64,000 nt of DNA, from contig NC_087080.1 in NCBI RefSeq assembly GCF_026151205.1, positions 16,467,337 to 16,531,336 of the forward strand, given 5' to 3'. Shown piece after piece: positions 1 through 64,000 of the stretch (positions are counted from its first letter, which is position 1; each line of letters begins with the position of its first letter). Both the position numbers and the translations under genes were made by a program. The notes below the pieces were generated by a model. The model was not told the DNA's origin and ran no database searches. It saw only the letters and a program-made list of their open reading frames with translations. Origin of the DNA: Bolinopsis microptera (taxonomy: Eukaryota > Ctenophora > Tentaculata > Lobata > Bolinopsidae).

Positions 1-1609
1 ACAGGACACTACCCTATTATTACCAGTTAAACATATGGTCCCCACTACAGGACACTACCCTATTATTACCAGTTAAACATATGGTCCCCACTACAGGACA
101 CTACCCTATTATTACCAGTTAAACATATGGTCCCCACTACAGGACACTACCCTATTATTACCAGTTAAACATATGGTCCCCACTACAGGACACTACCCTA
201 TTATTACCAGTTAAACATATGGTCCCCACTACAGGACACTACCCTATTATTACCAGTTAAACATACGGTCCCCACTACAGGACACTACCCTATTATTACC
301 AGTTAAACATATGGTCCCCACTACAGGACACTACCCTATTATTACCAGTTAAACATATGGTCCCCACTACAGGACACTACCCTATTATTACCAGTTAAAC
401 ATATGGTCCCCACTACAGGACACTACCCTATTATTACCAGTTAAACATATGGTCCCCACTACAGGACACTACCCTATTATTACCAGTTAAACATATGGTC
501 CCACTACAGGACACTACCCTATTATTACCAGTTAAACGTATGGTCCCCACTACAGGACACTACCCTATTATTACCAGTTAAACATATGGTCCCCACTACA
601 GGACACTACCCTATTATTACCAGTTAAACATATGGTCCCACTACAGGACACTACCCTATTATTACCAGTTAAACATATGGTCCCACTACAGGACACTACC
701 CTATTATTACCAGTTAAACATATGGTCCCCACTACAGGACACTACCCTATTATTACCAGTTAAACATATGGTCCCCACTACAGGACACTACCCTATTATT
801 ACCAGTTAAACATATGGTCCCCACTACAGGACACTACCCTATTATTACCAGTTAAACATATGGTCCCCACTACAGGACACTACCCTATTATTACCAGTTA
901 AACATATGGTCCCCACTACAGGACACTACCCTATTATTACCAGTTAAACATATGGTCCCCACTACAGGACACTACCCTATTATTACCAGTTAAACATATG
1001 GTCCCACTACAGGACACTACCCTATTATTACCAGTTAAACATATGGTCCCCACTACAGGACACTACCCTATTATTACCAGTTAAACATATGGTCCCCACT
1101 ACAGGACACTACCCTATTATTACCAGTTAAACATATGGTCCCCACTACAGGACACTACCCTATTATTACCAGTTAAACATATGGTCCCCACTACAGGACA
1201 CTACCCTATTATTACCAGTTAAACATATGGTCCCCACTACAGGACACTACCCTATTATTACCAGTTAAACATATGGTCCCACTACAGGACACTACCCTAT
1301 TATTACCAGTTAAACATATGGTCCCCACTACAGGACACTACCCTATTATTACCAGTTAAACATATGGTCCCCACTACAGGACACTACCCTATTATTACCA
1401 GTTAAACATATGGTCCCCACTACAGGACACTACCCTATTATTACCAGTTAAACATATGGTCCCCACTACAGGACACTACCCTATTATTACCAGTTAAACA
1501 TATGGTCCCCACTACAGGACACTACCCTATTATTACCAGTTAAACATATGGTCCCCACTACAGGACACTACCCTATTATTACCAGTTAAACATATGGTCC
1601 CCACTACAG
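1..1609. repeat. 46-bp minisatellite, about 35 copies, carrying a splice acceptor
   Basis: Near-perfect tandem copies of a 46-bp unit fill the window from its first base. A few units lack one C in the CCCC run. Every unit contains CCCCACTACAG followed by GACACTACCCTAT. The last copy of this string is the acceptor and first 13 bases of the exon at 1610, so the array is an amplification of that intron-exon junction. The array continues off the left edge. Confidence 0.97.
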
Positions 1610-3661
1610 GACACTACCCTATGCTGATGAATAACAAGGCGGAGTGTGAAGAGCAGTGGGTAGAGCACGGCGGGGAGATGGTGCAGCCGGTGTGGATGGA
1701 GAAGGGAGCTTGGAACATGGACCCTCCTGCTTGTCTACCGTCACCATGGTCACGTGATAATCACCATGGCAACAACATGGACGGGTTTATGAACAACTAC
1801 AACTGGACTGTTCCTGAAGATATCCTCCACAAGAACTGTGCTCTCAGACTGAGGTAACATTTCACAGCAATATAACCAATTATTCCATTTATATAATTCC
1901 TGGCTTTTATATTTTACCTTGAAGAGTTATCATCACTTAGTTGTCTGCACCCTCTGATCTCCACCTAGGTACAATATTACAGCTGGAGAATTACCGGGCG
2001 GAGGTTTCGACTCTAGCATTAACGCTACTCTTAACGCTGAGAAGGACGACGCGTGAGTAAATTAAATTGTTCATCTCAGAGGTACATGATACTGGGAACT
2101 TAGGGAACTAATATATATATAAGGGAATTCTATCATTTGAATGAGGTCTGTTAACAAAGTAACAAAAACACTAAATAACTCTCACTTCTAAAATATCTGC
2201 AGCCCTACTGGTATTGACGTAGCAACAACGTACGGGCTCCCCACAGAGAACGATAGAGGGTACTACTTCCAACAGGACGCTGTGGTCAAGGTGAGACCAG
2301 GCTTCTGTTGTAAAACAATTTGTTTGAAAAACTTGCCATAATTTAAAATAATGGTTTTGTTAACCGGCTTGTGTAACTACCGATGAAGTGCTGATATTCA
2401 AAGATGTGGGCACAAATAGGAGCGGTGATGGTTAGTACCACCCTATGCTCCAAAATACTGATCTAGAACGTTTGTCAGGTATTCGACCTCCCGGAAAGTG
2501 ACGTTAAGCTGGACCTGGAAGTGACTCTGAACACAAACCAGTACGGCAGAACTTTCGAGGACAGAACCCACGTCTTTGAGATAAGGAAACGACCTGACGA
2601 CGTCCCAGAAAACGCTAAAATACACAATTTGAACGTGCGCGGGAAAAGAGGGAACATTGTACAGACGTACCCTGGAGTGGAGTATGATTACCAGCCCAAC
2701 AGACTGGAGATCAACCAGGACGACTATCTCCATATTCAGTGAGAACCACTCTCCTTCCTTATATATGTATTATACTTTCCTTCCCAAATAACATTTAAAC
2801 ACCACATTCCTTCTCATTTTATTTTGACCTTGTTTTAAAACAACATGTTGATTTCAATAACTGATATGTCCCACTAGGTGGACAGGGGCAGACTCAAACC
2901 CGGGAAATAATGCGGGACAGGGCCGAGCAAGGACAGACAGGAACAACATTGTCCCCCTGAGAGAAATCACATGGCCCAAAGAGGGGGCATTCGAGGACGA
3001 GGGTACTTACTTACTAATATATTATATATATTGAAGTGGGATTCTATATTATACCGCGATTAATTTATTAACTAATATAAATATTGATCCACTTAAATAA
3101 CGAAATATTGATTGTTTAAGTAAATAACCAACTGTTTCCTTTTTCTAGCTCACGGTTGTTTTGCCTGCAACTATCCGGAGCTATTCACCAACTCAACAAG
3201 TCTTCTCGGCTTGGGAAGAGACGACCTCATGGCTCTGGCTTATCACTCCGGCAGTGAGTTTGTTAAATTTATTTTACGTTAGAGAATATTTCATTTTAGC
3301 TATATTCGTGTGATGAGTTCTAAAACTGTGAGTAAACATATTAACCTCTTGACAGATCACTATTTCGGAGATATTGAAGAGTTAGACGATACTGGAACCC
3401 ACTTTGACCTGGGTCTCAGACAGATAAAAATGTCAGGAATATGGAGATTCTTGTGCACAAGAAACAACAACTTTACCAACCGCTCTCAGAAAGGAGAGAT
3501 CAGGGTGGTCCCCAAGTGAGTAGATCTGATCTCTATAATAATACAGCGAGTAGAAAGTGGGATCTCTTTATTAACCTGATTATTTTACATTTCATTCGAA
3601 CTTTAGAAAATAATATTAACCAATTAACACTTTCAGATCTGAACAGGCCGAAAGAGCGTAA
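1610..3661 (+). CDS. DD3-3-like secreted protein, paralogue A (3' part, 8 exons)
   Basis: Exons 1610-1853, 1969-2052, 2203-2290, 2479-2738, 2878-3002, 3149-3253, 3356-3515 and 3637-3661 join without breaking frame; all junctions are GT-AG. The product aligns along its whole length with the second gene at 7919-35868: shared blocks include [40 protein letters not shown] and CTRNNNF-NRSQKG. From memory, this is the DD3-3 family first named in Dictyostelium and found in many invertebrates. Its molecular role is not established. This copy stops 10-15 residues after NRSQKG (ending QAERA), so unlike paralogue B it has no C-terminal membrane segment and should be fully secreted. The 5' exons lie outside the window. 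The exon at 1610 corresponds to parts of exons 7, 8 and 9 of paralogue B, and the exon at 2479 to exons 12 and 13. The first acceptor is inferred from frame. Confidence 0.85.
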
Positions 3662-3769
3662 ACCCTAGTGATGATAAAAGAGATTGGTATAATCCCAAGA
3701 ACATTATATTCGGCGATCTTTAGTATGTTTTAGTTTATATTTATGTGAAACAAAATTGTCATGTTTTCG

Positions 3770-3775
3770 AATAAA
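3770..3775 (+). terminator. polyadenylation signal of paralogue A
   Basis: AATAAA lies 109 bases after the stop codon of the DD3-3-like gene, in AT-rich sequence. This is a normal distance for a short 3' UTR. Confidence 0.6.
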
Positions 3776-4071
3776 TTGAGGCTTTTAAAACAAAATCGTG
3801 TATTATTATTTTATAAATGTTACTAAATTTTTACAAAATGAAGCAAGTGACATGAATAAAATTAATTTATAGCAAAACGTTAAATGTAAAATAATTGCTA
3901 CAAATAAAGAAACACCGAAAATCTTGTCTCACGACACGAGACCGCTGCGAAGCTTACTGGGGTCCCAAGGTAACTGTGTTACTGGGGTCCCCAGGTAACT
4001 ACGTAGCAGGCCTGCAGTGTAATGAAAATCCGTCAAATAATAGGTACTAGAAAGTAAGAATAGAAGAGCTA
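3776..4071. other. intergenic spacer between paralogue A and the GPCR gene
   Basis: AT-rich, with no gene recognised. It contains a short imperfect duplication, TTACTGGGGTCCC-AGGTAACT, near 3956-3999. The two genes converge here. Confidence 0.5.
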
Positions 4072-5497
4072 TCAAACAGGTGTTGCTCCATCAGATATCA
4101 GATTTAAACTTTGATTACTTTTTATAGAACTTTTATTACTGGCCCCAGTCTCACTTACAGTAACAGTGTCCTGCATCTGAGAGAAGGAGTACATCTCTTT
4201 ATTAGAGGAGAGCTTATTTCTAGTGTTCTGTAAGCTGACCCTGAGGGGTCTACTCAGATACTGTATGTTCTGGAGAGAGCTCTGCACCATCCTGCTCCCC
4301 CTGTTCTCCACCAGTTTTCTAAACCTTCTGTTTATCATGGTGTATATAACGGGGTTACCCCAGGTGCTCATGGTGTAGAGGAAGTAACCCCCGAACTCTA
4401 ACCAGCTCAGTATACTCCTGTACTTAGCGCCCTTTATTGGCTGGTCATATTCCACCTGGGTCCGGAGATAAACCATCACAGATATCCAGCCCATGTAGAA
4501 AGTCCAGCCCAGTATAAAGAGTCCGGAGATACACAGTGTGGTTATTATGGGTTTCTGTTTGGACCTGTTCTTGGTGGTAGCGTAGCTGGTAGCCTTGTAG
4601 AGGAGAAGGAGGTTTAGAAGGAGCATGAGCAGGAAGGAGATGTAGAATATCATGTACAAGCTGATACCTGCCTGGAATACAATGTATAATGTATAATGTA
4701 TAATGTATACTAACATGTACAAGCTGATACAGTTATACCTGCCTGGAATACGCAACTTGTCAGCCAGTGGCTACTAACTAACTAACTAGTTGTTAAAAAC
4801 GAAAAATCAATCTAAATCTATTGAATTTAATGAAATATTGAAATTTTGAAAGAATCAGACGTAAACATTATCAAAAACCAACCTGTTGTTGTCCAGTAAG
4901 TTGCCCAAACTTTACATTGTCCTCTTCCAATTCGGAGCACAGTTCTCTAATCATGAAGGCTTTCCTGTCACCACAGGCTGAGCTAGACAAGCCCTGGAAC
5001 ATAGCGAGAGGGTAGAGCGCGTACCCCGCAGAAACAGTGCAACTAACAGCACCCACCAGCTTAGCTCGAGCTACTGTAATCCGCTTCAGTGGGTAGTATA
5101 TGACAGAGAGTCTGTGTAGGGTTATAACCAGGATCAGCAGGATGTTAGCTGTCCACGACATCACATTTACCCTGTTTAACACTATGTTCAGCAGCTTGTA
5201 GTTTATTAGCATGATCGGAGCGTTTATCTGGGCCGGGGAGCCGAATATATCTACTCCCTGCTCAATGTTCAGCAGGAATATATCGTTTATAATCATGATG
5301 AGTAGCGTTACTCCGTAGAGAAAGTCCATAAGAGAGAGGTAGGAGATGAAGGTGACAGTTATCTTGTCCACTCGCAGACTCCACTTGTCTCTGGATACGT
5401 TGGAGGTGACGAGGAGGATAAACCCGTTGCCTAGGATCGCTAGGATACTGCTCAGAATCCAGTAAGCAAATGTGGAGTAGTAAACCAAGTCGTTCAT
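4072..5497 (-). CDS. class A (rhodopsin-like) G protein-coupled receptor, two exons
   Basis: Exon 1 is 5497-4883 and exon 2 is 4671-4072, joined in phase 0 to give about 404 residues. It is a seven-helix plasma-membrane receptor; the ligand is unknown. Helix 1 has the GN motif (ILGNGFILL), helix 2 has SLMDFL with the conserved Asp, and helix 7 has NPVIYT followed by a basic stretch (RRFRKL). At the end of helix 3 the usual D/E-R-Y is replaced by HRL. Helix 6 reads LFILGWTFYMGW, without the usual CWxP. I start at the ATG at 5497. The open frame runs further upstream, but those codons cross a TSD into a Mutator-like element and begin with GTG, so they may not be original coding sequence. The true start, or an upstream exon, may have been displaced. 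The intron acceptor is duplicated (see 4651-4742). Confidence 0.82.
4651..4742 (-). repeat. tandem duplication of the GPCR intron acceptor
   Basis: On the minus strand, TATTCCAG followed by GCAGGTAT, with ATCAGCTTGTACATG close behind, occurs twice, about 70 bp apart and separated by a short ATTATACAT repeat. Use of the upstream copy (exon start at 4742) meets an in-frame TAG after ten codons, so only the downstream copy (exon start at 4671) yields a full receptor. Confidence 0.8.
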
Positions 5498-5548
5498 TTT
5501 AGTAGCTATTTCCTGAGCATGGTAAAAACTGTTAATATAGTTAACATT

Positions 5549-6874
5549 GGTAATCGTACTGTAGTGCGACACGTACTCTAGTGCGACACGTACTCTAGTG
5601 CGAAGTCCGACAAAAACACCCTATGTCGCACTAGGGTACGTGTCGCACTACGATCCAGGTAGCGTACTCTACTGCGACAAAATATCCTGACTTAAGTGAT
5701 TCGTCGGGTCGGTTCACGTCACTTATTTCGAAATGATCTTGCGAATACGATTCGTCGGTTCACATCACGTGTTTCGAAGTGATCCACTGATCACAATTCC
5801 TTCGGGTCAGTTCAAGCCACGTATGCAGTGTGTGATCCACCGGGTAACTCGTAAGCAGCATATGATCCTCATTCCTATCACACACATTCGGCATCGTATG
5901 AAGGTATATCTCCGATTGGGATAACAAGTTCATATGCTTGGGCCATATATAACTATAAGGTCACGATGATTCTACCAAAGCATCGAACAGCATCAACATG
6001 TCTTCTTCAATCACCTTCATTCCTGGACGCACTATACTGGTTCAAGAAACGTTATCCACGACGGATACCGCTACTGCCTGGATAAGAAGCGCGACGACAG
6101 GACTTACTGCGATGCACTGAGAAGATCTGCTCCGGACTTCTCAGTCTGATGAACGACACTACTGTGACCAGTAGTAGTACGAAGACCCATTCCCACCCTC
6201 CTACTCCTGCAGCAAACTCTGTCTACACAGCAAAGTAGAACATGAAACGGAAAGCTTCCGATACTGATCTCCCTACGAAACACCTAATTGCTGACGCTGT
6301 TGGACCCCTCTCCTTCGAAGCCATGTCAAAACTCAGCAGGAATCCCTCGCTAAGATGGCACGCACAGCTCGGACGAAGGCCATGAGGCATCCTGTTGCTC
6401 CCCGCTCTTTGGCTGACCTTGTCCTAACTCCTGACTACATCAGAACGAACGGTGGCGAAACCTTCCTTCTTTGGGATTCTACCTACTCAGCAGAGAGAAG
6501 AAGATCTTTCCTGTTCGGCACTGTGGAAAATATGGATCGTTTAGCCTTCAGCTGGTGACTATCCACGGACTCTATCCTGACGGCTGGAGAATTCCCCTTA
6601 CATTCGGCTTACTCCCGTGGATTGGAGGAAGATGCAGCAACATGACCTAGCGAATGTGTAAAGTGCTTTGTCGCACTTTAGTTCGTGTCGCACTACAGTC
6701 CAGGTAGCGCACTGTAGTGCGACAGTGTCGGCCTTGAAAATTCTCTGTCGCACTAGGGTACGTGTCGCACTACGATCCAGGTAACGTACTCAACTGCGAC
6801 ATTGTCGATCTTTGAGGTTTCGCACTAGGGTACATGTCGCACTAGAGTACGTGTCGCACTACAGTACGTGAACC
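5549..6874 (+). mobile_element. Mutator-like element (MULE), 1.3 kb, 9-bp TSD, degraded
   Basis: The ends are inverted repeats beginning GGTaatCGTACTGTAGTGCG on the left and, on the complementary strand, GGTtcaCGTACTGTAGTGCG on the right. The direct repeat GTTAACATT flanks both ends (5540-5548 and 6875-6883), and 9-bp TSDs are typical of Mutator elements. TGTCGCACTA-type motifs recur several times in both subterminal regions. The interior holds fragments of a FLYWCH-type protein, which often accompanies MULE transposases. No intact transposase is present, so the copy is non-autonomous. Confidence 0.85.
6041..6560 (+). pseudogene. FLYWCH-type zinc-finger protein fragment inside the MULE
   Basis: Frame-shifted fragments read HDGYRYCLDKKRDDRTY, then KICSGLLSLMND and HSHPP. 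This fits the FLYWCH zinc finger pattern (GYRY, a Cys pair and a final H-x-H). Further on come RHPVAPRSLADLVLTPDYI and RRSFLFGT-ENMDRLAFS, which resemble the linker seen before MULE transposase domains (from memory). Several frame changes and stops separate the pieces, so this is a pseudogene. The last piece is a 67-codon open frame at 6355-6558. Confidence 0.65.
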
Positions 6875-6883
6875 GTTAACATT

Positions 6884-7918
6884 AACATTTAGATTACAGT
6901 AAAACCTTTTTATACCGGACTCCTCGTGGGAAACGAAAAGTGCACTTGTACCTACTACTACTATGCACTGTATAGAAAGAAAACCCGGTTTACACAATAC
7001 CACCAAATCGATGTGGGCACTGAAAAAATCACAACCCCCTCAGGAAAAGAAGGATAAAATTTAACGAATAAGGATTAATCAACGTTTTTAGGAAAACGTT
7101 TTGCTAGTATTGTCCAATATTTAAACTACGATTTGGTTCTTCTCAATAAACAAAAAGATACTACAATGAGTATCTTCATAGACTCCCAAAGTCAACAAGC
7201 TTACTGATAGTTAACTTACTCGGTGGTGAGACAATTTTTATATTTCAAAGAATGAAAGGTCGGATAATGTATAAGCCTACATGTTCTGCGACAAAGCGCT
7301 CCGGCGAAGTGTCTGAACTTGCAACTTATGATAGAGGCTCACATGTATCATTACTGTAAAATACTGCACAATTTTAAACCCATCATATTTCAATTAGACT
7401 GGGTTTGGTTGGTGACGTGTAAGCTAAACTATCAATACTAGGTTACTGTAACTATTACTACTATTAGTATCACTACATGCTAATAGGATAGCAACTCTAA
7501 TATCATGGTGTCTGGAACAGGGTACTTTGGGTTGCAAAATAGCGTTCTAAATTAAATCAATACATAATTGATAATTGATATAGGCAAGCGCAAACTATTG
7601 AGTATCGGGTGCTCTAGGAATTATCGGGAGCCCACTTCTCTATCACTCTACAAATGACAAACCGATTAAATTTTAATGATATGAATAATTTAAAGGAGCC
7701 CTTGCACGAATTATACTATACGAGAGATCTTATCAGAGCGGACAATTACAAGGACATTAGAAACGATCTTGTCGATGAAATAAAACAGTTCTGTTCTGTT
7801 GTGCACAGTCTGTACATGTTTGGCTGATTTGGAACAGATGAGATTATTACCTAGTAGGTTCAGATAATAATATAATACAGGGTGGCCCAGAAGTAACTGA
7901 CTAAATACTGAGCAGGAT
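6884..7918. other. intergenic region upstream of paralogue B
   Basis: About 1 kb of AT-rich sequence. I see no credible coding exon, repeat array or clear promoter element. It should hold the 5' UTR and promoter of the gene starting at 7919 and, on the minus strand, any displaced upstream part of the GPCR gene. Confidence 0.4.
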
Positions 7919-10900
7919 ATGATATTGTTAACAGTGCTGCTAGTGGTGGGATTAACGAAAGGAGACGTATACCTGCATGGTCCCAGAGGCAGCAACAACA
8001 GACTAAATGAGCGGGGCAGGGAACGGGCTAATGCTAACAGGTAGGTAATGCTAACAGGTAAGTTATGCTTGGTAGGTAATGCTGGGTAGGTAATGCTGAG
8101 TAGGGAATGCTTGGTAATAGCTTTCTGTTGAAAAGTTACTTATAAGTTACATTACCTGGTTATATTTATGATTTTTGTCATTTCGGGCCATTTAGCACTT
8201 TAGTAGACATTTACATTTAGTCACTTACAATATTTTGGAGGAGATTGGATCACCCTATTTAAAAGGATTTTCTATATGAATATTGACATTGTAAGTTATT
8301 TGGTGAACCAGAACGAGATACATGTAAACACTAAATACCAGAGACAATAGCAACAAACACCTAATTACCTCCCAATTAACTCCTAATTAACTCCTAATTA
8401 CCTCCTAATTAACACCGCTAATAGTAGAATAATGGTTATAAACAAATTAGGAGCCTTAGCTTGTTTTGGCTACTATAGTGATAAGTTGAACCTCTCTCAA
8501 GGCATCAATCAAAGATTGGCAAATGTAGAAACGTGGATTTTGTCTTATTGATCTGACATATCATTTGCAATAAAGTATAAATTCTACAACCAGCATGTAG
8601 ATAATAGACAAGATAACAGGTTTAACTTAACCCTTAACTATTCGCAGACTGTTTGTAGATAATAGACAAGATAACAGGTTTAACTAAACCCTTAACTATT
8701 CGCAGACTGTTTGTAGATAATAGACAAGATAACAGGTTTAACTAAACCCTTAACTATTCGCAGACTGTTTGTAGATAATAGACAAGATAACAGGTTTAAC
8801 TAAACCCTTAACTATTCGCAGACTGTTTGTAGATAATAGACAAGATAACAGGTTTAACTAAACCCTTAACTATTCGCAGACTGTTTGTAGATAATAGACA
8901 AGATAACAGGTTTAACTAGACCATCAACTATTCGCAGACTGTTTGTAGATAATAGACAAGATAACAGGTTTAACTAGACCATCAACTATTCGCAGACTGT
9001 TTGTAGATAATAGACAAGATAACAGATTTAACTTAACCCTTAACTATTCGCAGACTTTTTGTAGATAATAGACAAGATAACAGGTTTAACTAGACCATCA
9101 ACTATTCGCAGACTGTTTGTAGATATTAGACAAGATAACAGGTTTAATTAGACCATCAACTATTCGCAGACTGTTTGTAGATAATAGACAAGATAACAGG
9201 TTTAACTAAACCCTTAACTATTCGCAGACTGTTTGACTCTCAGAACATTTGCAATAAAATATAAATTCTACAACCAGCATGTAGATAATAGACAAGATAA
9301 CAGGTTTAACTAGACCATCAACTATTCGCAGACTGTTTGTAGATAATAGACAAGATAACAGGTTTAACTAGACCATCAACTATTCGCAGACTGTTTGTAG
9401 ATAATAGACAAGATAACAGGTTTAACTAGACCATCAACTATTCGCAGACTGTTTGTAGATAATAGACAAGATAACAGGTTTAACTAGACCATCAACTATT
9501 CGCAGACTGTTTGTAGATAATAGACAAGATAACAGGTTTAACTAGACCATCAACTATTCGCAGACTGTTTGTAGATAATAGACAAGATAACAGATTTAAC
9601 TTAACCCTTAACTATTCGCAGACTTTTTGTAGATAATAGACAAGATAACAGGTTTAACTAGACCATCAACTATTCGCAGACTGTTTGTAGATATTAGACA
9701 AGATAACAGGTTTAATTAGACCATCAACTATTCGCAGACTGTTTGTAGATAATAGACAAGATAACAGGTTTAACTAAACCCTCAACTATTCGCAGACTGT
9801 TTGTAGATAATAGACAAGATAACAGATTTAATTTAACCCTTAACTATTCGCAGACTTTTTGTAGATAATAGACAAGATAACAGGTTTAACTAGACCATCA
9901 ACTATTCGCAGACTTTTTGTAGATAATAGACAAGATAACAGGTTTAATTAGACCATCAACTATTCGCAGACTGTTTGTAGATAATAGACAAGATAACAGG
10001 TTTAACTAAACCCTCAACTATTCGCAGACTGTTTGACTCTCAGAACAATAACAGAGGAGGCTACAATCAAGGTTCGCTGGTCTACTACGAGGGTTCTATA
10101 GTTAATATAGAGTGGTGAGTTAACTACATTAGTATCTAAAACATTAATATTGAATATCTAATATTCTTAAACACTGAATAAGCTGAATTTAGATCTAGAG
10201 CATAGACTTAGAGTATAGAGTGTATATTATAGAATTTTAATGTACAGTGTAGAGAGAAGCAAGAAAGCACTAAAGCACTAAAGCACTAAGCATTGTCACC
10301 TGGTTCAACTTCCCAATTAAGGTACCGATCTCAAAGTGACGATTTTTTGCCGTATAACATTCCGTGTAACAAGGTAATTCTATTACCTATTGTCTTCTTT
10401 ATATCCGGCTGCACGTGCCGCCTTGATATTTCATATAGTCTAAATGACCTGAAACTCGAAACCAAATACGAGAAAAGAAATATTGTTTTGAGGGTAAGGG
10501 AAGTCTAATCTTGAAGGTTTCACGACGACTGTATTATAATAGGGTTACGATAATGAGGGAGAGTAACTATTATACTCTAGTAGCAGGGAGGGGTATAACT
10601 ATTATTATTACTACTAGGTGGTAGTAATAGTATAAGTAATATAACCTAATGTAATAAGGGGGAATACTCATGGATCTGAATGCAGAATGCGGCATAATCA
10701 AATTTCCAGTCTGCCAGTACAGATGATATCACTAGCAAACCTTTATAAAAACTATAATAAAAGTAATACAACGAATATGTAGGGCATATTCGTTACGAAT
10801 ATAATTTACTGGCGACTCCACTATTATTACAAGCAACATCTTTAAGTACAATTAGCAATTATCTGTTATAGACAGCAGATAACAGTATAATAGTAGCGAG

Positions 10901-13900
10901 GTAATTGTACTATAGGTCTTATCATGTAACCTAGTATTATACAGTGTATCATTTCACAATCATCATTGCAACATTGAGCAGTGTACCTAGTATTATAATA
11001 AAGGTAAAGAAGATTGAAGAAGATTCTCATAACTTAATTGCCGAAAATTTTGCAAAAAAAAGCTGCAATGAAGCTCTAATATTCGCCAAATTTGCCGCAC
11101 TCAAAGCAAATGTAAGTAGACGCAGAATACCGCACATTATATATGTTGTCCCTGTTCCAGGGTTGCTTAAAGATATTCTAATACTGTATAGTTTTAATTT
11201 GTAACGCTCGTGAAAGTAACAAATGATTGTTACACTAACAACAAAGCATTTTTAAAGATAAAGCTACGGTTAACAGGTAATAGCACCCAATACAATGTCA
11301 CACAGTGATTGTATGAAGCAGGTAACCCTGCAGTTGTAACATATAAAGCTATAGGAGTAGCCTAGAAAGCTAATATAAGTATGAACTGCAATCTGTGCCC
11401 ATCAACAAACAATAAAGGCGAACAATGAAAATTCTTCGAGAAACAAAAGAATGCAATTTAGTAAATTAGTAATGCCGGCTTTTTGTGAAAGTCATGTGAA
11501 AGTTAAAGTATAAGGCATGGCAAATCACTGTGTCACTGTGTCACTGTGTCACTGTGTCACTGTGTCACTGTGTCACTGTGTCACTGTGTCACTGTGTCAC
11601 TGTGTCACTGTGTCACTGTGTCATATAATAGAACTATAGAATTTGGTAAAAATGTCCGAATATGGTTTTTGGCTCATGACTTGGTGTTAGACATGTTTAG
11701 GTGATTACCGTTTAGTCATTTTTTGGAATCAATGGGCCAAAGGAACCGACTATGGGTTTCTCCTGATCCAGGACCAGTAAAAGTTTAGTAAGCTACATCA
11801 GGGCCCCCTTAGCCCAGGGAATATAATATGAAGGGTTCAAGCGAACGACCACTATGACCTGTCAGTATATCTGACAGTATAACCTCCTCAGGACTAACCA
11901 GCACTCATGCGGAGATCCTAACAATCACTGCGAACTAATTATACAGGTTTGTAAACTAATTCAAACACTACTAATCCATTAAAAATGTATTTATTGAGTA
12001 ATGGGATAACCAGTCCTGGCTCCGTAATGTAAAGAATTTGTTTCAATTCCAGATGAAAAGCTCTCATACATGGAAATATTGTAACTCTTAAATTGGCCTA
12101 ATAACATTAACAGTACATGTGCGGTAATCTGACTCGGGACGGGACCACAACCAGGACTATCCCCGACAGACGGGACCAGTGCGAGAACTGGAACTGTGAC
12201 ACCGACCTAGAGTTAGTCAATTAGTTAGTTAATTAGTTAATTAGTTGTTTGTTAAGTAAATTAGTTAATAGGGTGATTATTAGTTGATTAACGTTATTTT
12301 AACATTGCAGGTTTGGGATGCACGAGAACTACGCGTACTACAGGAACTGTAAGAACAGAGAACGGAACGAGGGACTCTTCACGGCCGACCAGGTTATCTA
12401 TCTTAGTAACCACTTAGGTTATCTATCTTAGTTACTGCAGTATTAGATCTTATCATAATCTCACAATCAGAATTTAGAAAACAAATTTCTAGAAGAATAG
12501 TTCCATGACACGACCCAATACCTCCTAGTGGTAAAGAAGGCAGGATAAGGCTTGTATAATGAACGCTCATTAGGGGTCGCCCTGATTATATATATTAGTG
12601 AAATACTAGAATGAGCTGACAGATTGTGCTCCTTTATTCTCTGCTACCTTTCCAGTCATGGCAAACGCTGTTATATAATAAATGACAGGCAGATATTCAT
12701 GGCCTGTAGTAGGTACTTAGGTATATATGGCTTAGCGGCAGTTAAGCGATTCTTTGTCCATCAAATTGGTATAGACTTGACGGTATATGTACCCTCTACC
12801 TGCTATAATAGATAGGAGATGAGGGAGCCTACTACTCTACTGTACAGAGCATACGTTAAACTCGTTATTCAGGGCCGGACCATTGTGAGAATATATTTAA
12901 TTGGCACCTATCAGATCTTACTTCTACTTCTTAACCTAACCTGTGAACTTACAGAACTTGAGAAAGGACGATGCCAGGTCGACAAGACAGAACCCAGATG
13001 GTACGAGGAGAGGGTACGAATGCCCTGAAGAGCGGGATTACTACCCTTACTGGGGACCTACTCCCTGGATGGTAGGTTACTTAGTAACCACTTAGTAACC
13101 ACTTAGTAACCACTTAGTAACCACATAGTAACCCCTAACTTACTACCCTTACTGGGGACCTACTCCCTGGATGGTAGGTTACTTAGTAACCACTTAGTAA
13201 CCACATAGTAACCACTTAGTAACCACTTAGTAACCAATTAGTAACCCCTAACTTACTACCCTTACTGGGGACCTACTCCCTGGATGGTAGGTTACTTAGT
13301 AACCACATAATAACCACATAGTAACAACTTAGTAATCACTTAGTAACCACTTAGTAACCCCTAACTTACTACCCTTACTGGGGACCTACTCCCTGGATGG
13401 TAGGTTACTTAGTTACCACTTAGTAACCACATAGTAACCACATAGTAACCACATATTAACCACTTAGTAACCACATAGTAACCACATAGTAACCACATAG
13501 TAACCACTTAGTAACCACTTAGTAACCCCTAACTTGCTACCCTTACTGGGGACCTACTCCCTGGATGGTAGGTTACTTAGTAACCACTTAGTAACCACAT
13601 AGTAACCACTTTGTAACCACTTAGTAACCACATAGTAACCCCTAACTTACTACCCTTACTAGGGACCTACTCCCTGGATGGTAGGTTACTTAGTAACCAC
13701 ATAGTAACCACATAGTAACCACTTAGTAATCACTTAGTAACCACTTAGTAACCCCTAACTTACTACCCTTGCTGGGGACCTACTCCCTGGATGGTAGGTT
13801 ACTTAGTAACCACATAGTAACCACATAGTAACCACATCGTAACCACATAGTAACCACATAGTAACCACATAGTAACCACATAGTAACCACATAGTAACCA

Positions 13901-16900
13901 CATAGTAACCACTTAGTAACCACATAGTAACCACATAGTAACCACATAGTAACCACATAGTAACCACTTAGTAACCCCTAACTTACTACCCTTACTGGGG
14001 ACCTACTCCCTGGATGGTAGGTTACTTAGTAACCACTTAGTAACCACTTAGTAACCACATAGTAACCACTTTGTAACCACTTAGTAACCACATAGTAACC
14101 CCTAACTTACTACCCTTACTGGGGACCTACTCCCTGGATGGTAGGTTACTTAGTAACCACATAGTAACCACATAATAACCACTTAGTAACCACTTAGTAA
14201 CCACTTAGTAACCCCTAACTTACTACCCTTACTGGGGACCTACTCCCTGGATGGTAGGTTACTTAGTAACCACTTAGTAACCACATAGTAACCACATAGT
14301 AACCACTTAGTAACCGGGACCTACCTACTGGGGACCTACTCCCTGGATGGTAGGATCAGTTTATTAATTCCTGAAACTATGTTTAGTGTACTGAATCCCG
14401 ACACAATAACAGATAGCTATATCACAACCATGACATGATTGTCAACAACATAAAGTCATATGGTTGACTCTACTCTGCAACTCACTTTTCAAAAACCCTA
14501 AGAGGTGGCAAACGTCCCTGCTACACGCTCATTTTAGGCCAACAAAATGAACTATCTAGCAGTGTATCTGCGGGAAATACAGGGTGTAACCCTCAAATCC
14601 TCCATTCGCACTAAAAACTGCATCTCCCTATTAAGATTGTATCCAGGCCGCATATTTCAGGACGTAGCGATCCTGTCTAACAACGCCACAATGGAGCGCT
14701 GTGAGTTCTACAGGAACAACTCGGAGAACGTGCTGGGAAGGTTCTACTGCAAATATCCTGACGATTACTTCATATACAAGGAGGCTACTAACCGGGGTAT
14801 TGAGGATATTCCCATCACTAAAGCCGAGTGTGAGGTTGGTAACAGAGAAAATCCCCCCCCCCCCCCCCCGAGTGTGAGGTTGGTAACAGACAATATCCCC
14901 GACCCTCCTAGATTACAATCATTTAAAAGCAAGAAAATTGCAACAAATCGTTATAATTAGTTCAAATAAACAACACGTGTCCACAAAACAACCCACAGGA
15001 CACAAACCTAGGAGCTGACGCGGCAGGAACAGCCTTTGCTAAGCCAGTGTGGGTGCAGGCTGACCCTTTCGGTATCCCTCCTCCTGAATGTGTGGAGACG
15101 GACTGGTCACGTGACAACCACAACGGTAAGTGAGGTACCAGCTATCAGCTATACTAGAGGCAGTGTAGCAGCTATCAGCTATACTAGAGGCAGTGTAGCA
15201 GCTATCAGCTATACTAGAGGCAATGTAGCAGCTATCAGCTATACTAGAGGCAATGTACCAGCTATCAGCTATACTAGAGGCAATGTACCAGCTATCAGCT
15301 ATACTAGAGGCAATGTAGCAGCTATCAGCTATACTAGAGGCAATGTAGCAGCTATCAGCTATACTAGAGGCAATGTAGCAGCTATCAGCTATACTAGAGG
15401 CAATGTAGCAGCTATCAGCTATACTAGAGGCAATGTAGCAGCTATCAGCTATACTAGAGGCAATGTAGCAACTATCAGCTATACTAGAGGCAATGTAGCA
15501 GCTATCAGCTATACTAAAGGCAATGTAGCAGCTATCAGCTATACTAGAGGCAATGTAGCAACTATCAGCTATACTAAAGGCAATGTAGCAACTATCAGCT
15601 ATACTAAAGGCAATGTAGCAACTATCAGCTATACTAGAGGCAATGTTGCAGCTATCAGCTATACTAGAGGCAATGTAGCAGCTATCAGCTATACTAAAGG
15701 CAATGTAGCAGCTATCAGCTGTACTAGAGGCAATGTAGCAGCTATCAGCTGTACTAGAGGCAATGTAGCAGCTATCAGCTATACTAGAGGCAATGCAGCA
15801 GCTATCAGCTATACTAGAGGCAATGTAGCAGCTATCAGCTATACTAGAGGCAATGCAGCAGCTATCAGCTATACTAGAGGCAATGTAGCAGCTATCAGCT
15901 ATACTAGAGGCAATGTAGCAGCTATCAGCTATACTAGAGGCAATGTAGCAGCTATCAGCTATACTAGAGGCAATGTAGCAGCTATCAGCTATACTAGAGG
16001 CAATGTAGCAGCTATCAGCTATACTAAAGGCAATGTAGCAGCTCTCAGCTATACTAGAGGCAATGTAGCAGCTATCAGCTATACTAAAGGCAATGTAGCA
16101 GCTATCAGCTATACTAGAGGCAATGTAGCAGCTATCAGCTATACTAAAGGCAATGTAGCAGCTCTCAGCTATACTAGAGGCAATGTAGCAGCTATCAGCT
16201 ATACTAAAGGCAATGTAGCAGCTATCAGCTATACTAGCAGGGGGATATCAGCCACCTTCGATATTAACAGTTCTATGAGGTCGACAGTAGGGAGTAACAA
16301 TAAAAGTTCAATTTCAAAATTAAATTAAATAGCTTATACAATATACATTATATATAATCAATATACACAGAAACACACTGAGATCAACAGGGAAATGTAT
16401 GCTCCTTCATTAACAATATCAATCAAGCCACGTTCACATCAACCTGATATCAGGAACTATGTGACCCCCCCCCCCCCCCCCATCAACCTGATATCAGGAA
16501 CTATGTGACCCCCCCCAGCCCCCTGCTGTGACTGTGGTGTACTCTGTATAATGAGCAAATGACATGTGTGAAGAGAATGCGCTGTCTTATCTGTGTTACT
16601 GTCAAATTACCAAAGTGGTCTACACAAACGATGTCTTCTATTCAATGTAAGGCTTGCAAAATGAGCTGAACCACGCTGATATTCCCCTTGTACTGGAGAG
16701 CAATCCCTACTCCGCAAGCAATCCTCACAAATTACAATCACTACTCCGCAAGCAATCACTACTACTGTCTACTACAACTTCACATTCAGACAACTAATCT
16801 TAATCATCCCAACACTATGTCACTATGTCAACATCTAATTCCAATGCGATTAAGAAGTCAAATTCTTGCGCAAGGTCTAATTATGGTATTTAGCCAATCC

Positions 16901-19900
16901 GAATGGTCAGTGGGGTCCAATATGCACTATGCAGTCAAAGCATCAGAGATGCAACTATATCTGCCAAAAGTGTGACCAGCCTTATTTATTTAGAATTGGA
17001 GCATCAAATCAAGGTACCTGGAAAACTGAACTATTCATAAGCTTTACACCCAGGTAATGGTTTGGAGGGGTTCCTTAATCAATACAACCCCAGGAAATGG
17101 TTTGGAGGGGTTCCCTAATCAATACAATTGGACGGTTCCTGCACATACTCTTAGTGATAACTGTGTGTTGAGACTCAGGTTATATTACTATATTTATCTA
17201 CATTAAATCAAATATTAGGATCCAGAATTTTTGAGCTGAAATCATTGAACAGCGATATCGAGGAGTATAAGTTATTCTAAACAGCTAAAAGTTGCTCGCT
17301 ATTTTCAACGCCTAAAACATCTACTGGCAGGTACAACATAACAACAGGGGAGTTCGCAGAAGGAGGGTTCGACCCAGAAATTGACGCCAGTTTAAACGCT
17401 GACAACAATAACGCGTGAGTAATAACACGTGAGTGATAACGCGTGAGTAATAACGGGTGAGTTATAACGCGTGAGTGATAACGTGTGAGTGATAATGCGT
17501 GAGTGATAACGCGTGAACTAACGAATATTTGTGTATCAATATGTGGAGTAAATTTCCAAACTGAAGGGTACGTTGCTTCTCTCGGCAACAGAGTATCTAT
17601 TTACTTGGAGAGTCTGCACTCAGTGTAAAACAAAATACTTCATGTATTGTCAAATTATATTTCAGCTCAATACTTCATGAACAATAACACAAAGACGTTC
17701 AATTTAATAGTACAATGGTGTCATAATTCCCCAACTAGGTGTCCAGAGTGTGTTGGAACTTCACCTAACTAATTTAACCAATTATTTGACGCGATTAGTG
17801 AACAATAAACACTACAGCTGATAACTAACTGATCAATACAGAGCATCAGAACTAGATGTTGGTACTCAGTTCGGTAATAACGCGTGAGTAATAACGCGTT
17901 ATCACTCACGCGTTATTACTCACGCGTTATCACACTACAGCTGATAACTAACTGATCAATACAGAGCATCAGAACTAGATGTTGGTACTCAGTTCGGACT
18001 AACTACCGCCCAGGCTGAGGACAGAGGATACGTGTTTGAGAACAACCCTGATGTGCAGGTTAGAACAGCTTTATCGGTAAAGTTTTACTACTCTAATTGT
18101 TAGAACAGTGTAACACTAGTACTAGTACTTATCGGTAAACTTCTTTAATTGTTCTGATACTGGACAGTCTGGATGTTTTGTTGACGTGTCGTTACTATTT
18201 TGATCGCAACACTTAGCTACACTTAGCTACATTTAGCAACACTTAGCAACACTTAGCAACACTTAGGAACACTTAGCAACACTTAACAACACTTAGCAAC
18301 ACTTAGCAACACTTAGCAACACTTAGCAACACTTAGCAACACTTAGCAACACTTAGCAACACTAAGTGTTGCTAAGAGTTGCTATAATAAACATATTATA
18401 ACAAGACTGAAGACTATTTATAAAGCTGTATAAATTATATATAAGTTATATTATATATATATATTATATATAAAGTTACTTTTTATAAAACTGTGTAAAT
18501 TATATATAAAGTTGAATAAAGTTCTAATTAGTGGATAGTGTGTAGTTATGATTAGTAGTAGTAGATATATAGTAACAGTACTATTACAGATAGTGTGTGC
18601 TTAGTCCCTCTTATCTGGCAGGTGTTTGCAGATGTAGATGTGGAGGTGCAGTTAGCAATTAACACGGCCCAATACTGCAGGTGTTTGCAGATGTAGATGT
18701 GGAGGTGCAGTTAGCAATTAACACGGCCCAATACTGCAGGTGTTTGCAGATGTAGATGTGGAGGTGCAGTTAGCAATTAACACGGCCCAATACTGCAGGT
18801 GTTTGCAGATGTAGATGTGGAGGTGCAGTTAGCAATTAACACGGCCCAATACGGCAGAACGTTCCAGGATAGGACCCATGTGTTCGCTATCAGACCCAAA
18901 CCTGAAGGGACAGTGGAGGGACAGAGCATCTTCAATATGAACGTGAGTTATGTAGGGGGTAGTGGAGGGACAGAGCATCTTCAATATGAACGTGAGTTAT
19001 GTAGGGGGTAGTGGAGGGACAGAGCATCTTCAATATGAACGTGAGTTATGTAGGGGGTAGTGGAGGGACAGAGCATCTTCAATATGAACGTGAGTTATGT
19101 ATGTAGGGATCCCAGATATTGGTCGGTTTAAAGTTAACGGTATTTGGTTCCAAGTTCAAACCGTTTTATGTTCAGTGTCAATAGCCATTGCGATCTCAAG
19201 CAATTATTTGGCTCATTAGTTAAACCGTTTTTAAGCTTAATTAAGCAACGCCACACACTGATTAGATATTTCAGATATACCGTTAGTATTGCCTCGCAAG
19301 CAATCAGCCCATATAAATAGTTAGAGTTTTGGAGTAAAGTATTCCCACATTTTCCCTATTCCCTTTAGTCGGTCTTGTTTATACGTGTTGTTCTATTCCC
19401 TAATATATCCTTTTGTTCTAACGTTGTTATCCTCCTCGTTTCTCTTTGTTTGATCCTTCTCAAAGTAAAGAACGCAAAGTAAATTCAAGTAGGAACACGG
19501 CAAACCTACAAGTGGCGCGAACGGTAGGATCTATTCATCATCATGGGAGAACGAACCTTCGCAAACCAAGAAGAACTCGAAGCATATGTCGCAGAAAGGA
19601 TTAAAGCACAGTCGGACAAGGACAACCAGGGCAAGGTACCCTACCTGCCCACACGAAAGCCAGAGCGGTTCAACCCAGCTCTGTCAACATTCTCTGATTG
19701 GATCCTTGGATGGGAATCATACATGACGCTGCTCCATCTGCCCAAAGTACCTACCTGGGAGTCCTCAAAACCTTCCTGGAGACGGATGCACTAAAACTCA
19801 TCAGCTCGAGACAGTTCTCAGATGAGGAAGAGACAAACTGGGAAGAAACAGTTAAGCCGGCCTTGATGGCCATACTAGACTCAGACAGAGTCATAGACAA

Positions 19901-22900
19901 AGAGGCCCTGAAGAGCAAATTCCTGAAGACTGCTCAACAACTATCCGAAGACATCGCTACTTTCGGAAGCAGGGTTAAAAGAGCGTACTTTGAGGCGTAC
20001 GGGGCTGCGGCCAACGAAGATCTATTAAAGCTCGTGTTCCAGAATGGACTGCGGAACAGGAATCTTGTACTACAGCTTTCAATGTGGCAGATGGATTTGA
20101 CCGATACGCCAAGGACATTCACCGAGGTCCTGACAAGAGCCCAGAAAATCGAGTCGGCCATGGGAGTCAGCACAGCATTGGAGATCAACGATCAGACACA
20201 CGACATTCTCGCTATCAATAGGCATATACCAGAACCTCCTCGAACTAGGGCTGAATTCCCAGCTGAACGACGCAGCTTCTATCCTCACCACCAGCAACAA
20301 GCAAGAGCGCCTATGAACTTCAGACCTGAGCACACTCGAGGTAAAGATGCAGGACAAAGCGGACCATCACGATATAGGCACCAGGAGACACGGACTTGTT
20401 TCTATTGCAACAGAGTTGGTCATATAGTAAGGGACTGCAGGACAAAGCAGAGGGACCAGTACAGAGACAGGAACCAGAATCAACACGGAGGTTCTTCATC
20501 CCACAACAACCCGGCTTCGGAAAACTAATAAGGCCCTCCCACGACAAAAGGGGGAGGGCCCCTGATAGTATATACCTTTGTCAAGGAGACGTGTACATAG
20601 AAGCCCAAGTCGGTAGCCGGCCTTCCGAGTTTATGTTGATTGACACAGGCTCCTCTCAAAACCTCATTTCATCAGAACACCTAAAAGACCTAGGAATTGA
20701 ACAGAGAAACCTCAACAAGTACACGGCGAACCTTGCCGGAGTCACAGGTACTAAAGTCATCGTTCGTGGCTCCATTGAACTGAGCATTAAAATCAACAGG
20801 ACAACCATGAAGTCCAAATTCATCGTGATCGACAACCCCCTTCCTCACATTATCCTCGGAATTCCCTTCATCAGTGGCCACCACCTGGTCATTGACTACC
20901 AACACAGGAGGCTCCAAAACGAGGACTTCACAACGCCACTGATCTCGCTATCAGCTATTAATCAAGTGGAGGACACCAGCCAGGAACATGAACACAAGGA
21001 GCGGACGGACAAGATCTGTGAAGCACTGGATCTCGAGAGCAGCTCGCTGAACAAAGCTCAAAGACAACAGGTACGAAATCTCATCGCTAGATACTCACAC
21101 GTGTTCGCACTCAGCAGAGACGAAGTAGGTCAAACTCACTTGGTAGAACACACCATTCCATTGACATCTGATGTCCCTGTTAGGTGTAAATACCGTCCAG
21201 TACCACTTCACGCTATTGATGATTGTGTTGAGGAGATTGAAGCTCTCCTAAGGAGAGGGGTTATCGAAAGAACGGACTCTGATTACAGTTCACCGGTCGT
21301 CATCGTGAAGAAGCCTAACAAGTTTAGAATCTGTGTCGACTACAGGGAGCTCAACAAGATCTCGATCGCCAGCAGAGCAGCACTACCAGCTCTCAGCACA
21401 CTCACCTCAACGTTTCATGGATGCAAGTACTTCTGCAGCCTTGACCTACGAGAAGCGTTCTACCAAGTCCCTATCAAGGAGGAACACCGGGACAGAACAG
21501 CGTGGACGATCCCCTCTATCGGACACTTCCGCAACATAGTTATGAGCTTGGGGCTCAAAGGATGCCCAGCAACGATGCAGTCACTCTTGGATAGACTACT
21601 TGAAGGCCTGAGAGATAAAGCAGCAGGCTACGTTGATGACATCATCGCAGGTGGAATAACATTTGAGGAGATGTTTGAGTTACTAGCAGAACTGTTCAGA
21701 CGTCTGGAATCTGCAGGTCTGAAACTCCACCCGGATAAGTGCAGACTATTCCAGAAGAAAGTATCCTTTGCAGGAGCAAACCTCACCGAAGATGGAATTG
21801 AAGTAGACCCAAAGAAGATTGAGGCAATTCAGGATATGTGTCTCCCAAAGACGAAGAAAATGATGATGGCACTTTTAGGAAGTTTCAATTGGTTCAGGAA
21901 TGTAGTCAAAGATTTTGCTGAACTGACACGACCAATGATCAACACCCTCAAGGAACCTAAGTTCGTCCTCACCGAAGACGCAACAGAGAGCATCAAGAAG
22001 TTAAAAGACGCCTTGACCAAGGCACCCATCCTAATATATCCTATCACGACAGAACCTCTTCACCTCTTTACGGATAGTAGCTCGTATTGTATTGGTGGTT
22101 CGATAGGCCACATGATTGACGGACAGTTCTACCCGATCTCCTATGGGTCAAAGATACTCTCTCCAGCCGAGAGAGCCTACCCCACCTTCAAACGAGAGTT
22201 ACTGGCCCTCAAGCACTTCGCCACCCACTGGAGGTTCTACACCATCGGAAAACCCTTCATTGTTCATGTGGATCACAAGGCTATATCACAGGACAAGTTT
22301 CTCCGAAAGACCAACTGTGACGTCCTTCTGTCCTGGATTATGGAGCTAGAAGAGTATGATTTTAAGATCACCTACACGAAGGGCGACGACATGGGGCTAC
22401 CCGACGCACTCTCAAGACTACCCCAGGAAAGTGATATGCTCTACGAGTGGTGGGAAGACAGATTCTCTTCAGTGGAAAAGAAAGAAGAATTTCTGGAGAC
22501 AATCAAGACAAATCAGAATGAGTATGAAGCAATGAGTCTCCGGCCACACGTCATCAACCCAGTTTCAGTGGACACGGAAAGCTCGTCTGATAGTGATCAT
22601 GATAGTGACGCTCCCTGCAGCAGATGTTCACACCCCTCGCCGACAGGTCACTCCTCGTCGTCGGGATCACAAGGCGGTCAGTCGACTCTCTGCAAGAAGG
22701 AAAAGAAGAAGAAGCAGAAGAAACCATCAAGTCACGTATCCCTGACAAATTCTGTGACATTCGTTAATGATCGAGCATCAGAGACCGAAGAAGATGAAGA
22801 GGAGCAAAGCACAGGACCAGTAGGCTCATTTGATAACCCTATACCAGCGCCAAACGTTAGCAGTGAAACTTTGCTCGAGGCACAACTAGAAAACGAGACC

Positions 22901-25900
22901 CTTAGTACCGTGAGGTCATGGTTCGTGAATGGAAAGCCAGAGAAGAGAGAGACAACCGAGTTCAACGAAGACCTGCGTCAGTACTACAGCTGTTTTGAAT
23001 CTCTCACTGTGAATAAGAAGGATCTTCTCTGCTTTAAATGGAAGGGTACGAAGAAGTATAGGCTCCTTATCTGCGTACCGAAGGAGTTAAAGGAAGAAAT
23101 GATGTATAACAACCACGACATCCCGGCATCGGGTCACCTAGGACCAGCCAAAACTCTGGAGAGACTGAGGAACTCATTTTTCTGGCCAAAGATGAAGACA
23201 GAAGTTCAGCTCTATTGCAATACTTGTAAAAGGTGTTTTCTGCCTAACCTGGCGTATAAAGCAAAGCCCAAAGCAGAACTCCACCCATTCTCGGCGGCTA
23301 GGCCGAACGAACTTGTGTGCATCGACCTTATTGGACCTCTATCACGAGTTGCGCAGTACAAGTGGTGCCTAACCATGGTCGACAAATTTACGAACTGGGT
23401 TGTTGCAGTACCACTTACCGATGCCAAGTCACCAACCATTGCAAGGGCCCTAATTAACTCATGGATAGTCAACCACGGAGTGCCTGAACGAATTCTATCC
23501 GACCAAGGAGCCAACCTTGACGCCAGCAAAGTGATGAAGGAGCTGTACAACGTGCTGCAGATCCAGAAGTCAAGAACGACAGCATACAAACCCTCAACTA
23601 ACGGCCTCGCAGAGAACAAGAACAAGCAGATAAAGGTGGCACTCACAAAGTATATTGGGGAGAATCCCGACCAATGGCCAGAGAGAAGAGAATAGGGGCC
23701 GTGACCTTCGCTATGAACACCAGCGTCTGCAAATCGTCCGGTTTCACACCTTTTCTCCTACTCCACGGAAGAGAAGCCAGAGTGCCTAACGATCTCGTCT
23801 TTGGAACTACTTCGTCGGAATACTATCAATCCCAACATCATCTTGCTTCTCGACTTTATCACCAGTTGAAAGATACGTGGGAGCTCGCAGCAAAGAACAT
23901 AAAGAGGGCTCAGCAGCAGCAGAAGCGATACTATGACAAGTGTGTGAGATTGACGGAGTACAACGTTGGGGACAAAGTGATGATTTATGTGCCTGCGATA
24001 AAGCCAGGCAGAGAGTATAACAAGTTCAAGCTACCTCTTACCGGTCCACACACGATTGTTCGAAAGCTAGGGACGGTCAACTTCGAAATTGTGTCAGACG
24101 AAACAGGGAAAGAACAGGTGGTACATTTCGACAAAATCCGGAAACTACCAACCAACTTCAGAACAGACCCTATGCTGACAAACCCAGTGGAACCAGACGA
24201 GGAGGAAAACCCAGAGGAGAGTATCAGTGATTCAGATGATGACGCTTGGTCCCCAGACTACAGCTACTATGGCCAGACGGCAACACATACGGAACCAGTC
24301 GCTGCAACCAGCAGGACAGACGAACCAATGCACCAGGACGTGCCAGAGGACGACAATGATGACGACAATGATGAGCAGAATGCAGCGGAACCTCATGATT
24401 CGCAACAGTCCCAGGAACCTAACGCTCAAACTTCCAATGCCAATGACAGGGCTACAAGGAGAGCCGGTTTGAGACCCAAGGCAGTGCTACGAGCCCCAGC
24501 GAGGAACTACGATATAAGCAGAATATCATGCATCACTGAGCAGCGACCATACTACTAATCCCCATCCCACAATGCGGACTCCTAAGAACCCTCCTCAAAT
24601 CTCGGCCCAAGTTGGCACGTATCAGATTCGCCACCAACATGATCCAGCACTAGGAATGAGTCCTGGTTAACGGGATGCAACGTACACCCGGTTAACCCCG
24701 ACAAGACGATCTTTGTGCTGGTCATGATCAGAAAGCCTATCTGATCGGTCAACAAGGAATACGACATCCCTTTTCCTCCAAAGTTAATGCTCTCCTCATC
24801 AGCTCATCGTTTCGCATTGGCTACCACAATTGGTTTTCGTCTATTGTGCAGGAAGACACAGTCCCCGAACGTCGCAGCCGACAGTGGCTCCTCGAAAGCC
24901 CACACAAAAGGAACAGCTGATGAACCTATGATCAAGAAGCAGAAGGAGATATACCCTAACATCCCTGAAATCATGCGTTATAAAAAGTGAACTGTATCAG
25001 TATTGTAACATTTTGTTTTTAAATTATCATAAGGACTTATAGCGATATATGTTTTGACCAGTCTGATCCACACCGCCCTATATTTTTGGGGAGGGGGTGG
25101 TGTAGGGATCCCAGATATTGGTCGGTTTAAAGTTAACGGTATTTGGTTCCAAGTTCAAACCGTTTTATGTTCAGTGTCAATAGCCATTGCGATCTCAAGC
25201 AATTATTTGGCTCATTAGTTAAACCGTTTTTAAGCTTAATTAAGCAACGCCACACACTGATTAGATATTTCAGATATACCGTTAGTATTGCCTCGCAAGC
25301 AATCAGCCCATATAAATAGTTAGAGTTTTGGAGTAAAGTATTCCCACATTTTCCCTATTCCCTTTAGTCGGTCTTGTTTATACGTGTTGTTCTATTCCCT
25401 AATATATCCTTTTGTTCTAACGTTGTTATCCTCCTCGTTTCTCTTTGTTTGATCCTTCTCAAAGTAAAGAACGCAAAGTAAATTCAAGTAGGAACACGGC
25501 AAACCTACATGTAGGGGGTAGTGGAGGGACAGAGCATCTTCAATATGAACGTGAGTTATGTAGGGGGTAGTGGAGGGACAGAGCATCTTCAATATGAACG
25601 TGAGTTATGTAGGGGGTAGTGGAGGGACAGAGCATCTTCAATATGAACGTGAGTTATGTAGGGGGTAGTGGAGGGACAGAGCATCTTCAATATGAACGTG
25701 AGTTATGTAGGGGGTAGTGGAGGGACAGAGCATCTTCAATATGAACGTGAGTTATGTAGGGGGTAGTGGAGGGACAGAGCATCTTCAATATGAACGTGAG
25801 TTATGTAGGGGGTAGTGGAGGGACAGAGCATCTTCAATATGAACGTGAGTTATGTAGGGGGTAGTGGAGGGACAGAGCATCTTCAATATGAACGTGAGTT

Positions 25901-28900
25901 ATGTAGGGGGTAGTGGAGGGACAGAGCATCTTCAATATGAACGTGAGTTATGTAGGGGGTAGTGGAGGGACAGAGCATCTTCAATATGAACGTGAGTTAT
26001 GGTTATACTCCTCGTCCAAACCTATCATGACTAAGAGTTGTTAACTTTACATATTGGTGGCTAGTGAGACTCTATACTTCTAGTTCTATATATATCCTCT
26101 ACACGCAGGTACGCGGGAAGAGAGGGAATATAGTACAGGTTTACCCGGCTGTGGAGTACGACTTCGCTCCGAACCGAGTACAGATGAAGACTGGGGACTA
26201 CGTACATATCCAGTTAGTGACTATTATATACACACACCCAGTTAGTGACTGTTATATACAGTATACACACACCCAGTTAGTGACTATTATATACACACGC
26301 CCAATTAGTGACTATTATATATGGACACGTTCATTTGAGTTTGAGGATATTGGTAAATATAAGTGACCCTATTAAATGGCACAGTGTAGTTGAAATTGTC
26401 ACACTATGAAATTACATAAACCCTTGATGGTTAGGATAATCGTATCATCCTCTAGGCTAACTTTGTCACATAACGATATCTTAATCAGGTGATAAGATAT
26501 CGCCTAAATAAGGCCGGCACGGAAATGGTTACATTGTCACACTATAAACATGTGACGGAGTAAATATGGACCCCTTGCTGCCGTTTTTGACCAAATTTTT
26601 GAGTGTCCAGTTGATTGGATGGGTACATATGACCATTACCTACATATTTGACGACTTTTTTCGTTAGATGGTGCACTCAGGTTTACTCTGTCACACATTA
26701 AAGAAAATATGTGATGAATGTTTAGGGCACCCTGATAAGCAATGCTGAGTAGTGTAGGTTTATTTGATGGCATGAAAGTGCTGGGAATTGTTATTATATC
26801 ATATAGTCGTAAGGAATTAAAACACAGAAGGCACAACCAAGTTTACTTTGTCACATAATCTTGATGATACCTGAACATGTGTGAAATTGAACAAATAATG
26901 ATATACCAGCTTAAACCCCTTATATTACATACTATGGATCAAACAACACTGCTAGTACCATGCACCAGTCACATGAATCATTATCAGGTGGTAATATGTT
27001 AACAGTGTCACAATTAAACTACCACAACATGGTCAAAAATAGGGTAATTTCGTCACACAAAAATTATTATAACTCTGTTAGCTCCTTGCTGGCAAAATAA
27101 CAAGTTTATCGAAAAATGTTTGATGATTAAGTTTCATAGTATTCTAATAGAGGTATAGTTCTTCAAAATAGGGGCAAGACATGTTTACTTTGTCACATCA
27201 GTTATTATAAGAGTTAGGTAATCGTCATCAGATTAAAAGATATTTTTCGTAGTTTGGATCGATTAATATACCTGTAATAAAGCACCCTATGCCAATTTTA
27301 ACGTGCACTATCTTGATATTGTTGGGGCAGGGAAAGTTAATTTTGTCACATTTTCAGTGTCATTGACAAATTAATCTAAAATTGTTAAAATTGAGCTCTG
27401 ATGTTCTGGACAATATTCTTCCAATCGTTTCTGAAAGAATGTTGAATTCTAATAGAGTTATAGATCTTCAAAATAGGGGCAAGACATGTTTACTTTGTCA
27501 CATCAGTTATTATAAGAGTTAGGTAATCGTCATCACATTAACATATATTTTGTAGTTTGGATTGATTTATATAGGCAATAAAGCATTCTAGTATGCCAAT
27601 TTTAACACACTATCTTGATATTGTTGGGGCAGGGAAAGTTAATTTTGTCACATTTTTAGTGACTTTGAAAAATTTAACCTAAAATTGTTAAACTTAAGAA
27701 TGTTGAATTCTTATAGAGGTATAGAATATAGATCTTCAAAATAGGGGCAAGACATGTTCACTTTGTCACATCAGTTATTATAAGAGTTATTATAAGAGAC
27801 TATTTCATTCTATAATCATTGTTTTTAACCTATTTACGATTTCGTATAATTTTTTGTGACAATGTAAACATCAACTGATCTGAACTTGCATCAACTACAT
27901 TGTCATCATATAAAGTTTTCCTGCCTTTCAAACCAAAATCAAATATAAATAATTCGCCCAAAATTTAAAATTTCATATATTGTGACAGAATTAACCTCAT
28001 TTCCCAATAACCAAGTGCCTGTATTAGCTAACTATTCAAAACGATATATTTTAGGGCTATGATTGGTAGAGCAACCATCAAATAATGAGTTGAAAGGGTT
28101 TTTAGGACACCTCACATTAGAATAGAGGTATGGTATCATGAGTGTGACAAAGTTACCCAAATATTGCCTTGTAACCGTTCGATCCGTGCCCATTAACCAA
28201 TGTTGTATCATAATTGTAAGATTGACCTAATTTACTATACTTCAGACCAAGGAATGATAATTAGACAACTGCAGTTAACTAAGTCACACAAAATGTGACA
28301 TTTGAACCATTATAGTGCCTAACAACAATAGATTTTCTTTCTGAGCGGTGCATATGGGAGTATGGGTTACGTGGCTAATGTTCAGAACTTCTGAACATGC
28401 TAGGTTAATAGATGTCAAAATTAAGCCACTATCGTCGAAAACGCTATTATTTTTGTTTACCAATATCCTCAAACTCAAATGAACGTGTCCATATACACAC
28501 ACCCAGTTAGTGACTATTATATACACACACCCAGTTAGTGACTATTATATACACACACCCAGTTAGTGACTATTATATACACACACCCAGTTAGTGACTA
28601 TTATATACACACACCCAGTTAGTGACTATTATATACACACACCCAGTTAGTGACTATTATATACACACACCCAGTTAGTGACTATTATATACACACATCC
28701 AGTTAGTGACTATTATATACACACCCAGTTAGTGACTATTATATACACACACCCAGTTAGTGACTATTATATACCTAATACACATCCAGTTAGTGACTAC
28801 GTACGTAGTACATCCATACCAACATACTTTTCGCATAAGGTTGTAATACAATAATACTAAACCGATGCGGGCAAGGTATCGGTTAAGTTTTATAGTTGGA

Positions 28901-31900
28901 CAATGTGATAGTGTGATAGTTAACATACCAAGTTATGAGTAGCTCAAACTGCCCCTACTTACTTACCACGGTAAGTTACCGTGAGAGAGATGTATAAACT
29001 GTAGAATAATAGAAGGAATGTTCTACTGTAATTTACAAGGCATGCTAAATACGCACCGAAAAAAACTTAACTGCACAAAGTAAGAGCTTGAGTAATGACA
29101 TAAATCCTAGACAGTCAACAAATCTCTAATTTTATGTATGTCATAAAACAATGAGTATACACATTACACAATAGTGACCACATGTTGTTGTGACCAACAT
29201 AATAGTGTGTCAATAACAAGAAGATGGTATGTCAATAAATTATAACCAAACAATCTGACCACATGATACTGTCCACAAAGCGACAAATAATAAAAGCTTT
29301 AAATAATTACATGCTACTTTATTTAAATAAAGTAGCATGTAGCAGACTATTGTGCTAATATTAGAATTTCTTACCAATGGAAATTATTAAGTTTTAATAT
29401 GCTGGCTCGATCTGTGATGGGATCTGTATAACAGTGTACCTAGCATTAAAACAAAGCAGTATAGATACCACTTACCTTCAGATGGACAGGGTCGGACAAT
29501 AATCCGGGTAACAATGACGGACAGGGCAGACAAGGCACTGACCGGAGCAACATGATCCTAATCAGGAACATTACTTACGACAAAGCCGGAGCTCTACCTG
29601 AACAAACATCAGGTTCTCAGCTTTAACACATAAATAATATCAACTATACATATTCCGGGGGGAGCCCCCTACATATTCCGGGGGGAGCCCCCCCCCCCCC
29701 CCCTCCATATTCCCCTTTCTTCTGAAGACATTTGAGATGATCACTGAAATGATTGATTATGAAATCCAATTAAGTGAATCAGAATAAAAAGTTATCAATA
29801 CTTGCACTTCACCGTTCCCTTCCAATGAACCTAACAAAATGTCGCAGCAAATGAACAGCAAGGACATTGGTCGAGCAACTATCCAATAGAGATTACAAAT
29901 GATACTACCTTCCTGGGCCTTGCCAAGGAGGACATCATTGCAGCTGCTCTTATAGAACAAAGTGAGTTATTGCAGCTGCTCTTATAGAACAAAGTGAGTT
30001 ATTGCAGCTGCTCTAATAGAACAAAGTGAGTTAATGGAAATCAGTTCTTCTCCAATATATTTTCACCAAATTCCGATAAATATTTAATTGTAACTGTAGA
30101 CAGTGCACCCCCTGCCCCTAGTAACTCTGCATATACACAGCTCAGTTCGGAGGTGACATGGAGGAGCTGGATGATGCTGGTACTTACTACAACATGGGAC
30201 TGAGACGGATCACTAGTCCGGGGGTCTACAACTACATGTGTACCAGAAACAACAACTTCAGTAACAGATCTCAGAAAGGTGAAACAGATGCGGATACTGG
30301 TGGGGAGGTGCCTCATCTCCCCACCAGAATAAACATGTATACATCTTGTGAAAACTGGAAAATTTAAATGTGACAACTGCAGCATGTTAACATTACAACT
30401 GCAATATGTTAACGTAATACCTGCAGTATGTTAACATTGCAACTGTACTATGTTAACGTAATACCTGCAGTTTGTTATTGTTAACATTACAACTGTAATC
30501 TGTTAACGTAATACATACCTGCAGTATTTTAACATTACAACTGTAATATGTTAACATAATACATACCTACAGTATGTTAACATTGCAACTGTTATATGTT
30601 AACGTAATACCTGCAGTATGTTAACATTGCAACTATTATATGTTAACATAATACCTGCAGTATGTTAACATTACAACTGTAATATGTTAACGTAATACCT
30701 ACAGTATGTTAACATTGCAACTGTAATATGTTAACGTAATACCTGCAGTATGTTAACATTAAAACTACAGGCCGGATAGTGATAACATCAGCGCCGTTCG
30801 TACAAAAGAAGATTGGAGCTTCCGGGGGAGAGATGGAGTTACCGAACGGGTAGGGAACATTAGTAACTTCAAATATTTGTCATATTGTTGCGCTATGGAC
30901 GGGTAAGAAACATTAGTAACTTCAAATATTTGTCATATTGTTGCGCTATGAACGGGTAGGGAACATTAGTAACTTCAAATATTTGTCATATTGTTGCGCT
31001 ATGAACGGGTAAGAAACATTAGTAACTTCAAATATTTGTCATATTGTTGCGCTATGAACGGGTAGGGAACATTAGTAACTTCAAATATTTGTCATATTGT
31101 TGCGCTATGAACGGGTAGGGAACATTAGTAACTTCAAATATTTGTCATATTGTTGCGCTATGAACGGGTAGGGAACATTAGTAACTTCAAATATTTGTCA
31201 TATTGTTGCGCTATGAACGGGTAGGAAACATTAGTAACTTCAAATATTTGTCATATTGTTGCGCTACGAACGGGTAAGAAACATTAGTAACTTCAAATAT
31301 TTGTCATATTGTTGCGCTATGAACGGGTAAGAAACATTAGTAACTTCAAATATTTGTCATATTGTTGCGCTATGAACGGGTAAGAAACATTAGTAACTTC
31401 ATATATTTGTCATATTGTTGCGCTATGAACGGGTAAGAAACATTAGTAAATTCAAATATTTGTCATATTGTTGCGCTATGAACGGGTAAGAAACATTAGT
31501 AACTTCAAATATTTGTCATATTGTTGCGCTATGAACGGGTAAGAAACATTAGTAACTTCAAATATTTGTCATATTGTTGCGCTATGAACGGGTAAGAAAC
31601 ATTAGTAACTTCAAATATTTGTCATATTGTTGCGCTATGAACGGGTAAGAAACATTAGTAACTTCATATATTTGTCATATTGTTGCGCTATGAACGGGTA
31701 AGAAACATTAGTAAATTCAAATATTTGTCATATTGTTGCGCTATGAACGGGTAAGAAACATTAGTAACTTCAAATATTTGTCATATTGTTGCGCTATGAA
31801 CGGGTAAGAAACATTAGTAACTTCAAATATTTGTCATATTGTTGCGCTATGAACGGGTAAGAAACATTAGTAACTTCAAATATTTGTCATATTGTTGCGC

Positions 31901-34900
31901 TATGAACGGGTAAGAAACATTAGTAACTTCATATATTTGTCATATTGTTGCGCTATGAACGGGTAAGAAACATTAGTAAATTCAAATATTTGTCATATTG
32001 TTGCGCTATGAACGGGTAAGAAACATTAGTAAATTCAAATATTTGTCATATTGTTGCGCTATGAACGGGTAAGAAACATTAGTAACTTCAAATATTTGTC
32101 ATATTGTTGCGCTATGAACGGGTAAGAAACATTAGTAACTTCAAATATTTGTCATATTGTTGCGCTATGAACGGGTAAGAAACATTAGTAACTTCATATA
32201 TTTGTCATATTGTTGCGCTATGAACGGGTAAGAAAAATTAGTAAATTCAAATATTTGTCATATTGTTGCGCTATGAACGGGTAAGAAACATTAGTAACTT
32301 CAAATATTTGTCATATTGTTGCGCTATGAACGGGTAAGAAACATTAGTAACTTCAAATATTTGTCATATTGTTGCGCTATGAACGGGTAAGAAACATTAG
32401 TAAATTCAAATATTTGTCATATTGTTGCGCTATGAACGGGTAAGAAACATTAGTAACTTCAAATATTTGTCATATTGTTGCGCTATGAACGGGTAGGGAA
32501 CATTAGTAACTTCAAATATTTGTCATATTGTTGCGCTATGAACGGGTAAGAAACATTAGTAACTTCAAATATTTGTCATATTGTTGCGCTATGAACGGGT
32601 AGGGAACATTAGTAACTTCAAATATTTGTCATATTGTTGCGCTATGAACGGGTAGGGAACATTAGTAACTTCAAATATTTGTCATATTGTTGCGCTATGG
32701 ACGGGTAAGAAACATTAGTAACTTCAAATATTTGTCATATTGTTGCGCTATGAACGGGTAGGGAACATTAGTAACTTCAAATATTTGTCATATTGTTGCG
32801 CTATGAACGGGTAAGAAACATTAGTAACTTCAAATATTTGTCATATTGTTGCGCTATGAACGGGTAGGGAACATTAGTAACTTCAAATATTTGTCATATT
32901 GTTGCGCTATGAACGGGTAGGGAACATTAGTAACTTCAAATATTTGTCATATTGTTGCGCTATGAACGGGTAGGGAACATTAGTAACTTCAAATATTTGT
33001 CATATTGTTGCGCTATGAACGGGTAGGAAACATTAGTAACTTCAAATATTTGTCATATTGTTGCGCTACGAACGGGTAAGAAACATTAGTAACTTCAAAT
33101 ATTTGTCATATTGTTGCGCTATGAACGGGTAAGAAACATTAGTAACTTCAAATATTTGTCATATTGTTGCGCTATGAACGGGTAAGAAACATTAGTAACT
33201 TCATATATTTGTCATATTGTTGCGCTATGAACGGGTAAGAAACATTAGTAAATTCAAATATTTGTCATATTGTTGCGCTATGAACGGGTAAGAAACATTA
33301 GTAACTTCAAATATTTGTCATATTGTTGCGCTATGAACGGGTAAGAAACATTAGTAACTTCAAATATTTGTCATATTGTTGCGCTATGAACGGGTAAGAA
33401 ACATTAGTAACTTCAAATATTTGTCATATTGTTGCGCTATGAACGGGTAAGAAACATTAGTAACTTCATATATTTGTCATATTGTTGCGCTATGAACGGG
33501 TAAGAAACATTAGTAAATTCAAATATTTGTCATATTGTTGCGCTATGAACGGGTAAGAAACATTAGTAACTTCAAATATTTGTCATATTGTTGCGCTATG
33601 AACGGGTAAGAAACATTAGTAACTTCAAATATTTGTCATATTGTTGCGCTATGAACGGGTAAGAAACATTAGTAACTTCAAATATTTGTCATATTGTTGC
33701 GCTATGAACGGGTAAGAAACATTAGTAACTTCATATATTTGTCATATTGTTGCGCTATGAACGGGTAAGAAACATTAGTAAATTCAAATATTTGTCATAT
33801 TGTTGCGCTATGAACGGGTAAGAAACATTAGTAAATTCAAATATTTGTCATATTGTTGCGCTATGAACGGGTAAGAAACATTAGTAACTTCAAATATTTG
33901 TCATATTGTTGCGCTATGAACGGGTAAGAAACATTAGTAACTTCAAATATTTGTCATATTGTTGCGCTATGAACGGGTAAGAAACATTAGTAACTTCATA
34001 TATTTGTCATATTGTTGCGCTATGAACGGGTAAGAAAAATTAGTAAATTCAAATATTTGTCATATTGTTGCGCTATGAACGGGTAAGAAACATTAGTAAC
34101 TTCAAATATTTGTCATATTGTTGCGCTATGAACGGGTAAGAAACATTAGTAACTTCAAATATTTGTCATATTGTTGCGCTATGAACGGGTAAGAAACATT
34201 AGTAAATTCAAATATTTGTCATATTGTTGCGCTATGAACGGGTAAGAAACATTAGTAACTTCAAATATTTGTCATATTGTTGCGCTATGAACGGGTAAGA
34301 AACATTAGTAAATTCAAATATTTGTCATATTGTTGCGCTATGAACGGGTAAGAAACATTAGTAAATTCAAATATTTGTCATATTGTTGCGATATGAACGG
34401 GTAAGAAACATTAGTAAATTCAAATATTTGTCATATTGTTGCGCTATGAACGGGTAAGAAACATTAGTAAATTCAAATATTTGTCATATTGTTGCGCTAT
34501 GTTCACTATTCAATAACGTTAAGGAGAGCAGATCACCTGAACAACTATTAGAGGTTATACTAAACACTAAACAGATGGAGATAATCTAGACAAAGTATCA
34601 CCTCTAGTACACTGAACCTCTATCAGGGACGCTTCCCTCACGATAGACCCTGAAGCTCTGGACTCAGCAGTGCTGTTCTATATCGAGGAGAACAAGGGAA
34701 CACTTGAGAAGAGTACAGAGGAAGAAAACAACACCAGGAAGAAGAGACAGGCCAGTGGTAAGGCCATGCTCCTTTATAATATATAATAGTGTATAATAGT
34801 GTGCACCTTATAGAACTAAAGAAGAAAAGTGACATTTTACATGTTACGAAGGAACTGAACACGTACCGTGACATGATAAGCTGTTCTGAAACATTTCATC

Positions 34901-35868
34901 ACAATTATTCACAAAAGAGGCCAAGGACCTACGATTTCTGACAATAAATGTTAAAATATACATAGCATCGAACCATAATCCTCCTACAATTATGCATACC
35001 AGGAGAAGCTGCCCCGGAGAAGATAGAAGACGATCTGTCTACAGAAGATGACGCCGACACGGGCTCCAGTGCATCTCAGATCATCAGCGTCTATCCTCTG
35101 GAGTTAAGAGTGGAGAAGAGCAAGGCTCATCTTAGGATCAAAGTTAGTATTAACTTTTATCTGGAAGGTTGTGTTCGTTTCTTGACATGAATTCCTAGGC
35201 GAAATAGCTTTACTTTTGATATTATAAGTTCAAATGTAACAAGTTGAAAAAAGCAGCCTATTCTATACTCCAGTATGAAGCTGACACAGCAGACACTACA
35301 TTTGTTGCCATGGTTACGGACCAAGGAACCTACGCCTCACTTCCTGACTCCCGGATTGAATCTATGGATAGTGGAAATGCCAAATTCAAAATATCAGGAG
35401 GTGGAAAATATCAGGTAAGGAACCTAATACATATAATATATTAATATATAATAGGGATCTGGTATAATTAATTATAATGAGTGAGAGGACTGAGGAGCCT
35501 TTTAAAATGATAACATTGAGGACTCTCCTAATTGATAACTTCACTAATTGATTTTAAGTTCCTAATTACAACTTCAAATTTCAGGTCCTCAAATACCCCT
35601 ACGTACCAGTTATCATTGCTTTCTGCATTCTGGCAATCGTCTTGTCAGCTCTTATCATAGGTATTTATTCCTTAGTAATCATTAGTTTATTAGTTTATTA
35701 GTTAGTATAACTCTCTTAATCTTAGTAGTCATTATTTACTAATAGTCAACTGTTTGCTTTAATTTGTTTATTTAATAATAATATAACTGCTCAGGTTTGG
35801 TGATATTCTTCTGGAAGAACCCTCAAGCTAGATACAGGGTTAAGAGGCTGCTCGGTCAAGACGTGTAA
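7919..35868 (+). CDS. DD3-3-like type I membrane or secreted protein, paralogue B (22 exons, 813 aa)
   Basis: Exons: 7919-8040, 10028-10114, 11892-11946, 12114-12211, 12311-12392, 12955-13071, 14661-14834, 14999-15125, 17094-17178, 17331-17414, 17965-18058, 18799-18942, 26109-26212, 29482-29612, 29848-29961, 30141-30278, 30771-30849, 34627-34757, 35003-35142, 35229-35414, 35585-35660, 35795-35868. All are GT-AG and total 2442 nt with the frame kept. Residues 1-15 are a signal peptide ([15 protein letters not shown]). The mature start [16 protein letters not shown] and the later [13 protein letters not shown] are, from memory, hallmarks of the DD3-3 family. Many Cys, Trp and N-glycosylation sites suggest an extracellular fold. 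A dibasic RKKR site lies at about 649-652, and one hydrophobic helix at about 765-795 is followed by a short basic tail. Function is not established. The gene is stretched to 28 kb by minisatellites and two transposons in its introns. Confidence 0.88.
8030..8110 (+). repeat. duplicated exon 1 donor
   Basis: The end of exon 1, AATGCTAACAG followed by GTAGGT, is repeated immediately as AATGCTAACAG followed by GTAAGT. Two or three degenerate copies of GGTAGGTAATGCT come after it. Using the second donor would add 11 nt and shift the frame. Confidence 0.8.
8596..10027 (+). repeat. 58-bp minisatellite, about 24 copies, carrying the exon 2 acceptor
   Basis: The unit is GTAGATAATAGACAAGATAACAG, a variable middle, then CTATTCGCAG followed by ACTGTTT. 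The last copy is the true acceptor of exon 2, which begins ACTGTTTGACTCTCAG. Each unit therefore holds a pyrimidine-AG acceptor, the first 7 exon bases and a following GTAGAT that could act as a donor. At 9228-9247 one copy extends through the first 20 or so bases of exon 2 and then restarts with the pre-array sequence (TTGCAATAAA...), which shows a larger duplication of the whole junction. Confidence 0.95.
11527..11622. repeat. 8-bp microsatellite (TCACTGTG)n
   Basis: About 12 perfect copies of TCACTGTG in intron 2 of paralogue B. No splice-site sequence is included. The rest of this 1.8-kb intron shows nothing recognisable. Confidence 0.95.
12389..12435 (+). repeat. duplicated exon 5 donor
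   Basis: AG followed by GTTATCTATCTTAGT occurs at the exon 5 donor and again 27 bp downstream, separated by AACCACTT. Confidence 0.7.
13036..14355 (+). repeat. nested minisatellite amplifying the exon 6 donor
   Basis: The last 30-odd bases of exon 6 (CTTACTACCC ... CCTGGATG) with the donor GTAGGTTAC recur about ten times. Copies are spaced by variable runs of an 11-bp repeat, TAACCACTTAG or TAACCACATAG. Nearly every copy keeps an intact GATG/GTAGGT donor. The structure is two-level: an 11-bp satellite nested in a unit of about 90-240 bp. The final copy, near 14325-14355, is truncated. Confidence 0.95.
14823..14888 (+). repeat. duplicated exon 7 donor around a poly-C tract
   Basis: CGAGTGTGAG followed by GTTGGTAACAGA occurs at the true donor and again after a run of about 16 C. 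Confidence 0.85.
15131..16240. repeat. 30-bp minisatellite, about 37 copies, in intron 8
   Basis: The unit GCAGCTATCAGCTATACTAGAGGCAATGTA varies at a few positions. Because 30 is a multiple of 3 and the unit lacks stops in one frame, it creates a long artificial open frame encoding [10 protein letters not shown] repeats. It lies just after the exon 8 donor and does not obviously contain exon sequence, so it differs from the junction arrays. Confidence 0.95.
16430..16520. repeat. short duplication with poly-C tracts
   Basis: CATCAACCTGATATCAGGAACTATGTGA followed by a run of C occurs twice in tandem in intron 8. Confidence 0.85.
17045..17135 (+). repeat. duplicated exon 9 acceptor
   Basis: CACCCAG/GTAATGGTTTGGAGGGG, continuing to AATACAA, is followed 47 bp later by the true CCCCAG/GAAATGGTTTGGAGGGG. 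The acceptor and about 36 bases of exon 9 are duplicated. Both copies have a plausible AG. Confidence 0.88.
17405..17516 (+). repeat. exon 10 donor amplified about eight times
   Basis: The exon end AACGC followed by GTGAGT is repeated as ATAACGCGTGAGT-type units of 13-14 bp. Most copies keep the NCGC/GTGAGT donor. Related GCGTGAGTAATAACGC copies in direct and inverted orientation reappear at 17878-17931. Confidence 0.9.
17818..17996 (+). repeat. duplicated exon 11 acceptor with an inverted insert
   Basis: GCTGATAACTAACTGATC, through the acceptor ATACAG, to AGCATCAGAACTAGATG and on to CAGTTCGG, occurs twice. Between the copies lies a palindromic block of GCGTGAGTAATAACGC sequence from the exon 10 donor array. 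The second copy leads into the full exon 11. Confidence 0.88.
18215..18365. repeat. 10-bp microsatellite (ACTTAGCAAC)n
   Basis: About 14 copies in intron 11, ending with an inverted half unit (AAGTGTTGCTAAGAGTTGCT) that could form a hairpin with the array. Confidence 0.93.
18616..18857 (+). repeat. 59-bp repeat, four copies, carrying the exon 12 acceptor
   Basis: Units start at 18622, 18681, 18740 and 18799. Each has an acceptor (GGCAG or CTGCAG) followed by the first 53 or so bases of exon 12 (GTGTTTGCAGATGTAG ... CAATAC). Because 59 is not a multiple of 3, only the last acceptor keeps the reading frame. Confidence 0.95.
18907..19101 (+). repeat. 49-bp minisatellite of the exon 12 donor, left part
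   Basis: The unit is the last 30-odd bases of exon 12 (GTGGAGGGACAGAGCATC ... ATGAAC), the donor GTGAGTTATGTA and GGGGGTA. There are four copies before the LTR element interrupts the array. Confidence 0.95.
19102..19510 (+). repeat. 5' LTR, TG...CA, 409 bp
   Basis: Begins TGTAGGGATCCC and ends AACCTACA, with short terminal inverted bases TGTAGG/CCTACA. A TATAAA box lies at 19312-19317. It is the same length as the LTR at 25101 and appears identical to it. Confidence 0.97.
19513..19530 (+). promoter_or_regulatory. probable primer binding site
   Basis: TGGCGCGAACGGTAGGAT begins two bases after the 5' LTR. The initial TGG would pair with the CCA end of a tRNA. I could not identify which tRNA. 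Confidence 0.55.
19543..20528 (+). pseudogene. gag of the Ty3/gypsy element, one internal frame change
   Basis: The ATG at 19543 opens a frame that reads to 19794. The continuation of the same protein lies in another frame, from about 19720 to the TAA at 20526. The switch occurs near 19720-19735, where I see no slippery heptamer or structure, so a one-base indel is more likely than programmed shifting. The C-terminal part has a Gag-like helical region and one CCHC knuckle (C-x2-C-x4-H-x4-C, 20397-20438), expected to bind the genomic RNA during packaging. The gag stop overlaps pol at a candidate -1 frameshift site. Confidence 0.85.
20519..20560 (+). promoter_or_regulatory. candidate -1 programmed ribosomal frameshift site (gag-pol)
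   Basis: The heptamer G GAA AAC (20519-20525) sits in the gag frame immediately before the TAA stop. After a 6-nt spacer comes a perfect 9-bp stem, GGCCCTCCC (20532-20540) with GGGAGGGCC (20552-20560), around an 11-nt loop. Pol is open in the -1 frame here. Position, spacing and hairpin match the standard layout of -1 frameshift signals; the heptamer is a less common variant. Confidence 0.75.
20521..23695 (+). CDS. pol of the Ty3/gypsy element: protease, RT, RNase H, integrase core
   Basis: Read in the -1 frame relative to gag. In order: an aspartic protease with LIDTGSS (DTG at 20642-20650); reverse transcriptase with YVDD at 21629-21640; RNase H starting at LFTDSSS; then an acidic, serine-rich and lysine-rich linker (about 22560-22820). 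Integrase follows with an HHCC zinc region (GHLGP ... CNTCKRC) and catalytic Asp at 23324, Asp at 23501 and Glu at 23612 (D-x58-D-x36-E). All catalytic residues I can check are present. The frame ends at a TAG at 23693-23695, inside the integrase after its catalytic core. The rest of the domain continues in another frame. The open frame extends upstream into gag but is entered by frameshifting. Confidence 0.93.
23674..24558 (+). pseudogene. C-terminal part of integrase, displaced by a frameshift
   Basis: Continues the integrase in a different frame ([30 protein letters not shown]), then a GPY/F-like module ([19 protein letters not shown]) and an acidic, low-complexity tail. Pol and this frame overlap at 23674-23695 with no convincing slippery site, so a one-base indel after the catalytic core is the simplest reading. 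Without it the pol protein would run on continuously. Confidence 0.85.
24559..25100 (+). other. 3' untranslated region of the LTR element with polypurine tract
   Basis: A short open frame at 24787-24990 matches nothing I know. The region ends in the polypurine tract GGGGAGGGGGTGG (25088-25100) directly before the 3' LTR, where plus-strand DNA synthesis would start. Confidence 0.75.
25101..25509 (+). repeat. 3' LTR, 409 bp
   Basis: Same sequence and length as the LTR at 19102-19510, as far as reading shows. Preceded by a polypurine tract and followed by the TSD TGTA. Confidence 0.97.
25510..26000 (+). repeat. 49-bp minisatellite of the exon 12 donor, right part
   Basis: Ten more near-identical copies of the array interrupted by the LTR element. 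Each keeps ATGAAC followed by GTGAGTTATG. Confidence 0.96.
26203..26321 (+). repeat. 27-bp repeat of the exon 13 donor, left part
   Basis: The donor region CCA/GTTAGTGACTATTATATACACACA is repeated four times, then interrupted by the element at 26322. Each unit keeps CCA/GTTAGT or a one-base variant. Confidence 0.92.
26322..28491. mobile_element. 2.2-kb non-coding TIR element with regularly spaced GTCACA motifs
   Basis: About 36-bp terminal inverted repeats (TGGACACGTTCATTTGAGTT ... GATATTGGTAAA) bound this insert, and TATA flanks both sides (26318-26321 and 28492-28495; a TA duplication is also possible). No open frame above about 80 codons is present, so it is a non-autonomous DNA transposon of unknown superfamily. 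It splits the 27-bp donor array of exon 13. The interior contains about 16 copies of TTTGTCACA-like motifs and three longer direct repeats near 27170, 27475 and 27745. Confidence 0.85.
28492..28795 (+). repeat. 27-bp repeat of the exon 13 donor, right part
   Basis: About eleven further copies of CCCAGTTAGTGACTATTATATACACACA, the continuation of the array split by the TIR element. Confidence 0.95.
29309..29340. repeat. perfect 32-bp palindrome
   Basis: ACATGCTACTTTATTT is followed at once by its exact reverse complement, in intron 13 of paralogue B. It can form a 16-bp cruciform or hairpin stem. Confidence 0.9.
29640..29706. repeat. short duplication with poly-C tract
   Basis: TACATATTCCGGGGGGAGCCCCC occurs twice in tandem in intron 14, followed by a long C run. 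The unit is itself a small inverted repeat. Confidence 0.8.
29933..30035 (+). repeat. exon 15 donor, three tandem copies
   Basis: The end of exon 15, ATTGCAGCTGCTCTTATAG to AACAAA, with its donor GTGAGTTA, is present three times. Each copy also contains ATTGCAG, a possible acceptor, so each copy could act as a small exon. Confidence 0.92.
30380..30768. repeat. 43-44-bp minisatellite before exon 17, about nine copies
   Basis: The unit is TATGTTAACATTACAACTG, then TAATATGTTAACGTAATACCTGCAG. Each has a CCTGCAG that resembles an acceptor. The array runs up to the true acceptor AAACTACAG of exon 17 but does not carry exon 17 sequence. Confidence 0.93.
30844..34500 (+). repeat. 53-bp minisatellite, about 69 copies, carrying the exon 17 donor
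   Basis: The exon ends GAACGG followed by GTAGGGAACATTAG. The unit ACGG/GTAAGAAACATTAGTAAC ... TTGCGCTATGA repeats for 3.65 kb. Early units have GTAGGG, most later ones GTAAGA, a better donor. Rare variants (GTAGGAAAC followed by CGCTACGAAC) occur at about 31220 and again about 1.8 kb (34 units) later, showing a higher-order duplication of half the array. Confidence 0.97.
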
Positions 35869-36205
35869 TCCTCAACTCACATTTACAACCCTACTTCTAA
35901 GCCATTTTTTGATAATAGCCGTTAAACACAGTGAAGTGATTATAAATATCACTTTTAGAATAGATTTGATATTGGCTGCGTTTGTTACGTGGAATAAACA
36001 CGATTTTAGAGATCTACAATCAGGGAACGGCTACCGTGATATGAAAGACATTGTACACGATACTGTTAAAGTTGGCACTTACTTAACATTCAAATCCGTC
36101 ATCATCATATTTTCAATTGTCATATTTATTTTTCTGTTTGCTAGAATTAAAACAGTTTCTCTGAATTTAGATAAATATAAAAATACATCAGCTCTTCTAA
36201 TCTAA

Positions 36206-36211
36206 AATAAA
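36206..36211 (+). terminator. polyadenylation signal of paralogue B
   Basis: AATAAA about 340 bases after the stop codon, followed by a second overlapping AATAAA. The next gene ends on the opposite strand at 36342, so the two are convergent. Confidence 0.55.
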
Positions 36212-36341
36212 ATAAAATCTCCCCCCGATCAAAACAGTTTTAAAGTTTTAAATAAAATGAATTGAACTACTCTATACCTCGCAATATTCTGACAAAAACT
36301 AACTCTCAATGTAATATCTAAAAACACAGTCAAAGTGGTCT

Positions 36342-39300
36342 TTAGTCGTTAAGAAAGCCCCAAGGATCCTTCTCCAAGGACCTATCATCCTTCTTTAGGG
36401 TTTCTAGAACTATTTGCTTCAAAACTTCGTAAATAGCTGACTTGGTGAATCCTAACACGGAATCAGCCTCTTTATCACTGGAAATATATTATACTTGTAA
36501 GTAAGAATCTTAAAACCATTCGAAGAGAACAAGAAAAACATTCATTACAGCAGATATTAAAAGACTGATGTTAAAAATCCAGACAGAAGGAGGGGATGGT
36601 TTCTGAAAATCCCCTAAGAAACTATACTTACGGTATAACTTGTAGATGGTCTATAGTTATCCAAGGGTTAGCGTCTGAGTGCTGCGCTTGTTGTTCTGAT
36701 TAACTTTTCCTATCATTACAACCTAAAGTATACAGAATTGTTTGCCATAAGACTCAAATTTTTGAAGTTTTGTGGCGTAAAACTGAAATAATGCTTCATA
36801 TGAACAATTTATAGAATATATTGCTTTACAAGTCGTATGAAAATAAATAAGAACTACACACACCAGTAATTTGTATATAAATCTAAATATAAATGTAATT
36901 GTAAAGTAATTAACTAAAGTACCTGATCGCCTAGTTTGACCGTATTGTTTCTGAGAAGGAAAGGAACGCAGCTAAAGTGAACAGGGGCTCCATCCCCGCA
37001 CACTACACGTCCTTTACTCGGACCTGTTTCACAAGTCACATTAGAAGACTATTAGAAGTATTTTGGAAGAAAAATTAAGAAAAATTAGGGTTAGATCAAT
37101 AACTGTAAGGTAACTGGAGCAGGGGGAAAGTTTAACAATAAAAAATAAAACAATTTGCTTACCTCTCTTTCCCCCGTGTTGTAGATTCACCAGTTTAGCT
37201 CTTATTAGAACGAAGTTGCCCCGAAACTGAGGAATATCTGTCCCTTTGATAATCTTGGGCATGTCACTTATCTTTCTCATCGACTTAGCCCCAGACTGTA
37301 AAATAGGGTAACAATAAAGTTGATAAAATATGAGATATGTATATGTAATCTGCCTGGAGGCCTTCAGGTGATAAATACTGTAAACATCAGATTAAATCAC
37401 AGGATGCACTACATATAGAATTCGTTGTAACTTTGTTTGAAAAGCATTAATAGACTGCGTGTACTGTGTCGGAACCCTGATAAGCGGTAATAAGTTGTAG
37501 CGCAGCGTCTGAATACATAGGTGTGACCATATATGTTGCATTGAAAGTTCTGAGGATAAGCAGTGTTCACTTCCCTTTCCTTTTTTAATGAGTTTTTGAG
37601 CAATTAAACCAAATTCGAGTGAACAACAAGACCAGCTAGCGTCTAGCGAGCATGATATCAAGATGAGGATATATTTGCGGGAATTCTTTATGCGCGCGCT
37701 AAGTTTGACTGGCTGCGCGCGTACAAATCATAAAATATAACACCGCGCCCTACTAAGCTCATAAAGAGTAGACCCTTTTGAATTTAGAACGCATAATAGG
37801 TTGCCAATCACGACACTGTTCGACAATTTGTCTCAGCCCTAAACACTAAACATGAACAGAAGAACTGCCAAATCCAGTCCCATTATATATTTATACGGAC
37901 TTAAACTTCCAATATTAATCTTAAGATATGGCTCATAATTAATTTTGATATGATAAGTAATACAAGTATCTACAAGAGTGAAAGGATGTAAACTATACTT
38001 ACAGGTGATGATGAAGCTAAAAACTTCAAACAAGCTACGTGTCTGGGGTTTAAGTCTTCAATTCGCTCCACTGCTACTATCGTCTGATTATTCATGTTTT
38101 TAAAGGGAGTTCCTTCTACTATCACCAGACTACTCTCTACCCTGCATATTTTGTAGATTTCAAATGTGTGTGTGAAATATAAATCGTACATGATAATAAA
38201 ACAGAAAACTAGAACCTCTAGTGCACTAAAAGTATAATAGCGTTATCAGTATGGTTATAGTATAACACAGTAGAACTGTTCTCAGACGACGTGTCCAGAA
38301 TCGAACTAACCTGTAGCTAGATTTGAAATGCAAGACAACTTTAGAGCCAGCTTTAGAGAGAGTAGCAGTGGTAGAGGTTGCATTGGAGAGTGTTCCCCAA
38401 ATTACAATGCTACTTTTTATATGCGTTGGAATGTCCGTTATAAGTACTGTAGGCGAGTACGGTACAGAAGATGCGCCCCTGTAATAGTGTAGTGTAGTGT
38501 AGTGTAGTGTAGTGTAGTGTAGTGTAGTGTAGTGTAGTGTAGTGTAGTGTAGTGTAGTGTAGTGTAGTGTAGTGTAGTGTAGTGCAGTGCAGTGCAGTGC
38601 AGTGCAATGCAGTGCAGTGGAGTGTAGTGTAGTGTAGTGTAGTGTAGTTAATAATATTGTCAGGGATCGACCGGGGACGAAATTTAGCCGGGGCCGGGGC
38701 CGGGACCAAGTTGAATCAGCCGGGGCCGGGATTAACCGGGATTTTGAAATGTTGCCAAGGCCGGGGCCGGGGCCGGGATTGGCTAAAATATGCCGGGGCC
38801 GGGGCCGGGATTTTTTAATCTAATTTTGAACATTTTTGAAAGTTTCCGGAAACTCGTATCAATGTGAGCTAGCTTCAAGGTCAACCTAGAAGGCAGCTAC
38901 ACAATGTTTAAAGGTTGAGGAACGATTATTTCTCTTTAATAGTTAAATGTAACTCAGAAAGGCTTTCTTGTAGCCGGACATAGATATTTCGGACACTGAA
39001 GCTGACACCGGAAACGAGTAGTCGTCTGTGATCTGATGACTATCATCATCATCTGCATTGAGTCGGCCTCACTCTCTACTGTTTTTTTGCTCCTGAACTA
39101 AATTGTTTGACGTTTGTACTAGTTATATGAAAGAAAACGGTACACGAACACATGACTTTACTCGAACTTTTTAATCAACCTCGAACTTTTTAATCAACAT
39201 TAATATTTTACATTCTTTATAAATTCAAAGTTGAAATTTTCTGAATATCAAACTGGAATGATGTCAAGTCCTCGTATTTATATTTTTCACTCGATCTCAT

Positions 39301-42240
39301 GTTACCGAATATTTTGTGTTTAATTTAAGTCTAAAAATCAAGATAAATTCTGATAATCTATCGATTTAAATTGAGGCAGAAAATACGAGAAATCCCGGCT
39401 AAATCCCGGCAAAAATTGACAAAAAGCCGGGGCCGGGATTGGGGGCCTCTGGCCGGGGCCGGGATTTTGGAAATTGTTTTGCCGGGGCCGGGGAAAAAAC
39501 ACAAATCCCGGCCGTATCCGGGGCCGGGATCCCGGTCGATCACTGAATATTGTCATTCAGTTAAAAGAGCACTATTTGATACCTGTTTTCAGCTGGTACA
39601 AGGGGAGGGGGCTTGTTTTCAATATTTCTGTGCACTGGTTGATTCGTTATTTCTTTCTCATAGCCGTCCTTTGATTGTCATATTTAACAGTGCCACTCAT
39701 CATCATAGTAGTAGTAGTCATCATCGACTCTTTGTATCTGATATCACTCGATCCGAATCTATGTTCATTTGATCCTGATCTATGTTCATTTGATCTGATC
39801 TATGTTCATTTGATCCTGATCTATGTTCATTTGATCTTGATCTATGTTCATTTGATCCTGATCTATGTTCATTTGATCCTGATCTATGTTCATTTGATCC
39901 TGATTTATGTTCATTTGATCCTGATCTATGTTCATTTGATCTGTGATGAGATTTCTGAGAACTATTTGAAATGTTGTCGGACGTGTTTTCTTTATCATTG
40001 AGTTTTGACCAGGACTGAGCCACTATCTCATAACTGTCAAACTTCTGCTTACTCTCTGCTTTAGTTTTACCAGCACATCGCTTCTCACATATACCCTGGA
40101 AATACAGTAATACAAATATTAAGTATTACTACTAGTATGCAAGTTTAAAGAAACAATTAAACAAACACATCTTAGTATGTGTCCAGTCATACAGTAGTAC
40201 GTCTGCAACCTTTGAGGATAAATCACTGACCTTTACAGAGATAAAATTAGAAGCATTCATAACGTCGTATTCAGCAGACAAGTCTCCTCTCAGCGCTACT
40301 TGTGTAACCCCTGCAATGTTCAACAATTGAAGAGAAGTTAAGTTTTTATAATAATTGGACAACACTAGCCCTGCTACAGTAAAACCCCGATTTACCGCGG
40401 GTTTTGGGGAAGGCTAAAACCCGCGGTAAATCGGGTTTGCGTTAAATCAGGGTTTTGGTTTTTGGGGTCCAAAATTGGCCAAAAAGGGTGGGAAAGACCT
40501 TTAATCCATAGAATTTTGATAGTCTTACGATTGTACTCAGTAATTTAATAGTATCAACATGTTTGCAGTACATCGCAAATTGTATCGAAATCTGTAATTA
40601 TCACTAGCTATCAACATCTGTTTGTTCAGATCGGATCACATATTTCCCCTGTAGTACGAACTGACCCTTCTCAAACACAGTGGTGCCCTGTCATAGGAGT
40701 ACTGACAAGCATCACAGCAGCAAAGGAGTTATACGAGAATATGGTCAGGTGATTCAATAAAGCAATAAGCAGTGTGGAGCACGAGCTCTCCCCCAGAAAA
40801 ATTCGGGGGAAAGGAAATAACCGAAGTAAATCGGGGCACAGTAAATCGGGGTTTTACTGTATATTGAATAACAAGAGAACAAATCAAAGGTGAATACAAA
40901 TAAAAGAAGAAGGATATATATTATAACAAAGTCTAAAACCTGTAGAGTCGGAGAAATTAAGAAGTTTAACTCTGCGGCTAATATTCTCAGAGGGCACTAT
41001 GTAACATCGGGTTATTTTACCCTGCAACTCAACGTACTTCTTCCACGGTTTACCACGGTTCACATCAGCTGTAGTAACTAACTTATACACTATTTCCTGA
41101 GTGTATAAAGACAGTTTCAAATTAAAATATATTGCCCATTATATTAGTGATTTAATTTAAATTGAAAGCGGGTCATCTCTTACAATTTAATTAGTTGATT
41201 GGACTGGGATGGGTACTAGCCAATGCAGTAGTTATTCATCTATACTTGAACCATACCGAAAACCAGATGAATTTATATAAAATCGAAAAGCCTAAAATCA
41301 ATTTATGGGTTATTATTAATTATCATACATATTAAAAGCTAGCTATTACCTCTTGAGCAGTGTCAGTACCACTACCACTACTAAGTGGTGCAGACCTGTA
41401 GTAAACTGTGGTCTCTTTTGTTGTATTACTCAACCCAGGGGAAGTGCTGTGTGTTTTAGTGAGCAAGTTGTTGTTGTTCTGAATAAAGGCATTTCGCAAT
41501 GCACTCCGCCCAATAAGGGGTGGTGGTTGGGATTGAATGGACTGGACAGAAATACTATCACTATCAACTTGCTCTAGGTCACTGTTATTTTGGTCACTTG
41601 TCAAGCTGAAACTTCCACCTTGATCTGACTCTGACAATATTGAAACACTATCAATCTGAATATCAAGATCACCAATCGATCCCTTCTCTGATGTAGTATC
41701 AGCACACTCCTTAAGTTCAGTAGCTCCGATTTCCACTGCATCTTTTCTGCTTGTTAAATTGTTAACAATATTTGGTAATGAGAAAGGATCAGTCCATGTT
41801 CCACTTGATGCACACTCATTCACATCTGAAGTAGTGCTGACACTGATGATAGAAACTATGTCATCTTCTCTTTCATGTTCAGAAACTATGTCATCTTCTC
41901 TTTTATGTTCAGACTTACTAATCAAGCTTATTTGGTCTGATTCATGATTTGATTCACCATTGGTGGATTTTGGTTGATCAATTGACTGTGATGTTTGGCT
42001 ATTTCGATATATTGCTTCGGGATCTGTAATCTGTTCAGCTAAGTAGTTGCCATTACAGACTGTTGCTTCCTGTTTGAGATCATTTGTTCCCAACAAATCT
42101 AATCTTTGGAGTAAGCAGGGGTCCAAAATACCATTAAAAACCTTATAATCACAGTTAGAGCAGGTCTTGAAGTGATCCAATAGTTCAACAACAGAACCAA
42201 TCAATTCTGATGGCTGCACCATTGCACTACCTTCTTGCAT
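36342..42240 (-). CDS. unrecognised 10-exon gene, about 627 codons, possibly OB-fold
   Basis: Exons on the minus strand: 42240-41350, 41096-40940, 40310-40231, 40095-40035, 38446-38311, 38141-38003, 37295-37163, 37023-36923, 36681-36632 and 36477-36342. They join in frame to a TAA. I do not recognise the protein. Residues 1-300 are acidic and Ser/Asn-rich with few hydrophobic runs, so probably disordered. The rest alternates short beta-like strands (VYKLVTTADV, ELQGKITRCYIV, SSIVIWGTLSN, KVVLHF, NFVLIRAKLVNLQ), as in tandem OB folds of single-stranded DNA-binding proteins. That is inference only. The fourth donor (AC/A-GTTATG, 40034) is the least certain junction; without it the exon would run into the 21-bp repeat at 39770-39945. 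A pogo-like and a hAT-like element lie in introns 3' of exons 2 and 4. Confidence 0.7.
38484..38648. repeat. 5-bp microsatellite (TAGTG)n with (CAGTG)n patch
   Basis: About 33 copies of TAGTG, with an internal block of CAGTG variants at about 38584-38620. It lies in an intron and directly precedes the hAT-like element. Confidence 0.95.
38661..39545. mobile_element. hAT-like non-autonomous element, 885 bp, TSD AATATTGT
   Basis: The ends are CAGGGATCGACCGGGG and, on the other strand, CAGTGATCGACCGGGA. The 8-bp duplication AATATTGT flanks them (38653-38660 and 39546-39553). An 8-bp TSD with CAG-starting termini fits the hAT superfamily. Both subterminal regions are packed with CCGGGGCCGGG motifs in opposite orientation, possibly transposase binding sites. 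No transposase is encoded. It lies in intron 4 of the minus-strand gene. Confidence 0.88.
39770..39945 (-). repeat. 21-bp tandem repeat, about nine copies
   Basis: The minus-strand unit encodes SNEHRSG if read in the frame of exon 4 of the neighbouring gene, but one copy lacks bases and shifts the frame. The array is probably intronic. A coding role cannot be excluded if exon 4 extends into it. Confidence 0.85.
40377..40859. mobile_element. pogo/Tigger-like MITE, 483 bp, TSD TA
   Basis: Inverted ends CAGTAAAACCCCGATTTAC, with TA on both sides (40375-40376 and 40860-40861). A TA duplication and CAGTA-type ends fit pogo/Tigger elements of the Tc1-mariner group. There is no coding capacity. It lies in intron 2 of the minus-strand gene. 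Confidence 0.82.
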
Positions 42241-44918
42241 GTGGCCTATGAGTATTTACAGGTGAGTGTTATAATTGTAATAACAGAACCACCTGTGAAC
42301 AAATTTAATAAGATCGTTTCTCACCCTGATTAGTAAATAGGGTCTAAAGAACCCCAAAAAATAGTCCAACGCCAATCAATAGGCATCACTTTATACAGCC
42401 AATTGGTCATATTGAATCAGGATATGCGGTTGTGTGAAAGTCCATATCTCAGCTCCCAATGGGAGTTCAGAGGTCTACAGCTCCATCAAGATGACTACAA
42501 TCATCACATTTGGGGGCAAATGATGGTTTGGAAGGATACTCATTGTTGCCCAATTTCGCATCACAATTTGAAGAAAGAAAACAACAAATTAGATAGCACC
42601 CTTCAAGTTTGGGTAATTGCTGCAGGCAGGGATACACCATTTAAAATCATTTGTTTCTGATTTTGGTTAGTAAAACAAAATTTTTAGTAAAACAAAATTT
42701 TTATTTACCACAAAACAATCAATACATATTTAATATTATTATACATTTACAAATAAATCTAAATTTAAATTCAGCTATATACACAATACACAGCCCGCCG
42801 CGCAGACAGCCACACATTGCTGAGAGATTCTCAGGTGCAGATGTAAGCGCCGCGCGCGAGGTTTGTTATCTTACAATTACATATACATGTCACGATATAT
42901 TATTAATTATCAGAGAATTTTAGAAGCAAAATAATAATTGCATATTGGGAAAATTTCGGTCGTTAACGCAGTACAGGGCGTGGACACTGCAATGCTAATA
43001 ACGGAAAGTTCTGAGGCACGAGTTTCATTCAGCTACCCAATTTATATGTGACATGTACTTGTATTAAATTCAGATAAATGTTAGTAACAATCGACGCCAA
43101 CATTGCGCAACTGTAAACTGCAAAATGTTAACGTCGATTATCACTAAATCACATCTCGCAAGTTACTAATTCTTTGCACTATATATGTTACGTCACTATA
43201 GCATATGTCATTCATATTGTACGTTATATAAGATAAAAATAAACATTTTATAATTGTTTCAATGTTCAACACTGCTAAAAAACAAATACCTACTTGCCCA
43301 TCGATTAAGCAGTCGCCAAAACAAGGCTCAAAGTTAATTTACCTTCACACCTCGTTTTGGAGACTGAAGGATGTCAATAAATAAATAATGGATAATATTA
43401 ATACTGAATATGATGGATAATCAGTAATATCAATAAAATCCACAATCACTAATCATGTTTTCGATGGGCAAGCACTCGCAACTGGATGCTGAAACAAACG
43501 GCGCAAGTCTTGCACCGTTCATGCAGCATACGTCGCGAGATATCATGAGCTCCGCTAACTCTGCGATTCTAACGGATGAATTAGGCTACCCCGACAGAAA
43601 CACAGGTAACAGGGGGTTGTGGAAGGACACGAACACTGTTCGTTAACTCGTACCCCGGGTACCCCCTATATAGATCTATGTCCCGCCGGAGAGAGCCCAC
43701 CACCAGTCATATCGAAAGCAGCTTTTAATTCTGAATTATAAATATCAGTTATCACGTCGTCATAATAAATAATATACATTACCACTACACACTTGTCACT
43801 ACACACTTTTATGCACAGTACAACTAAAATATTAACAAGAGACAGAAGAGTTTTACATCGGCTCAGCACCGCAAGGACGTTGGCTATACACGTGGTTCAT
43901 AAATTAGTTTGATTTGGGTACGGTTCGACCGGGAAAGTGGTCGGGATTAGTTCTCATAATGAGTGATCACTGTCGTCAGATATATTAGAGTTAAGAAGGC
44001 TGGAGTTAAGAAGGCTGGAAAATTTTAAATTAGAACGATACATTCGATTAAATATAAATTATAAGGGAAGTTGATGTTAACAATGTCCAAGAATGATACA
44101 AAATTATGATTAAATTGAATTTCAAAACAATGATTATAGAGTCAACAATCAAATGGTATTTTTGATCATTTCGTCCGTATTATTTTACACAATATAAAAC
44201 CTACAAAAACATTTATGAATTTACATTCACAAATCTAGGACTTCAAAGCTCGTATTTTGAGGGATGAAGTTGGAAAATACGACATTCAGTCCACCACTCT
44301 CATTTCACAACTCCCATCTACCATTCTCCCATCTTATAATGACTTTATATCAAGATCCACCAAAACTTAAGCTTTTTGACTACTCCTACAAGATTAGCCT
44401 TGCTAAAAGTCGCCTGAACAAGGCACTCCTAAAGCTGCAACATGCTTAAAATGATTCAGCATAGACCTCAAGCGATTATGACATAATGCAGTAGTCATTT
44501 GAAAACAATCCCCTCCAACAAATTTAATTCATTGTTCTCGGCCCACAGGTTCCCCTATCGAAAATTTGATTTTGGTAAAAGTGTGCTGAGTCGGGAGTCC
44601 ACCACCTAATCACTTATGTATTTAACCTAATATTTAGTATAGTACAGGTGAAACATTAGGTAGGTATTTTTATCTTAAGTAGATATTAAGAATTTGGTAA
44701 ATTTCTAAATTGTATGATTATTTTCCATTATTGAGACGTTTTTGGTACTTAATTAAAAGTGCTGATGACTCCCCCGCTGCATTAGCGTTAATATAAAGTT
44801 TGCTGTCACAACAAACTGTAAAGGGCGCGTCGGTGCGCATCGTAAGAATTTGTTGAAGATTATTATGAATGATTTGACCCGTAGAGGTTTAAAACTTAAC
44901 TCTTTGAATGATCTTAAT
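42241..44918. other. intergenic region without a recognised gene
   Basis: AT-rich. Short open frames at 42403-42660, 43455-43646 and 44264-44449 have no recognised similarity and no clear splice partners. A GC-rich patch lies at 42790-42860. The promoter of the minus-strand gene should be close to 42241. Confidence 0.4.
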
Positions 44919-44931
44919 AAGCTTAAGATAT

Positions 44932-45864
44932 AACATTGGATATAGAGGCTCACTCCAAAACACCATCGACAACATCCCCAGTGAAACCATCACCTGCTAC
45001 ACAGACGGGTCACGCACAGACTCAGGTAGCGGGGCTGGTTATATTATCACCACAGACAACAACAACACTACACTAGATGAAAGATCATTCAAGCTTCCCG
45101 ATTATTGCACCGTTTATCAAACAGAACTCACTGCCATCATCGAAGCTTGTAAATATCTATCAACTTATACAAACACACACATCATCATATGGTCAGACAG
45201 TCTCTCCTCTATTCAAGCCATATCCTCACCTTCAACGAGGAGTAGGACTACAAGAGACTGTTACGACACCCTCAATACACTCGGATCCACTAACACCTTA
45301 GAGATCAGATGGATAGCTGCACACATTGGATTGTGGGGTAATGAAAAAGCAGACGAGCTGGCCAAAAATGGTACAACCAGTGAATCCACTTTGAATTGCC
45401 CAATTCCACAATCTTACATCAAACGCCTGATCAACGACAAAGTCACAAAACTTAATCAAGAATCATGGATTACTGATGGTCCCAGACACACTAAACTGAC
45501 ACTTGGACATAAAAACATCAACATCATCAAAAATCTCAACACTACACTCAGTAACAACAGACAAAATTATAGAACTGCAGTGCACCTCATCACGGGACAT
45601 TGTGGCCTCAACAAACACCTACACACCATTCGCAAATCAGACACAAGTGCTTGTCCTAAATGCGGCGACGAAGAGGAGACTGTCTCACACTTTCTCGGAC
45701 AGTGCCCGGCTATTGCCCAAATAAGAGGTCAATATTTCCGGGACTACTACCTCTCTGTCAATGACATATTCGACAACCAACACATCTCCACCATTGTCAA
45801 CTTTACAAACCACACTAAACGCTTAGTGGTGCCAGAGGAGTTGGACCAGACAGGTGTAACATAG
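44932..45864 (+). pseudogene. C-terminal RNase H and zinc motif of a LINE ORF2
   Basis: The remaining 310 or so codons are open to a stop at 45864. RNase H catalytic residues are all visible: Asp in CYTDGS, Glu in YQTELTAI, Asp in WSDSLSSI and Asp in GNEKADELA. A C-terminal zinc-like motif follows (CPKCGDEEETVSHFLGQCP). In the intact element this domain would remove RNA from the cDNA hybrid. RT and endonuclease are missing because of 5' truncation, so this is a dead copy. The open frame begins a few codons before the insertion point only by chance. Confidence 0.92.
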
Positions 45865-46073
45865 CGACTACTTTAACGCCGTCTTATTTCGCCTCTCTCT
45901 TCCACACTCAACCACCACTTAAGCGTTTATCTATGACACACCCCACAACACTTACCATCATCCTTGATTACACATCTTGATTCCACTGGCATCCTCCCAC
46001 AGGACTGCCATACCCCAGAGGTAGGCAAAGCATTCATATGCTATCCTCTCGTGGGCCAACCAGGCCCAGCCTC

Positions 46074-46102
<29 letters not shown>
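44932..46102 (+). mobile_element. 5'-truncated LINE with RNase H, 13-bp TSD and poly-A tail
   Basis: The direct repeat AAGCTTAAGATAT flanks the insert (44919-44931 and 46103-46115), and a run of A ends it at about 46079-46102. These are textbook marks of target-primed reverse transcription. Only the 3' end of the element was copied. RNase H downstream of RT is typical of the I/R1-type LINE groups. Confidence 0.93.
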
Positions 46103-46107
<5 letters not shown>

Positions 46108-46115
46108 TAAGATAT

Positions 46116-46430
46116 TAGCCGATGATAGAGTTGCTCGGAGAAACAAATTTTAACTCTAGCTGTCTTGCTCTGTACTGATCACCATTTTAGGATGACTTGA
46201 TTTCTTTTAGGGGTTTTGAATATTTTAATGGTGTAAACAGTTTCTTAATAATAATTAAAAAGGGTTTTTGTAATTTCATAGTGTGAACAGATTCCAAATT
46301 TATATATTTTTAAACTGATATTTAATAAATGATTACAATAACCAATTTTAAAGTTGTCATATTGCAGCCTTTAGGTACAAAAATATACTTATTAAATTAT
46401 GCTCACTTAGAAACATTTTTATATTATTGA
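46116..46430. other. short host segment between the LINE and the 14-kb transposon
   Basis: AT-rich; nothing recognisable. Confidence 0.4.
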
Positions 46431-47651
46431 TTGACGATTAGTGTGGTTGGTTTTATCCGATTTTTTTAGATTTTTATGGAGGTTGTACCATTGTAAAACT
46501 TACATTGTGACAGTATAGATGGCGAAATATTTTTGAAAATGGTCCTAACACAGCTTTGATCGTAACAATAACATTGGGTGAATAGATTGGGTGAACAAAC
46601 TATGAAGCAGGCAATTATATGTGCTCATCCATCATTCTGCATATGTAAGCTCAGTAGTTTAATTGCTGATTCATACTCAATGGTGAATCGATAGAATTCA
46701 TGTGTCGGAGATCTCGTGAGAACACCTTTTAATAATTATAGCCCTCAGGATCGCATTATCCCGATCCGGCCGTAATGTGTATTGAGGTATGCACTAATTG
46801 TAGTGGTGAACGGTTGCAGCTCAGGCTATGTTTCAGTATAACTATATATCAGAGATCGCAGTATATTTACACATTACATTCTACTCGGATTGCAGATTGA
46901 AATATTTTCCTGTTGGAACCATGACACATGCATGGGAATACCAAAATATTAATTGTAGTTGTACAACTAATATGATCAATAATTAATAACGGCAACGCTA
47001 ATTTGTCCTTATTGGACTTTATTTTTACGGACATAAGTTAATAGTTGCTGCAAATGCCAAATGCTACAACTACAAGTTAAGCCCTATAAGCGTTCATTTT
47101 AATGTCCGTTCATTTCAATTTTAATATCCGTTCGAATATTGGCGGACGTTTTAAATTGTAATTAAATAGACCATTGAGCGGTCGCGTTTATTTTAATGTC
47201 CGCTCAAAATTATTCCCGTTCACATTATTTCCGGTTGCAGTACGGGTAAAATAACGTCCGAATAAAGCTATCCGATAAGCTCAGGCAGAGCTTTCGGACT
47301 GCGTAAAACTAAACAACTTGAAACGTTGAAGAACGCCGTTAAGGCGGCGCTCAAATTGCATGATCAATTACGGACATAAGTTAATAGTTGCAAATGCCAG
47401 ATGCTACAAGTTAAGCACTAGCGTTCATTTTAATGTCCGTTTATTTTAATATCCGTTCGAATTTTGGCGGACGTTTTAAATTGTTAGTAAATAGAGCATT
47501 GAGCGGTCACGTTTATTTTAATGTCCTCTCAAAATTATGGCTACGCCCGTTCACATTATTTCCGGTTGCGGTACGGGTAAAATAACGTCCGAATAAAGCT
47601 ATCCGATAAACTCAGGCAGAGCTTTCGGACTGTAAAACTGGACAACTTGAA

Positions 47652-47998
47652 ATGTTGAAGAACGCCGTTAAGACATCTGTTGTTGACTCACCTAAAACAC
47701 AAACATACAGTTCAATGGCGAAGAATTCACAGCCAAAGCTGAGCAAGTCATAAGCTTGGAAACGCTCAAAAGCGTAGTAAAACGTGTTGTTGAGGAAGAG
47801 GACCGCAGTCGCAACGTCATTGTATTTGGTCCGTCACAAGGGAGCGAGATATATAGAGAACTTATTGACACAGTTAGCGAGATTTTTCAAAACATTGGAC
47901 AGAAACCGAAGATTGTTGAAGCGTGCAGAATTGTCACGAAATCTAAGGACAATTCAGTTACAGCATCATTAATAAGTGAGCTTACGTTATTCGTTTAG
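47652..47998 (+). pseudogene. short conserved open frame in the left arm
   Basis: An ATG at 47652 begins MLKNAVKTSVV. A small insertion (CCAAAGCTGAGC instead of CCAACTGAGC in the outer right-arm copy) breaks the frame, after which it continues as ETLKSVVKRVVEEEDRSRNV, then IVFGPSQG and KIVEACRI. From memory, the EEEDRSRNVIVFG ... KP-IVEACRI pattern resembles a module in the N-terminal half of some invertebrate LINE-encoded proteins. The frame ends at the tetranucleotide array. Confidence 0.6.
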
Positions 47999-48241
<243 letters not shown>

Positions 48242-48902
48242 ATTTCCAAGCGGCTTAATCAAGAAAACGGTAAGAGTTACGGTGGTCTATATATTTACTA
48301 GGCGGCGTTCAACTTGTCATTATGTTTATAAACACAAAAGCTGAGGTCCCCAGGTAATGAAACATATTAACATAATATTAATATTATGAATTGGGTCATG
48401 CCATGTGAATTTTATATGCTAATCTGCATTCATCACGGTTTTTATACTAATAAATTATTATTATGTAATGAGTAAGCACGAGAATTTACCTACTATTAAG
48501 AATAATTAGAACTCATGGATTTATTTTTTCTGAAATTACCATTTAGTGTCAAATTGGTGCTAGTGCTACCCACCCATGACGGGGTGGTATAATCATGTAA
48601 CTTGCGGTTGATCGAACAATTAGCTTCGAAACAATTTGGACTTTAATAGCCCTTAAGCTTATTAAACGACATAACTCATGATGTTAATTTACTCAATAGA
48701 CACTTTTAACACATTGTTCAAGGTAACTTCTAAATTACTGTTACCGAAGTTCAAATGCCCTGCAAAAAAATCGTTTGATGTGCCCAATATCTATGCTTCT
48801 CAATTCCCACAATTAGCCTCAATATTCAATAATCATATAACTATAAATAAAACAACGCCATCTGCATCAATAACACCAGTTTTATAAACTTTTGAGCCCA
48901 CC

Positions 48903-51900
48903 ATGAAACTTGAAGATTTTGTTAAACCAGATCGTTTAAATCCCTCTTGCCGTCCAACTCTGCTACGTCATGTTTTATCACATTTACTCTTTCTCGTCGA
49001 AGAAGCCAACACTGGTAGAAAGAAAAAACTTTCGATTGTTGATTTCTACCGTCCTGTTGCTGTTGACCTGCTTTCTTTGTACGATGTCACAGAAAAGTCC
49101 GAAGTTCGTAGAATTTCACCTACTATTGCTGGGTAAGTTGCATATTTTTATGCTTCATATTTGTTGTCAATATACATACATACTATCCGATCATAAACTT
49201 CATATCTGAGTGATTTTTCCGATTTGTTGATATCTATTCAGTTTCTGTTTATCCAGTTTGCATTTAGCGATCATGTCCGATGCGGGCGATGTGGATAATT
49301 GCCAATCGTGACTGATATTCATAATTTGTTCTATATATAATATATACTACTTAATATTTTGTGTTTATGCTTTATATTTCTTGTCACATTGGTTACGCTG
49401 TTTGTAATTTGAAACTATTACAGGAAAATCAAAATCATCAATACAAAACTTCGAGGTCTCTCAGTTAATACGGCAAAGTCTACGATGGACAAGTTCACCG
49501 ACAGTCTAAATGAACCTTTTGATGTCCTACCCAAGAAGAAACTTGAAGTTGAAGCCCCTGTGCAAGTTAATCTCATCACTCCTGCTCTCAGTGACGTTAC
49601 TACATCAGCATCATTGCAAGTAAGCACGTTTCAATACGAATACAGAATTATTTGTTTAACATAGCTTATTTATTTTAAAAGTTTATAAACTAAAATAATA
49701 TTAATACCATTGACTGTCAAATTATTAATTTTAATCTCTGAGCCGACACTGTAATTGATTGTTTGCAATGAACAATTTGAGATCACATAACACAACTTTT
49801 ATTTTCACTAAATAGTAGATAAATGCCCGGCCATTAATTGAATCACCGATCACGGATAATAATACAAAATATACTTATGATGTCAACGACAGGCTTATAT
49901 AAGCGAGGACTCGGCAAGCCAACACACTAACATTGACCCGAGAGATGAAAAGGATCGTGATTATCAACCAGCCTCTTCCAGTTCTTCTGCTAGCACTCCG
50001 AGAGTCACGGTGTCCACTTATCTGAACTGCAATCTGGATGGTATGGCAGCTGAGTTGGAAAGAAATTCTGCCGGCACGGAGTCGAATGCACGCACGTTAA
50101 CATTGTTTTGCAAAGAACTTTACAAGGGTGGTCTCCTGCAGCAGCCATATGTTGTTCCCCGGTCAAAACTCGAAAGCATCCGTGGAAGAGATGGGAAAAA
50201 GAGGCTTGAAGCTCTGTCTACTCGTTCTCCGTTAGGTTTGTACATAATATAATGTTTTCACCAGGTTATTTTTTAACTTTTGAACATGTTTATATTACCA
50301 ATTTTAAAAATAAACAGCGACATTAACTTTACCATTAGAATTAGTACGCTTTAGATTAAAAACAGCTATTTTGCAGCAATATTCTTTGACGGAAAGGAGG
50401 ATAAGAATATAAGGATGAGCCAAAAAGATGAAAAAGGTCACATACGACATAGTGTGGGGAAACGGAGCCACTACTCTGTGGTAGAACAGCCTGGTGCGAT
50501 CCCTTTGGGGATGTTTGTTCCTGAGCAATCGACTGGTAAGCACTAGATAAAGATTATACTTAGATGAATATATTTTTATACATTGCGATGTTATTTTGAT
50601 CATTGGTACATAATAAACGGTCTAACGACTAACGTTATATATGTCTCGTTCCATTTTAATGTTGCATTAGATTTCCGGAATAGGTTCTGCAGTTACAATG
50701 TTACATTTATGCCGATTCTTTGTTGATTACTTAATCTTCATACCACAGGTAAAGGCCTTGCTCTGGGATTGTGTAACTACTTTGAAAGTCGAGGGATAAG
50801 CACGGACAAAACATTGTGTATAGGTGGAGACAACACTAGTGTTAATTCTGGCTATCTGGTAAGTAAATAACTTATTTTTCATTTCAGATAAGGAACTTTT
50901 CATCTTTTAGCTGAGCATTGGATACTATTAGACAACCATTTCGTTCGTTAAAACATATTAAAATAAACAATTTTCAGGGAGGTGCTTTTCGAGAGTTTGA
51001 GGTTCTGCTACATCGAACACTCCAAAGAGCCCTGTGCCTCTTACACCAAGTGGAACTCCCCTTGAGAAAATTGTACTTTCACTATGGAGGAAGTACCAAG
51101 GGTGTGTTATTTATTTTAAATTTGAAGATATGTTATAGTATTTTAAAATAACAGTTCAGAATTTCCACAGTATTAAACATTCCTTATTACTATAACGATT
51201 GCAGGGATTTCCTCGATAACTACGCCAATAAATTTCACTTTACAATTAATATTATCATCGTTAATTCTTACACTTACACTCAAAATAACGTGTATATCAT
51301 TATTATATATCATTACAGCACCTGGTGACTTTGACGGACCTATGGGGCCCTTCATTATGTCCAACGAACTTTGGCTGAAACCAGTTAGAGTATTTAAAAA
51401 GATTGGCAAAGGTTTTCCTCGACTGCCCCAAGAGGTGATATATAATTTAAAATTGATATGGTTAATAATGGATAATCTTATTGTTAGATAGTAACTACGT
51501 TTATAATTTGCTGGGAAGATAACTTACTGAACCGTTTTGCAGTTCCATGTTTATCAATCATTGCGATAATGTTCGACAAAATCATAGAGCTCTTACCTAG
51601 CAACGTTAAAATTAATAACAATCTGTTTTTTTTCAGACGCTGAGTAAGATGTCAAATGATGCAAAACTTATGTATAAGTACTGCATCACTGTCGAGACTG
51701 GTTTACACGACAACTTCGTGTATAACGCGATAGGAAACTGCTCCACTGCTCGGTGGATTACGTTTGGGGCCAGAATCCTCCGATTTTACATTTCGGGGGA
51801 TCTTACCTACAACTCCCATATTTCGGAGTGTTTAGAGAGGATGGTCAACTTTATTGTAAATGTCTATTACAAGGTAAAAATCAGATTACAGTGCTGGCAC

Positions 51901-54900
51901 TTGTGAATTGATTGCTAATGTTTATTCAAATTTAAATGCTCTTACAATATTGATGAAAATCAGAGAATGTTCAGCCTATGTTTCCCTTAAGTACCGAAGT
52001 TACTCAGAATTTCTATTAAATCGGACTAAATCTCAATAGGTGTTTGCCAACATCAAGATGAAGAGCAGCTTAATAGACGCCCCAGCCCACCTATTTGACC
52101 AAATACGGTTCACAAGAGAACACTGCGAACCAGCAGAGCGTAAGGTCATATTCGAGTCAATACAACAGAACGGCTATATGGCTCATCCCGAGAGTGTGAT
52201 ACTCGCCATGCTAGGTAAGAATAACAACAACAAAAAATGAATACGGAAAGTGGGTAATATAGCTAGGCACACTTAAAATAACAATATGATACTATTACTA
52301 TCAGAGCAGTGAATAATCAGCTGGTAGTGGTATTCTGTGCTTACGTCCGAATTCTTGCGGTTATAAATTATAAATGTGCAGGTGCTCTTAGAATCACTTG
52401 ACTTTAACACAATATCCAACCAACAATATTTAGAATTAGAATTAGAATCAAATTTACACAGCAATACAATAAGAATAAAAATAATTTAAGAAGCTTCAAT
52501 CTGCTGTGCAGGACATTCAAGTCAGTCGAAAACTGTTATCAGAACACCCTTCTAGGGACATAAGGATATAGTATGTAAAACATAATGAGTAATAAATTAA
52601 TGAGTGATAAAATAAGATATGATTTAACAGTGAACTGTGGGCATGAAGGTAACAATTAAGATTACATAGATGCCCACTTTGGGATTACGTTAGTAATGTT
52701 ATTTACAGTTATATACAGAGAAGTATAGAACAATAATAGATTGGCAATGATAACAAATGGGAACGAATAAAGGAGATGTTTAAAGTTCTATACTTCTGGA
52801 AAAACCTAGGTCATATATAACGCAGGGGGCCTTTCCACCCGACAAAAACTCCAGCACCATAAAATTTGTTTCAGTTGTCACATAGCTAGAGTGTAGAAAT
52901 AGTCGAAACTATTGTTTATTTCATAGGATGAGACTCCTTGAATTACATCTGACATAAATTTAGATTTCATACATTGTGAGAATTTTACACTACATTCTAT
53001 AGTCCTTATGTTCTCTGGAATTGTATTCCAACATTTTGCACCTAAATATGTAAAGGTTTTGTGTGTTCTGGATTTGTGAATATAAAGGTTGCACCTCTCA
53101 GCATCACGTGATCCTCCGGATACATAAGAAAATTTATCTGTGAATGATGATGGTGCAGCCTCATTAAGAATTTTATACATATACGTTGATAGATGGAGTT
53201 GTCTTCTTAAGTGTAAGGGTAACCACTTCATATTTCGATATACATTTACTGATGGTTCCTGCCAATGTACATCCAGAGCAATTTTTGCTACTTTCTTGTA
53301 TAATATATCAAGAGAATTAAGTTTGGTTTTGGCAGCCCTACACCATATTATATCCAGGTAGTCAAATTGGGGGAGCATAAGAGCATTTACAAACATTTTT
53401 CTATATTTCAGTGGAAGAAGATTTTTCGACCTGTATAATGCCCCTATTCTTTTAGCAATTTTTGATTTCACATAATCAATATGGTCTTGAAAGTTCAATA
53501 AATTGTCTATCATGAGACCTAAATATTTTTGAGATTTAGTTTCTTCTATAAATAGGCATTCTTTTTCCAAATCCAGAGGGATTGACAACGTGTCCAGATT
53601 AGGTGATCTATCAAATACAATGAATGAAGATTTTGCAGCATTTAGTCTTAGCTTGTTGATTCTAAGCCATTCATACACAATTTTCATATCCTTAATTACA
53701 TTCTCATATATGCCTCGGGAAATGTTATCAAAATATAGTGCACTATCATCTGCAAATAAGTAAACAGTAGATTGTGTGCAATTTCTACTGAGATCATTTA
53801 TGAATAAACTAAATAGAATTGGTCCTAATATGCTACCCTGTGGCACACCTGTTTTAACAGGGAGTGATGTGCTTACATTACCACGTATTTTGGTGTGTTG
53901 CTTTCTGTCCCCAAGGTAGCTTTTGAACCACTTTATGACAAAGCCATCAACTCCATAATACTTAAGTTTTTTTAATAAAATATTATGGCTTACTGTGTCA
54001 AAGGCCTTTTTGATATCTAAGAATACAATTGCAGGTTTCTTCTGTGATTCCTTAGACGTAAATATTTTATCAAATAGATTAAGCATTAGAAAAGTGGTGG
54101 AATGATCTTTTCTAAAACCATACTGATGGTTGGTAAGCAGTTTATTTGTTTCAACATACTCTGTAAGCTGTTGGTTAACAAAATATTCTATGCAAGTTAG
54201 GGGGAGTATGGATATTGGCCGGTAGTTATTTGGATCATTAGGGTCACCAGTTTTAAGAATTGGAGTGACTGATGCAATTTTACATGCCAACGGCATTGTT
54301 CCACTTTTCATACTAAGGTTTATAATATGAGCTACTGGATCGATGATTTGGGGAATAATATACTTATATATTTTAATGGGCATGATATCGTTAATCGATT
54401 TATCTGATGGTATACTGAGTATATATTCTTTTACTTGTTCAACAGTCACCTCTTCGAATACAGAGAGTTTACACTCTGTTGGAGGCGGCATATATTCTAG
54501 GAAGTCGTCTGAATCCTTTTCCTTAATCGATTCTTGTATTATTGTACCAACTGTGGCAAAATGCAGGTTAACTCCGTTAACATTTAAGTTGCTTGGGGAA
54601 GAGCTACTTATTTTTCCAGGTAAGTTTGAAGCATGTTTGATAGTTTTCCAAATGCCTTTTAAATCGTTTTTTGCACTTTTCACAGTAAGGTCCTGAACAA
54701 TATTTGTACGTCTGTTTTCTTTGGATAATTTTGTCACATAGTTTCTTTGGGGACGATAGTTATCCCACGAAGTAGAGCATTTCTTATGTAGTTCACTTTT
54801 TCTGCATTTACATATTCCATTAATACAATTACACTTGAATTTGTTTAATTGTCCTAAACACTTTTTATACTTTCTGAAAAGCATCTTCTTCTTCCGTATT

Positions 54901-56771
54901 TCTGCCAACAGTTCTTTAGAGGGATTACAGAGAAAGTTACTATTACATTTTATCTGTTTAGGTGGACAGTAAATATCATACGATTCCTGGATGTGATGAT
55001 TAAGTCCATCTAGGGCATGGTCTACATTAGTACAGCTTAGAATATTACTGTAGTTGCTGCAGGATCCCAGAAAATAGCTTAAGGCTTTCAGATTGTTTAA
55101 GGAGTGGTCTCTGATAAGAACCTTCTGGAATTTGCTAGCTTTACTTACTTTAAAGTCGAGAACACATTTGAGAGCTTGGTGATCTCCTATTCTATCATCA
55201 AGTACTTTACACTCTATGAAATTAGAGTAACAGTTAGTCATGACAACATCTATTGTGCTCTGCGTTATCCTACCATCTAAGTTTGCAACTCTAGTAATTC
55301 CTGTAACAGTCTGTATCATTCCAAAGAGCTTCATTGTTATATCTAACTTTTTATAATCTAGATCAGATAAAGAGTTTTGGTTAACATTAACATCGCCAAT
55401 CCATATTACTTTCTTACCTTGAAGTTTTATCATACATTCAGTCATATAATCAAGGAAAGTATCTAGGTGACAAAAGTTTTGTGATCTGTAGAAGCAGCAA
55501 ATGTAAAGATTGGCATCCTTGAGTTGTATCCATATAGCTTCGATTTTAGAAATATCAGAGTAAGTTATATCTAAATTGAGTAATTTGTGGTTTACATTTT
55601 GGTTGATCAATATACCACACCCTCCTCTTCCTCTATCGTTAGGTCTATCACACCTTATAAAATCAAAGTTTAAGGGGAAGTTAAGTGTACTAGTGTCTAT
55701 ATCAGATTTAAGGTTTGTCTCATTAATTCCAATTATGTCAAGCTTTTCGCGAAATATTAGCTCCTGTAGTTCGAGAGTTTTTGCCAGATTAGTCAGGCCA
55801 CCCTGTATATTACATAGACCAATATTTTACATCTATTGTAAAAAACTTTATATACATATTTATTATCCAGGCGATCACAACAGAGACCATCGAGAGAAAG
55901 GAATAGGGATCGTAAAGAATATTCGTCGTTCAGAGGAGTGGGACAAGCACGTTGAAAGAGAGTCTGGCGTTCGGCGACCTAGACGAATCCGACATTTCAA
56001 GTGCCCGAAGATAGTCTTCAAATGTACGACATATTTTGAGATGGTCAGAATGAAAGTTGAGGTGAGTTTATAGAGCATGTATAACTATAGTGATATTGTA
56101 ATTATGCAATGGTTTGATTTCCAAACCATTTGACGATACTTTACCATGTTAAGTGACCATGTTAAGTGATCGGCAGACTTAGTAAGTCTGCCGATATTAT
56201 GCTTTTGCATCAAAATCTGACAAACGAAAAGTAAGACTGTGCGTTCATTCTACTGAACTAGCAGAATGCAGAATTTGTTAACTAATTTGCTGAGTCTACC
56301 TAGTCTGTCAAATATACCACGAACTCTGTCCCTGTTTCAGTTATATTATTATTACGATTTACCGATCAAATAACTAATTTGCCCTTCATTCAGAAAGAGA
56401 ACGGTCCGGTTCCAATGAAGATATTCTTCCAGACGTACGACAATGAGTGGGAGCGAGTAACGTGCCCTCCCCTCCTCTCCGTAATGTCAAGTGCTGAACT
56501 GGAAAAGATACGGGAAGACCCTCTGGTTTGTAGGATTCCTTGCCATAGTCAATCTGTGGAGCACACTGTCGCACTTGTGTCCCACGCTGTTCAACGACGA
56601 CGGACTGAAGACACTCAATTGATGAGTGTCCTCCAGATAGGAGCTGCACGGAAAGAGTTTTCGGGTAGAGTAACGCACAAGCGGTACAGAACTGATACAG
56701 ACTCGACTCCAAAGTCGAAGAAAGTTAAAGATACGCCCTTTAACAGGGAATTATTTAAGGATTTCGATTAA
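48903..56771 (+). CDS. transposase-like protein of the 14-kb element (11 exons, 752 aa)
   Basis: Exons 48903-49132, 49424-49619, 49893-50235, 50377-50535, 50749-50858, 50978-51101, 51319-51434, 51637-51873, 52040-52214, 55871-56061 and 56394-56771 join in frame (2259 nt). The start ATG has CCACC before it. Candidate catalytic core: Asp261 in IFFDGKED, Asp337 in IGGDNTSVNSG, then C366-x2-H369 (CLLH) with ELPLRKL, and possibly Glu683 in PCHSQSVEH. The order D, D, CxxH, E is the signature described for RNase H-like transposases of eukaryotic DNA transposons (established); the residue assignment is inference. From memory, very similar proteins (GPMG, CLLH-ELPLR, PCHSQSVE) are abundant, unnamed proteins in aphids and crustaceans. 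The tail is basic with likely nuclear signals (PKSKKVK). Intron 9 holds an antisense LINE. Confidence 0.75.
52432..55819 (-). mobile_element. 5'-truncated CR1/L2-like LINE, antisense in intron 9 of the transposase gene
   Basis: The direct repeat CAATATTT flanks it (52424-52431 and 55820-55827). The minus-strand 3' end closes with (TTCTAA)n-type short repeats instead of poly-A, as in CR1/L2-like LINEs. About 440 bp of 3' UTR follow the stop. The coding part is open from the truncation point to the stop. Its presence shows the 14-kb element was invaded after, or while, it was mobile. Confidence 0.85.
52878..55819 (-). CDS. LINE ORF2: endonuclease (partial) and reverse transcriptase
   Basis: A continuous frame of about 980 codons without stops or shifts. 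The N-terminal part is an apurinic-type endonuclease lacking its beginning (IIGINETN, RPNDRGRGGCGI, IWIGDVNVN, RIGDHQALKC), and its first catalytic residues are lost with the truncation. Reverse transcriptase has the standard blocks: NYRPISILP, HQYGFRKDHST, FLDIKKAFDTVSH, GVPQGSILGPILF and FADD near 53745. A conserved C-terminal region follows (YCDY-like LPQFDYLDIIWCRA). It would make cDNA at the nicked target. Because it is open, the copy is young, but the truncated endonuclease makes it inactive. Confidence 0.9.
56169..56195. repeat. 12-bp perfect hairpin in intron 10 of the transposase gene
   Basis: ATCGGCAGACTT, loop AGT, AAGTCTGCCGAT. Confidence 0.85.
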
Positions 56772-57559
56772 TAGACTTAAGATTAGTGTAATCTATAAAC
56801 TGAAAGTAGATGTTAATAAACTTTTGATAGATAAGCACTTTTGGAAAATAGTATTACTATTATTATTGAAATACTGTTCTGATAATCAAAGTTTTGCAAA
56901 TAAATGAATTACGAAAAGAGTAGTTTTTAATTTTGTCATAGTATTAGCCAAAAACATGATTATACATTTTTTTGTAGAACATTAGAGCTTCGGTAACACG
57001 TCTGAGGCTCTAATAGCTATCATGAAGTTACCTTGAGAAATGTGTTAAAAGTGTCTTTTGAGCAAATTAGCATCATGAGTTATGTTGTTTAATATAATAA
57101 TAAGCCTAGGGGCTATTACATATTAGTATTACAGTCCAAATAGTTTTGAAGCTACTTGTTCGATCCACCGCAAGTTACAAATACATGATTATGACACCCC
57201 ATCATGGGTGGCCAGGTGGCCTGCAGACCCTGGGTAGCACGAATTTTGTCACTAAATGGTAATGCCAGAAAAAATAAATCTATGGGTTCTAATTATTATT
57301 ATTAGTATTAGTATCATAGGTAAATTCTCGTGCTTACTCATTACATAAGAATAATTTATTAGTATAAAAAACGTGATGAATGCAGATTAGCATATAAAAT
57401 TCACATGGCATGACCCAATTCATAATATTAATATTATGTTAATATGTTTCATTACCTATGAAACACTGAAAGTGAAACACATTTAGCATTAAAAACGCCT
57501 AGTAAATATAGAGACTGCCGTAACTCTTACCGTTTTCTTAATTAAGCCGCTCGGAAATT

Positions 57560-57985
<426 letters not shown>

Positions 57986-58320
57986 TTAAACGAATAACGT
58001 AAGCTCACTTATTAATGATGCTGTAACTGAATTGTCCTTAGATTTTGTGGCAATTCTGCACGCTTCAACAATCTTCGGTTTCTGTCCAATGTTTTGAAAA
58101 ATCTCGCTAACTGTGTCAATAAGTTCTCTATATATCTCGCTCCCTTGTGACGGACCAAATACAATGACGTTGCGACTGCGGTCCTCTTCCTCAACAACAC
58201 GTTTTACTACGCTTTTGAGCGTTTCCAAGCTTATGACTTGCTCAGCTTTGGCTGTGAATTCTTCGCCATTGAACTGTATGTTTGTGTTTTAGGTGAGTCA
58301 ACAACAGATGTCTTAACGGC
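57986..58320 (-). pseudogene. short conserved open frame in the right arm (inner copy)
   Basis: Minus-strand copy of the frame at 47652-47998, with one substitution visible in 80 residues (ACRIATK versus ACRIVTK). It carries the same small insertion that breaks the frame upstream. Confidence 0.6.
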
Positions 58321-59221
58321 GTTCTTCAACATTTCAAGTTGTCCAGTTTTACAGTCCGAAAGCTCTGCCTGAGTTTTTCGGATAGCTTTATTCGGACGTT
58401 ATTTTACCCGTACCGCAACCGGAAATAATGTGAACGGGCGTAGCCATAATTTTGAGAGGACATTAAAATAAACGTGACCGCTCAATGCTCTATTTACTAA
58501 CAATTTAAAACGTCCGCCAAAATTCGAACGGATATTAAAATAAACGGACATTAAAATGAACGCTAGTGCTTAACTTGTAGCATCTGGCATTTGCAACTAT
58601 TAACTTATGTCCGTAATTGATCATGCAATTTGAGCGCCGCCTTAACGGCGTTCTTCAACATTTCAAGTTGTCCAGTTTTACAGTCCGAAAGCTCTGCCTG
58701 AGTTTATCGGATAGCTTTATTCGGACGTTATTTTACCCGTACCGCAACCGGAAATAATGTGAACGGGCGTAGCCATAATTTTGAGAGGACATTAAAATAA
58801 ACGTGACCGCTCAATGCTCTATTTACTAACAATTTAAAACGTCCGCCAAAATTCGAACGGATATTAAAATAAACGGACATTAAAATGAACGCTAGTGCTT
58901 AACTTGTAGCATCTGGCATTTGCAACTATTAACTTATGTCCGTAAAAATAAAGTCCAATAAGGACAAATTAGCGTTATTGATCATGCAATTTGAGCGCCG
59001 CCTGGTAAATATATAAACCGACACAATTAGTATACAGTACAACTACAACAACTGAAAGTCTAAATTGAAGTCGAACATTATTTGTAAAATCGCATGTAGC
59101 ATGATGCCTGCAGGCCTGCTCCTGCTGTACACTGTACAGTACAGTGTACGCAGGCGAGTACAGAATTAGTAAATTAGCGCACGCGGCACAAGGCGGATTT
59201 TATTTATTGGAATCAAATATT

Positions 59222-59580
59222 TTGCAATAACTTAAACGAATAACGTAATTGCTCATTTATTAATGATGCTGTAACTAAATTGTCCTTAGATTTTCTGGCA
59301 ATTTTGCACGCTTCAACAATCTTCGGTTTCTGTCCAATGTTTTGGAAAATCACGCTAACTGTGTCAATAAGTTCTCTATATATCTCGCTCCCTTGTAACA
59401 GACCAAATACAATGACGTTGCGACTAGACTGCGGTCCTCTTCCTCGACAACACGTTTTACTACGCTTTTGAGCGTTTCCGAGCTTATGACTTGCTCAGTT
59501 GGCTGTGAATTCTTCGCCATTGATCTGTATGTTTGTGTTTTAGGTGAGTTAACAACAGATGTCTTAACGGCGTTCTTCAA
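59222..59580 (-). pseudogene. short open frame in the right arm (outer, decayed copy)
   Basis: Third copy of the same frame. Here the N-terminal half is intact (MAKNSQPTEQVISSETLKS), while the part after EEEDRS is shifted by a small insertion. No tetranucleotide array follows it. Taken together, the three copies carry different lesions. Confidence 0.6.
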
Positions 59581-60468
59581 CGTTTCAAGTTGTTTAGTTT
59601 TACGCAGTCCGAAAGCTCTGCCTGAGCTTATCGGATAGCTTTATTCGGACGTTATTTTACCCGTACTGCAACCGGAAATAATGTGAACGGGAATAATTTT
59701 GAGCGGACATTAAAATAAACGCGACCGCTCAATGGTCTATTTAATTACAATTTAAAACGTCCGCCAATATTCGAACGGATATTAAAATTAAAATGAACGG
59801 ACATTAAAATGAACGCTTATAGGGCTTAACTTGTAGTTGTAGCATTTGGCATTTGCAGCAACTATTAACTTATGTCCGTAAAAATAAAGTCCAATAAGGA
59901 CAAATTAGCGTTGCCGTTATTAATTATTGATCATATTAGTTGTACAACTACAATTAATATTTTGGTATTCCCCTGCATGTGTCATGGTTCCAACAGGAAA
60001 ATATTTCAATCTGCAATCCGAGTAGAATGTAAATATACTGCGATCTCTGATATATAGTTATACTGAAACATAGCCTGAGCTGCAACCGTTCACCACTACA
60101 ATTAGTGCATACCTCAATACACATTACGGCCGGATCGGGATAATGCGATCCTGAGGGCTATAATTATTAAAAGGTGTTCTCACGAGATCTCCGACACATG
60201 AATTCTATCGATTCACCATTGAGTATGAATCAGCAATTAAACTACTGAGCTTACATATGCAGAATGATGGATGAGCACATATAATTGCCTGCTTCATAGT
60301 TTGTTCACCCAATCTATTCACCCAATGTTATTGTTACGATCAAAGCTGTGTTAGGACCATTTTCAAAAATATTTCGCCATCTATACTGTCACAATGTAAG
60401 TTTTACAATGGTACAACCTCCATAAAAATCTAAAAAAATCGGATAAAACCAACCACACTATTGACGAT

Positions 60469-62029
60469 GTCAATCCGTCGAGATCGTTGCTTTGCGAAGC
60501 AGAGCAACGATCGTCGACGATGCGAAGCAAGAATGCTAGTTTGCGCGGCGCGTCGAAGCGGCGAAGTCCTCCAATTATATTACTGCTACCTCTTGTTATA
60601 CGTTGTATGACCCGCCGCGCACAAGTGCGCGGCTCCCCCTGTATGGTAAGAACGACATTACTGGGTAGCGCTCAGCCTGTCTGCTGTCATTCCGCCTAAT
60701 CTCTATTCGGTTTAAATGTTTATGAACATAATAGCCTGAGGTCCCCAGGTAAGAACGATTTGTATCACGTTGTGACCCCCACAGTCGTTTCACGATACAG
60801 GGGGAGCCGTGCACTCGTGCGCGGCGGGTCATACAACGTATATGACAAAGAACGACTTAGTGAAACGACCGTGGGGGTCACGATGTGTCGTGATACAAGC
60901 AACTTCCACTCCTTCTAATTGTTATACAATAAATTCTACAATTCTAATTTTGTATCGTGATGGAGATCGGTGTCCATTCAACATTTTTACCAAGTTGTCG
61001 TTTGTTATAGAGACGCGCGCTGAGCTGGACTCGTCGACGGTCTTGAAATATAACATTTGAAACAAATATTTTACGAGTATCAACCGTTAAGTCGTTTGAT
61101 ATGAGAGATTATAACGAACATCACGCACTTTCTTTCGCCCCGTCAACCTATAACTAATTTATTAAAAAAGTGACAACCATACTTGTATAAACGGCAAAGC
61201 ATAAAATTGAATTTTTTTAAAAACTGAATTTTTGTTTAGCTGCAAATGCTGGGCTGTTCGTTTTCCTCTATATTGCAGTACAATAAGTAAATTAATCGAT
61301 TGACAATATCAACCCTTCCAAATCTTTACTTTGCAAAGCTGAAAGCAATCATGCAATGATAGTTGGTGCGGCAAAGTCTTCCAAATAAATTAAGTAAATC
61401 ACACAAAATGGCTAAATTGTAATTGTTTTAAATTTTACAGCACAGTTAAGTTTTTGCATGATGACACTCTTGTCCAATAGCTCTTGCACGCAAATGTAAA
61501 ACATGCCCCTCCCCCAGGTTCGTTTCGTTAGTTGCCACTGTTTTAATACTTTCAACACTACTATATAACAAATAATTTGAGGATGTCCAATATGTCCATG
61601 GCTTGCTAAAGTCAACTGCATCGGGGGTACTATGATGGTCCAGGGGGTGCTGAATCAGAAGACTGGCACGCTAACCTGTTAAGAAGTTAAGTAGTTGTAG
61701 TGAATAATGTTTCTGTTTGGAAATGTATAACTCCATTCACACCACAATCCACAATTGGACAATTGGACAACCCTGATTAATGTATAGATAGTGTTGAAAG
61801 AATTTTGAGCTTAAATCTTGAACCAATACTTCTGATAACTTTTGGGGCTGTGCTCCAAGAACAGGCTGACATATATATGGCTTATGGATTATATTTAATG
61901 TATTCTGATTAAATGATAGGGCTTGCCAGTCCAACCACCTCATATTTTTCATACTCACTCACTCTTGTCCCATGTGTCGTAGTCCGTCAGTCTGTTCAAT
62001 TTTTCAATCTTTTGAATCATTTTGACTAA
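60469..62029. other. intergenic region with a diverged duplication and an inverted repeat
   Basis: No gene recognised. 60470-60580 (GATCGTTGCTTTGCGAAGC ... GAAGTCCTCC) returns in diverged, AT-enriched form at about 61300-61390. An inverted repeat lies at 60590-60660 and 60773-60850. The rest is AT-rich and featureless to me. Confidence 0.5.
60590..60850. repeat. inverted repeat with GC-rich arms
   Basis: ACGTTGTATGACCCGCCGCG, continuing to GCTCCCCCTGTAT, reads forward at about 60600 and in reverse at about 60780-60845. The arms are about 60-70 bp with a few mismatches and a spacer of about 110 bp. It may be the two ends of a small foldback element. Confidence 0.75.
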
Positions 62030-62170
62030 TCCAGTTTAAATACACTTTCATTGTTTTCCACAACGGAACATTTGAAATTGCTATCTGCTTTTCTTTCTTT
62101 CCAGGGAGTGTGCTGGTTGGACGTGAAGGTGCCCCCTGGATTGCCTGGTACCCCCAATTGCTTCTACGCC

Positions 62171-64000
62171 ATGAACGATACACCCACTGACTCTTCTCAA
62201 TCTGTTCCGGACCAGACTTCAACTACTACGGTTCCGGATCAGACTACACCTGCACCCACGACTCCTACCGTTATGGTGGAAATTGACGAAGTACTGAAGG
62301 ATGTTGAAAATATAATTCTTTCAGAATACCACGAATCAGAGGAAAATAAAGATTGTAGCAGCCTCCTTAGTTTCTTCTCAGGGTCTACCCCCCTTGACAA
62401 CTTCCTGTTGACTCACTCGCAGAGCCTGCGCTCAGAGGTAGATATCATTAAGCTCAACATCTGTAACATTCTAAAACTTGATGTGAACAAATTTGCAATC
62501 ATAACGCCATCTATGGTTAAGAGCTGCCCATCTCTTAAAAAACTCACCTTAGCAGAGGGTCTACTATCCCTGCTTGGCCTTGCAGAAAATGTCTGTGCTG
62601 TAATAAGTGGCAAGAGATGTGACCACGAGGTTAAGTCCCCTTCTTATTTGTCAGCCCCCTCCAGCATTCCAATGGGTCATACTACTTCTAACGAAAGCTC
62701 TATACACAAGTCCTTAGAAGATATTCAAACATCCATTAAAACCTTGAAAGACAATGATAGCCACCTTAGGACTCTTGACTCCATAAACACCAAGCTTGCT
62801 GAGCTCAAAGTTGATATTAACTGTTTCAAAAACAGCAGATCCTCAAACGTATCCACTCCTGACCTGCCCATGCCTCCTTTTATCATAGGGCCACCAGCAG
62901 CCTGTGAAACAGACCATGAACAGCTCCTGCTAGATGCACAGAAGCCTTCAAGTGCAGACGACCCTAAGTCTAAGCACATCATGTCTTATTTACCAGAATT
63001 CATTGATACAACCTTGAACTCTCAGCTATTAGATTTCCTTGCTCAACAGAACGATGATTTTGTCAAGAACACAGAAAACGGGCATGGAGTTATAAGCTTT
63101 GGTGAACGATATGATTACCCCGGGGCAAAAGCTGCTAAGCCCATATCAGAAGACCTGCCTGAAGTTCTTGCTGAACTTGCCTCAAGGATAAAGAAGCTTT
63201 GCCCTGAAACAGTTATTAATCAATGCCTGATCAACCGGTACAATGATGAGAGCAGTTTTCTCCCTAAACACTCGGATAACGAGAACTCGCTTGTGCATGA
63301 TAGTTCGATTTTCACTGTATCGTTAGGAAGCCAGTGTTCAGTTAAGTTCTCAATGAAAGGATCAGAAAGTGGGGAAGTCATTGAGACAATAGAGGGACGC
63401 AGTCTATATATCATGAGCAAGCAGTCTCAGTTCCTCTGGGACCACAGAATAGATAAGAGCAGTGAAAGGAGGGACGTGAGATTCAGTATAACGTTCCGCT
63501 ACGTGAGCAGCAGTAGCAATGCAACATTGATTATTGGTGACTCAAATACCTGGTTCCTCCGATTTGGTGCTGGAAAAGGGACATTCGGTCACAAACTGCC
63601 TGGAAAAAGACTTGAATGCTTCACAATAGATCAGTTAGACCCTGCCCTTTGTGTAGGATATAAGAATGTTGTAGTACACTGTGGTGTAAATAATATTAAG
63701 AGGGGAGGGGGTGATGTTAAACACTGGGCTAATGAGCTGACGAAGAAGCTCACGAATATTTGTGAAATTTGTCCTTACTCTAAAGTTATAGTTTCACCAA
63801 TCCTACCAACTAGGTCCTCCTGGCTAAATGAGAGAGCCATGGAGTTTAATAGTATATTGTTTGGGTACTGTAATACCAACGCTAGAATAGGAAATTTAGA
63901 TTTTGATAGTTTTGTCGATGAGGAGGGTCTACTGAACAAACAGTTTTGTAGGTACAAGAAGCCGGATGACCCAATCCACCTGGGGTCAAGCGGTATCTTC
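62171..64000 (+). CDS. AlkB-type 2OG-Fe(II) dioxygenase fused to an SGNH/GDSL-type esterase (incomplete, 610 codons)
   Basis: An uninterrupted frame from ATG 62171 (open since 62030) to the window edge. Residues 1-340 are acidic, Ser/Thr-rich and partly helical, with no recognised domain. At about 340-445 lies an AlkB-like fold: NRY (355-357), H367-x-D369 in KHSDNE, the distal His425 in WDHRI, and R437-x5-R443 in RFSITFR. These are the iron- and 2-oxoglutarate-binding residues of the family, so an oxidative demethylase of alkylated nucleic acid is expected. At 452-610 lies an SGNH-type hydrolase: block I GDSN (456-459), HCGVNN (503-508), and block V D600-x2-H603 in DPIHLGSSGI. CR1-type LINEs are known to carry an esterase in ORF1. 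I infer this is an ORF1-like protein of a retroelement whose RT would lie to the right. A spliced host gene (acceptor-like TTTCCAG at 62105) is the alternative. Confidence 0.75.
   Translation, partial: MNDTPTDSSQSVPDQTSTTTVPDQTTPAPTTPTVMVEIDEVLKDVENIILSEYHESEENKDCSSLLSFFSGSTPLDNFLLTHSQSLRSEVDIIKLNICNILKLDVNKFAIITPSMVKSCPSLKKLTLAEGLLSLLGLAENVCAVISGKRCDHEVKSPSYLSAPSSIPMGHTTSNESSIHKSLEDIQTSIKTLKDNDSHLRTLDSINTKLAELKVDINCFKNSRSSNVSTPDLPMPPFIIGPPAACETDHEQLLLDAQKPSSADDPKSKHIMSYLPEFIDTTLNSQLLDFLAQQNDDFVKNTENGHGVISFGERYDYPGAKAAKPISEDLPEVLAELASRIKKLCPETVINQCLINRYNDESSFLPKHSDNENSLVHDSSIFTVSLGSQCSVKFSMKGSESGEVIETIEGRSLYIMSKQSQFLWDHRIDKSSERRDVRFSITFRYVSSSSNATLIIGDSNTWFLRFGAGKGTFGHKLPGKRLECFTIDQLDPALCVGYKNVVVHCGVNNIKRGGGDVKHWANELTKKLTNICEICPYSKVIVSPILPTRSSWLNERAMEFNSILFGYCNTNARIGNLDFDSFVDEEGLLNKQFCRYKKPDDPIHLGSSGIF

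What the first reader, a model, noticed from the sequence alone, without database searches (positions are those of the whole stretch)
1..34500. Minisatellites in both DD3-3-like genes are amplified splice junctions
At least ten separate arrays or duplications (exons 1, 2, 5, 6, 7, 9, 10, 11, 12 on both sides, 13, 15 and 17 of paralogue B; the first visible exon of paralogue A) have units that span an exon-intron boundary and carry the intact donor or acceptor plus 5-50 bases of exon. Units are unrelated to one another (13 to 59 bp and larger), so this is not one repeat family but one recurring process acting on junctions. Seen directly in sequence. That tandem duplication spanning AG/GT can create introns is an established model.
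Basis: partly seen in the sequence, partly recalled or inferred. Interest (0 to 1): 0.88.

Follow-up and report, generated by a model that had tools for sequence, protein, structure and literature searches.

The report
Repeat arrays copying exon–intron boundaries
In three neighbouring genes of what looks like a comb jelly genome, many short repeat arrays copy an exon edge together with its splice site, which the genes seem to survive by using only the copy nearest the exon; this is an extreme case of something already reported in other organisms, and one intron bears a trace of having arisen by such copying.

Summary
Three neighbouring DD3-3-like genes (A, B, and C upstream of the window) have complete reading frames. 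Repeats copy 17 of their 98 exon-intron junctions: 13 in B, 1 in A, 3 in C, carrying 2 to 59 exon bases. In the 16 cases scored, the copy that fits the reading frame is the one next to the exon; 3 of 212 spare copies would also fit.

Blind repeat finding puts 13 of 31 array loci on junctions against 5.4 expected (P 0.0004), but 9 are in B, the gene that drew attention. A plus C give 4 of 9 against 2.8; three myosin genes 0 of 9 against 0.3. A 200-kb sample shows no enrichment. Array density in DD3-3 introns is about four times that elsewhere and no array lies mainly in an exon. Likely mechanism: frequent tandem duplication, purged from exons, tolerated at junctions. Introns unique to A or B carry such duplications in 5 of 5 cases against 6 of 21 shared, but with C included 8 of 19 against 6 of 23, not significant. 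Similar cases are published.

The parts
7919..35868 (+). paralogue B gene, 22 coding exons, complete open frame of 813 residues; signal peptide and one membrane span near the C-terminus by eye only
1610..3661 (+). paralogue A exons 6-13 (exons 1-5 lie upstream of the window in L007)
1..1622 (+). 46-bp array on the acceptor of A exon 6; carries 13 exon bases; 65 copies in all, continuing upstream to C9:16465971
8029..8069 (+). 17-bp duplication on the donor of B exon 1 (12 exon bases)
8596..10035 (+). 58-bp array on the acceptor of B exon 2 (8 exon bases, 24 junction copies)
12391..12432 (+). 25-bp duplication on the donor of B exon 5 (2 exon bases); intron absent in A and C
13038..14354 (+). 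units of about 113 bp on the donor of B exon 6: an 11-mer intronic array that includes about 34 bases of exon end; 11 junction copies
   Evidence: (exon bases counted by eye)
14824..14890 (+). 44-bp duplication on the donor of B exon 7 (11 exon bases); intron absent in A and not at the aligned place in C, where the alignment is poor
17049..17127 (+). 40-bp duplication on the acceptor of B exon 9 (34 exon bases); intron absent in A and C
17408..17516 (+). 14-bp array on the donor of B exon 10 (7 exon bases, 8 copies)
17809..17997 (+). acceptor of B exon 11 duplicated 123 bp apart (33 exon bases) with inserted material resembling the exon-10 donor array, partly inverted
18618..18857 (+). 59-bp array on the acceptor of B exon 12 (54-59 exon bases, 4 copies); GCAG at both ends of the unit (by eye)
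18912..19101 (+). 49-bp array on the donor of B exon 12 (31 exon bases), first part; intron absent in A and C
25509..26001 (+). 49-bp array, second part, beyond the inserted LTR element
19102..25509 (+). LTR retroelement (reverse transcriptase, RNase H, integrase, protease, zinc knuckle domains) inserted inside the 49-bp array; LTRs identical over 409 bases
26210..28774 (+). 28-bp array on the donor of B exon 13 (3 exon bases, 14 copies), split by an element with 37-bp perfect terminal inverted repeats (26321-28492)
29937..30033 (+). 32-bp array on the donor of B exon 15 (25 exon bases, 3 copies)
30844..34501 (+). 53-bp array on the donor of B exon 17 (4 exon bases to the next copy, 69 copies)

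Best explanation
Short tandem duplications arise often in the non-coding parts of these three genes and grow by further slippage or unequal exchange. Those inside exons are removed by selection. Those that cover an exon edge survive because splicing can join the copy next to the exon and discard the rest with the intron, so the reading frame is kept. Junctions are thus mainly a place where duplication is tolerated, with an extra excess in gene B that may come from how the gene was picked or be a real local preference. Now and then such a duplication may give rise to a new intron. Shown here: the arrays, the intact frames, no array lying mainly in an exon, the raised density in DD3-3 introns. 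Inferred: which copy is spliced, how the duplications arise, and that selection cleared the exons.
For: Open frames use the exon-proximal copy (first donor or last acceptor) in all 16 cases that could score; the 17th, B11, was not scored there and its intact frame also uses the last copy. Array loci (TRF score 50 or more, period 8 or more), each put in the class holding most of it: DD3-3 introns 34 in 12.4 kb, exons 0 in 6.3 kb, rest of the 94-kb stretch 27 in 46.4 kb, random sample 121 in 179 kb, three myosin loci 18 in 23.2 kb (two of the 34 are halves of arrays split by an element). P 3e-10 against the sample, 4e-9 against the rest of the stretch. The 11-mer array is intron-only in A intron 4 but includes the exon end in the matching B intron 6, and as three perfect units it was found at 5 places in the genome. 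Two mobile elements sit in junction arrays.
Against: Junction arrays in B exceed this expectation: 9 of 22 vs 2.6 (P 0.0002). With 20-base windows 13 of 98 junctions are duplicated vs 4.9% of intron and 7.5% of near-junction intron positions (P 0.001 and 0.03); other window sizes give P 0.002-0.04 and 0.04-0.20. That asks for more than tolerance unless it is ascertainment. No RNA data show that distal copies are ignored. Nothing explains why DD3-3 introns in particular are rich in arrays.
Confidence: 0.6

Rival explanations
1. A process that acts on splice junctions as such (for example linked to transcription, splicing factors or RNA-templated repair) makes tandem copies of exon-intron boundaries.
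For: 9 of 22 array loci in B on junctions vs 2.6 expected, 13 of 31 overall vs 5.4; C, outside the window, 3 of 5 vs 1.2, P 0.08. An unselected locus, L012, holds what reads as a gene with 12 exact copies of an exon end plus GT and a duplicated donor before it.
Against: A 1 of 4 vs 1.6; myosins 0 of 9 vs 0.3, too few to exclude it. Unselected sample, threshold 4: donors with a coding-like flank 3 of 79 array sites vs 203 of 2614 background (fewer than background), acceptors 4 of 61 vs 79 of 2707, P 0.11; none of the five thresholds is significant, nor the first run. The A4/B6 array looks as if it reached the junction secondarily. L012 was spotted by eye, was missed by the automatic test, and is not a count.
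Confidence: 0.17
2. The arrays mark intron birth: tandem duplication of exon sequence created splice sites and new introns, and the arrays are what remains or what grew from that event.
For: Introns found only in B or only in A carry junction duplications in 5 of 5 cases (B5, B7, B8, B12, A5) vs 6 of 21 shared ones, Fisher P 0.007. A intron 5 begins with 15 of 16 bases identical to exon 5 sequence 61 bases upstream, in which exonic GTAAAG corresponds to the present donor GTAAGG.
Against: The test was devised after seeing the data. With B3 (in B and C, not A, no duplication) counted as differing it is 5 of 6 vs 6 of 20, P 0.03; within B alone 4 of 4 vs 6 of 11, P 0.15; with the 14 introns found only in C included (3 with duplications) 8 of 19 vs 6 of 23, P 0.22. 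Left out of all: A12 and B16-B21, which have no counterpart. The intron start matched flanking exon for A5 only of the five, and random intron positions, many inside arrays, reach a score of 12 or more in 1.6% of 1920 tests (A5 scores 13). Gain vs loss rests on three paralogues, and C aligns poorly around A5 and B7.
Confidence: 0.12
3. The arrays serve to make protein variants by alternative use of the copies, fitting a self-marker or immune role reported for DD3-3-like proteins in an ascidian and sponges.
For: 228 of 229 copies counted keep the splice dinucleotide; three spare copies (one each in B13, C2, C5) would stay in frame without a stop. The HrSMLP1 paper reports individual-specific protein spot patterns (abstract and passages).
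Against: Only 3 of 212 spare copies are usable; the others shift frame or hit a stop. Dinucleotides are expected to be kept in homogenised arrays. The ascidian authors attribute the variation to modification of one gene's product.
Confidence: 0.04
4. Assembly or gene-model artefact.
For: Arrays of up to 69 nearly identical copies are hard to assemble, so copy numbers may be wrong.
Against: Copies differ among themselves, several duplications have only 2-4 copies, frames are complete across 13, 17 and 22 exons, and paralogues share intron positions.
Confidence: 0.04

Closest known systems
Minisatellites at exon-intron boundaries of primate-specific human paralogues (De Grassi and Ciccarelli 2009, PMC2812944; outline and passages seen)
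   Same: Tandem units of about 30 bp on average at exon-intron boundaries of recently duplicated genes, with novel introns as a stated outcome
   Different: There 27 intron modifications across many genes with transcript evidence; here 17 junctions in three adjacent genes, arrays of up to 69 copies, no transcripts
Intron gain by tandem duplication crossing an intron-exon boundary, potato RdRp gene (Ma et al. 2016, PMC4974935; abstract seen)
   Same: Duplication crosses the boundary; new donor taken from a formerly exonic segment, as may be so in A intron 5
   Different: One duplication, not arrays; placed in time by related species
Novel Drosophila introns by tandem duplication (Lehmann et al. 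2010, PMC2891723; abstract and one section read)
   Same: Exon duplication with a proto-splice site, then intronisation of one copy
   Different: No arrays described in what I read; sequence footprints of the duplications not supported there
Tandem arrays of dual-specific AGGT splice sites, human UBC (Duan et al. 2024, PMC10809524; abstract and discussion read)
   Same: Repeat expansion containing a splice site held to be tolerated because the extra is spliced out
   Different: The unit there is a coding monomer with AGGT at its edge; here a minority of junctions show AGGT (by eye) and spare copies mostly break the frame

Membership tests
Intron gain by tandem duplication (AGGT/proto-splice model) | Intron absent in close relatives at the same position | tested here: inconclusive
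   B5, B8, B12 absent in A and C; B7 absent in A; A5 absent in B. Only paralogues, no outgroup; C aligns poorly at B7 and A5, so loss is not excluded
Intron gain by tandem duplication (AGGT/proto-splice model) | Intron edge is a copy of flanking exon sequence that supplies the splice site | tested here: inconclusive
   Seen for A5 only (15 of 16 bases, 61 bp apart); not found for B5, B7, B8, B12
Minisatellite at exon-intron boundary | Tandem units spanning the boundary | tested here: met
   17 junctions in A, B, C; periods 14 to about 113 bp, plus the two-copy B11
Minisatellite at exon-intron boundary | Effect on transcripts shown by RNA | not testable with these tools
   no RNA data
Dual-specific splice-site array | AGGT at the unit edge, usable as donor and acceptor | tested here: not met
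   By eye, AGGT stands at a minority of the 17 junctions (B1, B5, B7, C11, B12 acceptor, one copy of B9)
Introner-like element | One sequence family spread across many introns | tested here: not met
   Within these genes the TRF units differ from one another (by eye). Genome-wide only the first 3000 window bases with the 46-mer array (matched only its own locus apart from two exon fragments) and the 11-mer were searched
DD3-3-like proteins | Sequence similarity to DD3-3 | not tested

The most novel reading that the evidence does not exclude
In this genome exon-intron boundaries are preferred sites of tandem duplication, and the DD3-3 cluster catches intron birth in stages: 2-copy boundary duplications, growing arrays, mobile elements settling in them, and introns unique to one paralogue.
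Probability: 0.15. Interest if true: 0.82.

Novelty: new variant of a known kind. Interest (0 to 1): 0.52.

Why it matters
How spliceosomal introns arise is an old open question with few recent cases. Three adjacent paralogues with 17 duplicated junctions, one intron whose donor resembles a copy of exon sequence, and arrays of up to 69 competing near-identical splice sites give a natural test both of intron gain by duplication and of how the spliceosome picks one of many like sites.

Tried and rejected
First placement null failed to drop two half-arrays because of an off-by-one slip and hid overlapping rows; it gave 12 observed vs 7.1 expected (P 0.02); replaced. First position test weighted long arrays too heavily and suggested junctions equal to introns (13.3% vs 12.4%); with proper collapsing the intron rate is 4.9%. 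and the background rates have the same weighting flaw; one search served only as a lead, and the intron rate of 0.73% is not used for the same reason. The myosin 'open frame' lengths were at first misread as arrays (note); the sequence of L031 did not bear this out. The exon predictor, run on 26 stretches including two myosin loci, gave 23 exons (8 of them in the myosin loci) with 46 junctions, 2 duplicated, both from one doubtful exon in L015. Of 21 myosin introns tried 18 were resolved; two of these have a profile-spacing mismatch of 38 residues, one of 11, and are doubtful. The odds of the intron-birth rival and of the novel case were lowered, which showed that the link with paralogue-specific introns vanishes when C is included.
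Full report
What the place is. The window lies at C9:16467337-16531336 of a 264.65-Mb genome of 232 contigs; contigs C1-C13 are 15-26 Mb and C14 only 198 kb. A ctenophore table gives Bolinopsis microptera 265 Mb but 346 scaffolds, and another paper 13 chromosome-scale scaffolds with 97.23% of the bases (passages). The fit is good but the species name is an inference.

Gene models. By hand from GT/AG signals and reading frame, B is 22 exons at 7919-35868 with one open frame of 813 residues. A starts upstream of the window (13 exons, 591 residues), and a third paralogue, C, lies further upstream on the other strand (17 exons, 696 residues). The proteins align; A and B share about ten intron positions, C shares few. 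This is the main evidence that the exons are real; there are no RNA data.

The duplications. TRF and a copy count show 17 duplicated junctions of 98: A exon 6 acceptor; B exons 1, 5, 6, 7, 10, 12, 13, 15, 17 donors and 2, 9, 11, 12 acceptors; C exons 2 and 11 donors and 5 acceptor. Not all were found blind: TRF alone gives 13; B5, B6, B7 and B11 came from reading. Periods run from 14 to about 113 bp (B11 is two copies 123 bp apart), copies from 2 to 69, exon bases carried from 2 to 59 (B6 counted by eye, having taken a wrong shift there). In the 16 cases scored, the copy that fits the frame is the exon-proximal one; 228 of 229 copies keep GT or AG; 3 of 212 spare copies (B13, C2, C5) would be in frame without a stop. 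B11 was not scored; its intact frame also uses the last copy. Two mobile elements sit inside junction arrays: an LTR retroelement with LTRs identical over 409 bases in the exon-12 donor array, and an element with 37-bp perfect inverted repeats in the exon-13 array.

Is it more than chance? Collapsing each array to one unit and placing units at random in the gene, without exon-only positions, 13 of 31 array loci hit a junction against 5.4 expected, P 0.0004. Per gene: B 9 of 22 vs 2.6 (P 0.0002), A 1 of 4 vs 1.6, C 3 of 5 vs 1.2 (P 0.08). By position, with 20-base windows and two mismatches, 13 of 98 junctions are duplicated within 500 bp, against 4.9% of intron positions (P 0.001), 7.5% of near-junction intron positions (P 0.03) and 2.2% of exon positions; in A and C the exon rate is 0 of 1547 and 0 of 1786. 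Three other window settings give P 0.002-0.04 against introns and 0.04-0.20 against near-junction introns. B was the gene that caught the eye, so its P value cannot be taken at face value. A and C together give 4 of 9 vs 2.8.

Controls elsewhere. In 20 unselected 10-kb stretches (18 at fixed chromosome positions, 2 at the ends of small contigs), splice signals in the edge unit of arrays had a coding-like flank no more often than background: at threshold 4 donors 3 of 79 vs 203 of 2614 (P 0.95), acceptors 4 of 61 vs 79 of 2707 (P 0.11); five thresholds were run and an earlier run at threshold 7, none significant. Power is low. By eye, one unselected locus, L012, holds what reads as a cysteine-rich gene (no Pfam match) in which an exon end with its GT occurs in 12 exact copies and the preceding donor is also duplicated; so the pattern is probably not confined to this cluster.

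Where the arrays are dense. Array loci per kb of collapsed sequence, each locus put in the class holding most of it: DD3-3 introns 2.73 (34 in 12.4 kb; two are halves of split arrays), the rest of the 94-kb stretch 0.58 (27 in 46.4 kb; other genes there are not annotated), unselected sample 0.68 (121 in 179 kb, range 0.21-1.25), myosin loci 0.78 (18 in 23.2 kb), DD3-3 exons 0 in 6.3 kb. The excess is within these gene bodies, not the neighbourhood. Why is unknown; transcription in the germ line is one guess, untested.

Order of events in one case. An 11-mer array, as three perfect units, was found at 5 places in the genome; two are the matching introns A4 and B6. In A it is intronic only; in B each larger unit holds the last 34 or so bases of the exon with the donor. 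The simplest reading is that the array was intronic first and took in the junction later in B; gene conversion between A and B is not excluded.

Link with intron gain. Five introns are found in B only (B5, B7, B8, B12) or A only (A5). All five carry junction duplications, against 6 of 21 introns of A and B that are shared with another paralogue (P 0.007). The test was devised after seeing the data, leaves out A12 and B16-B21, which have no counterpart, and is fragile: 5 of 6 vs 6 of 20 if B3 is counted as differing (P 0.03), 4 of 4 vs 6 of 11 within B (P 0.15), and 8 of 19 vs 6 of 23 once C is included (P 0.22). A5 is the best single case: its first 16 bases match exon 5 sequence 61 bases upstream at 15 positions, so the present donor corresponds to an exonic GTAAAG. 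Random intron positions, many of them inside arrays, reach a score of 12 or more in 1.6% of 1920 tests; A5 scores 13 and was one of 49 introns examined. For the other four the intron start does not match the flanking exon. The potato case (PMC4974935, abstract) has the same logic.

Prior work. Minisatellites at exon-intron boundaries forming novel introns in human paralogues (PMC2812944, passages), boundary-crossing duplication in potato (PMC4974935, abstract), exon duplication in Drosophila (PMC2891723, abstract and one section), and splice-site-bearing repeat arrays (PMC10809524, abstract and discussion) cover the idea. In the searches that ran I saw no title or abstract reporting it in ctenophores or at this density in one gene cluster, but I saw only the listed rows: 4 of 4, 20 of 45 (62), 20 of 221 (63), 10 of 476 (64), 12 of 1,644 (81), 12 of 349 (82); subscription papers are mostly not held. 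A DD3-3-like protein is a reported self-marker in an ascidian, where the gene has seven exons (PMC6916515, abstract and passages).

Verdict. The reading 'one process acting on junctions' goes further than the evidence: frequent duplication in these genes plus tolerance at junctions explains most of it, with an unconfirmed excess in B.

Noticed in passing
L004 1501-1576 (C13:11451208-11451283): A 74-base piece of paralogue A exon 6, 95% identical, lies on another chromosome next to short tandem copies; in the 20 kb fetched around it (L008, L009) no further similarity to A or B turned up beyond this piece; it looks like a pasted exon fragment.
   Followed up: partly
window 17809-17997: Between the two copies of the exon-11 acceptor lie forward and inverted pieces resembling the exon-10 donor array, as a templated insertion during break repair would leave.
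   Followed up: partly
window 9230-9290: Inside the 58-bp array the two flanks of the array are joined, so the whole array seems to have been duplicated once as a block.
   Followed up: no
window 4150-5500, minus strand: A gene that reads like a class A G-protein-coupled receptor by eye; its two open frames gave no Pfam match.
   Followed up: partly
window 44908-45861 and 52881-55610: Further retroelement-like frames: an RNase H domain and a reverse transcriptase domain.
   Followed up: no
L012 5700-7320: What reads as a cysteine-rich gene at an unselected locus, whose exon end plus donor occurs in 12 exact copies, with a second duplicated donor upstream.
   Followed up: partly
L031 3012-3203 and 3255-3485: Two versions of the same myosin exon side by side, perhaps mutually exclusive exons.
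   Followed up: no
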